Positions 1-64,000 of a stretch of DNA of 64,000 nucleotides are shown in pieces. The stretch covers positions 747,501 to 811,500 of the forward strand of contig JACCIC010000228.1 of assembly GCA_018907035.1 (NCBI GenBank). Reading direction: 5' to 3'. A model generated the notes under the pieces. That model saw only the letters and a list, made by a program, of their open reading frames with translations. It was not told the DNA's origin and made no database searches. The DNA is from Sycobia sp. Sy_11 (Eukaryota; Arthropoda; Insecta; Hymenoptera; Epichrysomallidae). A program made the translations under genes and the position numbers. The first letter of the stretch is position 1. The number at the start of each line of letters is the position of its first letter.

Positions 1-219
1 CCTTGACCACTTCTATTATTCCTTCAACTAGGCCCCTGCCATGCTCGGCTTATATCTCATCTTTCTACTACAACCTTAATTTCTGCCTTCCTCCACATAT
101 AAACTATTTAATTAGCGCGTGAAAAAAGTCGCTCTGAAAATAATAGCTTCTTGGTTTTTATACGTCAAGAATAAATATTTGTCAGGGGAAAAAATGAGAA
201 TACCCTTACTGGTTTTACC
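1..219. other. No recognised feature
   Basis: AT-rich sequence with no open frame, repeat or RNA-like structure that I can support. It may be the outer flank or 5' region of the LINE that follows. Confidence 0.4.
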
Positions 220-282
220 TGCGAAGAAGAAATACATTAATTTTTATCTGCATCCCCCCACTGAACTGCATAAATAATCCCT

Positions 283-423
283 ATGGAAACTTTCTTGCCT
301 CACTCCCACCTTTCCATATAATAGCTGTCACTGAGACAAAATTTATATAATATATTGTTTATGGTCAATAAACACTTCATCGTTATACGGAATAATCGAA
401 ATAGAAACGTAGGTAATGTTGCG

Positions 424-474
<51 letters not shown>

Positions 475-661
475 TAATAATTTTGATGTCAATCTTTTGT
501 GCTCTGCCACGACTGATTGGATTTCAAGACCTGCTTTCCCAGAATATATTTTGTGTGAAGTAATCCCTAGGGCCGGTGATCCTATTTTTTTAGGCGTCGT
601 ATATAGACCATCACATGACCCTTTTATTCAAGATGTAACGTTCCTATCCCCCTCAGGATAG
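283..661 (+). pseudogene. LINE endonuclease fragment with a (TA)n expansion
   Basis: The translation includes FHIIAVTET (an endonuclease N-terminal strand, near 302-331), then a long (IY)n stretch, then EYILCEVIPRAGDPIFLGVV and YRPSH, which match the middle of LINE endonucleases. A short normal Y-I segment seems to have become a (TA)n microsatellite inside the coding region. The frame ends at about 661, where the inserted sequence begins. The catalytic GDFN-type motif lies after the insertion, near 2230, as MGDF. Confidence 0.7.
425..472. repeat. (TA)n microsatellite inside LINE endonuclease
   Basis: About 24 uninterrupted TA units. Both sides stay in the same endonuclease reading frame, so this is an expansion within former coding sequence rather than an insertion target. 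Confidence 0.95.
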
Positions 662-954
662 ACTACACGGTATTTTCCCAGGGTAGTTTGAGAGGGGTGG
701 AAATATTTCGGGATCGGACGGCGGATCAGGATAATTTGTGTAATTGTACAAGTACACAGTATATTTTTAATAACAATAAAACATAAGTTTATTCAGCAAA
801 TCCTCTATTTACAAGATTCTGAAATAAATACATTAGAAACAAAATAATTAATAAAAGGTAATTTACGGCTAGATTTATTTACATAATTACTTATACTTAA
901 GTTCGCATTATTACCCGCGATACGTATAATAGGATGAAATAAGATAAGCATAAC

Positions 955-1140
955 TCCGCTGGTCTTTTGAGGAGCGCCTCGCAACCAGGATCACGTTTAC
1001 TTAAGGATAGGTAAAATTATTAACCGTCTATCTTTTGAGGAGCGCCTCACAACAGAGATCAAGCTGATAATTTCGGAAAGTAAGTAAATGTAAAGTATAA
1101 ATAAACGGCTGGTCTTTTGAGGAGCGCCTCGCAGAATCAA
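955..1140. repeat. Three dispersed copies of a GAGGAGCGCCTCGCA motif
   Basis: The core TCTTTTGAGGAGCGCCTC occurs near 964, 1031 and 1114 (one copy ends in CACA rather than CGCA), each followed by a variable A-rich spacer. Spacing is about 70 then 80 bases. Each copy has a short self-complementary GAGG...CCTC. A direct repeat with such regular spacing suggests a protein-binding or promoter array in the inserted element; the function is unknown. Confidence 0.7.
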
Positions 1141-1482
1141 ACTAATAGTTTCGGACAGGATTTTCAAGATAGAGTTTATTGAGTTCTGGATAAGTTTTTA
1201 GCTCCGGGGAGAATTCATGTGAATCAACTTCGGGGCAGTTGGTTCACCGGGCGAACTCTCGATTTTGCCTTTTGCAGGCCCTTTTATAATAAAATACTTG
1301 TATAATTCCGTCGCCGCTCGTTTAATTTCTAACGAGGCGCCGAATTATAATAATTATATTAATAATAATAATTAATAATAATGATATTTAATAATAATTA
1401 TAATAATTATTATTTACCATTTGATGTTTGAACTTGCAACCGGTGTGCTGCGCACAGTGATTGTATACATGCATACGTGCTT

Positions 1483-1485
<3 letters not shown>

Positions 1486-1514
<29 letters not shown>

Positions 1515-1526
1515 CTATATATATAT
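1486..1526. repeat. (TA)n microsatellite
   Basis: Alternating TA with one interrupting C. Confidence 0.9.
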
Positions 1527-1720
1527 CGTAAGTACATTTAGTCATGTGATTTAAATGATTTAATTAAATACAGCGGGTGCATTCGTTTTCGGACACCCGT
1601 TGTATACATTGGAATATGAAAAATATGAAATACATTGCGCGCGTTCGCCTACCGCAATATTCGTTACTGGCTCGCGCTGATCGATGACAGCGTGTAGTAG
1701 TGTGTGTATGCGGCGCGTAT

Positions 1721-1793
1721 TAGAGGGGATAGCGGCCGCCGGTCTAATACACTTGACGCGCTCTCTCTTGCCGCGCGCAGTGTATCCCCTCTA
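1721..1793. repeat. Inverted repeat, 11-base arms
   Basis: TAGAGGGGATA at 1721-1731 is repeated in inverse at 1783-1793 (TATCCCCTCTA). The 51-base loop contains a NotI-like GCGGCCGC and further GC-rich sequence. It may form a hairpin or mark the end of a small nested element. Confidence 0.6.
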
Positions 1794-2204
1794 TCGTATA
1801 CTTCTGGCTTAGATTAGTAGTAGAGAGAGAGACTAGGTATTGCGTTCTCTCTCTACTTGTTCGGTTTTCGGCGGTTGCGTCGACTACCTTCTTCAGTAGT
1901 CGTCGCAACCTTTGTCTATTTCCGGTATGTTTACCGCGTGATATTTAATATAATATGTACTAGTTTTAATTTAATTTTATCTTTGTAACTCAAATATACA
2001 ATATTTAATGTACCATTAACTTTTTATATATTGAATTTCGTAGATGTATATAGGTACATCCACGAAAATAGATATAATAGTAGTTTGCAAGAAAAACTGT
2101 CATTTCTTTTTGTGTATGCGCGATATATTGTGTAGTGAATTTACGTGCTGTTCGAAATGAATTTAAAGGTACTAACTTCATTGAAGATCTCATCTCATCC
2201 ATGA

Positions 2205-4575
2205 TCACTTCCTCACAAGGTTATAATGGGTGATTTCATTGTAGACCTACTAACAGAGACAGATGACAACTTTCTTTAAGGATTTACTCTACAAGAACTC
2301 CCTCTTACCCATCCTCGATGACGCCATGCATCTTACATCAACATCTGACACGTGGTTGGAGCTTTGCTTTGTAGATACTAAGGATTTTAGACATGATTTT
2401 ATTGCTGCCACTCGAGTTGTATCAACGGCCCCATCCATCAAGAGAAACTTCTCCTATTATAATTTTTTTTAGAATCATGTAACTGAATGAACATGAACAT
2501 GAATCATGTCAACCATGTGACATAGAGGCTGCACTGAATTATCTCAATACCCATGTGCTTAAAGGCCTAACCCTCTCTGTCCGATTACGTACCCACTCAT
2601 CGCACAGAAAATCTGTATATAATTGGTGCTCTAAATATACCAAACAGCAAATTCAAAAGCGTAATCTTCTCTATCTCAAATATAGACGCTCTAGACTGCA
2701 AACTGATGTCGAAAAGTATAGGAAGTCACAACATATGACTTGGTAACAAACTGTATATATATATATATACAGGTATACTCAAGGTAACATCACTTTCAAC
2801 AGCGACTATCCAAAATCAAAGACTCTAAACAACTCTGGCAAGCATTGAGAACCTTAGATCTGTTAAAGAGTCAGGACACTCCTGCTCTCAAAATACCGAT
2901 TGACAACCTCAATCAATACTTCGCTGCCATATCGACAGATTCAAGCCGTTCACCACCATATTCTCGTCGTACACATCATCCTTCTACCAACTCTCCCACT
3001 ATCTCATCATTTAGTTTTAGTACTATATCCAAAAATGATATATACAAGGCCTCCCAACACTTCAAATCACAAGCCAAAGGTACAGATGGATTCCCGAAAG
3101 ATTTCATATCAGCAACACTCCCAGTCAGAGACTCTTACATTGCAATTATTTTCAATGAATCCATAAAACAGACTTAACTCCCATCAATATGGTATAAATC
3201 CATAATATTCTCTATACCAAAGATGAAGTTCCCAAAGTCTCTGAGTGACTATCATCCAATTTCAATAATAAATTTCATATCCAAAATCTTTAAAAAAATC
3301 ATGCATAACGAGTTGACGAAGCTCTCGTCACAAAATAATACACTAAATGAAATCCAAATAGGATTTCGACCTGGCTCCAGTACCGAGAATGTCCTTTTAT
3401 GGCTCTTGGAACATCGGAGGAAGGGCATGAATAAGAAATATGATTATGCTACAATTACATCACGATTATGCTACAATTCGATTTCTCTAAAGCTTTCGAC
3501 AAAGTCTCTAATCCTATCCTTCTGAATAAACTGTCTGCTACTGGTTATAATCAAGAGGTTATAATGTAGTTCAATTCATATCTCTCTGGTAGAGAACAAA
3601 GAGTGGTCGCATCGAATGGTGAGAAGTCCAAATTTATAGGTACCAATCTCCGTGTTCCACAGGGCTCTATTCTCGGACCGGTAATTTTCTCAATTTACAT
3701 TAATGACATTTGTTCTAATATACCACACCCTTTACTATATGCAGATGACTTGCAGATATTCATTCAATGTCACTTGATGAAAGCAGAACAGCAATTAAAA
3801 AATTAAGTAGACAGGCAGTTGCTGTCTCCAATTGGTCCAATCGCAATATGTTTAAGCTTAACTCCATAAAAAGAAAGCAATAGTCTTTGGACCTCCATAT
3901 TTCATCAATCTGTTCAAAGGCAAATATTTATGGTTAATCGCATCATTATCCCATTTCAAGACTCAGTTGTAAGCCATGTTGTTGAATTAGATAGTAAACT
4001 TACATCGTAAAACCATGTACTTAATATCTCAAACAAAAGTAATTCCGTTCTCTATCGGCTTTATTTTAGAAAATCCCCAACTTTCTCCCGAAGAAAACAT
4101 CTTATTCAAGCTTTGGTCTTTCCTCTGATAGACTAGTGTTCTCTCATTCTCACTGACATTACGGTTGAGCTCGATCTGAAGTGAAAAGTTTGTTAAACAA
4201 GGGAATCCGCTACATCTATGACATTAGAAAGAGCGATCATGTATTAAATTATATGAATAATCTGCGATGGCTCAGAGCTTCTACTCGAAGAAAACAGTCT
4301 TCAGAGCTGTGTGTCTCCTATACAAATTATTCCAAATGCGACGGCCCATCTACTTACTCAACTACTTTTCTGAATATACACGCCCTCGACCTCTTAGAGG
4401 ACATCCAGCCCCTTTAGCAATCCTATCAAACTCCAAACGCGTTCAGCCCCAATTCTTTCATATCATCTCTGCTTACTTATGGAATTTTCTCCCTCTACCT
4501 TGTCCTCTTTTAAACTGGCCCTATTTAACCACGTATATTATGAGCAAGTTTCCACGTAGTATCTTTTATCTCTGA
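2205..4575 (+). pseudogene. LINE ORF2 remnant: endonuclease end, reverse transcriptase, C-terminal region
   Basis: In order on the + strand: MGDF (endonuclease, near 2227); STSDTWLELCFVD (near 2340); a linker near 2560-2750; the RT fingers with SDYHPISIINFISKIFKK (near 3245) and GFRPGSSTENVLLW (near 3362); then VPQGSILGPVIF (near 3652) and YADDLQIF (near 3740), which holds the catalytic aspartates; then a C-terminal stretch with RYIYDIRKSDHV (near 4210). At least five frameshifts or stops separate these pieces, including a small duplication near 3440-3475. It is non-functional. Confidence 0.8.
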
Positions 4576-4808
4576 ACACTAATCCTATCCTTCTGTAGAA
4601 TTAGCCAACCCGTCATTTTTTTACCCTAACTACCTGAGTCCTTTCCATCACCAACTCATACTCATTTTATTATAAATTTGTTTAATTTTATTATACAACA
4701 CTATTGTAATTTATATATCGTCAATGTAAATTAAACTACGCTTATTTTTACAAAATGTAATGAAATTTACTTACCCTGTACAACATGCTGTACATATAAT
4801 AAAACCAA

Positions 4809-4853
4809 ATTATCTATTTATCTATCTATCTATCGCTCTCTCTCTCTCTCTCT
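4809..4853. repeat. (TATC)n then (TC)n, LINE 3' tail
   Basis: Short tetranucleotide run followed by a TC run directly after the LINE polyadenylation-like signal at about 4797. Simple-repeat tails are common at LINE 3' ends. Confidence 0.75.
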
Positions 4854-5369
4854 TTAATTACTTTAATCTCATTTATCTCTAATTTTGATTTTTAATTCTA
4901 ACTACTTCCAATCTCGTTCTAATCCAATATACTCTCAATTAAGGTTAAAATTTCTTCTTACCTAATAATTTTAACGATAAGAGGAAGATTCAATACTCCC
5001 ACAGTGCAACAACTCTATGTTCGAAACTCTCACGCCACGATCTCTAATTTTTCGGAAGAAAGGCACCAGAACAACTAGTCGTGTCGACGTCCAAGGGGTG
5101 AGAGCACGAAGTCCGCGTTTTCTTCCCGCCGTTCCTTAAGCGTTCTCTCCTTTTGCCCCCATCAATCGTCGTGCCTAATCCGCACCAATAAAACGCGGGA
5201 ACAGCGAGCGCCGATGTCATAAACAATCTGCGTGAGAGAGGCCCTCATGGTCTAAAGATTTTGAAACGACGAATACCCCGTCGCATTTGAAAATCAAATT
5301 GAAATGCTCAATATGTCTTAAATCCCTCATCTTTTCCGATAAATACCTACCAAAGTCACACTAACAGAA
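4854..5369. other. No recognised feature
   Basis: Mixed AT-rich sequence with a slightly GC-rich patch at 5030-5200. No open frame resembles a family I know. Confidence 0.4.
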
Positions 5370-6680
5370 AATATACAAATTTACCGCAACCCTCATTAAG
5401 CAATCCACCTTTAGCAAATTTATTACAATTCTACAATCAGATCGCACCAATACTAAATCACTACAAACCACCAGCATAAAGAACATAATACGCCTAATAA
5501 TAATAATCAAACAAATAGAGGATTATAAATAATAAATTCTGGATATGTACCGGGAATGTCTACACTTTACTTCAATGAAACAAAAATATCCCATCTATTA
5601 AAGCGATGTATCCTACACTTGAAAGGGGAACTAAAAGAAAATCTAGACGAGTTCTTCCAAAAATTAGAAGAAAGCCAAGATATATTCTAAAATTCCAGAT
5701 GATGACATCTTAAGCTTTATTCCAATAATCTTTGGAGAAAAGGGTATTACTTGGGTTCGCCCGATATACAAAAATTGGAAATCGATTACTGATTTAAAAA
5801 ACGCATAGCGACAACAATTCAGACCATTTCACCGAGACCATTTCAACTCCCTAGATGAGTTACAAAAAGTAGGTCAGAAGCTTGAATTAAAGAGAGACTT
5901 TGAACGTCCATATAAAACACCGCCACTACGAAAATATACAATGGTGCAACCAGTAGCCTGCGAATCAGAAGCAAGAAATTCAAATATAGCAGCATTTGAA
6001 AACGAAAGTACTAAAAAAAGTTACTCTTGTAGAGCCTTCGAAGAGTAATCAAATATGAAAAAATGTCAAGAAGATCCATAGAACGGAAAAGAGACAATAG
6101 AGAAAGCTCACCTAGTTGGGATCAAAGTAGAAGAGAAACACCTTCAAGGCATCAATCAAGACGTAGAGATAGATCTCCAACCCAGAAAAAATATACACTC
6201 AACCATAAAAAAAAAACAAAAAACACAAATAAATCCCAATATTTTAATGATAGAAGAGAAAGATCCCCATATTATAATGATAGAAGAGAAAACGTCCCGT
6301 ATTATAATAATAAAAGAGACCAACTACCATATGATAATAATAGAAGAACAGACCAAACACCATATTACGAAAAACTACGTGGTCAATCACCACTATACAA
6401 TGGTCGATAAAGAAGTCGGTCACCAACATATAACCAACCCATCTGGAGAAATAAATCACCAAAAAAAGAAAAGGTGAACCAATCAGAAAATAATCAAAAA
6501 ATCTGCGCATTAGTAAGAAATAAGATATCAACAGAAAACAGACCCTGCTGGGTAAATGACCAAAATGATCACTGGGCAAATAAACTGCCCATATAAACGA
6601 AGCATATCTTGTTAAAAACGTGGAAAACTAGGTGTTACTGTACCTGAATGCCCTAGATGCAATCCTAATCAAATGTAAGT
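5370..6680 (+). pseudogene. Decayed gag of an LTR retrotransposon
   Basis: Translated pieces read as a capsid-type domain (FGEKGITWVRPIYKNWKS near 5730, then FRPFHRDHFNSLDELQKV near 5820), an arginine-rich segment with repeated YYNDRR units (6063-6410), and two degraded CCHC knuckles near 6540-6660 (CWVNDQNDHWANKLP with two cysteines lost, then CPRC). This order is typical of gag from Ty3-type elements. Stops and frameshifts occur throughout, and no matching pol or LTR is seen next to it. The class within LTR elements is inferred. Confidence 0.6.
6236..6400 (+). repeat. In-frame repeat of about 33-36 bases in gag
   Basis: Five diverged units of YYNDRRE-like sequence (tattataatgatagaaga and variants) encode 10-12 residue repeats. 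Such basic tyrosine-rich repeats often sit between capsid and zinc knuckles. Confidence 0.7.
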
Positions 6681-6937
6681 AAACCAATAAGGTAAAAGGA
6701 AAATGGAGTTCATCCTTCTGCCTAATGGAAAGAAACTCCAGACAATTTAGAAAAAATAAAAACACATCCCAATAATACAAAACAATTTTCATCCATACTA
6801 AGCATAAATCTATCATATATTTTCAAATGAATATAATCATATATTATTTGTGATTAACTAATGTTCAATGTAGATTTTTTTAGTAAACTTATATAAACAT
6901 ATAGGTAAATACTCAGAAACTGGGCTATCATTATAAT
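6681..6937. other. No recognised feature
   Basis: AT-rich, no coding signal that I can support. Confidence 0.4.
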
Positions 6938-7460
6938 GTAAATTTAATGTTAGAGTCAGGTAAATTGGCTAAAACTTACCATTCTTTATTCACATAAAAG
7001 TTATATTTTACATTTAAGTCAAGAAGGTGGAATTCCTATAAATATTATACTAATAAATTTAGAGTGCGGATATGGTACATAAAGTAGGATGCTGGCTTTT
7101 TCCTTTTAATTTGGTTCCTAAGAATGAACCGTAGCGGTTCAAAACGTTAGATACCAAAGGAGAAGTTTAAACTTAAATTTAAAGTGGCGGAGATACTCAG
7201 GTTGCTTTTTACTATCATAGAATATAGTCTGCTATTTTTTAGTGTTTTTATTTTCTTTTGTTAATATTTTGTTTTTATTTGTTTTATTTTTAATCTAAAG
7301 TCTTTTTAGTAATAATTTTTATTTCAGATTCTTCGAATGTGATAACAAACAAGAACAGTCTGACTGTCATTTAGTACTGTAATTTAGTCTGATCTATTAT
7401 AGTATAAAAACTATAAGACCGATAAAAATATTTAGTAATGTAGGCTACCATTAACTGAAA
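6938..7460 (+). mobile_element. Penelope-like element copy A, 3' fragment
   Basis: It begins with the end of the GIY-YIG coding region (aatttaatgttagagtc, shared with the copies near 32640 and 43678), runs through a decayed hammerhead-like motif (7111-7165) and ends with a decayed pseudo-LTR: aacagtctgactgtcatt near 7352 and a degenerate end near 7410-7460. It is the most diverged copy in the window. Strand follows the GIY-YIG remnant. Confidence 0.65.
7111..7160 (+). ncRNA. Decayed hammerhead-ribozyme-like motif, Penelope copy A
   Basis: The strand CTAAGAATGAACC replaces the usual core CTGATGAG plus stem II. GAACC/GGTTC can form stem II around GTAGC, followed by AAAACGTT where GAAACGTT is expected. 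Flanks TTTGGT and ACCAAA could form stem I. The core carries substitutions, so catalysis is unlikely, but the fold is still recognisable beside the other copies. Confidence 0.5.
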
Positions 7461-8230
7461 ATGTCATTATTAGGTTAGCAATATATTATTATTTTGTATG
7501 AGCGTTTCATTGTGAGAATTAAAAAAAGAAATAGTAGAAGACGTAGAACTCCGGTTTCAAGATATAACCACGGCGATCTATATTTTGGTATATATTTCAA
7601 GATATTACAACAAATACAACTGCAATTATGACCTCAGCGTCAACAATATCAATGGTAGTCGAAAAATTCTGCAATTACGATCTCGACTAAATATGAATAA
7701 ACTCAGTGTGATGGTTGTTTGGATTCGTTTTTAATATCCGACCCACAATTTAAAGGTGTGAATTTTGGATCCAGCGATTTAGTGTGGAGATAATTCAGAG
7801 AAATACTCGAAATTTCGCTCACGCGTATCTCACGCGTATCCTACTCATCCAATTCCTTAATAATTGTAAACTAGGCCAGTTATAAATAAATTATATTTAA
7901 GATATAATAGTCACAGGTTTAATAGAATGCAAATAAATTTATGCAATAATTATTGTTAAGAAATATGTCAATTTAATTAACTAGTGATAAATAAAGTTTT
8001 AAAAAGTTGAAAAATAATTAAATATTTATAATAAAATATAACAGGGTTTACTTAAACTTTAAATCTAGATTATGTGTTATATAATAGTCTTTTATATCGT
8101 ATAATAATAGACAATAGTAAAGTACATAATTAAAATACAAATTATATAATTTATTCTTTCATGTGAATTAAATTACTTTAATAAGATAAAAGAGAATAAT
8201 GTCACGTATTTGTACATTAAGAAATTCATT
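7461..8230. other. No recognised feature
   Basis: Very AT-rich (intron-like) sequence; no open frames or repeats that I can assign. Confidence 0.4.
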
Positions 8231-8620
8231 GTGAACTAAAACAAATATCAAAATGTGACGGAAATCGAGTAGATACCATAGATCTAATCTATACGGAAAA
8301 AATTTCGTCGGCAAGTTTCAGGGCCACACTGCCTGTCTTTCTTGTGAGCCGTACTTTCTCTCCGCTATTTCATAACTTGTAGACTGAGTCTTCGGTAATT
8401 GTTAATAAAGTAAGTTCATGTATTTCAAGTTTTTTTCTCAATTATGTAGGATCCTTTCCCGTACTTCGTTAATCCTCACATGCTCGAGCATAAATAGTGT
8501 CGCATCGCGCCGCGTCCTTCGATTCTGATTGCGTGATAACCCGATACACCTCTGGTAAAATAAAACAGGGGCAAAACCGTGGTTATCACAGTTAGGACAG
8601 AAATACCGCCATGAAGTTAC
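8231..8620. other. Moderately GC-rich patch with a small inverted repeat; unassigned
   Basis: Composition rises relative to both sides. GTGATAACC near 8533 and GGTTATCAC near 8582 form a 9-base inverted repeat around about 40 bases. It could be an old LTR or MITE piece. No family is recognised. Confidence 0.3.
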
Positions 8621-8767
8621 CGTGTGACGCCAGATACTTTACCAGGAACCTCACAATAATGTACAGCATCTGAAATCTTTTCCAAAGTCACTATTACTAT
8701 TTTTATTATTCGGATAATTACATCAGATATACGACGAGGTTGTGATATCATTCCAAGTTTCTTGAAG

Positions 8768-8870
8768 ATCATGTTTACAAACATTAAAAGACTAGTTTTA
8801 CTAATCACATATTAGTAATGTATTCATTACATTAGGTAGGCAAAGCCTCGCCTGTTTTATTCTAATTTTT
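8768..8870. repeat. Diverged repeat, copy 1
   Basis: The stretch with AAAGACTAGTTTTACTAATC and CTGTTTTATTCTA recurs in diverged form at 9118-9215. It is probably two copies of an old interspersed element. The family is unknown. Confidence 0.55.
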
Positions 8871-8984
8871 ATTTTACAATACTGACCGCTAGCTACAGAT
8901 CATTGTTTACCTAATAATAGTGCAGTGGTATATCTTTCTCAGTAAAGTATACAAACCTTTTTTTTACTATATTTCATATACTAT

Positions 8985-9062
8985 ATATTGAGCGCTATAG
9001 CGATAGACTAGTAACTTGGTGATCCGAGATCAAATGCCGGTCTCGGCCGATTACCACTAACT
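8985..9062 (+). repeat. Possible tRNA-derived SINE head
   Basis: The stretch agcgctatagcgatagac, then GGTGATCCGAGATCAAATGC and CCGGTCTCGGCCG, resembles tRNA A-box and B-box spacing of SINE promoters; the B-box is imperfect. There is no clear tail. A chance match cannot be excluded. Confidence 0.3.
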
Positions 9063-9117
9063 AAATAGAGCGACATTAAATAACATAACAAAAATACCGC
9101 AATATTTCTTAAAAATC

Positions 9118-9215
9118 ATTTGTAGAAACATAGAAAGACTAGTTTCTACTTATCACATACTAATAATATATTCAATAGTTTAGAATGGTAAGGACTCGTA
9201 TGTTTTATTCTATTG
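9118..9215. repeat. Diverged repeat, copy 2
   Basis: Aligns by eye with 8768-8870 (AAAGACTAGTTT, CACATACTAATAATATATTC, TGTTTTATTCTA) in the same orientation, about 350 bases away. Confidence 0.55.
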
Positions 9216-10153
9216 AATAATAATTAGTGACTACTAAATTTAAACTTTTATTTTAAATAATATATAATATATTGCACAATAACTGCAAAACTTTTCGGAG
9301 TCTGTTTATGGCTTTTTGTTACTCAGATAAGTAATACTACAATATAGTTTGCGCTTAAAGTAGTAAGTAGTAAGTTTTTTGCATTAACATTTAAAAATAT
9401 ATTAAAATTTTATCTTTATTATTATATTATTACATTTTATGCATTAATTTATTAGCTGATTTTTTATGTATATATCAGTTTGTGGACTTTAAAAATACAG
9501 AAATAACATCTTTTTTTTTATTACTTTTTTTATTAATTTTTTACTTTAAAACATTATGGTTTTCTAATAATTACCCGAATGAAAGTTTCTATTTAAACTA
9601 ATCAAACTTTGATTCAAAACTGTATTAATAGCTAAATAAGGACTGAAATTATTTGGTCATCTTATCAAAAACCCAACCGAATCTTAAAATTAAAAACGGT
9701 AAAATTAGCCGTATTTAAATATCCAAGTAAATTCATAATCTCTATGAAGATATGTTAGAAAGTATGAAAACGATTCAAATTTAAATAAGAACATTATATT
9801 GCAAGATGGAATCTAAAATAATATCATATATATTATTTTATGACATTACATTATACAGATTGTAAATTATCAAATTACAGAATGTATCATGCAAATTGTA
9901 AGCCAGAAGATATATCTCTTAAAACTGGACCATTAAAACAAACGGCTAAGTTCATTTTATATGTATCCTTATTAATAAGAGCATATTTAGATAAAATATA
10001 TCTACATTACTGAAAAACATTAATGAATAAATAATTCCAAATGCAATGTAGCATAAAAATAATGAGATCATTTACAAAGAGCCGAGTTCGTTTTCACATC
10101 ATTTTGTACAATTGCCATCTCTAGCGAATTTTGAATAAGTTAATAAAGTTAAA
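9216..10153. other. No recognised feature
   Basis: Extremely AT-rich, with many homopolymer runs. I see no coding or structural signal. Confidence 0.4.
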
Positions 10154-10715
10154 ATTAATAAATATTTTTTCATTGGTCTTACAGTCCAATCATATCAATC
10201 GAAAACAATACGTAACAATGTCAATACATCTCTAGATTAACATTAATACATCAATACACAAAAATAATAAAAATAAAAATAAAAATTAAATTAAAAATTA
10301 TAATGACAGTCAGACTGTCCTTATTTACAGTCACCCCCGTATACTAATTTGAAAATAAAATATTAGCTGAAAAAAATTTTTTCAGGGACACAGTCCCTGA
10401 TGAGGAGCCGTAGCGAGCTCGAAACGTTGGACTGGATCTTCAATTAGGTAAGGCTGTAGGGGACGGTTAGACTGCACTTTACTAACAAAATTTTTTTCAG
10501 CTAATATTTTATTTTCAGATTAGTGTATGGGGGTGACTGTAAATAAGGACAGTCTGACTGTCATTATAATTTTTAATTTAATTTTTATTTTTATTTTTAT
10601 TATTTTTGTGTATTGATGTATTAATGTTCATGTAGATATGTATTGATATTGTTACGTATTGTTTTCGATTGATTTCATTGGACTGTAAGACCAATGGAAA
10701 AATATATTTATTAAT
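10154..10715 (+). mobile_element. Penelope-like copy B: inverted pseudo-LTRs around a hammerhead motif, no ORF
   Basis: The left arm (10154-10380) and right arm (10490-10715) are near-perfect inverse copies of one pseudo-LTR: ATTAATAAATATT...GTCAGACTGTCCTTATTTA on the left, its reverse on the right. Only about 110 bases separate them, holding the hammerhead-like motif and the conserved TTAGGTAAGG...GCACTTTACTAAC block. There is no RT or GIY-YIG. It is a compact non-autonomous derivative of the family coded at 31.8-33.1 kb, or an extreme 5' truncation with an inverted terminal copy. Confidence 0.75.
10391..10434 (+). ncRNA. Hammerhead-ribozyme-like motif, best-preserved copy
   Basis: CAGTCC (10391-10396) pairs with GGACTG (10429-10434) as stem I. 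The core CTGATGAG is at 10397-10404. Stem II is GAGC (10405-10408) with GCTC (10417-10420) around CGTAGCGA. GAAAC follows at 10421-10425, then GTT as a minimal stem III and cleavage region. Hammerhead motifs with a very short stem III are known from the pseudo-LTRs of Penelope-like elements. The match is seen in sequence; activity is inferred, and may need a dimeric form because stem III is almost absent. Confidence 0.7.
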
Positions 10716-11369
10716 TTGTATATAAGCAATCGACAAAAGTACAATTAAATTAATAAAGTTAAAATAAACAAACGCAACATAGATATTCAAATGAGTATAT
10801 ACTTGATATAAAATTATAATAAGTAGATAACAAACGGAACATCTAAACAGAATATCTAAATATTACATGAGTATTTTAAAATATTGTTATTCAAAATTCA
10901 TAAAAATATATTTAACAAATAAATAGCATTCACGCGTGGACTCATCAAAAAAATTATCTTGAATTATTGATGTCTTTAAGTGGATCTCTTTTTTGATATT
11001 TCTTATAATTCATCATTATTGAAAAAAATAGGTCTGATTTTACCAGGCATGTTCTTACAAAGTAGATAGTGTCCTTTTTTTGAAATAATTATGAATTGAA
11101 TGATCGGACTTTTAATTTCATTATATATTATTTTTTATGTTAATATATTACCGAATTTAGTCAAATATTCTGTGTTAATTTTTTATAAAATACATAATAA
11201 GATTTATACGTAGGTTTTAAATTGCTTACTATGCTAAGAACATAACAAAATCACCTAACTAATTTACTCTTATAATAAAATACAATCCCTATATTTGCGA
11301 ACATTTGAAAAATCTTCTTCTCTTTAGAAGTTCTAAATATATAAATATATACCTACTACTTTTATACAG
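10716..11369. other. Intron-like AT-rich sequence
   Basis: No coding signal. It leads into a pyrimidine-rich acceptor (ctacttttatacag) at 11369 for the first UNC80-like exon. Confidence 0.5.
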
Positions 11370-11546
11370 GGAAACTCTAGCCCCACGAACCTTGCATTTA
11401 AGAGATGGATTGAATAGACTATTTTGTTTAGTTCCATATGAAGTAATTACTCCTGATATTTGGGATCACGTAATGCCCTACTGGATGGAAGCCATTACTA
11501 ATGATGTTACGATATATGAACTTGAAGAATTGAAAGTAATTTTATG
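11370..11546 (+). CDS. unc80: UNC80-like gene, exon (first in window)
   Basis: The exon lies between acceptor tatacag (ends 11369) and donor TG|GTAAAC (GT at 11547). It encodes LAPRTLHLRDGLNRLFCLVP, then YEVITPDIWDHVMPYWMEAI and a segment ending LEELKVIL. I recognise this as a conserved stretch of UNC80, a very large scaffold subunit of the NALCN sodium-leak channel complex at the neuronal plasma membrane. The exon ends two bases into a codon and joins the next exon (TG+T) as Cys, giving VILCKILDPD without a break. No stops are present and the composition is normal coding. The family call is from memory of the protein; a search would settle it. Confidence 0.75.
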
Positions 11547-11611
11547 GTAAACATCTTAAACTATGTATTTTAATTTATATCAAAATAGCTTATTATTATT
11601 ATTTTTATTAG

Positions 11612-11895
11612 TAAAATATTAGATCCGGATTTAAGCCCTCTTGGATTTGACACTAACCGAATGTATGCTTTTATTACAAAACGATTTATTGACACAAAGA
11701 TGAATATTCAAAGGCAAGCTTTAGGTTGGTTGCAGACATTGACGATGATAGGAATAACAGTACCTCTATCTTTACTATTTTCTATGTTTTTTGATGGAGT
11801 AACCGTCAGTGGGAATGCAATTGACGCCGTTGATCAAAATACCACGGTATTATTAAACACAAACAATGAAAACTACTATAAAGAGGCACAATTAT
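11612..11895 (+). CDS. unc80: UNC80-like gene, second exon
   Basis: After a 65-base intron (11547-11611) the frame continues as KILDPDLSPLGFDTNRMYAF, then FITKRFIDTKMNIQRQALGW and LQTLTMIGITVPLSLLFSMF, then FDGVTVSG and a variable polar tail. This segment is typical of the helical-repeat body of UNC80. The donor at 11896 is TTAT|GTACGT, leaving one base of a codon. No further exon of this gene was found until 63831, whose acceptor is in the complementary phase. Confidence 0.75.
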
Positions 11896-13054
11896 GTACG
11901 TATCTCTTATTTACACTTTGAAAATTCAGATATTGTTAATTAATATGAGAAGTTTTAGTAAGTATTTTATCATGCTTATTAAATAGAGTTTTTAATGAAG
12001 AATAAAATATTTTCAGAACTCATGATATTTAAGTTAGTGTAATAGAATTCGTAGTTCACTATACTGTACGATGGTATCCGGTTAAGCCACTTTAACCCTT
12101 AGATGCTTACTCCGCCACCAAGTTGGTTCTAATATACAGCATTTCTTGTTCGAAGATTTGGGACCTCTTCTACTATCTGGATCAATTTGCCAGAGATTCT
12201 AGGATTTCTTGTGATTCGAATAGTATTTTTAGATTCGGATGGTTTGAAAAGAAAATATTTTTTTTTCATCATTGTTCGAAATTGTTGCCACAGACCATCA
12301 GCAATTATTTGTAATGTTCATAAAATACCATTTCAATAACAAGTATACTTTACAAAAATTTGTTTTCAATTCATAGTTTTTAAATAATCTATGGAATCTT
12401 TTTCAACTATGTTGTCTGCGAAGTGGAAAGAAAGCCATTAATGATTCACCTCATGTGTAATTGCTTTTATTAAAATTTATATTATTCTTTCCTTTTAAAG
12501 GTAAACAGCTTTATTACTGTAACTTAAAGTAAAACAAAACAACTATAGTACAAAATACGTCAAACCTGAACATTTCCTTACTGACATAAATAAGAATTAT
12601 GGCAGAGAGATTTTTAAAGAAGTTCTATGAGAGAAATAGCGCCATACCATCAAGCACTCTGCTAGTATTTTTATTAACCAGTAGGATTTCCTTATGCTCT
12701 AATTCCACAGAATAAAGGTAAAATAGAGTAGCTTGTTATTAATGCTGAATGCAGATGTTTAGGAGAACGGTATATAGCTTGTCATTGTCTTATAGCTATA
12801 TATGTAACTAACATTTCTACCAATGTTACATTCGGATGTTAAATTCTAAGTTAAATGTGATATTTTGGATATGAGCTTATTAATAGCATGCCTTCGTGAT
12901 CGAAAACAAGCAACATGAAATCGAACAAACGAAGTTAATTAGATATATGAGTCATATACCTAATATTCTTTTAGAAGATATTAAGAGGTCTTATTATTAA
13001 AATTGTTCAAGAAATTCTTATCTAAATTAACCCATCAGATAAAGTAGATTAATA
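11896..13054. other. Intron start, no recognised feature
   Basis: AT-rich intronic sequence. Short open frames here (such as 12123-12314) have no family resemblance. Confidence 0.45.
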
Positions 13055-13386
13055 ATAATAAATTAATAAATATTTCTATTGAACTTACAGTTCAATTAAA
13101 TAAATTAAAATTAAATTTAAATCTATGTCCTTACTTAAAATCACCCCCGTAGACTAGTCTGAAATAAAAATATATTAGCTGAATAAACAAATAGATATTT
13201 AAAAAATAGAATTTGTCAACATAAATATAGTTTATGCAGTCCACATATTACTTCTGGTTTAAAAGAACATTGTTTGAAGTTTTTACATTCTTTTGATTTT
13301 GTGAATGTGAATATTTTGGAATGAACGAAAAATATTCACATTTCCAGAAATCGTAATAATGTGAATTTAATGTTACAGTCAAGTAT
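13055..13386 (+). mobile_element. Penelope-like copy C, rearranged fragment
   Basis: A reverse-oriented pseudo-LTR end (aattaataaatatt ... tcacccccgtagactag ... tattagctga, 13061-13183) is joined to the end of a plus-strand GIY-YIG coding region (13230-13386: HITSGLKEHCLKFLHSFDFV, then a stop). The middle of the element is missing. The arrangement matches copy F (inverted 5' pseudo-LTR before GIY-YIG). Confidence 0.65.
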
Positions 13387-13800
13387 CGCAGCGGCCGGTA
13401 GCCCTCATCACCCCACGGCGTGTCCGTCGAGGGTCACGACGGGTATCGGTAAGGGCGTTGATCCTACTGCTGCTGGAGGCCGAGATGGAGGATGAGATTG
13501 ACCAGGAGAGGACCTAGGGTAAGGCATGAGCTCGTCCACGGCAGCGATCGTCGCGAAAGACGCTCGTCATTCGGAGGTAAGTTAACCGCACACTCTCCAG
13601 AGAGAGAAGACGACGCGGGCGTGATCCCAAGCCGAAGAAAACCTCAAAGCGCTCGCGCACGCCGTCGCACCTTGTCTCCAGTCCCCTTACCTCCCCGCTC
13701 CACGAGCTGCGCACGGTCGTCTGCTGAGGGATGACGAGGTTATGCCATCTAACCAATGCCACCGCATGGACTGGAGTACCGAGACGCACTCACGCGAAAA
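13387..13800. other. GC-rich island of unknown origin
   Basis: Composition changes sharply from AT-rich to GC-rich exactly where copy C ends. Open frames on both strands (13492-13734 +, 13514-13789 -) look like composition-driven shadows. It could be a 5' untranslated region of a retroelement that continues into the A-rich stretch. Confidence 0.35.
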
Positions 13801-15397
13801 AAAAGTATAATAAAGATAAAGTGAAGTTAATGACTAAATTTAAGTTAAGAGTTAAGTGAAATTAAAACAAAAACAAAAAAAAAACAATGAACAAGAAGAA
13901 GAAGAAAAAAATTATGAACAGTTGATAAGGCTAAAAAATAAATAGAGAACTTAAACAATAATAGTTAAAATTTTAAATCTAGACAGCGAAAAAAAGTGAA
14001 ATAAAAGCAATGGTAAATAATTGTGCCGGTATAATAATCGAAATTAACCAATCTAAAAAGGTACGAATAAACTAATAATACTAATAATGAAGTTAGTTAA
14101 TCTGAAAAAACCATTATAAATAATGTGAATAATATTAGAAATACAAACAGTGAATCTAAAATAATTATAATAAGTGATAATGAATTATTCCAAATGCAAG
14201 CATATAATCTAGTGAATCAACTCTGAATAATTACAAAAATATAATAATTGAAAATAATCAATCTAAAGCAGTATCAATAAATAATAAAAATACTGCTGAT
14301 ACAAATAATGAATCTGGAAAAGACAGCTATAAATAAGTTTGAAAACATAGATCAAAATGATAAATCTGAAATAATAGTAATAATAATAATAATAGTACGA
14401 AACTATACTAATAGTAGCAGTAGTACTATACTAAACGTACTAATAATAGTAAGAAAAAAATACTAAACCTATTCCAAATAAAAACAATAAATCCAGAAAA
14501 GCGAGTTCATATAATAAAAAAAATTATAATTAAGAAGAAACGATCTAAGACATTGGCAGTCAACAATAGAAACAGTTTGTAAATAAAAATAATGAAATTG
14601 GAAATGAAGCGATGAATAGTTTGGCAAATATAACACAGGAAAATAATGACTGTCAACAGATAAACAAACATAATGAACATATTATAAATATATCTGAAAT
14701 GTACAACTGTGAATACTTTGAAAATGTTATGAAAGAGGAAGAATAAAATAATACAAACATCAAAAAATAATAATAATAATAATAATAATGCTAATGCTAA
14801 GAATAACAGGTAAGGAAATTGGTGCAACATTTTACATAATATTAAAGATACTGGGGACATGGTAGAAATCATAAACTAAAAAGCTGAAAGGAAATAATAG
14901 TTCAGTTAAGAGAAATTTAGAAAGGTGTACAGTGAAAATAAAAATTGAAATTGAAGTGACTGCAGAAGTTCTGCAGAAAGAAAAGTGACAGTAAAAATGG
15001 TAAGAATAGAGAAATTTCAGATAACGTCGGGATGTGGGATCCAGATATTGAAGACATATCGTTAAGGAAGAAACGAAACAAATTTAATTAAACAACAACA
15101 TTGATCCAGTAAAGCTGAAGCTCCTAAAAATGTTATAGTTATCAGACCTCGTAGGTCAGTACAACTATCAGACAGTCTTCAAGTTTAGTGATTATCGAAG
15201 ATGATGCGGATAAACAATTATGATTGTATATATCCTTTAAATCTAAATTGCAGTATAAAGTTGTGAGGTTCAATAATAGACTAATAAATAATAAGTTCTT
15301 CTACAAGCGTATCATGTAAATGTTGTATGTAAAAGTTCTTAGGAAAAACAAAACAAAACAAAAAAAATTTTTTTAGTATGTAAGATCGTATGATCGT
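13801..15397 (+). other. A-rich region with decayed asparagine-rich reading frames
   Basis: About 1.6 kb of strongly A-rich plus strand with (AAT)n tracts (e.g. 14768-14790). Short pieces read as polar low-complexity protein, for example WDPDIEDISLRKKRNKFN near 15036 and SVIIEDDADKQL-like sequence near 15190. It may be the decayed first ORF of a retroelement. No family is identified. It abuts the truncated left end of the DNA transposon at 15398. Confidence 0.35.
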
Positions 15398-16734
15398 ATG
15401 AAAAAACTTTTTATGAGCGAATTTGGTGCCGTAATGTAGACGTTGCAGCTACGTAGTGTAAACATGACTCGCGTATTCAAAAATTTCTGTGAATGAAATT
15501 GGTATGATAATTGAGACGTTGCAACTACGTAGCAAACGTTCATTTGCTGGCTACGTAGCTGAAACGTCTGCATAAAACATCTGTAAGGTTATATATAAAA
15601 TTATTATATGATTCAAATTTTTGTTTTAAGAAAAAATAATTTACACATTCTTTTAATCACATTTATTTTATTTGTATTATTCTATTCGTATAACAATAAA
15701 AGTATACTCGAACGCGAACATTTATATTTTATCAATCATAATATTTTATATTATTTTCAGGTACGTCCTCTTACACATATTATATAAAACAAAATACTAT
15801 AATATTATCGCAGATATAAAATTAATTAATTGATATATTTATACATGTACAACTAGAACGATTCCTCTGAAAGAATTCTGAACAATATTCTTACTAGCAT
15901 TTTTATGTTTATAGAAAATCCTGTAATATTACTATATAAGAATCATTTTACAATCCTCATAATATCGTTCCCATTTCTACAGTATTGCTATGGAAAACTC
16001 TTAAAAAATCCTATAGAAATTTCTTATAAATAAGTTTCAATTCGGAGTACCAGTATGAAATATTTTGCACATAATAGTATAATATATAGACAATTGTACA
16101 AAGTAAATAAGAATATCGTATGAACGTTTGTACTGATTTTAAGACCTATAAATTTGCAGAGCAAGTGTCCAAGATGGGAAAAGTAGCGAAATTATCTTTA
16201 TAAGCTAACTTCATTAATTTTGCAGTTATCCGCTTTATATTCCAAGAATTAAGATTATCATTATTAACATTATTATAATCACTAATGATATTTATTCCTA
16301 TAATACTCGATGCACATGGACAGTCATATAAATCACCAAGGATTTTCAGTTTTCGACCTATCACAGAAATTTCTTCAACGTTACATTGAATTATATTTAG
16401 AACTTTCATAATATATTTTCTATCTATTAAGATACAGTTATTTTTATCATCAATATAATTTTATTCCAAAAGAATTGAAGTTAGTGCTTTTGTATTATAT
16501 TCCGATCTTGAAGAACGGAAGTAAGACTACCTTCAATAGAATTTTATGCACATAACAATATTTTTTAATAAATTCTATAAAATATTATATAAAACAAAAT
16601 ATTATAATAGTGTATCTCATATCAAATATAAAATTAGCAAATCTCTATATTTTAATTATGCATATATGATATCAAATAAAAATATAACATTGGCGAGGTT
16701 TAATGTTTTTTTGCTACAGAATAAGGTAGGGAAA
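15398..16734 (-). repeat. Left arm of the long inverted repeat
   Basis: Reverse complement of 29181-30524 with few differences. It includes a copy of the transposase C-terminal reading frame (16146-16409, minus: MKVLNIIQCNVEEISVIG..., one or two residues different from the right copy). Outer similarity stops abruptly at 15398; inner similarity stops at GGTAGGGAAA (16725-16734). Confidence 0.9.
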
Positions 16735-17790
16735 AGTATTAATTCCTACTATAAAAAGTATATACAACTGTACTTTTTGTACATATCAATAATCGCTTTC
16801 CCCATCTGCAGCATCGGAGTTCATATCATCCATACTCTTTTTAATTTTTTTACGACTTTCACAAGAAACTCTTTGGATGTGAAGTTTACTCTTCTCTTTT
16901 CTATAAAAAAAATTTTTAATAGTGATGATAAATTAAATTTTGAAAATATTTTATTTAAATATACAAAATATTTTCAATATTTAGTTTCATATAGACTATA
17001 ATGTCATACTTTGTGATTTTCTATAAAAAACAATCATTATTCAATATTAAATACATACTTATCATTTTTTCCCACAGTTCTCTGAATCCTTCTGGTCGCT
17101 TGTTTTAACCAATCTTTAGCCGCGGACTCCGCAAAATGTGAAGTAAAATTCGGAAACTTAGTTACGGCAACATTTTATATTATTTCCCAAACTCTATGCT
17201 TTTGGAAACTGTTCTTGTTCCGTACACCACAGAAACTATAATGAACTGCTACTTTATCGGTAAAAATTTCATGTAGCATTTTTCGTACACCTTTGTGACC
17301 ATCTCTGCCACCAATTGATCGAAGAAATCGTCCCTCCATCAGAAAAATAAAATTATTGAAATACCTTTCAAACACTTTAATAATAATGGAATATAATTGT
17401 TAAAAAATACCACTTTATAATAGGTATCGTTATTTTTCAAATCTTCGTCGAATTTCGTAAATTTAACAACATCGCTAAAGGGAAACATTTTCCTTATCTG
17501 CCATAAATCGTGAGGTTCTTCAGAGGAGGGCAACAACAGGCTGGCTTCTTCATATTTTACTTTAAGCTCTGCCTGATTCCATAAGATTTCGTGATTCATT
17601 TCTGTAAAACAATTATATTATAAAAATATAAAAACCACGTTACACATAAACTAAGAAAAAATACCTTACCAAGATTATACAATTATTTTTCAACTGTAGA
17701 CATATTTTGTATTTCATTTAATGGTATTATCTTAGATTTCTCAAAATTTGAATTTTTACTCCCGAGATCTGTAAATATATGCGAATATTA

Positions 17791-17821
17791 TTAGGAGTGT
17801 GAATAAGTCTTTCCCGTTTTT
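17791..17821. repeat. Mariner left terminal inverted repeat
   Basis: TTAGGAGTGTGAATAAGTCT and following TTCCCG match the inverse of 19046-19075 with a few mismatches in the outer 8 bases. Confidence 0.9.
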
Positions 17822-17962
17822 TGTAAGAGATGGCGCCACCAATACTGTGCGAGTATTCAATGTTTACATATGTCATAATCAAAGCTTATTCATATGTCAA
17901 CAATTCCATACTAACACATTAGTTAAAATTTTTTCGCATCATAAATTTTTGATATCGTGAAA

Positions 17963-19000
17963 ATGTCGAAATTTGAGCCGAGTCGACGTCATTTGCGGGA
18001 AGTTTCACTTTATTGGTTCAATTTGAAGAAATCTGCTGCGGAGACGCATCGATTGCTTCAGGAGGCTTATGGAGAAGGTTGTGTCGATGATTCAAGTGTT
18101 CGCGGATGGTTTCGACGCTTCAAAAGCGGTGATTTCGACGTGGAAGACAAGGAGCGCTCCGGGCGGCCGCAAATCTTTGAAGATCGAGAATTGGCGACTT
18201 TGGTTGATGAAGATTCTTGTCAAACGCAAGAAGAACTTGCTGAAGCATTGGGAGTTGACCGAACAACCATTTCCAAGCGTTTGAAAACCATGGGAATGAT
18301 CCAAAAGCAAGGAAATTGGGTGCCGTACGAACTGAAGCTGAGAGACGTCGAACGGCGTTTCTTCACTTGCGAACAGCTGCTTCGGCGACATAAAAGAAAG
18401 GGTTTTCTGCATCGTATCGTGACTGGCGATGAAAAGTGGATACGTTACGATAATCCGAAGCGAAGAAAATCATGGGGACTACCCGGCCATGCATCATCAT
18501 CGACGGCCAAGCCAAATATTCATGGCGCCAAGCTCATGCTCTGTATATGGTGGGACCAGCTAGGTGTGGTTTACTATGAGCTTCTGAAACCGAATGAAAG
18601 GATCACAGGCGAGGTCTATCGACGACAATTGATGCGTTTGATCCGCTCACTGCGAGAAAAACGGGCACAATACTCCGACAGGCACGACAAAGTTATTTTG
18701 CAACATGACAATGCTCGCCCACATGTTGCACCGCCGGTGAAAACATACTTCGAAACGCTCAAATGGGAAGTTCTACCCCACCCGCCGTATAGTCCAGACG
18801 TTGCTCCGTCTGATTACCATCTTTTCAAATCGATGACGCATGGCCTGGCTGACCAGCACTTCCATTCCTACGAGGAAGCCAAAAAATGGGTGGATGACTG
18901 GATAGAGGCCAAACCGGTCGAATTTTTTCGCAACGGGATTCGTATGTTGCCAGAAAGTTGGGAAAAAGTTGTAGCTAGCGATGGCCAATACTTTCAATAA
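17963..19000 (+). CDS. Mariner transposase, intact, DD34D
   Basis: 345 codons from the ATG at 17963 (MSKFEPSRRHL), the same length as Mos1 transposase; the GTG two codons earlier is not needed. It catalyses cut-and-paste transposition at TA. Seen: an N-terminal double helix-turn-helix region (residues about 1-110), the linker motif WVPYEL, then the catalytic triad: Asp in IVTGDEKW (about residue 156), Asp in LQHDNARPH (about 249), Asp in APSDYHLF, with exactly 34 residues between the second and third. The C-terminus WEKVVASDGQYF is also family-typical. No stop or frameshift. Regulation is not visible beyond the terminal repeats. Activity is inferred. Confidence 0.93.
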   Translation: MSKFEPSRRHLREVSLYWFNLKKSAAETHRLLQEAYGEGCVDDSSVRGWFRRFKSGDFDVEDKERSGRPQIFEDRELATLVDEDSCQTQEELAEALGVDRTTISKRLKTMGMIQKQGNWVPYELKLRDVERRFFTCEQLLRRHKRKGFLHRIVTGDEKWIRYDNPKRRKSWGLPGHASSSTAKPNIHGAKLMLCIWWDQLGVVYYELLKPNERITGEVYRRQLMRLIRSLREKRAQYSDRHDKVILQHDNARPHVAPPVKTYFETLKWEVLPHPPYSPDVAPSDYHLFKSMTHGLADQHFHSYEEAKKWVDDWIEAKPVEFFRNGIRMLPESWEKVVASDGQYFQ

Positions 19001-19045
19001 TTCATTTGTAACCATTTTTTCATAATAAAGGCTCAAAATTTGAAA

Positions 19046-19075
19046 AAAACGGGAAAGACTTATTCACATACCTGA
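19046..19075. repeat. Mariner right terminal inverted repeat
   Basis: Ends ...CACATACCTGA just before TA; inverse of the left end. Confidence 0.9.
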
Positions 19076-19077
19076 TA

Positions 19078-19628
19078 TAAAATATAAAAATATTAAAATT
19101 TTATGTCTCTATATGATTATGCTGATGTACTTATAATTTTTATATTTTAATTATGATTCAAGGAATTTTAATCACTTGCTTCGTGCATACATTAATAATC
19201 CAAAATAACGTAAATTAAAACACCAAAAACTAATTTAGAAATTTAAAATTTTTTATAATTCTCATAAGTTTTTAACACAAATTATTTTCTTTAAAATGGA
19301 TTTTGTTATGAAATGCACTTGCAATATACGATATTTTTTCAAATAATTATTTTTTAAACGATTTAAAAGTTTTAAAAGTTTTTAATGTTTGTCTAAAATA
19401 TTTAAGCACAAACCTTCTTAGAATTCATATAACAATATTTTTGATTGCAAATAAGTATATTTAATAATCCTTTGATTAACTATTTTTTGAAGTATCTTAT
19501 AACTCCATTAGGTATTAAAAATAAATATTTAAACTCATGAAAAATATTTAAGAGCAAAATGAATCAGTTTTCGAAATCCCCCTGCCTTATACTACAGAAT
19601 AACTTATTTGGTTACCAGAGGTATGTAC
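19078..19628. other. Intron sequence of the DUF4806-type gene
   Basis: AT-rich, no coding signal. It lies between the mariner and the exon ending at 19629. Confidence 0.5.
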
Positions 19629-19780
19629 CTAATTGTTTCTTCTGTAACATAGCGAATGCATTCTTCGATTCTATTCCTGAAATAAATATCTTCATCTTTT
19701 GGATAGGATGATATACGATCCTCGAGGAGTTCTGCACATTTTTGCATCGCTAATGCATATGTTTCTGTGAAATAAAAATG

Positions 19781-19787
19781 GTGTGTG

Positions 19788-19801
<14 letters not shown>
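19781..19801. repeat. (GT)n on the 3' side of the R1-clade LINE
   Basis: About 10 GT units directly against the element's poly(A)/T tract. With the (TG)n at 24523-24594 it shows that the LINE lies inside one AC/GT microsatellite. Confidence 0.95.
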
Positions 19802-19818
<17 letters not shown>

Positions 19819-20011
19819 TTTTTTTTATTAGGCGTAGGCAGAGCAAGCTCTGCACTAGTGGCCTCTCGAAACCAGCATCCCGCCGGAACTATCCGGGAAT
19901 ATTACTTCGGCGGGGCTGTTAATTAGCCTATACGACTCATCTTCTTATGACACTATCCTACGTCCCCCATCCACACAGGTGATCAGGGGTTCGGTGTTCG
20001 TCCTCTGTATC

Positions 20012-22998
20012 TTAAAATAGGATCAGTTGGCCTGGTTCATCCTGGGCCATTCGCCTAGTTCTATCGGCATATCTAAGTTTGGTCATCACCTCTTTTGCGA
20101 AACTGGCTACTGCCTTCCAGTTTTCAGAAGATTCCAGCATTATTGATAGGATGCTCTCTGGTCTTATTGGCTTATTGATGATGTTCATCAAGTGCTCACG
20201 TTGTGTTCTAAAACGAGGGCAGCTCACCAATATATGCTCAGCATTCTGATGGGGCAGAGATCATTATTATCCAGGTGAAAGCGGTGGAAATAGGACCTAA
20301 AACAACCATGTCCAGTCAACAACTGAGTTAGGTGGAAATCTAATTCCCCGTGTTTCCTGTTGATCCATCTGTGTATGTCTGGGAGGATACGATAAGTCCA
20401 TCGGCCTTTGCTAGAATCGGTCCATCGTTTTTGCCATATTTCTATAGAACGATGACGTTCCACATTTTTAGCACCTTGTAGGGAATCCACTGCGGCCTTA
20501 CATATGTTATGCAGCCTAGCCAGTTCATCTGCAGCTAAATCGAAAGGAAGAATTCCGGCAAGTACCTCAGCTGCGTCGGTGGATACCGTCCTGTAACCAC
20601 TAATAATACGTATACAGGAGCGACGACGGGTCGCAATGGCCAACTCACAATACGATTTAATTCCGCATGCATGATGCCAGATTGGTGCTGCATACATGCT
20701 GACAGAATTAACAACATAAGCTAATAGTTTCCTCTGGGGTGGACGTGGGCCACCAATGTTAGGCATGAGCCGACACAAGGCAGCTGAAACTCGTTGCGCT
20801 TTTTCGCCAGATATCTTTAGATGTTCTTTGAAGTTTAACCTGGCATCAAGCTGGACACCCAAGTATCGTAAAGATGGCGCAGAACTAATGCGGCAGCTAC
20901 CAACTTTAAGAGTAATACTATCTACCTTCTTACGACTGCTGACAAGAACTACTTCTGTCTTGTGCTCCGCTAATTGTAGACCAGCCGTCTTAATCCATCT
21001 ACTGATGTTGCTGATTGCCTCATTGGCATTTTCAGTAAGTTCATCAAGGGTCTTAGCCGTCACTACTAGAGCGATATCGTCGGCGTACCCTACTGTTATT
21101 GAACCAGGCGGTTGTGGAATCCTCAACACGCCATCATACATAATATTCCACAATATAGGTCCCATAACTGAGCCCTGGGGGACTCCCGCAGTAACCCTAT
21201 GCAATACAGTGCCTTCATCCGTTCGGTATAATATTATCCTATTCTCAAAGTAGCTGGCCACGATATTCTGTAAATAACCAGGTACTCCGAACTCTTTAAG
21301 AGAACTCATAATAGAAGACCAGCGCGCTGAATTAAAGGCATTCTTGACATCTAGAGCGACAATGGCACAATACTGTTTAGTGCCACCTTTCCATCTCTTA
21401 CCACTGATTGCATTTCTTGCGGTACACACTACCAGTTTAATGGCATCGACTGTTGATTTTGATTTCCGAAATCCAAATTGGCGTGAGGATAAGCCGTGCA
21501 ATCCTTCAGTGAATGCTTCCAGTCGGCTACATATTATTTTTTCAAATATTTTACCTACCGTGTCGAGCATACACAATGGCCTGTATGATGAAGGATCATC
21601 AAGTGGCTTATTGCCCTTAGGTAACAGGACTAACCTTTGAGTTTTCCAGCAATCAGGAAAAATACCCTCAAGAAGACAAGCATTATATACTTTTAGAAAT
21701 ATAGCTGGATTCTTCTGAATCGCCAACTTAACTGCCGCATTAGGGATACCATCAGGGCCAGGGGCAGCATTGTCTCTAGTCTTAGCGTAAGCATTATGTA
21801 GCTCCATTTCTGTTATAGGAGGTATATCGTCCGAGTGTTGCGTGCGCAGTACAGTCCCATGAATGTCATTGGGAAAGAGAGCGGAAACAATCTTATCAAT
21901 CAATACCGTGCTAGTGGGTTGTATTGGTGCCCTACTCAATCGTGCCATGACTGTTTTGTATGGTCGTCCCCATAAGTCATTGTTGGCCTCTGCACACAGT
22001 TCAAGCCAGCATCGACGCTTGCTTGCCTTAATGGCCTTGACAAGCACTCTCTGTGCTTCTTTAAATAAACTATTAAACGTATCACGATGGGTGCGGGCTC
22101 TCTGGGCAAGTCTACGTGCGCGATGACATTGTTTGCGCAATTCTGCAATTTCATTTGTCCACCAGTAGACAGATTGACGATGTTTAAATCCGCTCTTAGT
22201 CCTAGTCATCGATGCATCACATGCTTCAGAGATATGCTTCATGAGTGCATTTGCCAGATGGCCTGGTGCACCATATTCTAAACGCTCTTCTAATATTATA
22301 GTGGCGAACACTTCACAGTCTAGCGATCTGATGTTCCATTTCCGTGTGGGCATCCACTCATTGCACTTGTTCTTTACTTTCTTCTCTGCAATCTCATACA
22401 AGATCGCTCTGTGATCACTGTGGGTGTAAAGGTCGCTTACTCTCCAATTAAGGATCCGCTGAATCAAGTCATCACTGGCGAATGTTACATCAATGACTGA
22501 TTGTTTATCACCCCTAATGAAAGTGGATTCAGATCCCTTATTAACCACGTGGAGTTAAAGAGAATTAAGGCCATCAAGCAGCATACTACCTCTGTTATTT
22601 GTTGAAGCGCTTCCCCAGGCTGTGGACCACGCGTTAAAATCGCCACCGATTAATAATGGTTTCTTGTCCATGGCTTCATCAACTAATTTAGCTACAAGGA
22701 TTTCAAACTGCTTGTCCGTCAAGCTTGGAGGAGCATATACACTAAAGACGTATATTTCTTGTATTTTAGCCCAGGATATCAATTCGCTCCGATGACTCGA
22801 CTGCTTTAGTACCTGCCTATTTTGACCAATCCAGAGGGCAGCTCTATTGCTTGTGTCACTTATCCAGCGCTGTGGTCTGACCCTGTCACAATATGGTTCG
22901 GAGATTACAGCAATATCTATTCTTAGCTCCTTTATTGTGTGTTTCAGCAGGTCATGAGCTGCTACGCAATGGTTGGTATTCAGTTGGAGTATTTTCAT
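20012..22998 (-). pseudogene. R1-clade LINE ORF2: endonuclease and reverse transcriptase, two breaks
   Basis: Begins MKILQLNTNHCVAAHDLL. The APE-type endonuclease shows SEPY, GGDFNAWSTAWGS and, after a single in-frame TAA near 22553, THSDHRAIL. The RT has AAPGPDGIPN (fingers), YRPLCMLDTVGKIFEKI, QFGFRKSKSTVDAI, VALDVKNAFNSARW (first catalytic Asp), AGVPQGSVMGPILWN and VGYADDIALVV (YADD). The C-terminal region is intact to about 20240, where one base lost or gained near CTGCCCCATC shifts the frame; the other frame gives VSCPRFRTQREHL to the end at 20012. It would nick the AC-repeat target and copy its RNA there. The ATG overlaps the ORF1 stop, implying coupled translation. Confidence 0.9.
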
Positions 22999-24359
22999 GT
23001 TTTATGTCTGTTTAAAAACTCCACGGTAATCGGGCACTTATAGCTGTATGCTGGATGGTTAATCTCCTTTTTTCCTTCACATTTACAGAGTAAACAACAG
23101 GGCCCGTTTACACACAGCTTGGATAGATGGTCTTTTCCACCGCAGTGCCTGCAAAGTTTAGTTCTGTCAGGGCCCGAGCACACGGACGCTAAATGGCCAA
23201 TCTGCCAACACCTGAAGCAGCGCTTTATTTCTGTTTTTTTTCGAACTCTGCAGCGGACCCATCCGATTCGAACATGCCCTACACGTAGTAGCTCAGCTGC
23301 GTGGCTATATGGTACAGACACCACCGCCGTCTGAGTACCCCCATAAGCTTGCCGCAAGGAACGAGCAATTAGTAGGTTAGTCTCCTTTAGCTCGAGGTGT
23401 GTTCTCAGAGCCTCTAATACTTCATCCTTTGAAGTGACCTCATCTATATCTTTAATCTCCAATGTAATGAGATTACTCAGGACCGAAGTGGATGCGCTAT
23501 GGCCAACCTTAGATTCAACAATGCGTGCCAACTCATGTGCATCTTTGGCTGTCCGTTCCAACTGAAGTACAAGAGTACCGCTTGCATTTCTACGTATCCT
23601 GTTAACCTCATTCTTGACATGAGATAACTCCGGGTCATTCTTTATTTGTCGCAGTACCTCCGCGTATGTAACTCCTTCATTGGCCTTAATCAAAATGAAG
23701 TTAGGCCTATTTCGTCCATTAAGCCTGAGTGTACTAGATAATTCTTTATCTTTGCCTTTGGGCTTCTTACGCTTGATGGTCTGCCATTGATTTTCTTTGG
23801 CTTCAGACTTGCCTGTAGGTACTCCGACCGACTCTAGTGGTCTCCTTGAGCCCAATGGTGGTTCTTTCGTCCTTTTGCCACCTATGGTTTTAGGAGTGGA
23901 AACCATCGCTTCTGCTGCGCTTCGTTTGGTGTCAGAGCGTAGACTCGGCGTAGTCTGAGTCACCACTTCATGTGTACCAGGACGTTGATACTGTAATAGA
24001 TCTGCCATACTAATGCATTTATATGAGGCATTAATGGAACGAGCAAGATCCTTAATGGTCTTGTGTACGTTATGCCTATCTTTGACAAAATCCAACAATT
24101 GGCTGATCTTCTCACCAAGTCGCTCCAGGTGATTGTTTCTGCGCGTGATGGAGATTTCTCGATCCGTTGTTTCTTGATCCATCATGACATCTCCTTTAGT
24201 ACCCAGTGTACTATCTATGATTATGTTTGATTTGCCCTCCCCAGAATCCGAGGGGCTACCACCGACCATAGAGGCTTGCACTCTATCGGAATCGGTGAGG
24301 AGATTGACCGGTCTTGCCGGAGTTACTCCCTGGGGTATATCCTTGTTTATACCAAACAT
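22995..24359 (-). CDS. R1-clade LINE ORF1, zinc-knuckle RNA-binding protein
   Basis: 454 codons with no break. The N-terminal half is polar and basic. The middle (about residues 220-330) has an RRM-like region (RPNFILIKANEGVTYAEVLR). The C-terminal end carries three cysteine-rich knuckles: CFRCWQIGHLASVC, CRHCGGKDHLSKLC and CLLCKCEGK...HPAYSYKC. This is the ORF1 layout of R1-clade LINEs, which binds element RNA and forms ribonucleoprotein. The start at 24359 is the first ATG in the frame; a further 160 bases form the 5' leader. ORF1 stop and ORF2 start share ATGA. Confidence 0.9.
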   Translation of the reverse strand: MFGINKDIPQGVTPARPVNLLTDSDRVQASMVGGSPSDSGEGKSNIIIDSTLGTKGDVMMDQETTDREISITRRNNHLERLGEKISQLLDFVKDRHNVHKTIKDLARSINASYKCISMADLLQYQRPGTHEVVTQTTPSLRSDTKRSAAEAMVSTPKTIGGKRTKEPPLGSRRPLESVGVPTGKSEAKENQWQTIKRKKPKGKDKELSSTLRLNGRNRPNFILIKANEGVTYAEVLRQIKNDPELSHVKNEVNRIRRNASGTLVLQLERTAKDAHELARIVESKVGHSASTSVLSNLITLEIKDIDEVTSKDEVLEALRTHLELKETNLLIARSLRQAYGGTQTAVVSVPYSHAAELLRVGHVRIGWVRCRVRKKTEIKRCFRCWQIGHLASVCSGPDRTKLCRHCGGKDHLSKLCVNGPCCLLCKCEGKKEINHPAYSYKCPITVEFLNRHKT

Positions 24360-24521
24360 TAGTCATAATTGGCCTTACGTTCGGGAGGCCCTCCCTATTA
24401 GCTTTTTCTGTCCGCCCTGAGTATTTTATTTCCTCAGTGCCCTCTACAAATTGTAGCGAGCCATCCCCTATCCGCAACCTGGGGAGGCGCCCGATGGGAG
24501 AAAGCAACAAAACTCCACACT

Positions 24522-24522
<1 letters not shown>

Positions 24523-24594
<72 letters not shown>
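24523..24594. repeat. (TG)n at the 5' end of the R1-clade LINE
   Basis: About 36 TG units. With the shorter tract at 19781-19801 it represents the host microsatellite split by the LINE. Confidence 0.95.
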
Positions 24595-25089
24595 TGAGTG
24601 AATATATTTAGATCAATTGGATTTTTTATATAATAGCGTCTGAAGTTATTAATTTTATAATAGTAACTGCTCTAATTTCTACTCGCATACAACATTTTAC
24701 ATCCATATTGGATTTCTTTAAAGTCTTCAAATATAAAATACACATTAAGTTTCAGCTAATAGTTATGGAGACGTGCAAAAATCGGAATTTTTGATTTCAA
24801 ATAAAAAATGAACCAAAATAGACAAGTGACGATAATTAAAAGGTATACCTGCACTTTCAAAAATTTCTGATAGTTCGAATAGTGTCCAATTTTCCCTTGG
24901 CTTTTCTTTCTTTATAACAGCTTGAACGGCACGTTTCTGGTCCGTGTAAGGATGATAATAACAGTACTTCCTATCATCTGTCATCCCTGATGCTGGTATT
25001 ATTTTTATGGAGTGATTTACTACAAATTTTACTATCCAGCAATTTCCCGAGTTATTTGTAAAGTTTGCATTAGTGTTCAGAAAAATATT

Positions 25090-26283
25090 TTTAATGCAAA
25101 TAATAACATTTTATTTATATCAATTTTCATTACATTTTTAAAGATTTGAGTGAAATACTTTTATTATTATTTCAATGTGTGCTAGTATGAATATAAAGAG
25201 CATATCTATATTTTAAGGTAAGAAGGTATAGTTATATTGCTTTATTCTTTGTGTTATTTTAGTGTTTCAAATGCAAGATCTTTAAATTATCCAAATCTTT
25301 AAATACATTATTTATAAAGAATTGAAAAATAAAGTTTATGGAATTCAGTATGATTGTACTATAATTTAAAAAAAATTGATATTTTAATGCCAACTTACTA
25401 AAACTTTCGTTTATAGTTGATTCTGGAATGGGTAAGTTATCTATCTCCTTACTTTCTAAATTGGAATTGTACAATTCTTCTTGATTGCATATATTGCTAC
25501 ATTGATCTGCATGACTCTTGTTAGCTTGAGTGTGTGAAAAATCTAAATAATATATTTGTGAAAGTTAAGTTTTGTAGCATTTATTATCAAATCATTAATT
25601 TGTTTCGAAATATAAGATATTCATACACAATCTACATATAAAAATCACGAATAAGAAATATATCGAAATGAATGTAATTTTACATTTTGTATCATAATAT
25701 ATTATGTCTTTTACCAAAAATATTGTCTAGAGGAGTTAGTGGAAAATTTTTGATTTTTATCTTATCATTTTCAGTTATTTCATTTTCATCTGAACTGCTG
25801 ACCTTTATTTCGTGTCTATTACTACGCTTATTTTTATCATTCTTTTGAGCGAACGTCTCTTCTACATCAGAACTATAGCGTGCTATGTCTAATTTTTCTA
25901 GAGCTGTAGTGTAAGTTTCTAAATGGAGGAAAATGTCCAACGTCAATTATACAAGAAATTTTATGAAATAAAATTACAAGAATTTGTAAGACATTTGAAA
26001 AAGAAATTACATGAAGTACGTCAAATGCACATAACGTTTTCATGTTCCGTGAAACTATTTTTATATTTGTCCTCGTGCTTTTACGTACCTGCTTCGCAAA
26101 TATTCGGCTTACACCACAAGTATGCCAGTTTTCCTCTGGTGAAATTTTTTTTGATATGCCCATTTGAATTTTAACATTGGATTCGAATAGTGGCCACAGG
26201 CACAAGGTTTTGTTCTCAGGAAACCATATACTCGGTATAGCTTCTATTGTTTCTTCACGTGAAAATTGTGCTATGAACCACAC
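25090..26283 (-). pseudogene. DUF4806-type gene A, N-terminal exons, partial paralogue of gene B
   Basis: Exon 26283-26089 encodes VWFIAQFSREETIEAIPSIW and a segment ending SPEENWHTCGVSRIF; exon 25918-25715 encodes ETYTTALEKLDIARYSSDVE and an acidic tail; exon about 25546-25405 encodes a polar segment (NKSHADQCSNICNQEE...). Each has GT/AG borders. Residues align with the first two exons of gene B (W.V.F, ENW, ..IF; then ETY..AL.K), so the two are paralogues. The junction after exon 1 is out of phase by one base compared with gene B, and no ATG is evident at the start (GTG at 26283), so it is probably a broken or partial copy. No DUF4806 domain is seen in it. Confidence 0.5.
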
Positions 26284-27394
26284 CTTATTTATTAAACTTA
26301 TAATTAAGATTGACTAAAGGTTATAGATTAGTCTTAATATACGCTCATCGAATTGCAGAACTGATGTGATCTTTCTATATCTTTGCTATATTGCAGATCT
26401 TCCTTTGTTTGAACGCTTTTCACCATACGTCCATACCCTTTAGCTCTCTTTCTGTCTCGCGCTCTGTCTCGTTTACGTCGACGATATATAGTTTATTTAT
26501 TCTATAATGCGCCTTTGACACTTTATACTCATTGTTACCGTGAAGTTTATGCACGGTAGACTATAGATACGGCTAGTCGTTCAAGGCTGGCTCTTTCACC
26601 GAGTACTTTTTCAATTATTATTATTAAAGCTGTGGTAAGTGATATGAATTTTTTTATATTTTGAGATTTTGAAGCCATTGTGGTATGTATTCTAACTAGA
26701 TACTAATTTTTGTTTTAAGATTTAATGATATAATGTGTGAACAGATCTATTAAACATGTAACTTAATATATAATGCTAAAAGGAACCAAAGCCTATTTTC
26801 CAGGAATCAGTCAGCGTATTCTAAAAATATTTTTTGTTTTTATTTACTGGCGTTTATCATTATCATTATGCATTGATTCATTTAAATTCATATTATTTTT
26901 AATAATTGCTATTTATTTTATTATTTTTTAATTTATTAAAATTAGTTTGAGCAATGTGAAAAATAATTCTAAATTTTAAAAAGTAAGATAAAAACTTAGA
27001 TAAAAGAAAGTCATTTAGACCCTAATTTTTTTATAGGCTCATATATATGCAATACGTAAAGAGTTCTTTCTTAAAGAGAAAATATAATATAATCTGAATT
27101 TTTTAGAAAAACGTTTATTTCTGTGTAAGCACGTGAAAAAAAAGTTACTGTGACTGCCTGTGTATTATTAGTACGATTTGTCTCTTCCAAATGTATCACT
27201 TTTATATTTTTTTTCAATAAATACAAAACAAATGATGTATAGATTATACTTTATTTTTGTGTACATATTTCACATAAATCCTTCACATAAATTTAGGGTA
27301 TGTAGAGATTATTATCGAATTGTAATGTTCACACTTTGTATAAAGTTTATACATTTTTCACGTATTTAGAAAACAGAAACACTATATAATAAAT
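26284..27394. promoter_or_regulatory. Divergent intergenic region of the DNA transposon
   Basis: 1.1 kb between the minus-strand DUF4806-type gene start and the plus-strand transposase start. It must hold both promoters. Composition is slightly higher in GC at 26390-26620 (with gtcgacgatatatag), then AT-rich. No defined promoter element is confident. A gtttcag just before the ATG at 27404 could be a splice acceptor for an upstream non-coding exon. Confidence 0.4.
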
Positions 27395-27403
27395 ATGTTT
27401 CAG

Positions 27404-29215
27404 ATGTCTCAGGGCAATGTTAACAAACGTATACCTAAAATAAATACTATTGGATGTGGACCAAGACAGATTAGAAAAAAAATTCAACAAGAACGTAATA
27501 AATCATGGAAACTCATTCAATCCAATGTTTTATCATTAAGAATCTCTACTACTAACAAATATTTGCAAGGAAATTATCAAAGATATCATAATTTAATTTT
27601 ACATGAGATGCTCAATGAAATAACTGTAACACAAGGTAATCTATATAATGTCAAAGAAAGTGAATATATTAAGAAAGCTAACAGCATAAAAAATATGCTA
27701 TTGTCAGGTGAGAATGATTATCTCTTATATGAAGATTTGAATCGTTTCAATATTGAAAAGAAAATAGAAGTCTAAATATTCAGAAATATTGAATATTGAA
27801 GGTGGACAGTATTGCCATTTTGGTAGTAGAATTTGTATAGAAAAAATTATAAGACAACGTTTATTTTATGGAATTGATAATAAAAATATTTATTTAATTA
27901 TTAATATAGATGGTGCACCTTTAGGAAAAAGTTCTGAGAAAAATTTATGGCCCATTCTATGCTCTGAAAGTTTAATAAATGATATGTACATTATTGGTAT
28001 TTATTGTGGAGAATCAAAACAAAAAGATGCAAATGAATTTCTGCAGAAATTTGCGGATGAAAGTATTAAATTAGTTCACGAGGGAATATCTATTGATCAA
28101 ATTCATTATAATGTTAAAATAAATGTGATAGTATGTGACGCGCCTGCAAAATCTTATGTACTAGGTGCTAAATACCACAGTGGATATCACTCTTGTACGA
28201 AATGTACGGTTGAGGGAAAAATGTATATTAGTGTTTGTTTTCCAGAAAAATAGCAACGTTACGAAATGATGAGCAATTTAAAAGTAATTGTTACGAAGAT
28301 GATTATCAAGTGCGTTAAACCATTCTAAATAAAATTCCAAATTTACGTTTAGTAACAAACATTCCTTTGGATCCGATGCATCTAGTACATTTAGGTTGCA
28401 CTCGGAAACTATTACTTTTATGGATATTTTCTTCCACTAGAACAAAACTTCCTCAAATAAGTATTGATGGTATTTCTAAAGCTCTTCTTTTATTAAAATC
28501 TCACATTTCTTATGATTTTGTTCGAAAGCCTCGGCATATAAAATATGTAAAGTTTTTTAAGGCTACTGAATTTAGATAATTTCTTTTATATACGGGGGTC
28601 ATCGCATTGAAAGAATATTTAAGTTATGATGTTTCTATTAACTTTGTCACACTACACGTTGCTATTACCATTTTGACATCTCCATTGCTCTGTAAAATGG
28701 AAAGCTATATCAAATTTGCTGAAAATTTAATTGAAAAATTTGTACAGCATTTTCAAGATATTTATGGACCAAATTATATATCATATAATGTACACAGTCT
28801 GCTACATTTAGTCGATGATGTAAGAAAATATGGAAGCTTAGAGAATTTTTCAGCCTTTCGCTTTGAAAATTTTATCGCACGAATCAAAAATTTACTTCGA
28901 AAAGGTAATCAGACTTTACAACAATTAATGCGCAGATGTACAGAAATAGAAACAATACAGGAGGTACTTATAAATATTATTCATTCACAGGTTTTAAAAT
29001 TTTCGCAAGAACATTATCAAGGTCCTCTCGCTTCTGTACTTAAAGATGGGAAACAATACAAAATCGCCCAATTCCGTACGTACAAAATAAACTGTACTGA
29101 TGATAAAAATAACTGTATCTTAATAGATACAAAATATACTATGAAAGTTCTAAATATAATTCAATGTAACGTTGAAGAAATTTCCCTACCTTATTCTGTA
29201 GCTAAAAAACATTAA
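27404..29215 (+). pseudogene. Tnp2-like transposase of the DNA transposon, several breaks
   Basis: Translated pieces in order: MSQGNVNKRIPKINTIGCG (N-terminal, to 27775); a frame change; YCHFGSRICIEKIIRQ and INIDGAPLGKSSEKNLWPIL (27800-27960); VIVCDAPAKSYVLGAKYHSG and HSCTKCTVEG (28130-28220); a broken stretch; DPMHLVHLGCTRKLLLLW (28372); KATEFR then a stop then FLLYTG (28560); and YNVHSLLHLVDDVRKYG (28790) to LENFSAFRFENF. This order (DGxPL, CDAPA, CTKC, DPMHLVHLG) is that of insect transposases related to the Tnp2/Transposase_21 group. There are at least four stops or frameshifts. It would mobilise the surrounding inverted-repeat element. Confidence 0.65.
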
Positions 29216-29549
29216 ACCTCGCCAATGTTATATTTTTATTTGATATCATATATGCATAATTAAAATATAGAGATTTGCTAATTTTATATTTGATATGAGA
29301 TACACTATTATAATATTTTGTTTTATATAATATTTTATAGAATTTATTAAAAAATATTGTTATGTGCATAAAATTCTATTGAAGGTACTCTTACTTCCGT
29401 TCTTCAAGATCGGAATATAATACAAAAGCACTAACTTCAATTCTTTTGGAATAAAATTATATTGATGATAAAAATAACTGTATCTTAATAGATAGAAAAT
29501 ATATTATGAAAGTTCTAAATATAATTCAATGTAACGTGGAAGAAATTTC
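29098..29549 (+). repeat. 87-base direct duplication at the transposase end
   Basis: 29098-29184 and 29463-29549 are near-identical (TGATGATAAAAATAACTG ... GAAGAAATTT). The right inverted-repeat arm starts at the junction after the first copy (29181). The 278 bases between belong to the arm. It suggests recombination or template switching between two copies of the element. Confidence 0.85.
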
Positions 29550-30524
29550 TGTGATAGGTCAAAAACTGAAAATCCTTGGTGATTTATATGACTGTCCATG
29601 TGCATCGAGTATTATAGGAATAAATATCATTAGTGATTATAATAATGTTAATAATGATAATCTTAATTCTTGGAATATAAAGCGGATAACTGCAAAATTA
29701 ACGAAGTTAGCTTATAAAGATAATTTCGCTACTTTTCCCATCTTGGACACTTGCTCTGCAAATTTATAGGTCTTAAAATCAGTACAAACGTTCATACGAT
29801 ATTGTTATTTACTTTGTACGATTGTCTATATATTATACTATTATGTGCAAAATATTTCATACTGGTACTCCGAATTGAAACTTATTTATAAGAAATTTCT
29901 ATAGGATTTTTTAAGAGTTTTCCATAGCAATACTGTAGAAATGGGAACGATATTATGAGGATTGTAAAATGATTCTTATATAGTAATATTACAGGATTTT
30001 CTATAAAAATAAAAATGCTAGTAAGAATATTGTTCAGAATTCTTTCAGAGGAATCGTTCTAGTTGTACATGTATAAATATGTCAATTAATTAATTTTATA
30101 TCTGCTATAATATTATAGTATTTTGTTTTATATACCATGTTTAAGAGGACGTACCTGAAAATAATATAAAATATTATGATTGATAAAATATAAATGTTCG
30201 CGTTCTTTTTTTGTCATACTTTTATTGTTATACGAATAGCATAATACAAATAAAATAAATGTGATTAAAAGAATGTGTAAATTATTTTTTCCTAAAACAA
30301 AAAATTTGAATCATATAATAATTTTATATATAACCTTACAGATATTTTATGCAGACGTTTCAGCTACGTAGCCAGCAAATGCACGTTTGCAACGTAGTTG
30401 CAACGTCTCAATTATCATACCAATTTCATTCACAGAAATTTTTGAATACGCGAGTCATATTTACACTACGTAGCTGGAACGTCTACATTACGGCACCAAA
30501 TTCGCTCATAAAAAGTTTTTTCAT
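29181..30524 (+). repeat. Right arm of the long inverted repeat
   Basis: Inverse of 15398-16734. It carries a second copy of the transposase C-terminal frame (29506-29769, ATFPILDTCSANL and stop), continuing the transposase C-terminus more naturally than the first copy, which stops at 29215. Confidence 0.9.
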
Positions 30525-30731
30525 GAGCGAATCACGTTTATGGTACGTAGCTGCAACTGCTTTCGTATCGGGATTTTTAGGCAGTAGCTACGTATGTTTT
30601 GGCACCAATGCGGACATTTTTCACGTTGCAATAACGTAGCAATGACGTTTTCACTACTCCCGTCAACTCGTAGCCACGTTGCCAAAACTATGTTGCTGCA
30701 ACGTCGTAGCTACGAACAATGCTATCTGGGA
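30344..30731. repeat. Subterminal CTACGTAGC/GCAACGT motif cluster
   Basis: Motifs such as CAGCTACGTAGCC, AACGTAGTTGCAACGT, CTACGTAGCTGGAACGT, GTACGTAGCTGCAAC and GTCGTAGCTACG recur in both orientations to the right end. The left arm has the matching set at about 15445-15565. Arrays like this are typical of transposase binding sites near DNA-transposon ends. Confidence 0.65.
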
Positions 30732-31400
30732 ATATTATTGTTATTGTATTGGCATGATAATAAAAAAAACTAAAAAATAAATTCTATTAGATTATCGTAC
30801 AATTAAATAGACTAGATTTAACACACAAAAATCAAGTATGTTTATATCAAAACTATCTGTACAAATACAGTCGACATAAGCACAATTAAATTCATTTTCT
30901 TTTATCTTCTTGAATTTATGTAATCGAGTTGGGTGCTCATGTTACAAACAATTACAAATTCTAAAAGATTAAATGCGACATAGCGATGTCATTTATTTGT
31001 TTATTTAGAATTACTTAAATAGTGTTAAGCTTATATTGTCGCCAAAAATTACAAATTGCAGTATTAATTTTCGGTATTTCACATAGAGTGTACTATAATC
31101 TTTGCTTGTTACATCTCGTTTTTAAGTTTACAGCTCCCGGATTGAAATCAAACTAGTTCTCCGTCATAAAGAGCTCCAAGATTGAAATGGCTAGGAGATA
31201 ATTATATTATGATAGGGTTATTCGAATAGATTGTGGCATATGTTTGATATTGTTCTTAGCAAAATATAAAATTTGTTTCTTTAATGTTATCCTTATCACG
31301 ATCACTGATATCAATGATATGAATTTTTTTATCATTTACAATTCATAGTTTAAGCTAAATATGTCATTATTATTATGCATTATTTAATTTATTATTAAAG
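30732..31400. other. No recognised feature
   Basis: AT-rich intronic sequence to the right of the DNA transposon. Confidence 0.4.
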
Positions 31401-31815
31401 AAAAAAATTATTATTCGCGTTGCGAATGTCGCGTCCGGTACTTCCCGACCGCCGTCGTACCTCCTCCCTGTCCCGTATTTTTTCCCCGACGAACTGCGAC
31501 ACGCGCGGCAAACACACTCCGCTATTGGCCGCCGAGGGGATTCGAAGAGAGTAAACAAAAAAAGGAGAAAAAGGAAATGTGAGCTCCAAGAGAGAAAACG
31601 GGGGAGAAAGGAGAAAGTAGTACAGAGAGAGGGTGGCGAAAGCTTTGGATCCAACAGGAGGTGGACGAAAAGTCGGAGGGAACGTGAGAGCAGGCCAGCT
31701 ACGGACGTCGACCCAGAAGAAGAGTGGCAAGAACGCGGACGGTGGGCGCTCGGTGACGGGTTCTGCGACTCCGCTCCGAGCCCTTCCGCACGTGTGCGCG
31801 GCTGTCCTGTACTTG
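31401..31815. other. GC-rich island before Penelope-like copy D
   Basis: GC-rich, purine-biased, with open frames on both strands (31395-31730 -, 31633-31899 +) that look like composition effects. It directly precedes the RT frame of copy D, so it may be a 5' part of that element or an unrelated GC-rich repeat like the one at 13387-13800. Confidence 0.35.
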
Positions 31816-31825
31816 TTAATGATGA

Positions 31826-32606
31826 AATGGTGGATGTTTTTAATTCTGTACAGGGCAGAATTAAATTTACAAGAGAGATTGAGGTTAATAATCAGTTAAG
31901 TTTTCTGGACATTAATGTCATTAGATGTAGTAATAACAAGATGAAACTTCATTGGTACAGAAAGCCTATTTGATGAGGTAGGTTTTTAAATTTTAATTCA
32001 CACTACCAATTTGGAAACAAAATTGGAGCATTGGAAGGTATCATTGACAGACCAATAAAATTATCACATAAAGATTTTAGACAAAATAATTTACAGATAG
32101 TAAGAGAAACTTTCATTAATAATGGTTATCCAACTGAATTTATTAATAGATTAATTGCGGAGAGATTGCTTGACATTTATAATACCGAAAATAGACATAA
32201 TGCACGTGTTGATGTTAACAAAGGCAAAATTGTTGTCTTACCATATGTCAGAGGATTATCTGAAAGAATTAAAAGAAATTTTCGGAAATATAACATTCAA
32301 ATTATCTTTAAAAATAGCAATAATTTGAGTTGATTGTTCAATAATTGCAAAGATAGAGATGACTTATGCTTAAAATCAGGATTTGTTTACAAGATTAATT
32401 GCATGGATTGTGATAGATACTATGTTGGACAAACACGTAGATATTTAAAAAAGAGAATTGATGAACATAAATATAGTTTTCTTAGCTCACATATTACTTC
32501 CAGTTTAAAAGAGGATTGTTTAAAGTTTGTACATTCTTTTGATTTTGTGAATATGGATATTTTGGAACATGGTATTAATAATAAGTATAAAAGGGAGAGT
32601 CTTTAA
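31826..32606 (+). pseudogene. Penelope-like RT C-terminus and GIY-YIG endonuclease
   Basis: After LSFLDINVIRC and LHWYRKPI the frame is broken near 31972; it resumes as NKIGALEGIIDRPIKLSHKD (about 32010) to 32333 (stop after NNLS), and again from 32334 in frame with GFVYKINCMDCDRYYVGQTR. There the GIY-YIG motif appears as VYKINC...YYVGQT with R and the downstream K-R of LKKRIDEHK. CMDC fits the cysteine pair typical of Penelope endonucleases. The end is ILEHGINNKYKRESL. The protein would prime and copy element RNA; two breaks make it inactive. Confidence 0.85.
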
Positions 32607-32821
32607 AGTATTCACATTTCCAGGAATCGGAATAAAGTGAATTTAATGTTAGAGTCTAGTAAATTGGACAATGATTATCATTCCTTATTATATTGATTGG
32701 TTTTAAACAATTTGTGTAGAAAGAGAATTTAGAAATAATTTACTTTTATTTATGTTACTAATTTTATTTAATTTGGTAATGTGGATAAAGTATATATAGA
32801 TTAGAATATAAGGTTTAGTGT

Positions 32822-32863
32822 AGTCCCTGATGAGGAGCTGTAGCGAGCTCGAAATGTTGGACT
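32822..32863 (+). ncRNA. Hammerhead-ribozyme-like motif, copy D
   Basis: AGTCC and GGACT form stem I, CTGATGAG is intact, stem II GAGC/GCTC survives around TGTAGCGA, then GAAAT (GAAAC in copy B). One base differs in the loop and one next to the GAAA. The core is otherwise complete. Confidence 0.65.
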
Positions 32864-33138
32864 GGATCTTCAGTTAGGTAAGGTTGTTGGGGACAGTCAG
32901 ATTGCACTTTACTAACAAAAATTTTTTCAGCTAATATTTTATTTTCAGATTAGTCGACCGGGGTAACTTTATACAAGGACAGTATAACTGTTATTATAAT
33001 TTTTAATTTAATTTTTATTTTTATTATTTTTGTGTATTAATGTATTAATGTTCATGTAGATATGTATTGATATTGTTACGTATTGTTTACGATTGATTTG
33101 ATTGGACTGTAAAACCAATGAAAAAATATTTATTAATT

Positions 33139-33420
33139 TGTGTATAACCAATCACAAAATAACGTCACACATTCTTTAGGATACGAATCCCAAAGTTGGA
33201 TATGAACATTCATTTAAGCTGGCCTGGTATTAAAACTTTATTTATTGATCAAAGAAAAATCATTTTTAATAATAAACATAGCCTATGTCCTTCCCAATAT
33301 AATCTATATGTCAAATTTCAGAATAATCGGTTCAGTAGTCTTTTTCGGTTATGATTATACAAACAATACACGCTTTGTCTTTATCAATTAGTATGATTGT
33401 AACGTTGTAAAATATACACG
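33139..33420. repeat. Possible 3' end of another old repeat
   Basis: TGTCAAATTTCAGAATAATC, then GGTTCAGTAGT and ACAAACAATACACG, is a tail motif seen in many insect interspersed repeats. It is not assigned to a family. Confidence 0.4.
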
Positions 33421-34386
33421 TTAAAAAAGTAACGCGAAATATGCTTCCGATGTGTCAAGGTCTTGAGACTCGACAGCTGAAATAAAACTTTGAATATAAT
33501 ATAATATATTGTTCAAAATGATTGTCGAGGAATTGTAAGGTCGAGCAGCAAAGGAGGAGAATTACTGCGAAATTCATCGGCTCTACGCGCCAAATGTAAA
33601 CAAATTATAAAAAGGACATCGGAAGCTCGACTTACGGAGGACAAGAACAAAGCAGAGAGAAGAATAGGTCACGCGGGGGCGATCACGTACGCCAGGCACG
33701 GTTAGTGCAGCGCCGCAACGGCCGCAATACCTATTGGTAGCTTAGAGCCGGCGTAGTGGGGGGGGGGGCGAGCTGCCGAATAGTCGTTAGGTTCGCGAGC
33801 TCGTGCTTTTTTCGCTCAACAGCCGATCCAACTAGACGTTTCTGAAAGAGGACCCCCCTGCCGTGCGCTGATTATCGCATAGAGAAAGGGTGAGTACTCC
33901 CGTCTTAATTATATCAGCGATATTAGGTGATGTGCGAGGCGCGTAAGGTATTGCTCAGGTATTTCGTCGTAAGAATAGCGTTTACTGAAGCATATTGTCG
34001 AGGAGAAGTTTATTTGAGACCTATGGCATTCATAGAGTATGGTCAAGGTTCGTAATCATATCAGCGCGGGAGATCGGTGCGGAACTTTGACGAGGGACTT
34101 AACCGTTGCAAAGATATCCATTGATAGCGGGTTTCGCGTGGTCATTCGGAGGGTTTGAGTCAGTCGTGAGGCACTCGTTCCACTCTCCCGAGTGAAATAC
34201 TAAACCTTCTCAGGTTTAGTACCTGAACTTTATATAAGGGAAAGAAAAAGAGATTAGACTCCGACGCGCAAGCGTTTGGTGCCAAAGGTACATAAGGTAA
34301 GGAATGAATCCGTCAGCAATTTGGAGCTCCATATCGAGTTTTCTGTCCGGTGTTGGCCAGGCTGGATCAGGAAATAGTTATTATAC
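33421..34386 (+). other. GC-rich, LTR- or leader-like segment
   Basis: The sequence holds a G-run (33757-33768), two small hairpins at 34173-34220, a TATATAAG near 34233, then TTTGGTGCC (34276-34284), which resembles the primer-site region of some LTR elements, and a short open frame from 34304 (MNPSAIWSSISSFLSGVGQA) cut by the next element. It could be the LTR and leader of a truncated LTR retroelement. Confidence 0.35.
34173..34220. repeat. Two adjacent short hairpins
   Basis: CACTCG...CGAGTG (34173-34194) and ACTAAACCT-TCTC-AGGTTTAGT (34199-34220, perfect 9-base stem, 4-base loop). They are back to back upstream of a TATA-like and a primer-site-like motif. Confidence 0.7.
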
Positions 34387-34560
34387 AAGGTGTTTTCAAA
34401 AAGTACCGAGGATTTTTAAATTTCACGGGTTTGAAGAGTTTGACTGTGTAAAAAATTGTTATGTTGGTACACATGCCCCTGAAGTACGATAAAATTCCAA
34501 GGAATATTCATTGATTACTTTTTAAGTGGCAGCCGCTAACGTTAGCGAGCTTAAAGTTAA
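34387..34560 (+). mobile_element. Possible truncated mariner-like end
   Basis: After TA at 34385, CAAGGTGTTTTCAAAAAGTA resembles terminal repeats of several mariner families. Coding sequence of the family is absent, and no right end is found. Confidence 0.35.
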
Positions 34561-34819
34561 AGAATTTGTTGATCAATTCTGTTGTGGTCCTCAACAAAAA
34601 TTATAGATAGAATATATAATATATAACCATAGAAAACTATATGTAACTTCAATCGTCAATATAAATATTTCAAAGTGAATATATTGATTAAATCGTCAAA
34701 TAGCTCGAAGTCTATAATATATTTATTAAATTCGTAAATATTTTTATCAGTCTCACAGTCTTTATAATATAATATATTAAAATAATTTAATTGTTCTTTT
34801 ATCGAATGTTTATACACAA
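34561..34819. other. No recognised feature
   Basis: Very AT-rich. Confidence 0.4.
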
Positions 34820-35395
34820 ATTAATAAATATTTTTTCATTGGTCTTACTGTCCAATCAAATCAATCGTAAACAATACGTAACAATATCAATACATATCTA
34901 CATTAACATCAATATATTAATACATAAAAATAATAAAAATAAAAATTAAATTAAAAATTATAATGCCAGTCGTACTGTCCTTATTTACAATCACCCCGTA
35001 GACGAATCTAAAAATAAAATATTAGCTAAAAAAAAAAAAAAAAAATTTTTGTTAGTAACGTGCAGTTCCCAACACTGTTACCTAATTGAAGAGATCCAGT
35101 CCAACGTTGCGAGCTCGCTACGGCTCCTGATCAGGGACTCAACTAAACCTTATATTCTAATCTATATATACTTTATCCCCACTACCAAATTTAGTAAATT
35201 AAATCTAAATTCCCCTTCTACACCAATTGTTCACAACCAATCAATTTAATAAGGAATGATACACATTGTCCAATTTACTAGACTCTAACATTAAATTCAC
35301 ATTATTCCAATTCCTGGAAATATAAATACTTTCAAGACTCTCCCTTCTATACTTATAATTAATACCATGTTCCAAATATCCACATTCATAAAATT
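34820..35395 (-). mobile_element. Penelope-like copy E, minus strand
   Basis: Reverse-oriented pseudo-LTR (34820-35045), hammerhead-like motif on the minus strand (35098-35141), the shared spacer, then the end of the GIY-YIG coding region (35341-35395, inverse of ATATTTGGAACATGGTATTA). It is truncated in GIY-YIG. Confidence 0.8.
35098..35141 (-). ncRNA. Mutated hammerhead-like motif, copy E
   Basis: On the minus strand: GAGTCC, CTGATCAG (G changed to C), GAGC-CGTAGCGA-GCTC, GCAAC (first A of GAAAC changed), GTT, GGACTG. Both substitutions hit the catalytic core, so this copy should be inactive although all stems remain. Confidence 0.65.
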
Positions 35396-35740
35396 ACCAT
35401 TCATTGTATTACGAATGTGTAGAAGCTATTTGAAATAAATATAACAAATCAGAGTTTAATATACGATAAAATACGTTTAATATGTATATACAACTGTTGA
35501 AGATGATGTGTTGATCACTGATTCTTAATATAGTTACAAGGGTAATTCCTCAAATTTGACATCGACAAGAGGTATGAGAGATGTTATATCTATGCTTCAT
35601 CAGGTAGCTGGGTAATAAAGCTACCCTTTGTATGATTAAATCCCATTGTCTATGACTAGTACTTTATTCCCAATGGATTACTTTTATAAGCTAAATTTTC
35701 TAGTACTGCAATAACCTTTAGAGTATATATATAATGCATA
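35396..35740. other. No recognised feature
   Basis: AT-rich, no coding signal. Confidence 0.4.

Positions 35741-35743
<3 letters not shown>

Positions 35744-35790
<47 letters not shown>
35744..35790. repeat. (TA)n microsatellite
   Basis: About 23 units, next to the left end of the mariner that follows (TA is its target). Confidence 0.9.
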
Positions 35791-35793
<3 letters not shown>

Positions 35794-35802
35794 CATACAT
35801 GT

Positions 35803-36882
35803 GATCAAATTTGAACCGTACTGATCAAAAACCAACATTTTTACGTAATTTAAATCAAATCTTTATTATCGCCTTCAAAATTGGCTCCTTCTAATTCTTA
35901 ATCCAATTTTTCATATACCTGTTGTCAGCCTCACCTGGGATTGCTTTCAGTTCCTTTAGCCAATTAGTTTTTATGGCTCAATGGACTGACCGTGTGTTTC
36001 CTGAATCGGATTTTTCAGTTTTGGAAAAAGGAAAAAGTCACAGGAAGCCAAATCTGGTGAATAGGGTGGCTGAGTGATTACTTTCATTTCGCGTTTGCCC
36101 AATAAATCACACAATCATGCTGCAATGTGCCGGCGCATTATTGTGGTGAAAAAATCATGAATTGTCTGCCCACAAATCCGGTCATTTACGACGAATTACT
36201 TCACGTAGATACCTCAAAAAGGTCAAGTAGACTTATTGACCGTTAGACCTTCCAGAACGAATTCATTGTGAACCACCTTATGGTAATCGAAAAAAACGAT
36301 GCGCATCATCTTGATTTTCGATCGACCTTAGCGTGTTTATTTTGGTTTCGGCTCGTTATTCAGATGTTTTTCTTGTTTTTTTGAAACGAGTCTAGCATTG
36401 ACACGCTTCATATTCACTCGATCCAGACGAGGTGTTGAAAGCCTCTGCTATCTCTCTGATGCCGACATAACGATTATTGCATACCATTTCCTCAACTTTT
36501 TCGAAGTTCTCGTCGTTATGATGCAAGATTTCCAAGACTTCACGAGCTTCTCTGAATGCTTTATGCCATTCAAATTCTTTGCGTTCGCGATAAAGAAGAC
36601 TCCCAAAAATACTTCTGCAACATTTTCAACGATTCCGTAGTCGTAATTCCATTGTAAACACAAAATTTCAAGCAAACTTGTTGATTATCTTGTTTCTCCA
36701 TAGTCAATGTCGCCAGAAAAATTTTTTGAGTCATATACAAACAGCTGACAAACACACACTAATGGAAATATGGCGTTCAAATCTCACACGAAAATAAAGA
36801 AAGATTGCACCATAATAGAAAAAAAATATTATCGATTCAGTTTACGCACCAAGTTTAAATGTACCAGTCCGGGTCAATTTTG
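35803..36882 (-). mobile_element. Decayed mariner with recognisable terminal repeats
   Basis: Left end GATCAAATTTGAACCGTACT and right end (reversed) TATCAAAATTGACCCGGACT form diverged terminal inverted repeats about 1.08 kb apart. The minus strand codes a broken transposase. The element stands in TA-rich sequence. Confidence 0.75.
35850..36700 (-). pseudogene. Mariner transposase remnant
   Basis: Minus-strand pieces: MEKQDNQQVCLKFCVYNG and ESLKMLQKYF (N-terminal helix-turn-helix, about 36700-36600), IEWHKAFREAREVLEIL, then a region with VCNNRYVGIREIAEAF; towards the left end, FHHNNAPAHC-like and FFLFPKLK-like motifs (about 36155-36000) and a C-terminus near ANFEGDN (35880). Several stops and frameshifts. 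The catalytic second Asp is changed to Asn in the HHNN motif, as seen in the sequence. Confidence 0.7.
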
Positions 36883-36894
36883 ATATATTATATA

Positions 36895-37020
36895 CTAGCA
36901 TTCCTCGTCACGGCTTCACCCGAGATAATAATTTAACCGATTTCTGAAACAGTTCAATAATACTAATTATAATAAATATAATAATAAAAAGAATAATATA
37001 TATATATATATATATATTAC
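36895..37020. repeat. Possible 5' end of an old interspersed repeat
   Basis: CTAGCATTCCTCGTCACGGC and TTCACCCG resemble the degenerate start of a repeat type common in insects (CTAGC...GGCTTCGCCCG). A short (TA)n follows at 37000-37018. Confidence 0.35.
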
Positions 37021-37140
37021 TGGAAATAATTTACCATAATATATTGTTGCTTCTGTATGCTTCAAAGCAGCATCCACTTCAAAAGGCTGACATTTGGCCA
37101 ACCATTTTATAAAATATATTGTAACATTACGTGTAACTTG
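37021..37140 (-). other. Unassigned exon-like stretch
   Basis: Minus strand reads KWLAKCQPFEVDAALKHTEA, then TIYYG, followed by GTAAAT. The stretch is too short to assign, and I do not recognise the protein. Confidence 0.25.
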
Positions 37141-38905
37141 ATACGTAGTTGTATCTCGTTCGATCGCTGTTTCCCGTAGCAGTTGTAGCTAAGGTCGTCG
37201 AATACTACGTCTAATCACTAACGTTTATTAACGCGGCCAATAATTACAATATCTACAGGGTGTATACACGGTGACTTACGGCGAGCGGGTTCCACAACAT
37301 CATTGTCCGTGAAGTAGTAAATTATAACCGCGCACGCGGGGGTGGAGAATGGGGAACGAGAGGGGATTACACGGCAACTCCGAGCATGAGCGCGCTACAC
37401 TACGACGCCAACGGCGGCGGACGCGAACATATGATTGCTCTCGCTGCTCTCTCTTTCTCGCGCTGCTGGATCGCACTGCTTGCGCGGCGGCTTCTTGTGC
37501 TGCACACGCGCCCGCTGATGTTTCGGCGGCAGCCCGCTCGGAGTACACGGAGGTGGTGCTAGCGGAGAGATTTCAGAACGACTAGGGCGTAATAGCTAGC
37601 TGTTGGACGGCCTCACTCGGGCCAGGGCTGATAGCTTGGTAGAGCGAATGCGGTACTGTATAGTAAAATACGCAACTACTCTGTCCGATGACTGAATCGC
37701 GGAGAAGGCATCTTTCGCTGCCTTTCTTATTCACTTCCGTCCCTGCGCTTTGCACGCATGATTTTGACAGATAGTGTACCTTTTTCGCACATACACGCGC
37801 ACACGTACGGTTACAAAATCCCCCTCCCCAAACCGACGGGGTGCGTTGAAGTCGCGTGCTGAAGCATAGCGCAAAAGGGTAAGCGGTGGAGGGAAATGTT
37901 TTAGCCGTGCGTGCGGTAGAGTAAAAAACACATGAAAATAAAAACGTACTTGTCCGCTCGTGGTAAGTGATCTCTTGATCAATTGGGTCTCGAATGACAA
38001 CAAAAAGGAAAATTTTTCTTATTTTAAGCAAGCACTCGCTGGTGTTCACATAAGTTGTACGTTGTTTATGACTCGATATAATTCAAGAACTTATACCTAA
38101 TCTATCCTAACTAATCCTACATATATTTATATTTTTTTTTCTAATCCTAAATTATCATATTAATTCTAACCATTTTACTATTAGGCTTTTGGTGTATTGT
38201 TTTTTTATCCTATTCTAATCTATTTTAGTAGATTGTTAGTAAATTGTATTTTGCTTTTGGGGCAGTGTTGCTGGGCTAGACAACTAGATTAATGGGTGAG
38301 CCATTGTTTACTCGTTTTCAATGGTTGAAAACAACTCGTTCTCGCCCGCCAATGCTGCGCCAATTTGTAGCGTTCTCATGCTAGTGATAATGATGTTAGT
38401 AAATAATGGATGGGTATGGATATGTGGTTATATGTGAGCATTCTTTATCCCGGTGTTCCTGTGTAGTAATTTCGGTACATCGCTATACGTATTCTGACTA
38501 TTATTTCGCGGAATTTCTATTACTCTCACGTGGACTTTGCTAAGGGACTTCTATAGTGAATTTAGCGCGGTAGGGGTGATTCTAATTAAACAGGACCTCG
38601 TATGGCGATGGGAGCAAGTTTATTTTTAATGTAAACTGTTGCTCTCGGCATGACTATCATCACCGATTGCGATCCCTGAGCTAAAGCAACTGTAACCTCT
38701 TTTATGATCTACGCTGCATTATGCGCGACTGACGGGTTTGCGGCAGGCTGCTCTTCTTTAGGCTCTGCCATATCCTCTTCTTGTGCGCTATTTGTTGTAT
38801 CCTGACGCTTCGTCTTTATCCTTTTGCACGACTGCGTGTCGCGGTCGCTCTCACCCTCCCAAGACGTAGCGTAACAAAGAAAGCAGAATCGCAAGGTCAA
38901 GCAAG
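37141..38905. other. GC-richer region upstream of the Ty3-type pol; possible LTR/leader/gag ruin
   Basis: Composition is well above the background to about 37930. Open frames on both strands lack family resemblance. A minus-strand polar segment (38709-38860) and a perfect 8-base hairpin GTTTTCAA-TGG-TTGAAAAC (near 38312-38330) are visible. It could hold the 5' part of the following element, but no LTR pair is found. Confidence 0.35.
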
Positions 38906-40825
38906 ATGATGAATGGTGCTTGACTACAGAACATTGAACGAAAAAACAGTAAGCGATGCACTGCGGACTATCACTAAGATATTTGACCAAGTAGGAGGTG
39001 CAAGTATTACTCCATACTGGACCTTGCATCAGGGTTTCACCAAATTAAGATAAACCCGAGAAATGCACATAAAACAGCTTTTAGTATGCCATGTGGACAA
39101 TATCAATTCGTTCATATGCCTTTTGGGTTGAAAAATGTACCCGCAACTTTCCAAAGGTTAATGAATATCGTATTTAGAGGATTACAAGGCAGAGAACTGT
39201 TTGTATACCTGGACGACATTGTGATATATGCAAACACACTGGCAGAACACGATAGAAAAATGAGCCTTTTATTAAACAGACTTCGAGAAGCCGGATTAAA
39301 ATCGCCAACCCACAAGTGCGAATTTCTGAAAGGAGACGTGAATTATCTAGGACGCCGTTACAGTGAAAAGTGACTTAGTCCCGATGAAAAAAGGGTGGAG
39401 GCTGTAAAGGATTTCACGGCCGAAGAATGCAAAGAATGTACGACAGTTTCTTGATTTAGCCGGATATTACCGCAGATTTATTGAAAGATTCGCTGCAATT
39501 GCAAAGCCATTAACAAAATTGCTGCAAAAAGATGTACTAGTTGCCTGGTCGAACAAAACCGGAGAAGTCTTTCCAACTTTAAAAAACATTCTATGTAATG
39601 CACCTTTATTACAATTCCCAGACCTTACTTAACCATTTAATATAACAACTGATGCCTCAAGATACGCTACAGGAGCTATTCTGTCCCAGCTGGAAATAGG
39701 GAAAGATAGACCCATAGCATAAATTTCTAGAGCATTACGCAATTCAGAACTTAAATACGAGGTTTACGAAAAGGAAGCGCTAGCAGTCGTACATAGCGTA
39801 TAGGCATTTCGTTCCTACGTATAGGGAAGCAAAATAGCAATCATCTCTGACCATCAATCCTTAGTTTGGTTTAAATCAGCAGACCTGAATACACGACTGC
39901 AAAAATGGCGTTTCAAACTTTCTTTTAAATTCTAACGCAGACGCATTATCACGAAATCCACCTGAAATAGTCACAAAAAATATCATGACGAGATCAGGAC
40001 GAGAACTCAGCAATGTGCAAGGACGCACGGATAAAAATAAATCAAATCCAACCATAATTACACAGCCAAAGAAGAGAGGAGGACTTAAAAAGATTACAGA
40101 ACTAATCGAAAACAAAAGAAAGAAGGATATTACGCAAGGGGATCTTTTATAAAAAAATTTATTTGCACTTTCGGAAAACCAAAAATCATTCCAGCAGACC
40201 AAGGGAAAAATTTCCTGAGTAGCATAATGAACCGAATATCTAAACAGTTTAAAAGAAAGAAACTGCGGACAACCGCTTTCCACCTGCAAACCAACGGATC
40301 AGTAGAACGCCCACACCACGTTTTGGACCAGTTCTTAAAACAATATACTACCAATGACGAGGAATGGGACGGATAGTTAGGCATAGCCATTTTAAATTAT
40401 AAAACTTGTGTCCAAGAAAGCACCAATCATACCCCGTATGAATTAATTTTCGGAAGAATAGCCAGGTTCTCTTCTATCGATCCTTTAAGAGAAGCGGACT
40501 ATTTACTATTCTAGTCGACTATATATCTAGTCGTCTTTGTCACACGGCTGAATGGAATTCAGAAATTAGACTACGATAATCTAGTATCCTCAACATTTCG
40601 TTCGAAGAAATACTACGACAGAAAAATTAATCCAGAGAACTTTAAAATACGGGATTATATGTTCTCACTGTCTGGTCCTAAACTAAATAAATTTGCAAAC
40701 TATTACTCTGGACCTCATAAAATATTAGAAGTGTTAAACAAGAATAATATCAGGATTCAAATAAATAAAAGCAGTAAGATCGTTCATGCGAACAGATTTC
40801 GCATCTCTTACATAAGTAAATAAAT
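38906..40825 (+). pseudogene. Ty3-type pol remnant: RT, RNase H, integrase end
   Basis: Fragments in order: LDYRTLNEKTVSDA (38920), GFHQIKINPRNAHKTAFSMP (39030), MPFGLKNVPATFQRLMN, FVYLDDIVIY (39200; catalytic YLDD), PLTKLLQKD, TDASRYATGAILSQ (RNase H), KEALAVVHSV, SDHQSLVWF, then a jump to IIPADQGKNF and NGSVERPH (integrase core, second Asp and Glu) and a C-terminal region ending VHANRFRISYISK (40825). The integrase zinc region and first Asp are missing, indicating an internal deletion. Several stops. It belongs to a Ty3/gypsy-class element; nothing here is functional. Confidence 0.85.
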
Positions 40826-41396
40826 AAATAACAACTCAAAAGAAAAAAGGTAGACAGAAAGAACAGGAGAAACCAAAATGATCAGTGTGGCCCTTAACTA
40901 AGAGGATAATGACCTCTACCAATTTAAACATTTAAATTTTTTTTTTGATAATAAAATTTATATAGATGCATAAATAAACTTCGCATCAACCTAACTATAT
41001 AAAGTAACTTCCTCATTCTCCGCTAATCCTTCCTCTTTCCATACTAATCCTATGATAAAATTATATATTTAAGCAATAGAAGTAGGCTTAAAGAAAAAGA
41101 AACTATCGGCCATATCAAACACATCAACAAGGGTGATCATCCTAGAATTTGAGTTATAAGATACGAGAAAGTTACATTAATGAAATAAGCATATGAATAT
41201 TATTTATAAGCGTACCATAACTTATCACCTTAAGAAAGAAAGAAAAAACAAAACAGACGCAATTCACTTTTTATTCACACGCAATTTTTTAGTTGTCTAC
41301 AAAGGTCAAAGCCGAAGTTGTAACTGGTTTTTTTCTTTCTTATGACAACCATAATAATTTTTTCCCCTCTTTATAGGGTATGGGACTAACCTCTTT
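40826..41396. other. Spacer between pol and the glycoprotein-like gene
   Basis: AT-rich, no coding signal. In LTR elements with a third gene a spliced leader would cross this stretch. Confidence 0.4.
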
Positions 41397-43065
41397 ATGA
41401 TTCCTGAAAAGATGATACCCCTATGCATAATACTTTTTACATTATTTTTCGTCAACCCGGCGCAAACAATAATAGGGTACGACTGCGGTTCTAAAACCAT
41501 GAATATAACGACCGTGCCATTATTAGACGTTGGAGAATGTAACTTTCGTTATCTTCATCCCGTAAGCCGATATACTTATCTACAGCTACTTCAAATTAAC
41601 GATTTTCAAGAAACGGAAGCATTACAATGTAAAATAGAGGTGCGGAAAGCCATTTATTACTGCACTATGAATTCGCATGATTCTGTTGTTAATAATGGCG
41701 AAATGGAATATTTCTACGATATTATAGAGATAGTCGTTTACAATTGCATTTAACTGGGATAACTAAATTTGGATAATGGAACTTCGAATTCTCTTGTTGT
41801 GCAAGGAACACTAAAAATTATCACAACAAACTGCACGAGTAAATTTTCAAGATGACAAAATTCATCTACAATCGGGAACATTATGTTTATTATCGAGAAA
41901 ATTCTGTATAGATGCTAAGGATATACTTTCCGGGAGTCCGAGAGGTAATGAAAAAAAAAATGACTAACCCTCAGATAGATATCGACATAATATTTTCTGT
42001 CACTGACCAAAAACTAACATTTACCTTATTCAGTAAATTATCTGGAGAAAAAAAATGTGGTTATCCAAAATTAGTTATTGTCGAGTCTAAAGAGGGTAGA
42101 ATATTTGAAACAAAAAAAGGATACATTATCAAGTAGTAATCTCGTATTTTCGCTTATTTAAATGAAAAATTCGTGTATCTGGAAAAATACGTGAAAAGAC
42201 AACTTTTAAATTTATATCGCGATATAGTGACAGAACGATGTATAGTACAATAAATAGCAGTAAAAATCGCGCTCACTATCAATACTCAGAATCCCGATCA
42301 ATTTGCACATAATGACATGAAAGGTCCAGGCTGTGGTAGCCGGTGAAGTGGTTCACCCGATAAAATGCATACCAGTAGAAGTTAAAATAGACCACAAAGA
42401 CAATGGCTACACTGAATTGAGAGTTCGCAGACAAAACAGCACCCTATTTCTCATACCAGAAACACATATTCTGAAAACTCGAGGAACCGGAATTCCCTGT
42501 AATCAAGTACTACCATTATATTACCGTATTGATGCCGAATGGTGTAATATGACACCAAAACCCACAGAAGCAAAAGAACCCACGATCCGGAAATCAATGA
42601 CTCAGCTCACCTGGAAGTATATTAATCCAATCAGCGTAGCCACCTCTGGTATCTATTCCAATAAGGACTAGATTAAAGGAACGAATTATGTTTTCAGTAG
42701 AAACAGCTGCATTATTGAATAACACAGTGCACGAAATGCATGAATCTGGAGTGACAAGCGGCAACGCAATATCCCACTTCATAAACGAAGATACAATGGA
42801 TAGTTTAGTAAATTCTGCTTTGAAAACATTATGGAATAAATTTATCCCCATCGGATCCGCATACGCGGGGATAATAGCTGTCCTGATGAGTATACATCTG
42901 ATAAAAATATTAATAGGGGTTGCATTCAACGGATACGCCTTCATCGTGTATACGGTTGGTCCATATATCTGCATTTGGAGCACGGCCGCACACTTCTTTA
43001 TATTCCTTAAACAACCACTGACGAAACAAGAAAAAAACAGCAGAACCAGTACTAACCACTATTGA
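41397..43065 (+). pseudogene. Envelope-like glycoprotein gene downstream of Ty3-type pol, broken
   Basis: The first open piece (41397-41753) begins with a hydrophobic signal-peptide-like stretch (residues about 8-22), then a cysteine-containing ectodomain start. Further pieces lie at 41912-42136, 42333-42671 and 42688-43065. The last carries a long hydrophobic segment (about residues 50-90) fitting a C-terminal membrane anchor. Position after integrase, signal peptide, cysteines and anchor support a captured viral-type envelope. The pattern reminds me of chuvirus-type glycoproteins found with arthropod LTR elements; that identity is inference. Three or more stops or frameshifts break it. Confidence 0.6.
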
Positions 43066-43187
43066 TGAAACAAAAGAAAAACAAACGTTTTTTTCTGCAA
43101 AACAATAAAAATAAGTTCTGAACTCCCGCAACTTTTCCAAAATTAGACAAAACAATAAAATAATTTAATTGTACTTTGGCTTATATA
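43066..43187. other. 3' flank of the glycoprotein-like gene
   Basis: AT-rich; includes AAAACAATAAAA near 43149, which recurs at 44148-44159 just after copy F and may be its target-site duplication. Confidence 0.45.
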
Positions 43188-44148
43188 CAAATTAATAAAT
43201 ACTTTTTTCATTAGTCTTACAGTCGAATCAAATCAATCGAAAACAATACGTAACAATATCAATACATATCTACATTAACATTAATACATGAATACACAAA
43301 AATAATGAAAATGAAAATAAAAATTAAATTAAAAATTATAATTACAGTCAAACTGTCCTTGTTTACAGTCACCCCCGTAGACTAATCTGAAAGTAAAATA
43401 TTAGCTGAAAAAATTCTTGTACAATACAAAATTAATTGTATGGATTGTAATAAATACTATATTGGACAAACAGGTAGATATTTAAAAAAGAGAATTTATG
43501 AACAAAACATAGTTTGCGTAGCTCACATATTCCTTCCGGTTTAAAGGAGCATTGTTTAAAGATTTTACATTCTTTGATTTTGTGAATGTGGATATTTTGG
43601 AACATGGTATTAATAATAAGTATAAAAGGGAGAGTCTTGAAAGTATTCATATTTCCAGGAATCAGAATAATGTGAAATTAATGTTAGAGTCTGGTAGATT
43701 GGACAGTGTTTATCATTCCTTATTAAATTGATTGGTTTTGAATAAGTTGTGTAGAAGGGGAATTTAGATTTAATTCACTATTTGGTAGTGGGGATAAAGT
43801 ATATATAGATTACAATATAAGGTTTAGTTTAGTTCCTGATGAGGAGCCGTACTGGTCTTCAATTATGTAAGGGTGTTGGGGACAGTCAGACTGCACTTTA
43901 CCAACAAAGAATTTTTTCAGCTAATATTTTATTTTCATATTTGTCTACGGGGGTGAATATAAACAAGGACAGTCTGACTGTCATTATAATTTTTAATTTA
44001 AATTTTAATTTAATTTTTATTTTTAATTTTTATTATTTTTGTATATTGATGTATTATTGTTAATGTAGATATGTATTGATATTGTTACGTATTGTTTTCG
44101 AATAATTTGATTGGATTGTAAGACCAATGAAAAAATATTTATTAATTT
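43188..44148 (+). mobile_element. Penelope-like copy F with inverted 5' and direct 3' pseudo-LTRs
   Basis: Left pseudo-LTR (43190-43414) is inverse to the right one (43911-44146). Between them are the GIY-YIG end (KINCMDCNKYYIGQTGRYLK near 43430, to about 43735) and a hammerhead motif that has lost its middle (43831-43860). AAAACAATAAAA on both sides (about 43149 and 44148) is a possible duplication. The arrangement explains copy C and copy B as further deletions. Confidence 0.8.
43829..43862 (+). ncRNA. Hammerhead-like motif with internal deletion, copy F
   Basis: AGTTC, CTGATGAG and GAGCCGT remain, joined directly to ACTGGTCTTC. The second half of stem II, GAAAC and part of stem I are deleted. 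Inactive. Confidence 0.6.
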
Positions 44149-44594
44149 AAAACAATAAAAGTAAACTTCTTATTTCCAGAATTTCGAAATATCGGATTTC
44201 GCATAAAAATTTAATACGTATTAATGTAAGTAGAGTAAGTTGCGATACAAAGAATCATGTGAACCCCACGCATCTTCGAACGAGGTTTTCTTATGGAGAT
44301 GTTTTTCCACTGAGTTTTCTTTCCTTAGGTTTTCCCACCTTCACAGACATACTGCTCTGGGGAATGCGAAGATCGAATGGGGAGAAAATATTTTTGCCTC
44401 ATATATACATTTGCCTTATTACTCGATGTCAAATTGCCTCAACTGAGGCAGACGATTGTTTTTATACTTCTAACTACCGTAATACGCAAGGTGTGCAACA
44501 TCCAGCTAAATAATTATAGTAAAATAATAATAATTTTAAGAAATATAAAAAAATTAATACTGTAAAAGTATATAACCAACATATAAATATTAAA

Positions 44595-44633
<39 letters not shown>

Positions 44634-45000
44634 TGAACTGAAATTACTGGGCGAGAAAAACAACTTCGTAATACCTGCCGAAATAAGGCGTTTGACTTGT
44701 GCAAGTTCATACGTCAGAAACGTACGTTTTTCCGACCCAGGCCTCTTAGGTACCGCAATGTGTACCTTAGCGATGCGCTAGTTTACAATTTTTAATGTTT
44801 AATTTGCAAAACTACTGCTTTTAGCAACTAAACCGTATTGCAAATAAAATAAACAGTTGGCATAAATATTACAACAAATGTTTCTAATAAACGTTATAAA
44901 ATTATATTAATATTAAGGCTAGATATAAGAAAAATCAAGAAGGTAATAAAATAAGCTATAACAATGAGGAGCTGAGAGAGGGATTGCGGATAGTGATAGG
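44149..45000. other. Unassigned sequence with a (TA)n tract
   Basis: Overlapping short open frames at 44240-44565 have no family resemblance. (TA)n lies at 44596-44630. It may contain the end of the LTR element that Penelope copy F interrupted. Confidence 0.35.
44596..44630. repeat. (TA)n microsatellite
   Basis: About 17 TA units. Confidence 0.9.
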
Positions 45001-45199
45001 AAAATCGGGTATAAAAAGCCTCGAATTTTCCACAGAAAAGACAGTTGCAGTAGCAGGCAGTGGCAGTAGCAGGCAGTGGCAGTCTCAATCAAGAAGTCAA
45101 AGGCCGTTTGAATCAAGAAATCAAGTAATCTCGAGGAGTCTCTCAGGTATCCAGAACGTCGATCAGCATCTTTCTCTGTCTTTCTCTAATTCAAAGTAT

Positions 45200-45207
<8 letters not shown>

Positions 45208-45270
<63 letters not shown>
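45208..45270. repeat. (CT)n microsatellite
   Basis: About 31 CT units. Confidence 0.95.
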
Positions 45271-45274
<4 letters not shown>

Positions 45275-45459
45275 CCATTTCGTCCGGGGAAGTGACTTGT
45301 TATCCTACGTGGTAGGACTGTACATGTACACTTGTAAAATATGTACACTTATACATACCCCCTTATAATTGCACGCAAATATTTATATATATATTATATA
45401 TATATATATATATATTTTTTTTTTTTTTGTTGAGGAAAATAAATCGGTAGGCCGAGGCG

Positions 45460-45497
45460 AATACGGCTATCCTTTCGGAAGAAAGGGAGTCCGTATT
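45460..45497. repeat. 38-base stem-loop
   Basis: AATACGG (45460-45466) pairs with CCGTATT (45491-45497); inside, CTTTC pairs with GAAAG around GGAA. A few mismatches lie between. Confidence 0.7.
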
Positions 45498-45560
45498 CAA
45501 GTGAAGCCCTTGGACTCCGGTTTATCTAAGCCAGCGTAGGAAGCACATTAAAATACAAAT

Positions 45561-46680
45561 AGATTTGTTATTTTTCTTACTCAATTGCTTGATAAAGTAT
45601 TCCCGAGCTAGTGGAGGAAATTCAAGGTTGCAAAACAAGCCAAGGTACGTCGAAAATACACGTATATTAAAATATACGTGTGGATGAAAGGTGAACATGC
45701 CCAGACATCACAGAGGCAGCAATTACTACACGAAATAAATCAATACAATAAAATAAAGCTCAGGACATTACTTCAGGATTGTCATATAAAACAAAAATTT
45801 TATTTACCTTTTCCAATCCAGAGAGAAGATAACCGCGCACAATAGATATATCGAAGTTTGCTTAGTGAAGAAACCGTGTATTTAAATTTTTTTAACAGAT
45901 TATAGAGGGTCATCATTTTATTCGATCCCTCTCTAGAAACTAAAAGCACATTGTGAGGTGTAGCCAACGTCGCGAATTTTTTTTATTTATATACAAAACA
46001 AGAGCAATGGCAAGAGACTCGTACTCGTCGATTGTTGAAAAACGATGATCCTAGGTAGACGACTGGTGTTTGTATATTACGGGAGGACACGTGGTGCAGT
46101 ACCTCCATCAGTTGACCCTGCGGCATGATGACGCTCTATTTATCAAACTATGCAGGTTCTCTACAGTTCTCTACAGTTCCTCGAAGAAAGAGGAGAACAC
46201 TGAGGAAAAATATACATAAAATATGACAGGAGGTCATTTATCGAGAAAATTATTTCCGAATCCGATCCCTCCTGGCTGAATATGGCAACTGGTGCGAACG
46301 AGAGGCACCTGCTAGAACTATAAAATGTCGGCGAAGAGGTTCAATGGAATCTTGAGGCCGCTAGGTAGCGCTTGATTGTGGCGATTATCAGATAATCTGG
46401 TATGGCAGAAGAGACCACTGCAGGGCATACTTCCCCCAGAAGACCAGTCGGGGTTCAAGACCATCATCAAACGCAATGCCTACTATCCGACCGGACGTAA
46501 TGGAAATTATATTCAGATTTATTGCCAAACAAACGAAACGTCAAAACAGAGTAGAACGTCGCTGCTTTAACAGAATAGGTTTCTGCTCAGAAATTACACA
46601 CTTTCGCACAGTTCAGCAGCTCAAGAATAGCTGACGAACTTACACAGAAGAAAGTACACATCCAACGTATGTAGGAGGTA
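45561..46680. other. Decayed LTR-element sequence, no clear domain
   Basis: Higher GC than the background and scattered short frames (46376-46570). It lies between a promoter-like region and an integrase, so leader and gag/pol ruins are likely but not shown. Confidence 0.35.
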
Positions 46681-48050
46681 CGTATCCTTGTAGGAGGCTT
46701 GAAGGGGGGGGGGCTCGATGCCTCCAGTAGCCCCGATGATTACGCTGACCGGTGAATTACCCACCGAATTAGACGTCGCTGCAGGATCCAAAAGAGATAT
46801 TGGTCTAGCGATCCACAACTGGTATATCCTATATGAAAATTTCCAACAGGATCTCGATTGATCGCTGCAATTCCAAACCTAGAAGTAGATTGTTATGCAG
46901 ATACCACTTTCGCACGTGCGTTTAGAATTATTGATGACCCGGCTGATAATTCGTTGTATGTTAAGACAGCGAATCGACTGGTCAGGTTGGACATAGCCGC
47001 AGTCACTTAACGAATACAACGTCTGGCACTGTTGTGACTGAATATCGGCTTATCTTCTAAAGACCTTCGCATTGACACCATTGAAAATTATGTGAAGAAC
47101 TGTCTTATATGCGAGCAGTACAAGGTAGAGCAAAAACCGCCTGCTGGACTGTTCGACCGGAGAATTTTAGAGAGACCATGGCTGATTTGAGTATATCCTC
47201 GTTTTTCAAGATCAGTTTGTGCAATGGGTACAATATATCCATATTGGTAAAACAAACGTCACGGCAATCCTCAAAGAATTCAAGGAGAGGATCGTACTTA
47301 AATTCGGCGCGCTAGAGGTGTTCCTGTCCGATACTGGTATGGAGATTAAAAATCGTACAATTGATGATTAATTGATAGGGGCGGGTATACTTCACACCTT
47401 TACACCACCGTACCATCCGCAGGCCATTTCAGTAAAGAGAGTCCATGAATGACTTCCATAATACCTTCGGAAGGACGACAAACTCGTTGAGTTAAATTTC
47501 TCGTTAAATACAATACCACATACCTATAGTTGATAATCTCTAGCCTTGCTAAATTTCGGTCGAGAAGTGACTTCGCTAGAAACTCTGGCCATAGGCATGA
47601 TCAATCTACGGCGAAAACTCAACAGAAAGAATGAGGGAGCTCCTGGCTAGCGAAACTAGAAAGATTGAAGGAGGTCGAAGAGATCGCTAAGACACTGTCT
47701 CGAGAGCAAGAACCTCAGGCTGAGTATTCTAATGCCAGATGAGGTCCCTTTCTGTATCAAGTAGATGACTTGGTATAGAAAAAAATCCATGTCTTATCCT
47801 CGTCAGCACAAGGGATAACAGCGAAATTATATCCAAAGTACGTAGGTCCCTTGGTAGTAATGGAGAAAAAAGGGGCTAATACGTACGATTTAGAAGGTTA
47901 CGACAGACCGATTGAATAATTAGTTCATGCTGAATATGTCAAGCCGTACTTTGAACCAGAGACAGACGATCTCTTCGAAATCGCACAAGGTTCGCGTGAT
48001 CCAGTCCCATACCTCCGAGATGGTTTCTTTCGAAGTCCTCCTCTGAGGTA
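46681..48050 (+). pseudogene. Second Ty3-type element remnant, integrase and C-terminal domain
   Basis: Plus-strand pieces: a possible gag or linker (TGELPTELDVAAGSKRDIGL near 46750); NCLICEQYKVEQKPP (integrase zinc end, 47100); LVFQDQFVQWVQYI (47195); VFLSDTGMEIKN (second catalytic Asp, 47318); FTPPYHPQAISV (47398); and the chromoshadow-like end YPKYVGPLVVMEKKGANTYD and VHAEYVKPYFEP (47830-47960). Many stops and frameshifts. The motifs differ from the 38.9 kb element, so it is a separate family. Confidence 0.7.
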
Positions 48051-48800
48051 ATTAAAGAAGTAGAAGGGAAAATCCGGAGTCGAACAAGAAGGATTGAACA
48101 GGGGGTGTAAACAGGGAGGCGCCAACCAGCAAGAAGAGGACTCAAAAACCGTACTCACCACTCCCGGGGTCCAAAACCCAGGATCAGAGGGGATAACATG
48201 ACAGAAGTCGTCTGACTACGATCGTTCGTTCACTCTCTCCGAAGCAGGAGTTTCGGAACCAAAGAGGATGAAGCAATAAATGCACCTTAGAAGTCTTGAC
48301 TGATTATAAAACTATGGCTGATATAATCAAACAAGTTGAGGTGAGAGTCCTCAATCTCTGGGAGGAGTTGAGGCCGCAAAGGCCGAGGCAAAATGAGTTC
48401 AAGAGGAGCTTCATGTACTCGTGATGAAACGCGACAGCTAGGGGAGGATGTCTCCGCATCCCTTCGGGATTCCGCGGAGTTAGCCGTGGAGAAGCAGCTG
48501 CGTGTAAAAGCGGCTTCACAAACTGGTGGAGCTCAAGAGACATCAAGGTGTACCACCAGTGGCTCTACTGCTCGTGACAGGGAAAGTCCATTGAGCAGTT
48601 AAAATAATGACACTCAACCAGGCGTATTTAAGGCTCACCAGAAGGATGTTGCTTTATGTTCCGGATAATGATGAACGACCGACACCACCGGTGCTTTTTC
48701 TGTGGTTATCCTGACTTCAGGAAAGAGCACACTTGTCTAAATCCTGATGTCCATTAGATACTAAGAAAAACGCATTGGTTCCTTAAAGGCAGTTGAATTC
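48051..48800 (+). pseudogene. Downstream part of the second Ty3 ruin, with a cysteine-rich end
   Basis: After the integrase, polar sequence without a clear domain is followed near 48680 by RHHRCFFCGYPDFRKEHTCL, a CxxC...HxxC pattern. It may be a gag-like or accessory frame. Identity is unknown. Confidence 0.35.
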
Positions 48801-49310
48801 AATGCTTCTGGAAACTCTTCTAGATACAACATACGAATAGCGGAGAAGAAATTTTTGTTTTGTTGTTACTGTGTCTTTGGTTTTTTTGTTTTTTTTTTTT
48901 ATTTTAGGCATGTAACGTGAGGTATAGAATATGAATATTTGTGAATATAATATAATAGAGTTCAAAAAAAGTGTTTGACTATTTACGATTTACCTCTTTT
49001 TGCCCTCATAGTTGGGCTGAAATATTCCGGCGTTAACTCAAATTAAAGTTAATGTTTTAAATCAACTTAAAAATTCAATTGATGCGATTCTTTATTTGTC
49101 TTAATTAATATAATTAAAAACTTAGGCAGAGTATATGTGCGAGTGAGAGACTAGTATACCTCTCTTACACGTAGATAAGAGAGAGAACTAAGTTAGCGAA
49201 ATAAGAATTAGATAAATCATGGTACGCGCATTTATTATTTGGAGAGAGTGTTTCTGGATTCGTTCGTAAGGCGGCGCTTCCATATTTAGTTCTCTACGCC
49301 ACTATACACG
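48801..49310. other. Unassigned flank of piggyBac
   Basis: Poly-T runs near 48882-48900. A moderately structured stretch (49130-49310, with repeated GAGAGA) continues after piggyBac at 51459, so the insertion site was inside an unknown repeat or LTR. Confidence 0.35.
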
Positions 49311-49314
49311 TTAA

Positions 49315-49329
49315 CCTTTAGACTGCCGG
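49315..49329. repeat. piggyBac left terminal repeat
   Basis: CCTTTAGACTGCCGG, next to TTAA. Confidence 0.92.
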
Positions 49330-49976
49330 GATTTGAAAGAGCATATCGCCCTCAGAAAACTGGTATATAAGGTATCTTATATTAACGATCGATCATACAC
49401 AAAGTGTCGATCAGGGGGTGCGTCAAAATATTGATTTTCCGGCAGGAAGCGGAACTGCTAATGTTAAAAATTTCAAATTTTAAAAATATTATTTTTTAAT
49501 GGTAAAAAGTATTTCTTTCTTGATAATAATATTATATAAGTTAGATTTATCGATTTAGTTAACTATTTAAAATATTTTAAAGGGTTGTTAGTAAAATTTT
49601 AGGGGTTCTTTTGAAGGTATTTCACCCCTTCAGACACGGTTTTCAAATTCCATTTATTTTGTAATGCAACTACACATTTCCGGAGTATTGTTTGACTCTG
49701 AATCCAATAATTAAATTATAATAAGTCCAAAAACCATCCCTAAAATAGGGTACTCATCACAAACAACCCCTTTTGTCTCGCGTCAACGATTACGAAACAC
49801 CCTCCTCTTTTGAGCGCGGGCTTGGGACCGACGTGGCAGAGTTATGTTTTTGTTTTTTTTTGTTTTTTTTTTATTTTTTGTACTTTTTTTATTTTTTATT
49901 CTTTTTTTTGTTTTTTTTTTATGTTTTTTTGGTAATATTATACAGATTTTAAATACTTTGGTGTAAGAATTTTAAC

Positions 49977-50830
49977 TTATGGTAAAGATTCTTTAGTGTG
50001 ATAAATTTCAAAACAAGGTTCAATACATAGACATTTAGAACATATTGAACACTCATATGTAGATCGGGACTTTTTGTTGAGCATATGACATAAAGCACAT
50101 TGACGTGGTAATGGCTTATCACTCTTTTCAGATTTAATTTTTTTAAGAAAATGGCGACCGTTTAGTCGAATTCCAGGTGCAAGAGATAGAGTTGGAACTT
50201 TTTCAATGTCTAGTTTTAGAATTTCTCTCACAACGCTCAATCGAAAATCGGGGAATGAAATTTCAGTTGTAGTCAGCATCTCGTATAATTTATGAGAATT
50301 CGTCAACATCAAGTCAAGAAGATGAAAAAATAGTTTTCTATACTATTTCATACATTTTCGGATTGTCTCTGTGATAGACAACTGTCTGTCGATATCATCA
50401 ACTTTACCCATATTTTTGATATAGTCATGAATATAACTTGGTTTCATAATATTTTCATTAGTTTTATAATGTTTTTTACCAGTGGCACAGTTCTCAAAGT
50501 CGTGAATACTTGTCAAAACATAAACTTCTTTTTTATCCATCCATTTGATCACCATCCAACTATCGGTGTGAGCAACTTGTATTTCACCATGATTCCACTT
50601 CGAGTCAATGTTGTTATTTTATTTATTGACAATTTAGGACGTAGTTGAGCTTTGTCAGGGAAATCTTTTATCGACGGATAAAAATAAGGATCAAAGTATA
50701 CGTCAGGTGCGTCGTAGTCATCATTTGGGATATCATTTGAATCAATATCACTCGCAATGCCTCTATCTCAGCAATCTCTAACATCTTCTTCAGGCTCTGA
50801 TTCTCCACTCCTCCAAACATTGTACATTCA
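49977..50830 (-). pseudogene. piggyBac transposase, deleted and frameshifted
   Basis: Minus-strand pieces: an acidic N-terminal part (DDTDAPDVYFDP near 50715), a jump near 50570 to VIKWMDKKEVYVLTSIHD and YIKNMGKVDDIDRQLS (the RNase H-fold end), then 50312-49977 with a cysteine-rich C-terminal finger: CALCHMLNKKSRSTYECSIC, SKCLCIEPCFEIYHT. The DDD core before KWMDKKE is mostly absent, so it cannot act. The finger is typical of piggyBac-type transposases, where it binds the ends. Confidence 0.8.
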
Positions 50831-51439
50831 TTGTATTACGCAGTTTGTGTATAAAGAAATAAAACGAAAAAAATACTGCATTTTCAATAAAAAATATCTA
50901 AATTCAATAAATTTGGAGTTCAATCTCCAAGTTTTCTTATGCAAGATCATAGTTTATAAATTTATTTCTGATTCACTATGTTAATTTTTCATAAAAATTA
51001 TTTTATGAAAATAAATCTATTTATAATCCACATTGATAACGTTTATAATTTTAGATATTTGCAAACAAAGCAACGCATTTTTTTAAAAAAAAATAATACA
51101 AATTGTAGTACAAGGCATAGAGCGGGTAAATAAGGGTGAAGAAGGGTTGAAAGGGGTGGGGAGAGATAAATTTATATTAAATTGTATTCGATTGCAGTAA
51201 CAAAAACTTTTTTGAAAGTATATTTCGTTGCAATTATGGTCAGATCGATAAAAAGAAAAAACCGCTTGTACAAAGTAAAAATGATAGTTTTATGGAATGT
51301 CGGGTGGGTGAAAAGGAGTGTGAAGGGGTAAATTTATCTTAAATGGTTGTAAAAAGTAAAAATTCTATTAAGGTTATGCATATTTTAGTCTAAAAATAAA
51401 GATTGAAGAAGTTTTTTGTTGCGTCAAAATATTGATTTT

Positions 51440-51454
51440 CCGGCAGTCTAAAGG
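51440..51454. repeat. piggyBac right terminal repeat
   Basis: CCGGCAGTCTAAAGG followed by TTAA. Confidence 0.92.
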
Positions 51455-51458
51455 TTAA

Positions 51459-52010
51459 TGTTTCCATTGCACTTCTGTGCTTGGATAGCTAGCGATAGAC
51501 TAACTCGGGTGCATATTAGGTAGAGTTCATATTTAATAATTATTATAATTAAGTAGAATTAGTAAATTAATTTTAAGTATTAAATTTATTTTTATCTATA
51601 TATTAAGAATTTATTATATAAATGTATTCAAGTAGAGATTTCCCGTTATAAAAAAAGGTGACTTTCCTCCTTATAGGATTTTCTCTATTTAGGTTATTAA
51701 TAATATTGAATGAGAAGGAACATAGAGAAAAAGGTAAGTTTGTGGGAAAAAATGGTCCATAAATTTTTATATATAAAGAAACCTATTCCGTAGGGGTATC
51801 CTCCCCCTTTGTTAACGTCAACTTAGATTCGGGTGGGCATCCGGAATTAAACAAATAATCACAGGGGCGTAACCTTTAAATGTCCAACGACCTCGTTACA
51901 ATGTATAGATATATAAATGTGGGTTTCTATTTCACATTATTATTTCTATAGATAATCTTCTCCCTCAAGTGGAGCTGAAGCTGGTTCAAAATCAGGCAAA
52001 AGCTGTAACA
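51459..52010. other. Unassigned sequence right of piggyBac
   Basis: It continues the repeat-like flank seen before 49311. No open frame is assignable. Confidence 0.35.
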
Positions 52011-52019
52011 GTAATTATT

Positions 52020-52369
52020 AACTTATCCTAAACGAAATGGACTAATGAAGCTGCTTATTAAAAAAGAACTAGAGGACACATTAATAAGTCCAGTAGATCG
52101 TGAAAATTATCGCAGTATTCTAGAAGAAACAAGTGCTCACCGGAAAAAAACATAGTAAGGTGAATCTATACGCTCATGGAAGAGTAGAAAATATTTCAAC
52201 ACATATCTAAATGTACAATAGTAAACAAAGATCTTGAATAGAGTTCGTGTACTGGGATGATCTGAATGGCCTTGTTGAGAGATTAAGATCACTAATTGCT
52301 GAATAATCAGCTGGAAATACTAATCATATCAATGAAATCCATTCAAATATTGAGAAACTGCGTGAAATT

Positions 52370-52371
<2 letters not shown>
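52020..52371 (+). pseudogene. Polinton-like or related large-element remnant, plus strand
   Basis: Pieces read MKLLIKKELEDTLISPVDRE (52045) and YWDDLNGLVERLRSLIAE, then SAGNTNHINEIHSNIEKLRE (52250-52360), just before a (TA)n tract. I associate this with a protein that precedes a protein-primed polymerase in large ant elements; the identity is uncertain. Confidence 0.4.

Positions 52372-52417
<46 letters not shown>
52372..52417. repeat. (TA)n between convergent remnants
   Basis: About 23 units between the plus-strand frame ending here and the minus-strand frame that starts after it. Confidence 0.9.
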
Positions 52418-52424
<7 letters not shown>

Positions 52425-53290
52425 TTCTAAAAGGTACTTTATCAATTTTATTGCAATCTTCAAATTTTAAAATGTTATGATTATCCATGAGTTTGATAAA
52501 TTTTTCTACAACCCTTAATATTTTTACGAATATTCTCATGATTTTGTAGCCTTTCGTCACTATAAAAATGTTGAAAGCATGTTTCACAATGGTATAATTT
52601 TTTATGAATCTTACTCTCTTGTGATCCTGGAAGTCGGGATATACTTTTAATTGAAACATAATGGAACTTGGCACACTTTCATTATGGTTTTCTGCATACT
52701 CGTCTATATAGAAATCGTGAATGAGGGAAAGATTTACATGTTTCTCGTTATTATGTAATGAAATATGACAAGGTCGTACTTCATATTTCGATCCATACTT
52801 CCTAAACATGTAAACACAGTTTACTAAATTCTTCAGTTTTTCAAATTTAGAAACATCTTTCAGTTTTGCAGGAAATTCTATATCATCAAAATTCACTTCG
52901 TTTGCAAGTTTATCATAATTATGAACTCTTTGAGGATTCTTTTCATTTGCTGCAAGAATGGCGTATTTGAAACATTGATTATTAATATTATGAACACTGA
53001 CATATGCTCTTTTTGATGCTATGAAGTTAGGGAGAGGATATATCATTTTCCCTTGTGAGGTAAAAATTTTTTCATGTTCATGAACTTAGTTTTGAATATC
53101 TATCTGGAATCATTATGCTGAAATTGTTGTAGATGTGTAAGAAGAGGCTCCTTGATATTTTCCTCGAACAATTTTTCTAAATCGGTAGACATATATAATG
53201 CAGCTTTCACAGTTGAAATATTTTATGTGTGTTGTTTCTTCTCCATTTTTCTGCATGGAAAACTCTGACATAAAATCAGAGTTTAGTTTT
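52418..53290 (-). pseudogene. Polinton/Maverick-like polymerase-associated protein remnant
   Basis: Minus-strand frame 53046-52418 reads IYPLPNFIASKRAYVSVHNI, then NNQCFKYAILAA, a segment with DDIEFPAKLKDVSKFEKL, and NLVNCVYMFRKYG with HVNLSLIHD. Upstream pieces extend to 53290. This pattern (CFKYAILAA, EFP, VNLLLI-like) resembles the N-terminal part of polymerase polyproteins from Polinton-like elements of insects. The polymerase itself is not present. The last residues run into (TA)n. The family call is inference. Confidence 0.45.
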
Positions 53291-54130
53291 AAGGTAGTAT
53301 TTTCTTGTAATCAACTCTAACTTAAACCAAAAGCTCTAACCTTATCCTTAAAGGACTTCTGTGCGTCGACCAAGAAACTTAGAATGTCCAGAAGTTATAA
53401 ATCAATAAGAACACCTGTTCTTATTCGATTTTTAAAAGCAGATAGAATATCTCGACATTCTACTTTAGCTGGCTCCTTTGAGATTAGACTCCTCCAACAG
53501 GCGCTGTACTATCAAAATGATACCAGAATTCTGCTTGTAACCATGAAAGATGAATCAGACATATTAAAAATTTTTGATTTTGTGCTCGAGAGAGTCCTTG
53601 TTTTCCTCCAAATTCCCTCAGCTTTATCATATTCTTTTTAGTTATTGTTAAATAGTCACTGGGCTGTCACTGGAAGGCACCGGCGAGTTATCTCTCTTCC
53701 TCACGGGCCAGTCTCTGTCCACATTGGGGCTCGGATGAGCCGTCGACGTCTCTCCTTTCCTTTCTCTCGTTAGCGCTTGCAGCAATTAGGCTCGGATGAG
53801 CCGTTGGCTTCCATCTTTCTTCTTCTCGAATGGGCTCGTCGGCCGGCTGAACCGTTCGCGCTCACTGATACCTTCGTCTTTGATGTTTGATAATTTTGAA
53901 ATTTCAAATCGGAAAGTAGTCTGTGATCTATAAACTCACTATTACTGGTTCTATTGCTGGTCTTTCCACTACCTTGCATTAGAAAACTTTCTTATTGGTA
54001 AAAAAAAGAGAACCGCCTACGGATTCTAGACTTCGTTCGACTAAGCCGATCCTTTCTATTTTTTGACACAACAAAATTTTCCTCATTGGTAAAGGAACTT
54101 CATTATCTCCTCCCTCCGTTCTTTTCCACA
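53291..54130. other. Unassigned region with a repeated hairpin motif
   Basis: Frame 53384-53641 (+) has no family I recognise. The stretch to 54000 is GC-richer and contains GGCTCGGATGAGCC twice. Confidence 0.35.
53728..53802. repeat. Two copies of GGCTCGGATGAGCC
   Basis: At 53728-53741 and 53789-53802, each a perfect 5-base stem with GGAT loop and both followed by GT. Spacing 61 bases. Confidence 0.8.
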
Positions 54131-54136
54131 CTCACT

Positions 54137-54665
54137 CCCATGACGTCAAAGTTAAGCGATTTATACTAATTGATGAGTCAACCTTGGTCAGTATAACAAG
54201 AGGCACATGCGTTCGCCTAAAAATAGAACGTCTTTATGTTAGTTTTCCATATCACACTCTTTCCCATACGCAATGGGAGCAATTATATACATGACCGAAA
54301 TTGAGAGGATTCAAGGTATAGGACTGGCAAAGAAAAATAACTCGCATTCAGTATAGAGCAAGGGGGCACGTATTTCCTATAACTATAGACATAACAAGCA
54401 AGTTTAAGCGGATTATACTAATTGATTTGGGTCCACCTCAGCTGTACAAGTGTTCGCCTTTACTCGAACCGTCTCTCACGCTTCTTCCGAGAACTGAATC
54501 TCATACAAAATAGAACACTTACATTCACATTTTCTATAGTCACTCCATGTTCTAATCAGAATGATATTATACGAATCCAAAATTGAGAAGATGCAAGGCG
54601 TGAGGGCGATAAAGAAAAATAAGTCGTTTTCCGTATACAATATAGTGGCATGTAATTGCTATGAT
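54137..54665. repeat. Diverged tandem repeat, unit about 250-280 bases
   Basis: Copy 1 has GCGATTTATACTAATTGAT (54156) and TTGAGAGGATTCAAGG (54301); copy 2 has GCGGATTATACTAATTGAT (54408) and TTGAGAAGATGCAAGG (54583). GTTCGCCT and AAAGAAAAATAA also recur. Order is kept. Confidence 0.7.
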
Positions 54666-56002
54666 AATTCATAATCATCAACAGAATTTTTCTTTTCTCA
54701 CCAACACATCAAATTTTCATCATGACGATACATCGCTCTGCTCAAATATAATGAAAAGAAACAATGAAAAGAATTGATCCCCATCTCCGTCTTTGTTTAT
54801 CTATTATACTATGGCAAGAGTGGCACCGTTTTCTGGGGGGAGGAAGTTCTCTATATATGCTTATAGTCATTCTACTGAATCTAAACTGTACTCCCGTCTA
54901 AAATGCACTATGTTCCCCTGCACGACCTAGATGGGAGCTCAGCACACTTTTTTAAGTGGCGATGTGTTCTAGAATGCCTATGTGCTAGAATGCCTATAGC
55001 CTAACTATAAACAGCCTAACTAAAAATAACAAACGTTTACTTTAATTGCGTGTTTTTACAATATAAGTATAACTTTATTCTTTTTTATGTGTATCAATGA
55101 AATATTTATTTAAATTAACTAAATATATTTTAGTAATTCCTTTTATAAAATATTTCATAGAACCAACTAATCTTTTTTTCTTCAATGTATTATACACCCT
55201 TTGTATGAAGTCACATTTTCCTTTAATAAACTGATTTTTTCATAGTCCCTATACTAATAATTTTATTTTCCGTAATATTTCAGAAAGCAAGAGATTTTTA
55301 TGAATGCAAATGCATTTGTAAATCATTGCTGTTTTACAATAGTTTAGACTGGAATTGCTTGTGAAAAAAATTCCTAGTAAAAGCCAACACCATGAAATAA
55401 ATAGGTAATTATTTAGATTCACATTTGGGACATTTGTATAATGTTAACGTGCCAATTCATTATTATCTTCCCCAAATCGTTGAGAAAAATAATGAAATAT
55501 ATTGCGATATATGTGAATTAAATCAAGGATCGTATTTTTAAATGCTAAAACTACGCCGTAAAATAATATTGATTTCGGCTATATTATATAAAAACTTTAA
55601 TGTAGAATCATAATTGTATTGACAGTCACGTACTTACATATTGATAGCCACTGGTATAATTACCCTATGTATTTCTTAAATATTTCGCTACAATAATATA
55701 AATTTCAAACTTGTTTCAAATAATAGTTTTGACAATGTCTAGGTAATTTTTATGAATTTCATGCCTAACAGTTTATGTTAATTAAAATTAGAAATATTAC
55801 AAAAATTAACACTTTATTAACGATTTTTTGTAGTCAACTTTCAATCCCTTGTACACGCAACAATATGCATTTAAAATTGTAAATGCATTTTACGTGAACA
55901 TGTCATATAAAATTACTTCGATATTTTAGTATATCCTGGTCATAAAATTTCGACACTTTTCTCGGGAAACGATTTTTTAAATATTTATTACTATTACGCT
56001 GC

Positions 56003-56007
<5 letters not shown>
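54666..56007. other. No recognised feature
   Basis: AT-rich intronic sequence. I see no coding or structural signal. Confidence 0.4.

Positions 56008-56052
<45 letters not shown>
56008..56052. repeat. (TA)n left of a mariner
   Basis: About 22 units. With 56897-56941 it forms one microsatellite split by the mariner. Confidence 0.9.
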
Positions 56053-56053
<1 letters not shown>

Positions 56054-56895
56054 GTTGGTCATAAGTACGTAGCCTACAAATGAAAACACCTAAATTTTTG
56101 AAAAAAATAAAATTTACTTTTAATGTAGTCTTCTTTTAGTTGAATACATTTAGAAAACAGGTGTTCCAATTTATTAACCCTGTTGAAAAAAATTTTTTCT
56201 CTTCGTCTGTAAAATAGACCTCCGAATGGAGGCCATTATGTCGTTATAGGAGTGCAAACTTCCCCGCGAGCGAATTTGTTAGGTGCAGAAACAAAGTAAC
56301 GTTGTACGGTGCCAAATCTGGAGAATACTGTGGATGGGGCAGCATTTGGTAGCGTAATTCAACGAATTTAGCCGTAGCGTGTGCAAAAGTGTGAGCCGGT
56401 ACATTATTGTGGTGGAAAAGCACATTCTGTTTAAACAGATAGTCAAATCGGCTCAATAGTTCTGCGAAGTATTGTCCTTTTTGCTCTTCTCGAGATAGTC
56501 AACAAAAATCAGACCTTGAGAATTCCAGAAAATATTGGCCATCAACTTTCAGGTCGACGGGATCATCTTCGACTTCTACAGAGCCGGTTCATCGGGTAAG
56601 GTCTACTATTTTGACTGCTCCTTGGTTTCTCGAGTGTAGTAGTGATGTTTCGTCAACGGTCAAATAACAACGCAAAAATTCTTTTGCATTGTGATTAGAG
56701 TGCTCCACACGCTATAAACTGTTGTCTGGAATCAGAAAACGCGGCACCCACCTAGCTCACACATGATTTTACACTCTCTCAAAAATAAACTATAACTACG
56801 ATCCGTCTAAAATTTCGATACTAGATTGTAGTACATTTCTAGTGCGACAGTCACACCATCTGGCGGTGAAGCTAGGTACTTGTCAATTGACCCAC

Positions 56896-56896
<1 letters not shown>
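56053..56896 (-). mobile_element. Decayed mariner inserted in (TA)n
   Basis: About 844 bases with diverged terminal inverted repeats (CGTTGGTCATAAGTACGTAG left; CGTGGGTCAATTGACAAGTA, CCTAGC right, reversed). (TA)n abuts both ends, as expected for a TA-target element landing in a TA microsatellite. Internally deleted compared with a 1.3 kb mariner. Confidence 0.75.
56180..56720 (-). pseudogene. Mariner transposase remnant
   Basis: The minus strand reads FHHNNVPAHTFAHATAKFVE (56420-56361) and MLPHPQYSPDLAPYNVTLFL. The second catalytic position is HNN rather than HDN, and the third motif is APYN rather than APCD or APSD, so both catalytic aspartates shown here are lost. Other frames hold pieces further right (to about 56720). 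Confidence 0.7.

Positions 56897-56941
<45 letters not shown>
56897..56941. repeat. (TA)n right of the mariner
   Basis: About 22 units. Confidence 0.9.
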
Positions 56942-56943
<2 letters not shown>

Positions 56944-56969
56944 TTATGTATATACATTTATACACTTAT

Positions 56970-57584
56970 TGTCGTATTTACACATAAAAAAACTGTCGAT
57001 AGTATATAATTCGTTTTGACTGGAAATAGCGTAGAGCACGGATGTGTATCACGTGTATGACTTTGAAAGGACAAATTTCTTTATATGCCTCCTTGTAAGT
57101 TCTCTGCAGGCATCAATGAGAATTCTAGTTATAAAACCCAGATGCACCGCATATGCATTGTAAAGTAATTGGGATGGTTTTAGCGCGGTGCTTCAGGGTG
57201 TTCTTAAGAAGGTCATAAAGTGGGCGGGTCTAATCCATAAGCTGACCATCTAAGCGAGAAATTTTCAACGTTTATTTTCTGATATTTGAAGCTTATATGG
57301 TTGTAAACGAAGCGTGGGAAGACCCTCACAGGGGGCGTCTAGAGGTTCTACGGCGCTTCCTTGCAGTTTGAAAGGCAGTTGCAACTACGTCTTCGAGACG
57401 AACGGTCAGCGTTATCAGATATACTAATCATTTGACAGCGTGTATTACTTTAGAATTATAGAAACTAGTTGTTCAAACTTTTAATAAATTGTTTCTCTTA
57501 CACTTTCCACGTGAAATTGTTATGTCATTGATTTATCATACTCCAAATCCTTTATAAGTTAGTTAATCTTTCTTAAATATAACA
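56970..57584 (+). repeat. BEL/Pao 5' LTR
   Basis: Begins TGTCGTATTTACAC, ends AAATATAACA. The transcription start is not obvious. Followed by the primer-binding site. Confidence 0.95.
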
Positions 57585-57657
57585 TCTGGCGACCGTGACA
57601 GGACGTGGAGTGAACAGTGTTCAAGTGATTTGAAAGTGACGAGATTGTATAGAAACA

Positions 57658-58690
57658 TGGATAAGTGTAAAAGAAAACGCGCAACAGCACGCACAGCGTT
57701 CTAAGGCGTTGCGTGCATTTGAATCATTTTGTATTGGTACTATCAGCAACGTATCTGATTTAAATGTGGCTTACAAATTCATGACAGAAAAAATGGAAGT
57801 GCTGTCAAACATCTCAGAGCAGTTCATCGATATCATGTATGAGGACATGAACACTACGGACGATGAAATCGCGATTGAGCTTGATGAAATCGATGATTAC
57901 AAGAAGAGATTTTTAGCAGCCACTGAAGAGTATCAGCAATTGAAAACGAAAGAAAAACCTAATGAAAGTATAGGTAACTCTGCATCAGAGAAACAGGTCA
58001 CGAGAACGTATAAATTGCCGAAAATTGAATTGGCGCGTTTTAGTGGTAATGTACGGGACTGGTTCCAATTCTGGAGCCTCTTTAAAAAAATTGATGAGGA
58101 TACTACCATTGCGAATGAAGACAAATTCCAGTATCTCGTTCAAGCGATGGAGCCACACTCAAGAGCTGCTGATTTAGTAAAGGGTTATCCACTAACTGTT
58201 GATAACTATGAAAAAGTTATAAAGGCACTGAAGTGTAGGTTCGGCCGTAAACAACTCCAAATAGAAGTTTTTGTTCGAGAATTGCTCAAGCTTGTGTTGG
58301 AAAGAGCAATGAAACCGGCAAAAGAAATTAATCTAGCAAGTTTATTCGATAAGCTAGAATCATACCTTCGATCACTTGAGTCGCTCGGGGTAACTACCGA
58401 TACGTGCGCGGCGACGCTCTTTCCGCTTGTGGAGTCAGCGTTACCAGAAGAATTGCTTCGTGCGTGGTAAAGAAATTATGCGGCGCAAAATGCAAGCAAC
58501 CACACGGATGAAGAAGATGCAGAAGATTAAAAAAAGAAGCTTAAGCAGTTGATAAAATTTCTACGTTCCGAAGTCGAAGGCGAGATGAGCATAGCGATTG
58601 CCGCAAAGGGTTTTCAAATGAAAAAAAACAGCTCGACGGAAGAAGGGAGAAGCCACGTGCTGATATAAAAGCTGTGCCAAGTGCAAGGGA
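57658..58690 (+). pseudogene. BEL/Pao gag (DUF1759-like capsid region)
   Basis: An ATG at 57658 gives MDK, then a one-base shift opens the frame VKENAQQHAQRSKALRAF. The main frame to 58470 includes a coiled-coil-like N-terminal region, then LPKIELARFSGNVRDWFQFW and KFQYLVQAMEPHSRAADLV (DUF1759-type core), ending LPEELLRAW and a stop. Further pieces continue to about 58690. The capsid would form particles. Confidence 0.85.
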
Positions 58691-58729
58691 TTTGTTGGTC
58701 TCTAGAACACGCGATCCGACGAATACAAA

Positions 58730-59230
58730 GGATATGGCCATCTCAAGAATGCATGAACCATATTGTATTTTTTGCGACCAAAAAGGCCATGAGAGTGCAG
58801 ATTGTAAGAAGGCTTGAGGTATGAGTTCCGAAGAGACAACCAGCGCGCAAGAGAAAAAAATGCCTGTTACAAATGCCTGAAAATTGGTCATGGCGCAAGG
58901 GTATGTCGTTCAGCTACAAAATGTGTAAAATGCGGAAGATGGCATGTAGAATTGATGTGTCGAGAGAAAGAAAATAAACAGGAAGCTGTAAAAAGTACCC
59001 GCGATGTAGTAGAAAATAACGTAGCTACAGTCGCAAGTGCGAGCAACAATACTAAAGTGTTTATGCAAACGTTGATGGTGAGATTCATCGAAGGATGTAA
59101 TGAGATTGTTGCACGTGCTGTTATAGACTCTGGCTCTCAGCGCTTGTACATCACTAAGAAGGTTGTCGAACAGATGCAGTATCATGCCATTGCAGGGCAG
59201 AAGATGAGACATTTACTTTTCGGCGGGTAG
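58730..59230 (+). pseudogene. BEL/Pao zinc knuckles and protease
   Basis: CIFCDQKGHESADC-like (near 58770), CYKCLKIGHGARVC (58865) and CVKCGRWHVELMC (58925) are zinc knuckles; the protease follows with AVIDSGSQRLYITKKV (DSG active site, about 59120). The frame ends with a stop at 59230. Confidence 0.85.
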
Positions 59231-59254
59231 CGATCTGAAATAGTAAATCATAAA

Positions 59255-60965
59255 ATGTACGTAGTGCGAATTGGCAGTTTAAATCGCGATTATCATGCCA
59301 AGTTAATACTCCATGAACAAAGAGTTATCTGCGATAGCATACCTGCAATTACGTACGGCCCGTGGATTAACGAGCTAAGGAAAATGAACATTGTATTGAG
59401 TAATTTAAACACTGACAGTGATTCTGTCGATATATTTATAGGCGCCGATCATGCAGGAAAGTTGCTAACGGGTCATAGACATGTATTAAACGGTGGATTA
59501 GTAGCGTTTGAGATATTGTTAGGATGGACACTTATGGGCGAGGTCCCAAACGAAGAAAAGCAGGACAGCGCAGCGATGACAACTATAGGAATGGAATCAC
59601 GGAATATGAGTATACAAGAATTATGGTCGTTCGGCTCTATAGGCATTAGAGATCCTATAGAAGTACAAAGAAAAAGTGATGAAAATGCAGAAATAAAACG
59701 TATATTCTTGTCGACGGTGGTTCGCAGTCCTAATGGCAGATACCAGGTACAATTACCATGGCTTGAATGCCATCCAGTATTGCCAGAAAATAAGAATATT
59801 GCCCGTAAATGACTGGAAACATCGATAAAACGTCTACAAGCAACGGGGAAATACGCGGCATGCCATATTTCAGGAGTGGCTTGCGGACGGTATTATAGAA
59901 GCAGTACCTGAGGAGGAGAAGGCGATCGGCATGGTTCACTACCTGCCGCACAGGCCAGTTTATAAGGAGAACTCCACGACCACGATCAGACCTGTGTTCG
60001 ATGCATCGGCCAAGCAACCAGACTGCCCCTCCCTTAATGAATGCTTGCACAAGGATCCTAATGAGTTGGAGTGTATAACATCTGTTCTACAAAAATTTCG
60101 TGAGGGTAAGATAGGCGTAATTTCGTATATTAGAAAGGCATTTTTGCAAATCGAGATACACCCGACTGACCGCGATGCACTTCGATTTCTGTGGTATAAT
60201 GAACAAAACGATTTGATTATATATAGACATTGTAGAGTAGTTTTTGGTGTATGTAGTAGTCCGTTTATTCTAAGTACGGTTATTGAGCTTCATTTAAATA
60301 ATTGTATTAACTCAACGATTGAAAATAAAAGTGCAGTAAAATGTAAACGGGAAAACATTATTAAATTAAAAAATAGTTTCTATGTTTACAACTGTGTTAC
60401 TAGCCTAAATAGCGAACAAGGACTGTTAGATTTTAAAAGAGATGCACAGTCCGTTATGAATTTAACCGCCTTTGACCTCCGGGGGTGGGAAAACAGCATT
60501 GACGATCACTCAAAAAATGATAGCATTGCATGCGTACTGGGTATCAATTGGGAAAAAACTAGCGACACTTTATTACTTAGTCTAGATAAACTTAAAGGGG
60601 ACGAACTTAATATTATAACAAAAAGGAAAATTTTGTCTTTTACACATCGTATTTTCGACCCGCTTGGTTTTATATGTCCGGCAACTATACAACCTAGAAT
60701 TTCATTACAACAGGCGTGGGCATAACGGTTGAAGTGGGATGATCCAGTTAATGAAGCAATAGCAACCCAATTTTCTAAATGGGTTAGTAAGTTAAAGGTT
60801 TTAGAAAGCGTACGAATACCCAGATGTACAATCGGTGATATAAAGGACATTGAATCTGTAACTCTGCATACATTTTGTGATGCGAGTAAAATAGCTTATG
60901 CGGCCGTGACATTGTACGTGGAAATACCGTTGAAGTTAATTTCTTACAAGGCAAATTGCGTATAA
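59255..60965 (+). pseudogene. BEL/Pao reverse transcriptase and RNase H start
   Basis: IGADHAGKLLTG (59440), RPVYKENSTTTIRPVFDASA (59955), then IRKAFLQIEI where the preceding catalytic Asp position is Tyr in this copy (60125), VVFGVCSSPF (60240) and FYVYNCVTS where the catalytic Asp of YVDN is also Tyr (60380). WENSIDDHSKN and FDPLGFICPA follow. An in-frame TAA at 60725 interrupts QAWA-RLKWDDP. RNase H begins HTFCDASKIAYAAVTLY (60870). Two lost catalytic residues make the RT dead. Confidence 0.85.
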
Positions 60966-61690
60966 CACCTGTAAAGGAGGATAAAAATACGCGCATAAGC
61001 ATACCACGATTGGAACTATTAGCTGCAACGATAGGCGCGCGTTTAAAGGATGCGGTTTTAAAGGCGCTCGCGTATAAAGATTTAAATATTTATCTTTGGA
61101 CTGATTCATCAACAGTGTTATCGTGGATACGCAGAGTTGATAATTGGAGTGTTTTCGTTTCGAATAGAGTAAGAGAGATAAGAAAGCTCACAGATCCTAA
61201 TCGATGGAGGCACGTGAGCGGTGAACTTAACCCTGCAGATTTACCGTCGAGAGGCTGCACAGCCCGTCAGTTACTAGCATCGTATTGGTGGAATGGTCCT
61301 GAATGGCTACGCAATCCTCCCGAAAAATGGCCCTCTTATTGTACGTATGACCAAGACGAAATTAATAAAGAATTGAAAAGGGTAGCAAATTTGACGTCGG
61401 GGTTTATTTTGTTGACTTCTACTTCGGAAGGAGAAAACGTTCAGTGGTATAGCCGTTATTCTAATTTTGATAAAATTGGACGTATTTTAGCTTGGATAAA
61501 GAGATTTATAAATAATATAAAAAATAAAGGCGCGAAAATTATATCTAATTATTTGCAAGTAAATGAAATTGAAAACGCCGAAAAAAGCATAATACGAATT
61601 TGTCAAGTGAAATGCTCAATAGATGAAAGTAACAAAGATATAAAGCATTTGCAGCCTTTTTTCGATGATGACGGAATTTTTTCGTATTAA
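60956..61690 (+). pseudogene. BEL/Pao RNase H end and linker
   Basis: After a frameshift near 60955: RISIPRLELLAATIGARLKD, IYLWTDSSTVLSWI (RNase H), and WRHVSGELNPADLPSRGC, typical of BEL/Pao. Linker to integrase follows. Confidence 0.85.
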
Positions 61691-63027
61691 AACGAAATTG
61701 TTTTTTAGAGACGATACATATAATTTTCGATGTCCGATACTTTTACCGAAGAAACATATACTAGTAAACCTAATTATACAGAATGAGCATAACAGAATTA
61801 ACCACGCCGGCATAATAATCGTATTACATCTACTTAGAGAAAAGTATTGGATATTAGGTGGTAGGAAAACCATCGGATCTGTCATAAAACGGTGTGCAAG
61901 ATGTCGAAGATACAACGCGCAGCCTCTTAGTACGACATCGGCACCATTGTCTCTCAATCGTATAAGGAATGTGGCAGTTTTTGAAATCGTCGGTGTTGAT
62001 TTTGCTGGGCCTGTACATCTGAGGGGAGGTCAAAGCGTGGATTAGCCTCTTTACGTGTGCGGTCTATAGGGCTGTGCATCTTGAATTAGTTAACACAATA
62101 TCCGTAGCTTCCTTTCTAATGGCTTTACGACGATTCATTGTACGCAGAGGGCGACCTCATACCATTTACAGTGACAACGACACAAATTTTACCGGTCTAA
62201 ATAATGCCTTGACGAGAATTGATTTTGAAAAATTACAGGACACGGTTGCAAGACAAAAAATAGAATGGTTGTTAAAACCGCCTTCGGCACCATGGTGGGA
62301 AGGATTTTGGGAACGGTTGATAGACATATTAAAACGATTATTAAGACGAACGCTTAAAAGGGCGAGTTTAACCTACGAAGAAATGCTCACGACTCTTACG
62401 GATTGCGAAGCAATAATCAATGCACGACCGATTACATTTGTAAGTGAAAATAAAAATGAGCTAATTCCATTGTCTCCGGCTATGTTTTTACAATACGTAG
62501 TTGAAAGCGGTGTAGTGGACTTAGATCATATAGAAAAATTAGATTTCGGAAAACGATACTCTTATCGACAGGAAATTAAGGACAAGCTAAGACGTCGTTT
62601 TCGAACTGAATATATGGATGCATTAGCTTGTCAAAAATCTAAAAAATGTAATGTAACAACAATCCAGACTGGAGATTTAGTTCTATTAGGAAATGATAAT
62701 TCCAAACGTATAGATTGGCCCTTAGCACGTGTAAAGAAAATGATCAATGGAAAGGATGGCAACATACGAGTCCTACAGTTAGTAACTGATAGGGGAGAGA
62801 TATTAAGACCAATACAGAGAGTGTACCCGTTAGAAGTAAGTCTTCGAAATTCTGATGATACTGAAATAGATTGTATACTTAAGAATAAATATGTAAATCA
62901 AAATAAGAAGGAATGCACAACACAGGCAAGTGTCCCATATCCAATTGATATAAAACAGGACCATGTAATCACGCATAGTGGACGTACATCCCGGCGTCCT
63001 GATAGACTAATGTATTCTTGTAAGTAA
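61665..63027 (+). pseudogene. BEL/Pao integrase
   Basis: A zinc region (HNRINHAGIIIVLHLLREKY and CARCRRYN, 61790-61915), VGVDFAGP (first catalytic Asp, 61993), IYSDNDTNF (second, 62165), WWEGFWERLI (Glu, 62295), then a C-terminal domain with WPLARVKKMINGKDG. A frameshift near 61680 and a break near 62045 separate it. The core triad is still present, unlike the RT catalytic residues. Confidence 0.85.
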
Positions 63028-63171
63028 TATGTCAAAAATCTCATATAATAGCGCTATATATATATATATAATATTTATATTTATTATTGTACTGTACTGA
63101 ATCGAATAAAGATATTTTATTCTCTTGTAGCTTAGCCACATAATATAAACACATTATATTTCCGGGGAGGA

Positions 63172-63786
63172 TGTCGTATTTACACATAAAAAAAATTGTC
63201 GATAGTATATAATTCGTTTTGACTGGAAATAGCGTAGAGCACGGATGTGTATCACGTGTATGACTTTGAAAGGACAAATTTCTTTATATGCCTCCTTGTA
63301 AGTTCTCTGCAGGCATCAATGAGAATTCTAGTTATAAAACCCAGATGCACCGCATATGCATTGTAAAGTAATTGGGATGGTTTTAGCGCGGTCTTTCAGT
63401 GTGTTCTTAAGAAGGCCATAAAGTGGGCGGGTCTAATCCATAAGCTGACTATCCAAGCGAGAAATTTTTAACGTTTATTTTCTGATATTTGAAGCTTATA
63501 TGGTTGTAAAAGGAGCGTGGGAAGAATCTCAAAGGGGCGTCTAGAGCTTCTACGGTGCTTCCTTGCAGTTTGAAAGGCAGTTGCAACTACGTCTTCGAGA
63601 CGAACGGTCAGCGTTATCAGATATACTAATCATTTGACAGCGTGTATTACTTTAGAATTATAGAAACTAGTTGTTCAAACTTTTAAAAAATTATTTCTCT
63701 TACTCTTTCCACGTTAAATTGTTATGTCATTGATTTATCATACTCCAAATCCTTTGTAAGTTAGTTAATCTTTTTTAAATATAACA
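63172..63786 (+). repeat. BEL/Pao 3' LTR
   Basis: Same length as the 5' LTR. It ends 44 bases before the UNC80-like exon at 63831, so LTR signals lie in the acceptor region of the host gene. Confidence 0.95.
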
Positions 63787-63830
63787 CGTATATATGTATG
63801 CGAATAATAATTAAATTTTTGTATTTCAAG

Positions 63831-63967
63831 TTAATGAAAATACCTTAGATGAATGCACACAAATATTTGATCATATTATACAATCATCTGAGCATACGAA
63901 AGCTACAAATAATGAAGAACTTAGTATATCTTGTTGTATTCTAATGTTAGATATTCTACTTAAACAG
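63831..63967 (+). CDS. unc80: UNC80-like gene, third exon (in window)
   Basis: Between acceptor GTATTTCAAG (ends 63830) and donor CAG|GTAACT (63968). The 137-base exon (2 + 45 codons) joins the one-base overhang of the exon ending at 11895 to make Phe, then reads NENTLDECTQIFDHIIQSSE, then HTKATNNEELSISCCILMLD and ILLKQ. No stop; phase and strand agree with the two exons at 11.4-11.9 kb. The ILMLDILLKQ end fits my memory of UNC80, but identity is less certain than for the first two exons. Confidence 0.65.
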
Positions 63968-64000
63968 GTAACTTAATTAATATAAACATTGAATGTAAAA

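What the first reader, a model, noticed from the sequence alone, without database searches (positions are those of the whole stretch)
11370..63967. A 52 kb intron of an UNC80-like gene made almost wholly of transposons
Seen: exons 11370-11546, 11612-11895 and 63831-63967 share strand and phase (TG|T = Cys; T|TT = Phe) and have GT/AG borders. Known: the first two read like UNC80, a NALCN-channel subunit. Inference: 51.9 kb of nested elements is one intron in a neuronal gene that must still be transcribed through it.
Basis: partly seen in the sequence, partly recalled or inferred. Interest (0 to 1): 0.8.

Follow-up and report, generated by a model that had tools for sequence, protein, structure and literature searches.

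The report
Transposon-swollen 52-kb intron in UNC79
The stretch is a real 51.9-kb intron, about half or more of it jumping-gene remains, in an insect (probably a wasp, bee or ant relative) gene for the nerve-channel subunit UNC79, not UNC80; it is one of many bloated introns that make this single gene about two thirds of a megabase long or longer.

Summary
In detail: exons 11370-11546, 11612-11895 and 63831-63967 have GT/AG borders and join in phase to 199 open codons. The gene name is wrong: the product is UNC79; UNC80_N matches lie on another contig. Sixteen aligned orthologues show no missing block at either junction, so 11896-63830 (51,935 nt) is one intron. Classified transposons fill about 50-60% of it (53-63% with three unclassified repeats); the rest is unassigned, much of it untested. 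The preceding intron is longer, about 67.9 kb. UNC79 exons lie on four contigs, 668 kb between outermost exons within contigs and about 0.84-1.19 Mb if the contigs abut. Oddest detail: a 6.8-kb sense BEL/Pao element ends 44 nt before the acceptor of exon 63831, where mammalian introns are depleted of full-length LTR elements (PMC3088655, passages). LTR elements lean to sense orientation (11:2), but weakly and not in a small second sample. Transcription and splicing are inferred; no RNA was seen. Verdict: real, a large example of a known kind.

The parts
11370..11546 (+). UNC79 exon (residues 589-646 of the Polistes protein P0003), acceptor acag|GG, donor ATG|gtaaac
11547..11611 (+). 65-nt intron, GT/AG
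11612..11895 (+). UNC79 exon, donor TTAT|gtacgt
11896..63830 (+). 51,935-nt intron, transposon-rich
63831..63967 (+). UNC79 exon ending at residue 784 (P0003 numbering); the next exon match starts at residue 785 on contig C351
13051..13385 (+). fragment related to the GIY-YIG (Penelope-like, name recalled) element
15398..30557 (.). inverted-repeat unit: arms 15398-16734 and 29181-30524, 97.8% alike; inner frames match DUF1258 and DUF4218 below the curated cut-offs; probably a large DNA transposon, exact ends not settled
17784..19098 (+). mariner with an open 345-aa transposase frame (17963-18997), about 98% identical to two copies in other UNC79 introns
20227..24362 (-). LINE in three frames (endonuclease and reverse transcriptase matched in two, the third without a Pfam match), antisense to the gene
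31841..33163 (+). Penelope-like element (name recalled) with GIY-YIG domain
34768..35394 (-). inverted copy of the same repeat
38847..43062 (+). decayed gypsy-type element (RT and integrase pieces) followed by pieces of a Monjiviricetes-type fusion glycoprotein
43156..44151 (+). Penelope-like fragment
47080..48027 (+). gypsy pol fragment
49980..50618 (-). transposase remnant (DDE_Tnp_1_7, zf-Tnp_2; piggyBac type, recalled)
52327..53085 (-). 253-aa open frame, no Pfam match, one anonymous 342-aa relative; nature unknown
56970..63786 (+). BEL/Pao LTR element, sense to the gene: LTRs 56970-57584 and 63172-63786 (96.3%), coding region split into several frames; ends 44 nt before exon 63831

Best explanation
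11896-63830 is a single spliceosomal intron of the insect UNC79 gene (subunit of the NALCN sodium-leak channel complex; function recalled). It grew by successive, partly nested insertions of transposable elements. RNA polymerase II is inferred to transcribe through it, and the donor at 11896 is inferred to be spliced to the acceptor at 63830. That acceptor survives in the 44 nt left between the BEL/Pao insertion and the exon. Shown: gene identity, exon order, splice borders, continuity of the protein across the junction, the elements, and similar size of neighbouring introns. Inferred: transcription, splicing, and that the growth is tolerated rather than useful.
For: Open joined frame and GT/AG borders. 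UNC-79 by Pfam and PDB sequence. 293 homologues at E<=1e-5; the 120 listed all carry PF14776 and cover 99-100% of the query; contiguous across both junctions in 16 aligned. Three matches only, all here. Exons up- and downstream in the right order. LTR pair, near-matching duplication (CTTAT/CGTAT) and retained acceptor. mariner copies about 98% alike in three UNC79 introns. No Rfam family reached its gathering score and no tRNA gene was called in the window.
Against: No RNA data. 37-47% of the intron is outside the interval list, much of it untested, and one 253-aa frame of unknown nature could be a nested gene. The exon 2/3 junction lies in a variable linker, so an optional exon of a few residues is not excluded; one listed orthologue not in the alignment (P0049) needed 28 gap columns. 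The match of exon 3 to solved UNC-79 is not significant by itself. A scan for strict recursive splice sites over six introns found none (0 of 7 plus-strand and 0 of 4 minus-strand motif hits passed the pyrimidine criterion), so how so long an intron is handled is open.
Confidence: 0.92

Rival explanations
1. Assembly error: unrelated repeat-rich sequence was joined between two UNC79 exons, or the intron length is inflated.
For: The gene is broken over four contigs, so the assembly does struggle here.
Against: No N in the window. Exons on both sides are in order on one strand of one contig. LTR pair with near-matching duplication; exons matched once. Neighbouring introns are equally large.
Confidence: 0.04
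2. The locus is a dead or truncated UNC79 copy, free to fill with transposons.
For: The joined piece is at most 58% identical to any listed relative, and several stretches of the protein were not located in the genome.
Against: No stop or frameshift in 199 codons; no second copy found; exon matches run in order over residues 74-2622.
Confidence: 0.02
3. The intron is kept because it acts, for example as a flamenco-like trap making antisense piRNAs against LTR elements.
For: Gypsy with envelope-type glycoprotein pieces and a BEL element lie here.
Against: A trap should hold elements antisense to its transcript (recalled), but 11 of 13 LTR loci on the C144 stretch are sense.
Confidence: 0.02

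Closest known systems
UNC79 (protein unc-79 homolog) of Hymenoptera
   Same: Protein contiguous over the whole 199-residue query; PF14776
   Different: Only 51-58% identical to the 58 hymenopteran proteins listed; gene far larger than in at least one relative (Microctonus: 2806 aa, longest contig 77,006)
Transposon-expanded long introns of animals, and giant Drosophila Y-linked genes (recalled)
   Same: Coding gene kept, introns swollen by repeats
   Different: Here dispersed, nested transposons rather than satellite arrays; sex linkage unknown
BEL/Pao and gypsy elements with class III (chuvirus-type) glycoproteins
   Same: Elements in this and adjacent introns carry the expected domains
   Different: The glycoprotein sits beside gypsy-type, not BEL, copies here. 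PMC10084718 (passages) saw no clear gypsy capture; PMC13172572 (passages) reports type III fusion glycoproteins in gypsy, so the kind is known

Membership tests
UNC79 | match to PF14776 above the curated cut-off | tested here: met
   81.8 bits against a cut-off of 27, profile 471-526
UNC79 | rest of the long protein encoded in order around it | tested here: met
   exon matches in order over residues 74-2622 on C144, C351, C228, C186. Not located, in rough P0003 numbering: 1-73, 860-945, 1226-1417, 1500-2105, 2422-2451 and 2623-2770
UNC79 | part of the NALCN complex | not testable with these tools
   function recalled from the family
UNC80 | similarity to UNC80 | tested here: not met
   no UNC80 hit in Pfam or PDB at E up to 1; three UNC80_N matches on C49
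Spliceosomal GT/AG intron | GT/AG borders, phase kept, protein continuous | tested here: met
Spliceosomal GT/AG intron | junction reads | not testable with these tools
   no RNA data held
BEL/Pao element (56970-63786) | LTR pair with TG..CA ends and Pao-type domains | tested here: met
   LTRs 96.3%, TGTCG..TAACA; DUF1759, Peptidase_A17, DUF5641
BEL/Pao element (56970-63786) | 5-bp target-site duplication (length recalled) | tested here: inconclusive
   CTTAT/CGTAT, 4 of 5
Recursively spliced intron | ratchet sites: pyrimidine tract + AG|GTRAG (recalled) | tested here: inconclusive
   none of strict form; looser sites not scored

The most novel reading that the evidence does not exclude
In this lineage UNC79 has become a gene of about one megabase whose transcription unit tolerates sense-oriented LTR elements, one ending only 44 nt before an acceptor and millions of generations old, which would imply an unusually strong suppression of LTR polyadenylation and splice signals in giant neuronal introns.
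Probability: 0.12. Interest if true: 0.6.

Novelty: new member of a known kind. Interest (0 to 1): 0.36.

Why it matters
It corrects the gene and widens the picture from one long intron to a gene of two thirds of a megabase or more in a 621-Mb insect genome, a good natural case for asking how elongation, splicing and silencing cope with transposon-filled introns. The BEL insertion 44 nt before an acceptor is a concrete place to test whether insects avoid such insertions as mammals do.

Tried and rejected
UNC80 identity: rejected. UNC79 exons inside window 1-11370: none by tblastn and none by PDB search of 19 of the 68 ORFs. Nested RNA genes: none above threshold. Recursive splice sites: none of strict form. 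Frame at 52420-53085: one anonymous hit; a Polinton-like origin is a recalled resemblance only.

LTR orientation: first counted as 11 sense to 1 antisense (p 0.006). On checking, an antisense gypsy fragment upstream of the window (window coordinates -46585 to -46343) had to be added: 11:2, p 0.022; Fisher against other classes 0.07. That control took 11:11 for LINE, Penelope-like and mariner loci, which includes one inverted Penelope-like copy known from DNA repeats only; alone gives 11:10. On 20 kb of C228, where the gene is on the minus strand, one sense BEL-type and one antisense gypsy-type gag frame were named by eye. So the bias is not established. A chuvirus-type glycoprotein beside gypsy looked new against PMC10084718 but is a known kind by PMC13172572.

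Own-genome searches for PF14776, for BEL LTR copies and for UNC79 residues 775-1075 did not complete, so the place of residues about 860-945 and the transposon copy numbers remain unknown.

Full report
Observation. The three claimed exons are as described: GT/AG borders, compatible phases and 199 open codons when joined. The intron between the second and third is 11896-63830, 51,935 nt. A search of the 621-Mb, 472-contig own genome with the joined protein gave three matches, all on C144 at these exons; the window is C144:747501-811500.

Gene. Pfam gives UNC-79 (PF14776, E 4.9e-23). The PDB sequence search gives three UNC-79 sequences (E 1e-29 to 2.4e-29); the match rests on the first two exons. 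The end of the third exon aligns about 80 residues further on, not significantly by itself. A protein search returned 293 hits at E<=1e-5 among 581 candidates. The 120 listed all carry PF14776; the first 58 are Hymenoptera by my knowledge of the names, at 51-58% identity. The host is therefore probably a hymenopteran without a close relative in the list. UNC80_N matches three places on another contig, C49.

One intron, no missing exon. In an alignment of the query with 16 orthologues the protein runs through both junctions, with length differences confined to the variable linker at the end of the second exon. tblastn of ten insect UNC79 proteins found no convincing UNC79 match between 11895 and 63831; two weak ones (E 0.18 and 0.82) fall on the LINE at 23.9-24.2 kb.

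The gene as a whole. Exon matches continue upstream on C144 (window coordinates, negative means before the window) at -142964, -118773, -116039, -77368 and -56662, and at C144:562380. Taken from the ends of the matches, the introns from -142785 on are about 24.0, 2.5, 38.5, 20.4 and 67.9 kb, then 65 nt, then 51.9 kb. The contig ends 13.4 kb after 63967. The next exon match starts at the next residue on C351, 19.2 kb from that contig's end, so that intron is about 32.6 kb or more if the two contigs are neighbours. More exons lie on C228 and C186. Spans between outermost exons within C144, C228 and C186 are 249, 58 and 361 kb, 668 kb together. If the contigs follow in order without overlap, residues 74-2622 span about 845 kb, or 1.19 Mb if all of C228 lies inside. 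Several stretches of the protein were not located (see membership test). For comparison, a 2806-aa UNC79 of Microctonus is listed with a longest contig of 77,006.

Content of the intron. Recognised: Penelope-like fragments with a GIY-YIG domain. A 15-kb inverted-repeat unit with 1.34-kb arms 97.8% alike matches DUF1258 and DUF4218 below their cut-offs and holds a mariner with an open frame and a LINE. Further: a decayed gypsy with a Monjiviricetes-type fusion glycoprotein, a gypsy pol fragment, a piggyBac-type remnant and a BEL/Pao element. My interval list sums to 27,308 nt (52.6%) counting pieces and 32,466 (62.5%) counting the inverted-repeat unit whole; 1,121 nt of either are repeats without a class. 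Forty open frames were sent to Pfam, so the remainder is partly untested. The mariner is 97.9-98.0% identical to copies in two other UNC79 introns, so part of the growth is recent and has reached several introns.

The acceptor. The BEL LTRs are 96.3% identical (21 mismatches and 2 gap openings in 616 columns). At about 3e-9 substitutions per site per generation (recalled) that is very roughly five to six million generations. The element is sense to the gene and ends 44 nt before exon 63831; a pyrimidine-rich stretch and the AG lie in those 44 nt. An AATAAA at 57483 in the 5' LTR is absent in the 3' LTR copy; whether it is the element's polyA signal is not shown. In mammals, full-length LTR elements are depleted within 2 kb (mouse) or 5 kb (human) of exons, and of those left within 2 kb in mouse only 30.1% are sense (PMC3088655, passages). 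This insertion is the oddest single detail, but one case proves nothing.

LTR orientation. On C144:597501-824892, 11 LTR loci are sense and 2 antisense (p 0.022, noticed after the fact; 0.07 against other element classes). Two gag frames on 20 kb of C228 split 1:1. I treat the bias as a lead only.

Mechanism and verdict. Most likely the intron is transcribed and removed like any other, and its size is tolerated rather than useful. It is a large, clean example of transposon-driven intron growth, notable for affecting a whole channel-complex gene.

Noticed in passing
window coordinates -140253 to -136692, -13971 to -8322, -5870 to -2067 (upstream of the window) and 38847-43062: Four gypsy-type copies, each with a chuvirus-type fusion glycoprotein downstream; the one glycoprotein query hit nowhere else in the 227 kb. 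A known kind (PMC13172572, passages), though PMC10084718 (passages) had seen no clear capture by gypsy.
   Followed up: partly
C144:597501-824892: LTR elements 11 sense to 2 antisense relative to UNC79; opposite to mammalian introns, small sample, not repeated on C228.
   Followed up: partly
17784-19098: mariner with an open transposase frame, about 98% identical to two copies in other introns of the same gene.
   Followed up: yes
window coordinates -90914 to -90525 and -77902 to -77515 (upstream of the window): 390-nt direct repeat pair, 98.2% alike, flanking a gypsy element; the inner copy ends about 150 nt before the UNC79 exon at -77368. Not shown to be LTRs.
   Followed up: no
10162-10705: Fold-back pair, 224-nt arms 95% complementary, related to the Penelope-like repeats.
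   Followed up: no
52327-53085: 253-aa frame without Pfam match; one anonymous relative.
   Followed up: partly
57483 and the same place in the 3' LTR: AATAAA present in the 5' LTR, absent in the 3' LTR that lies beside the exon.
   Followed up: no
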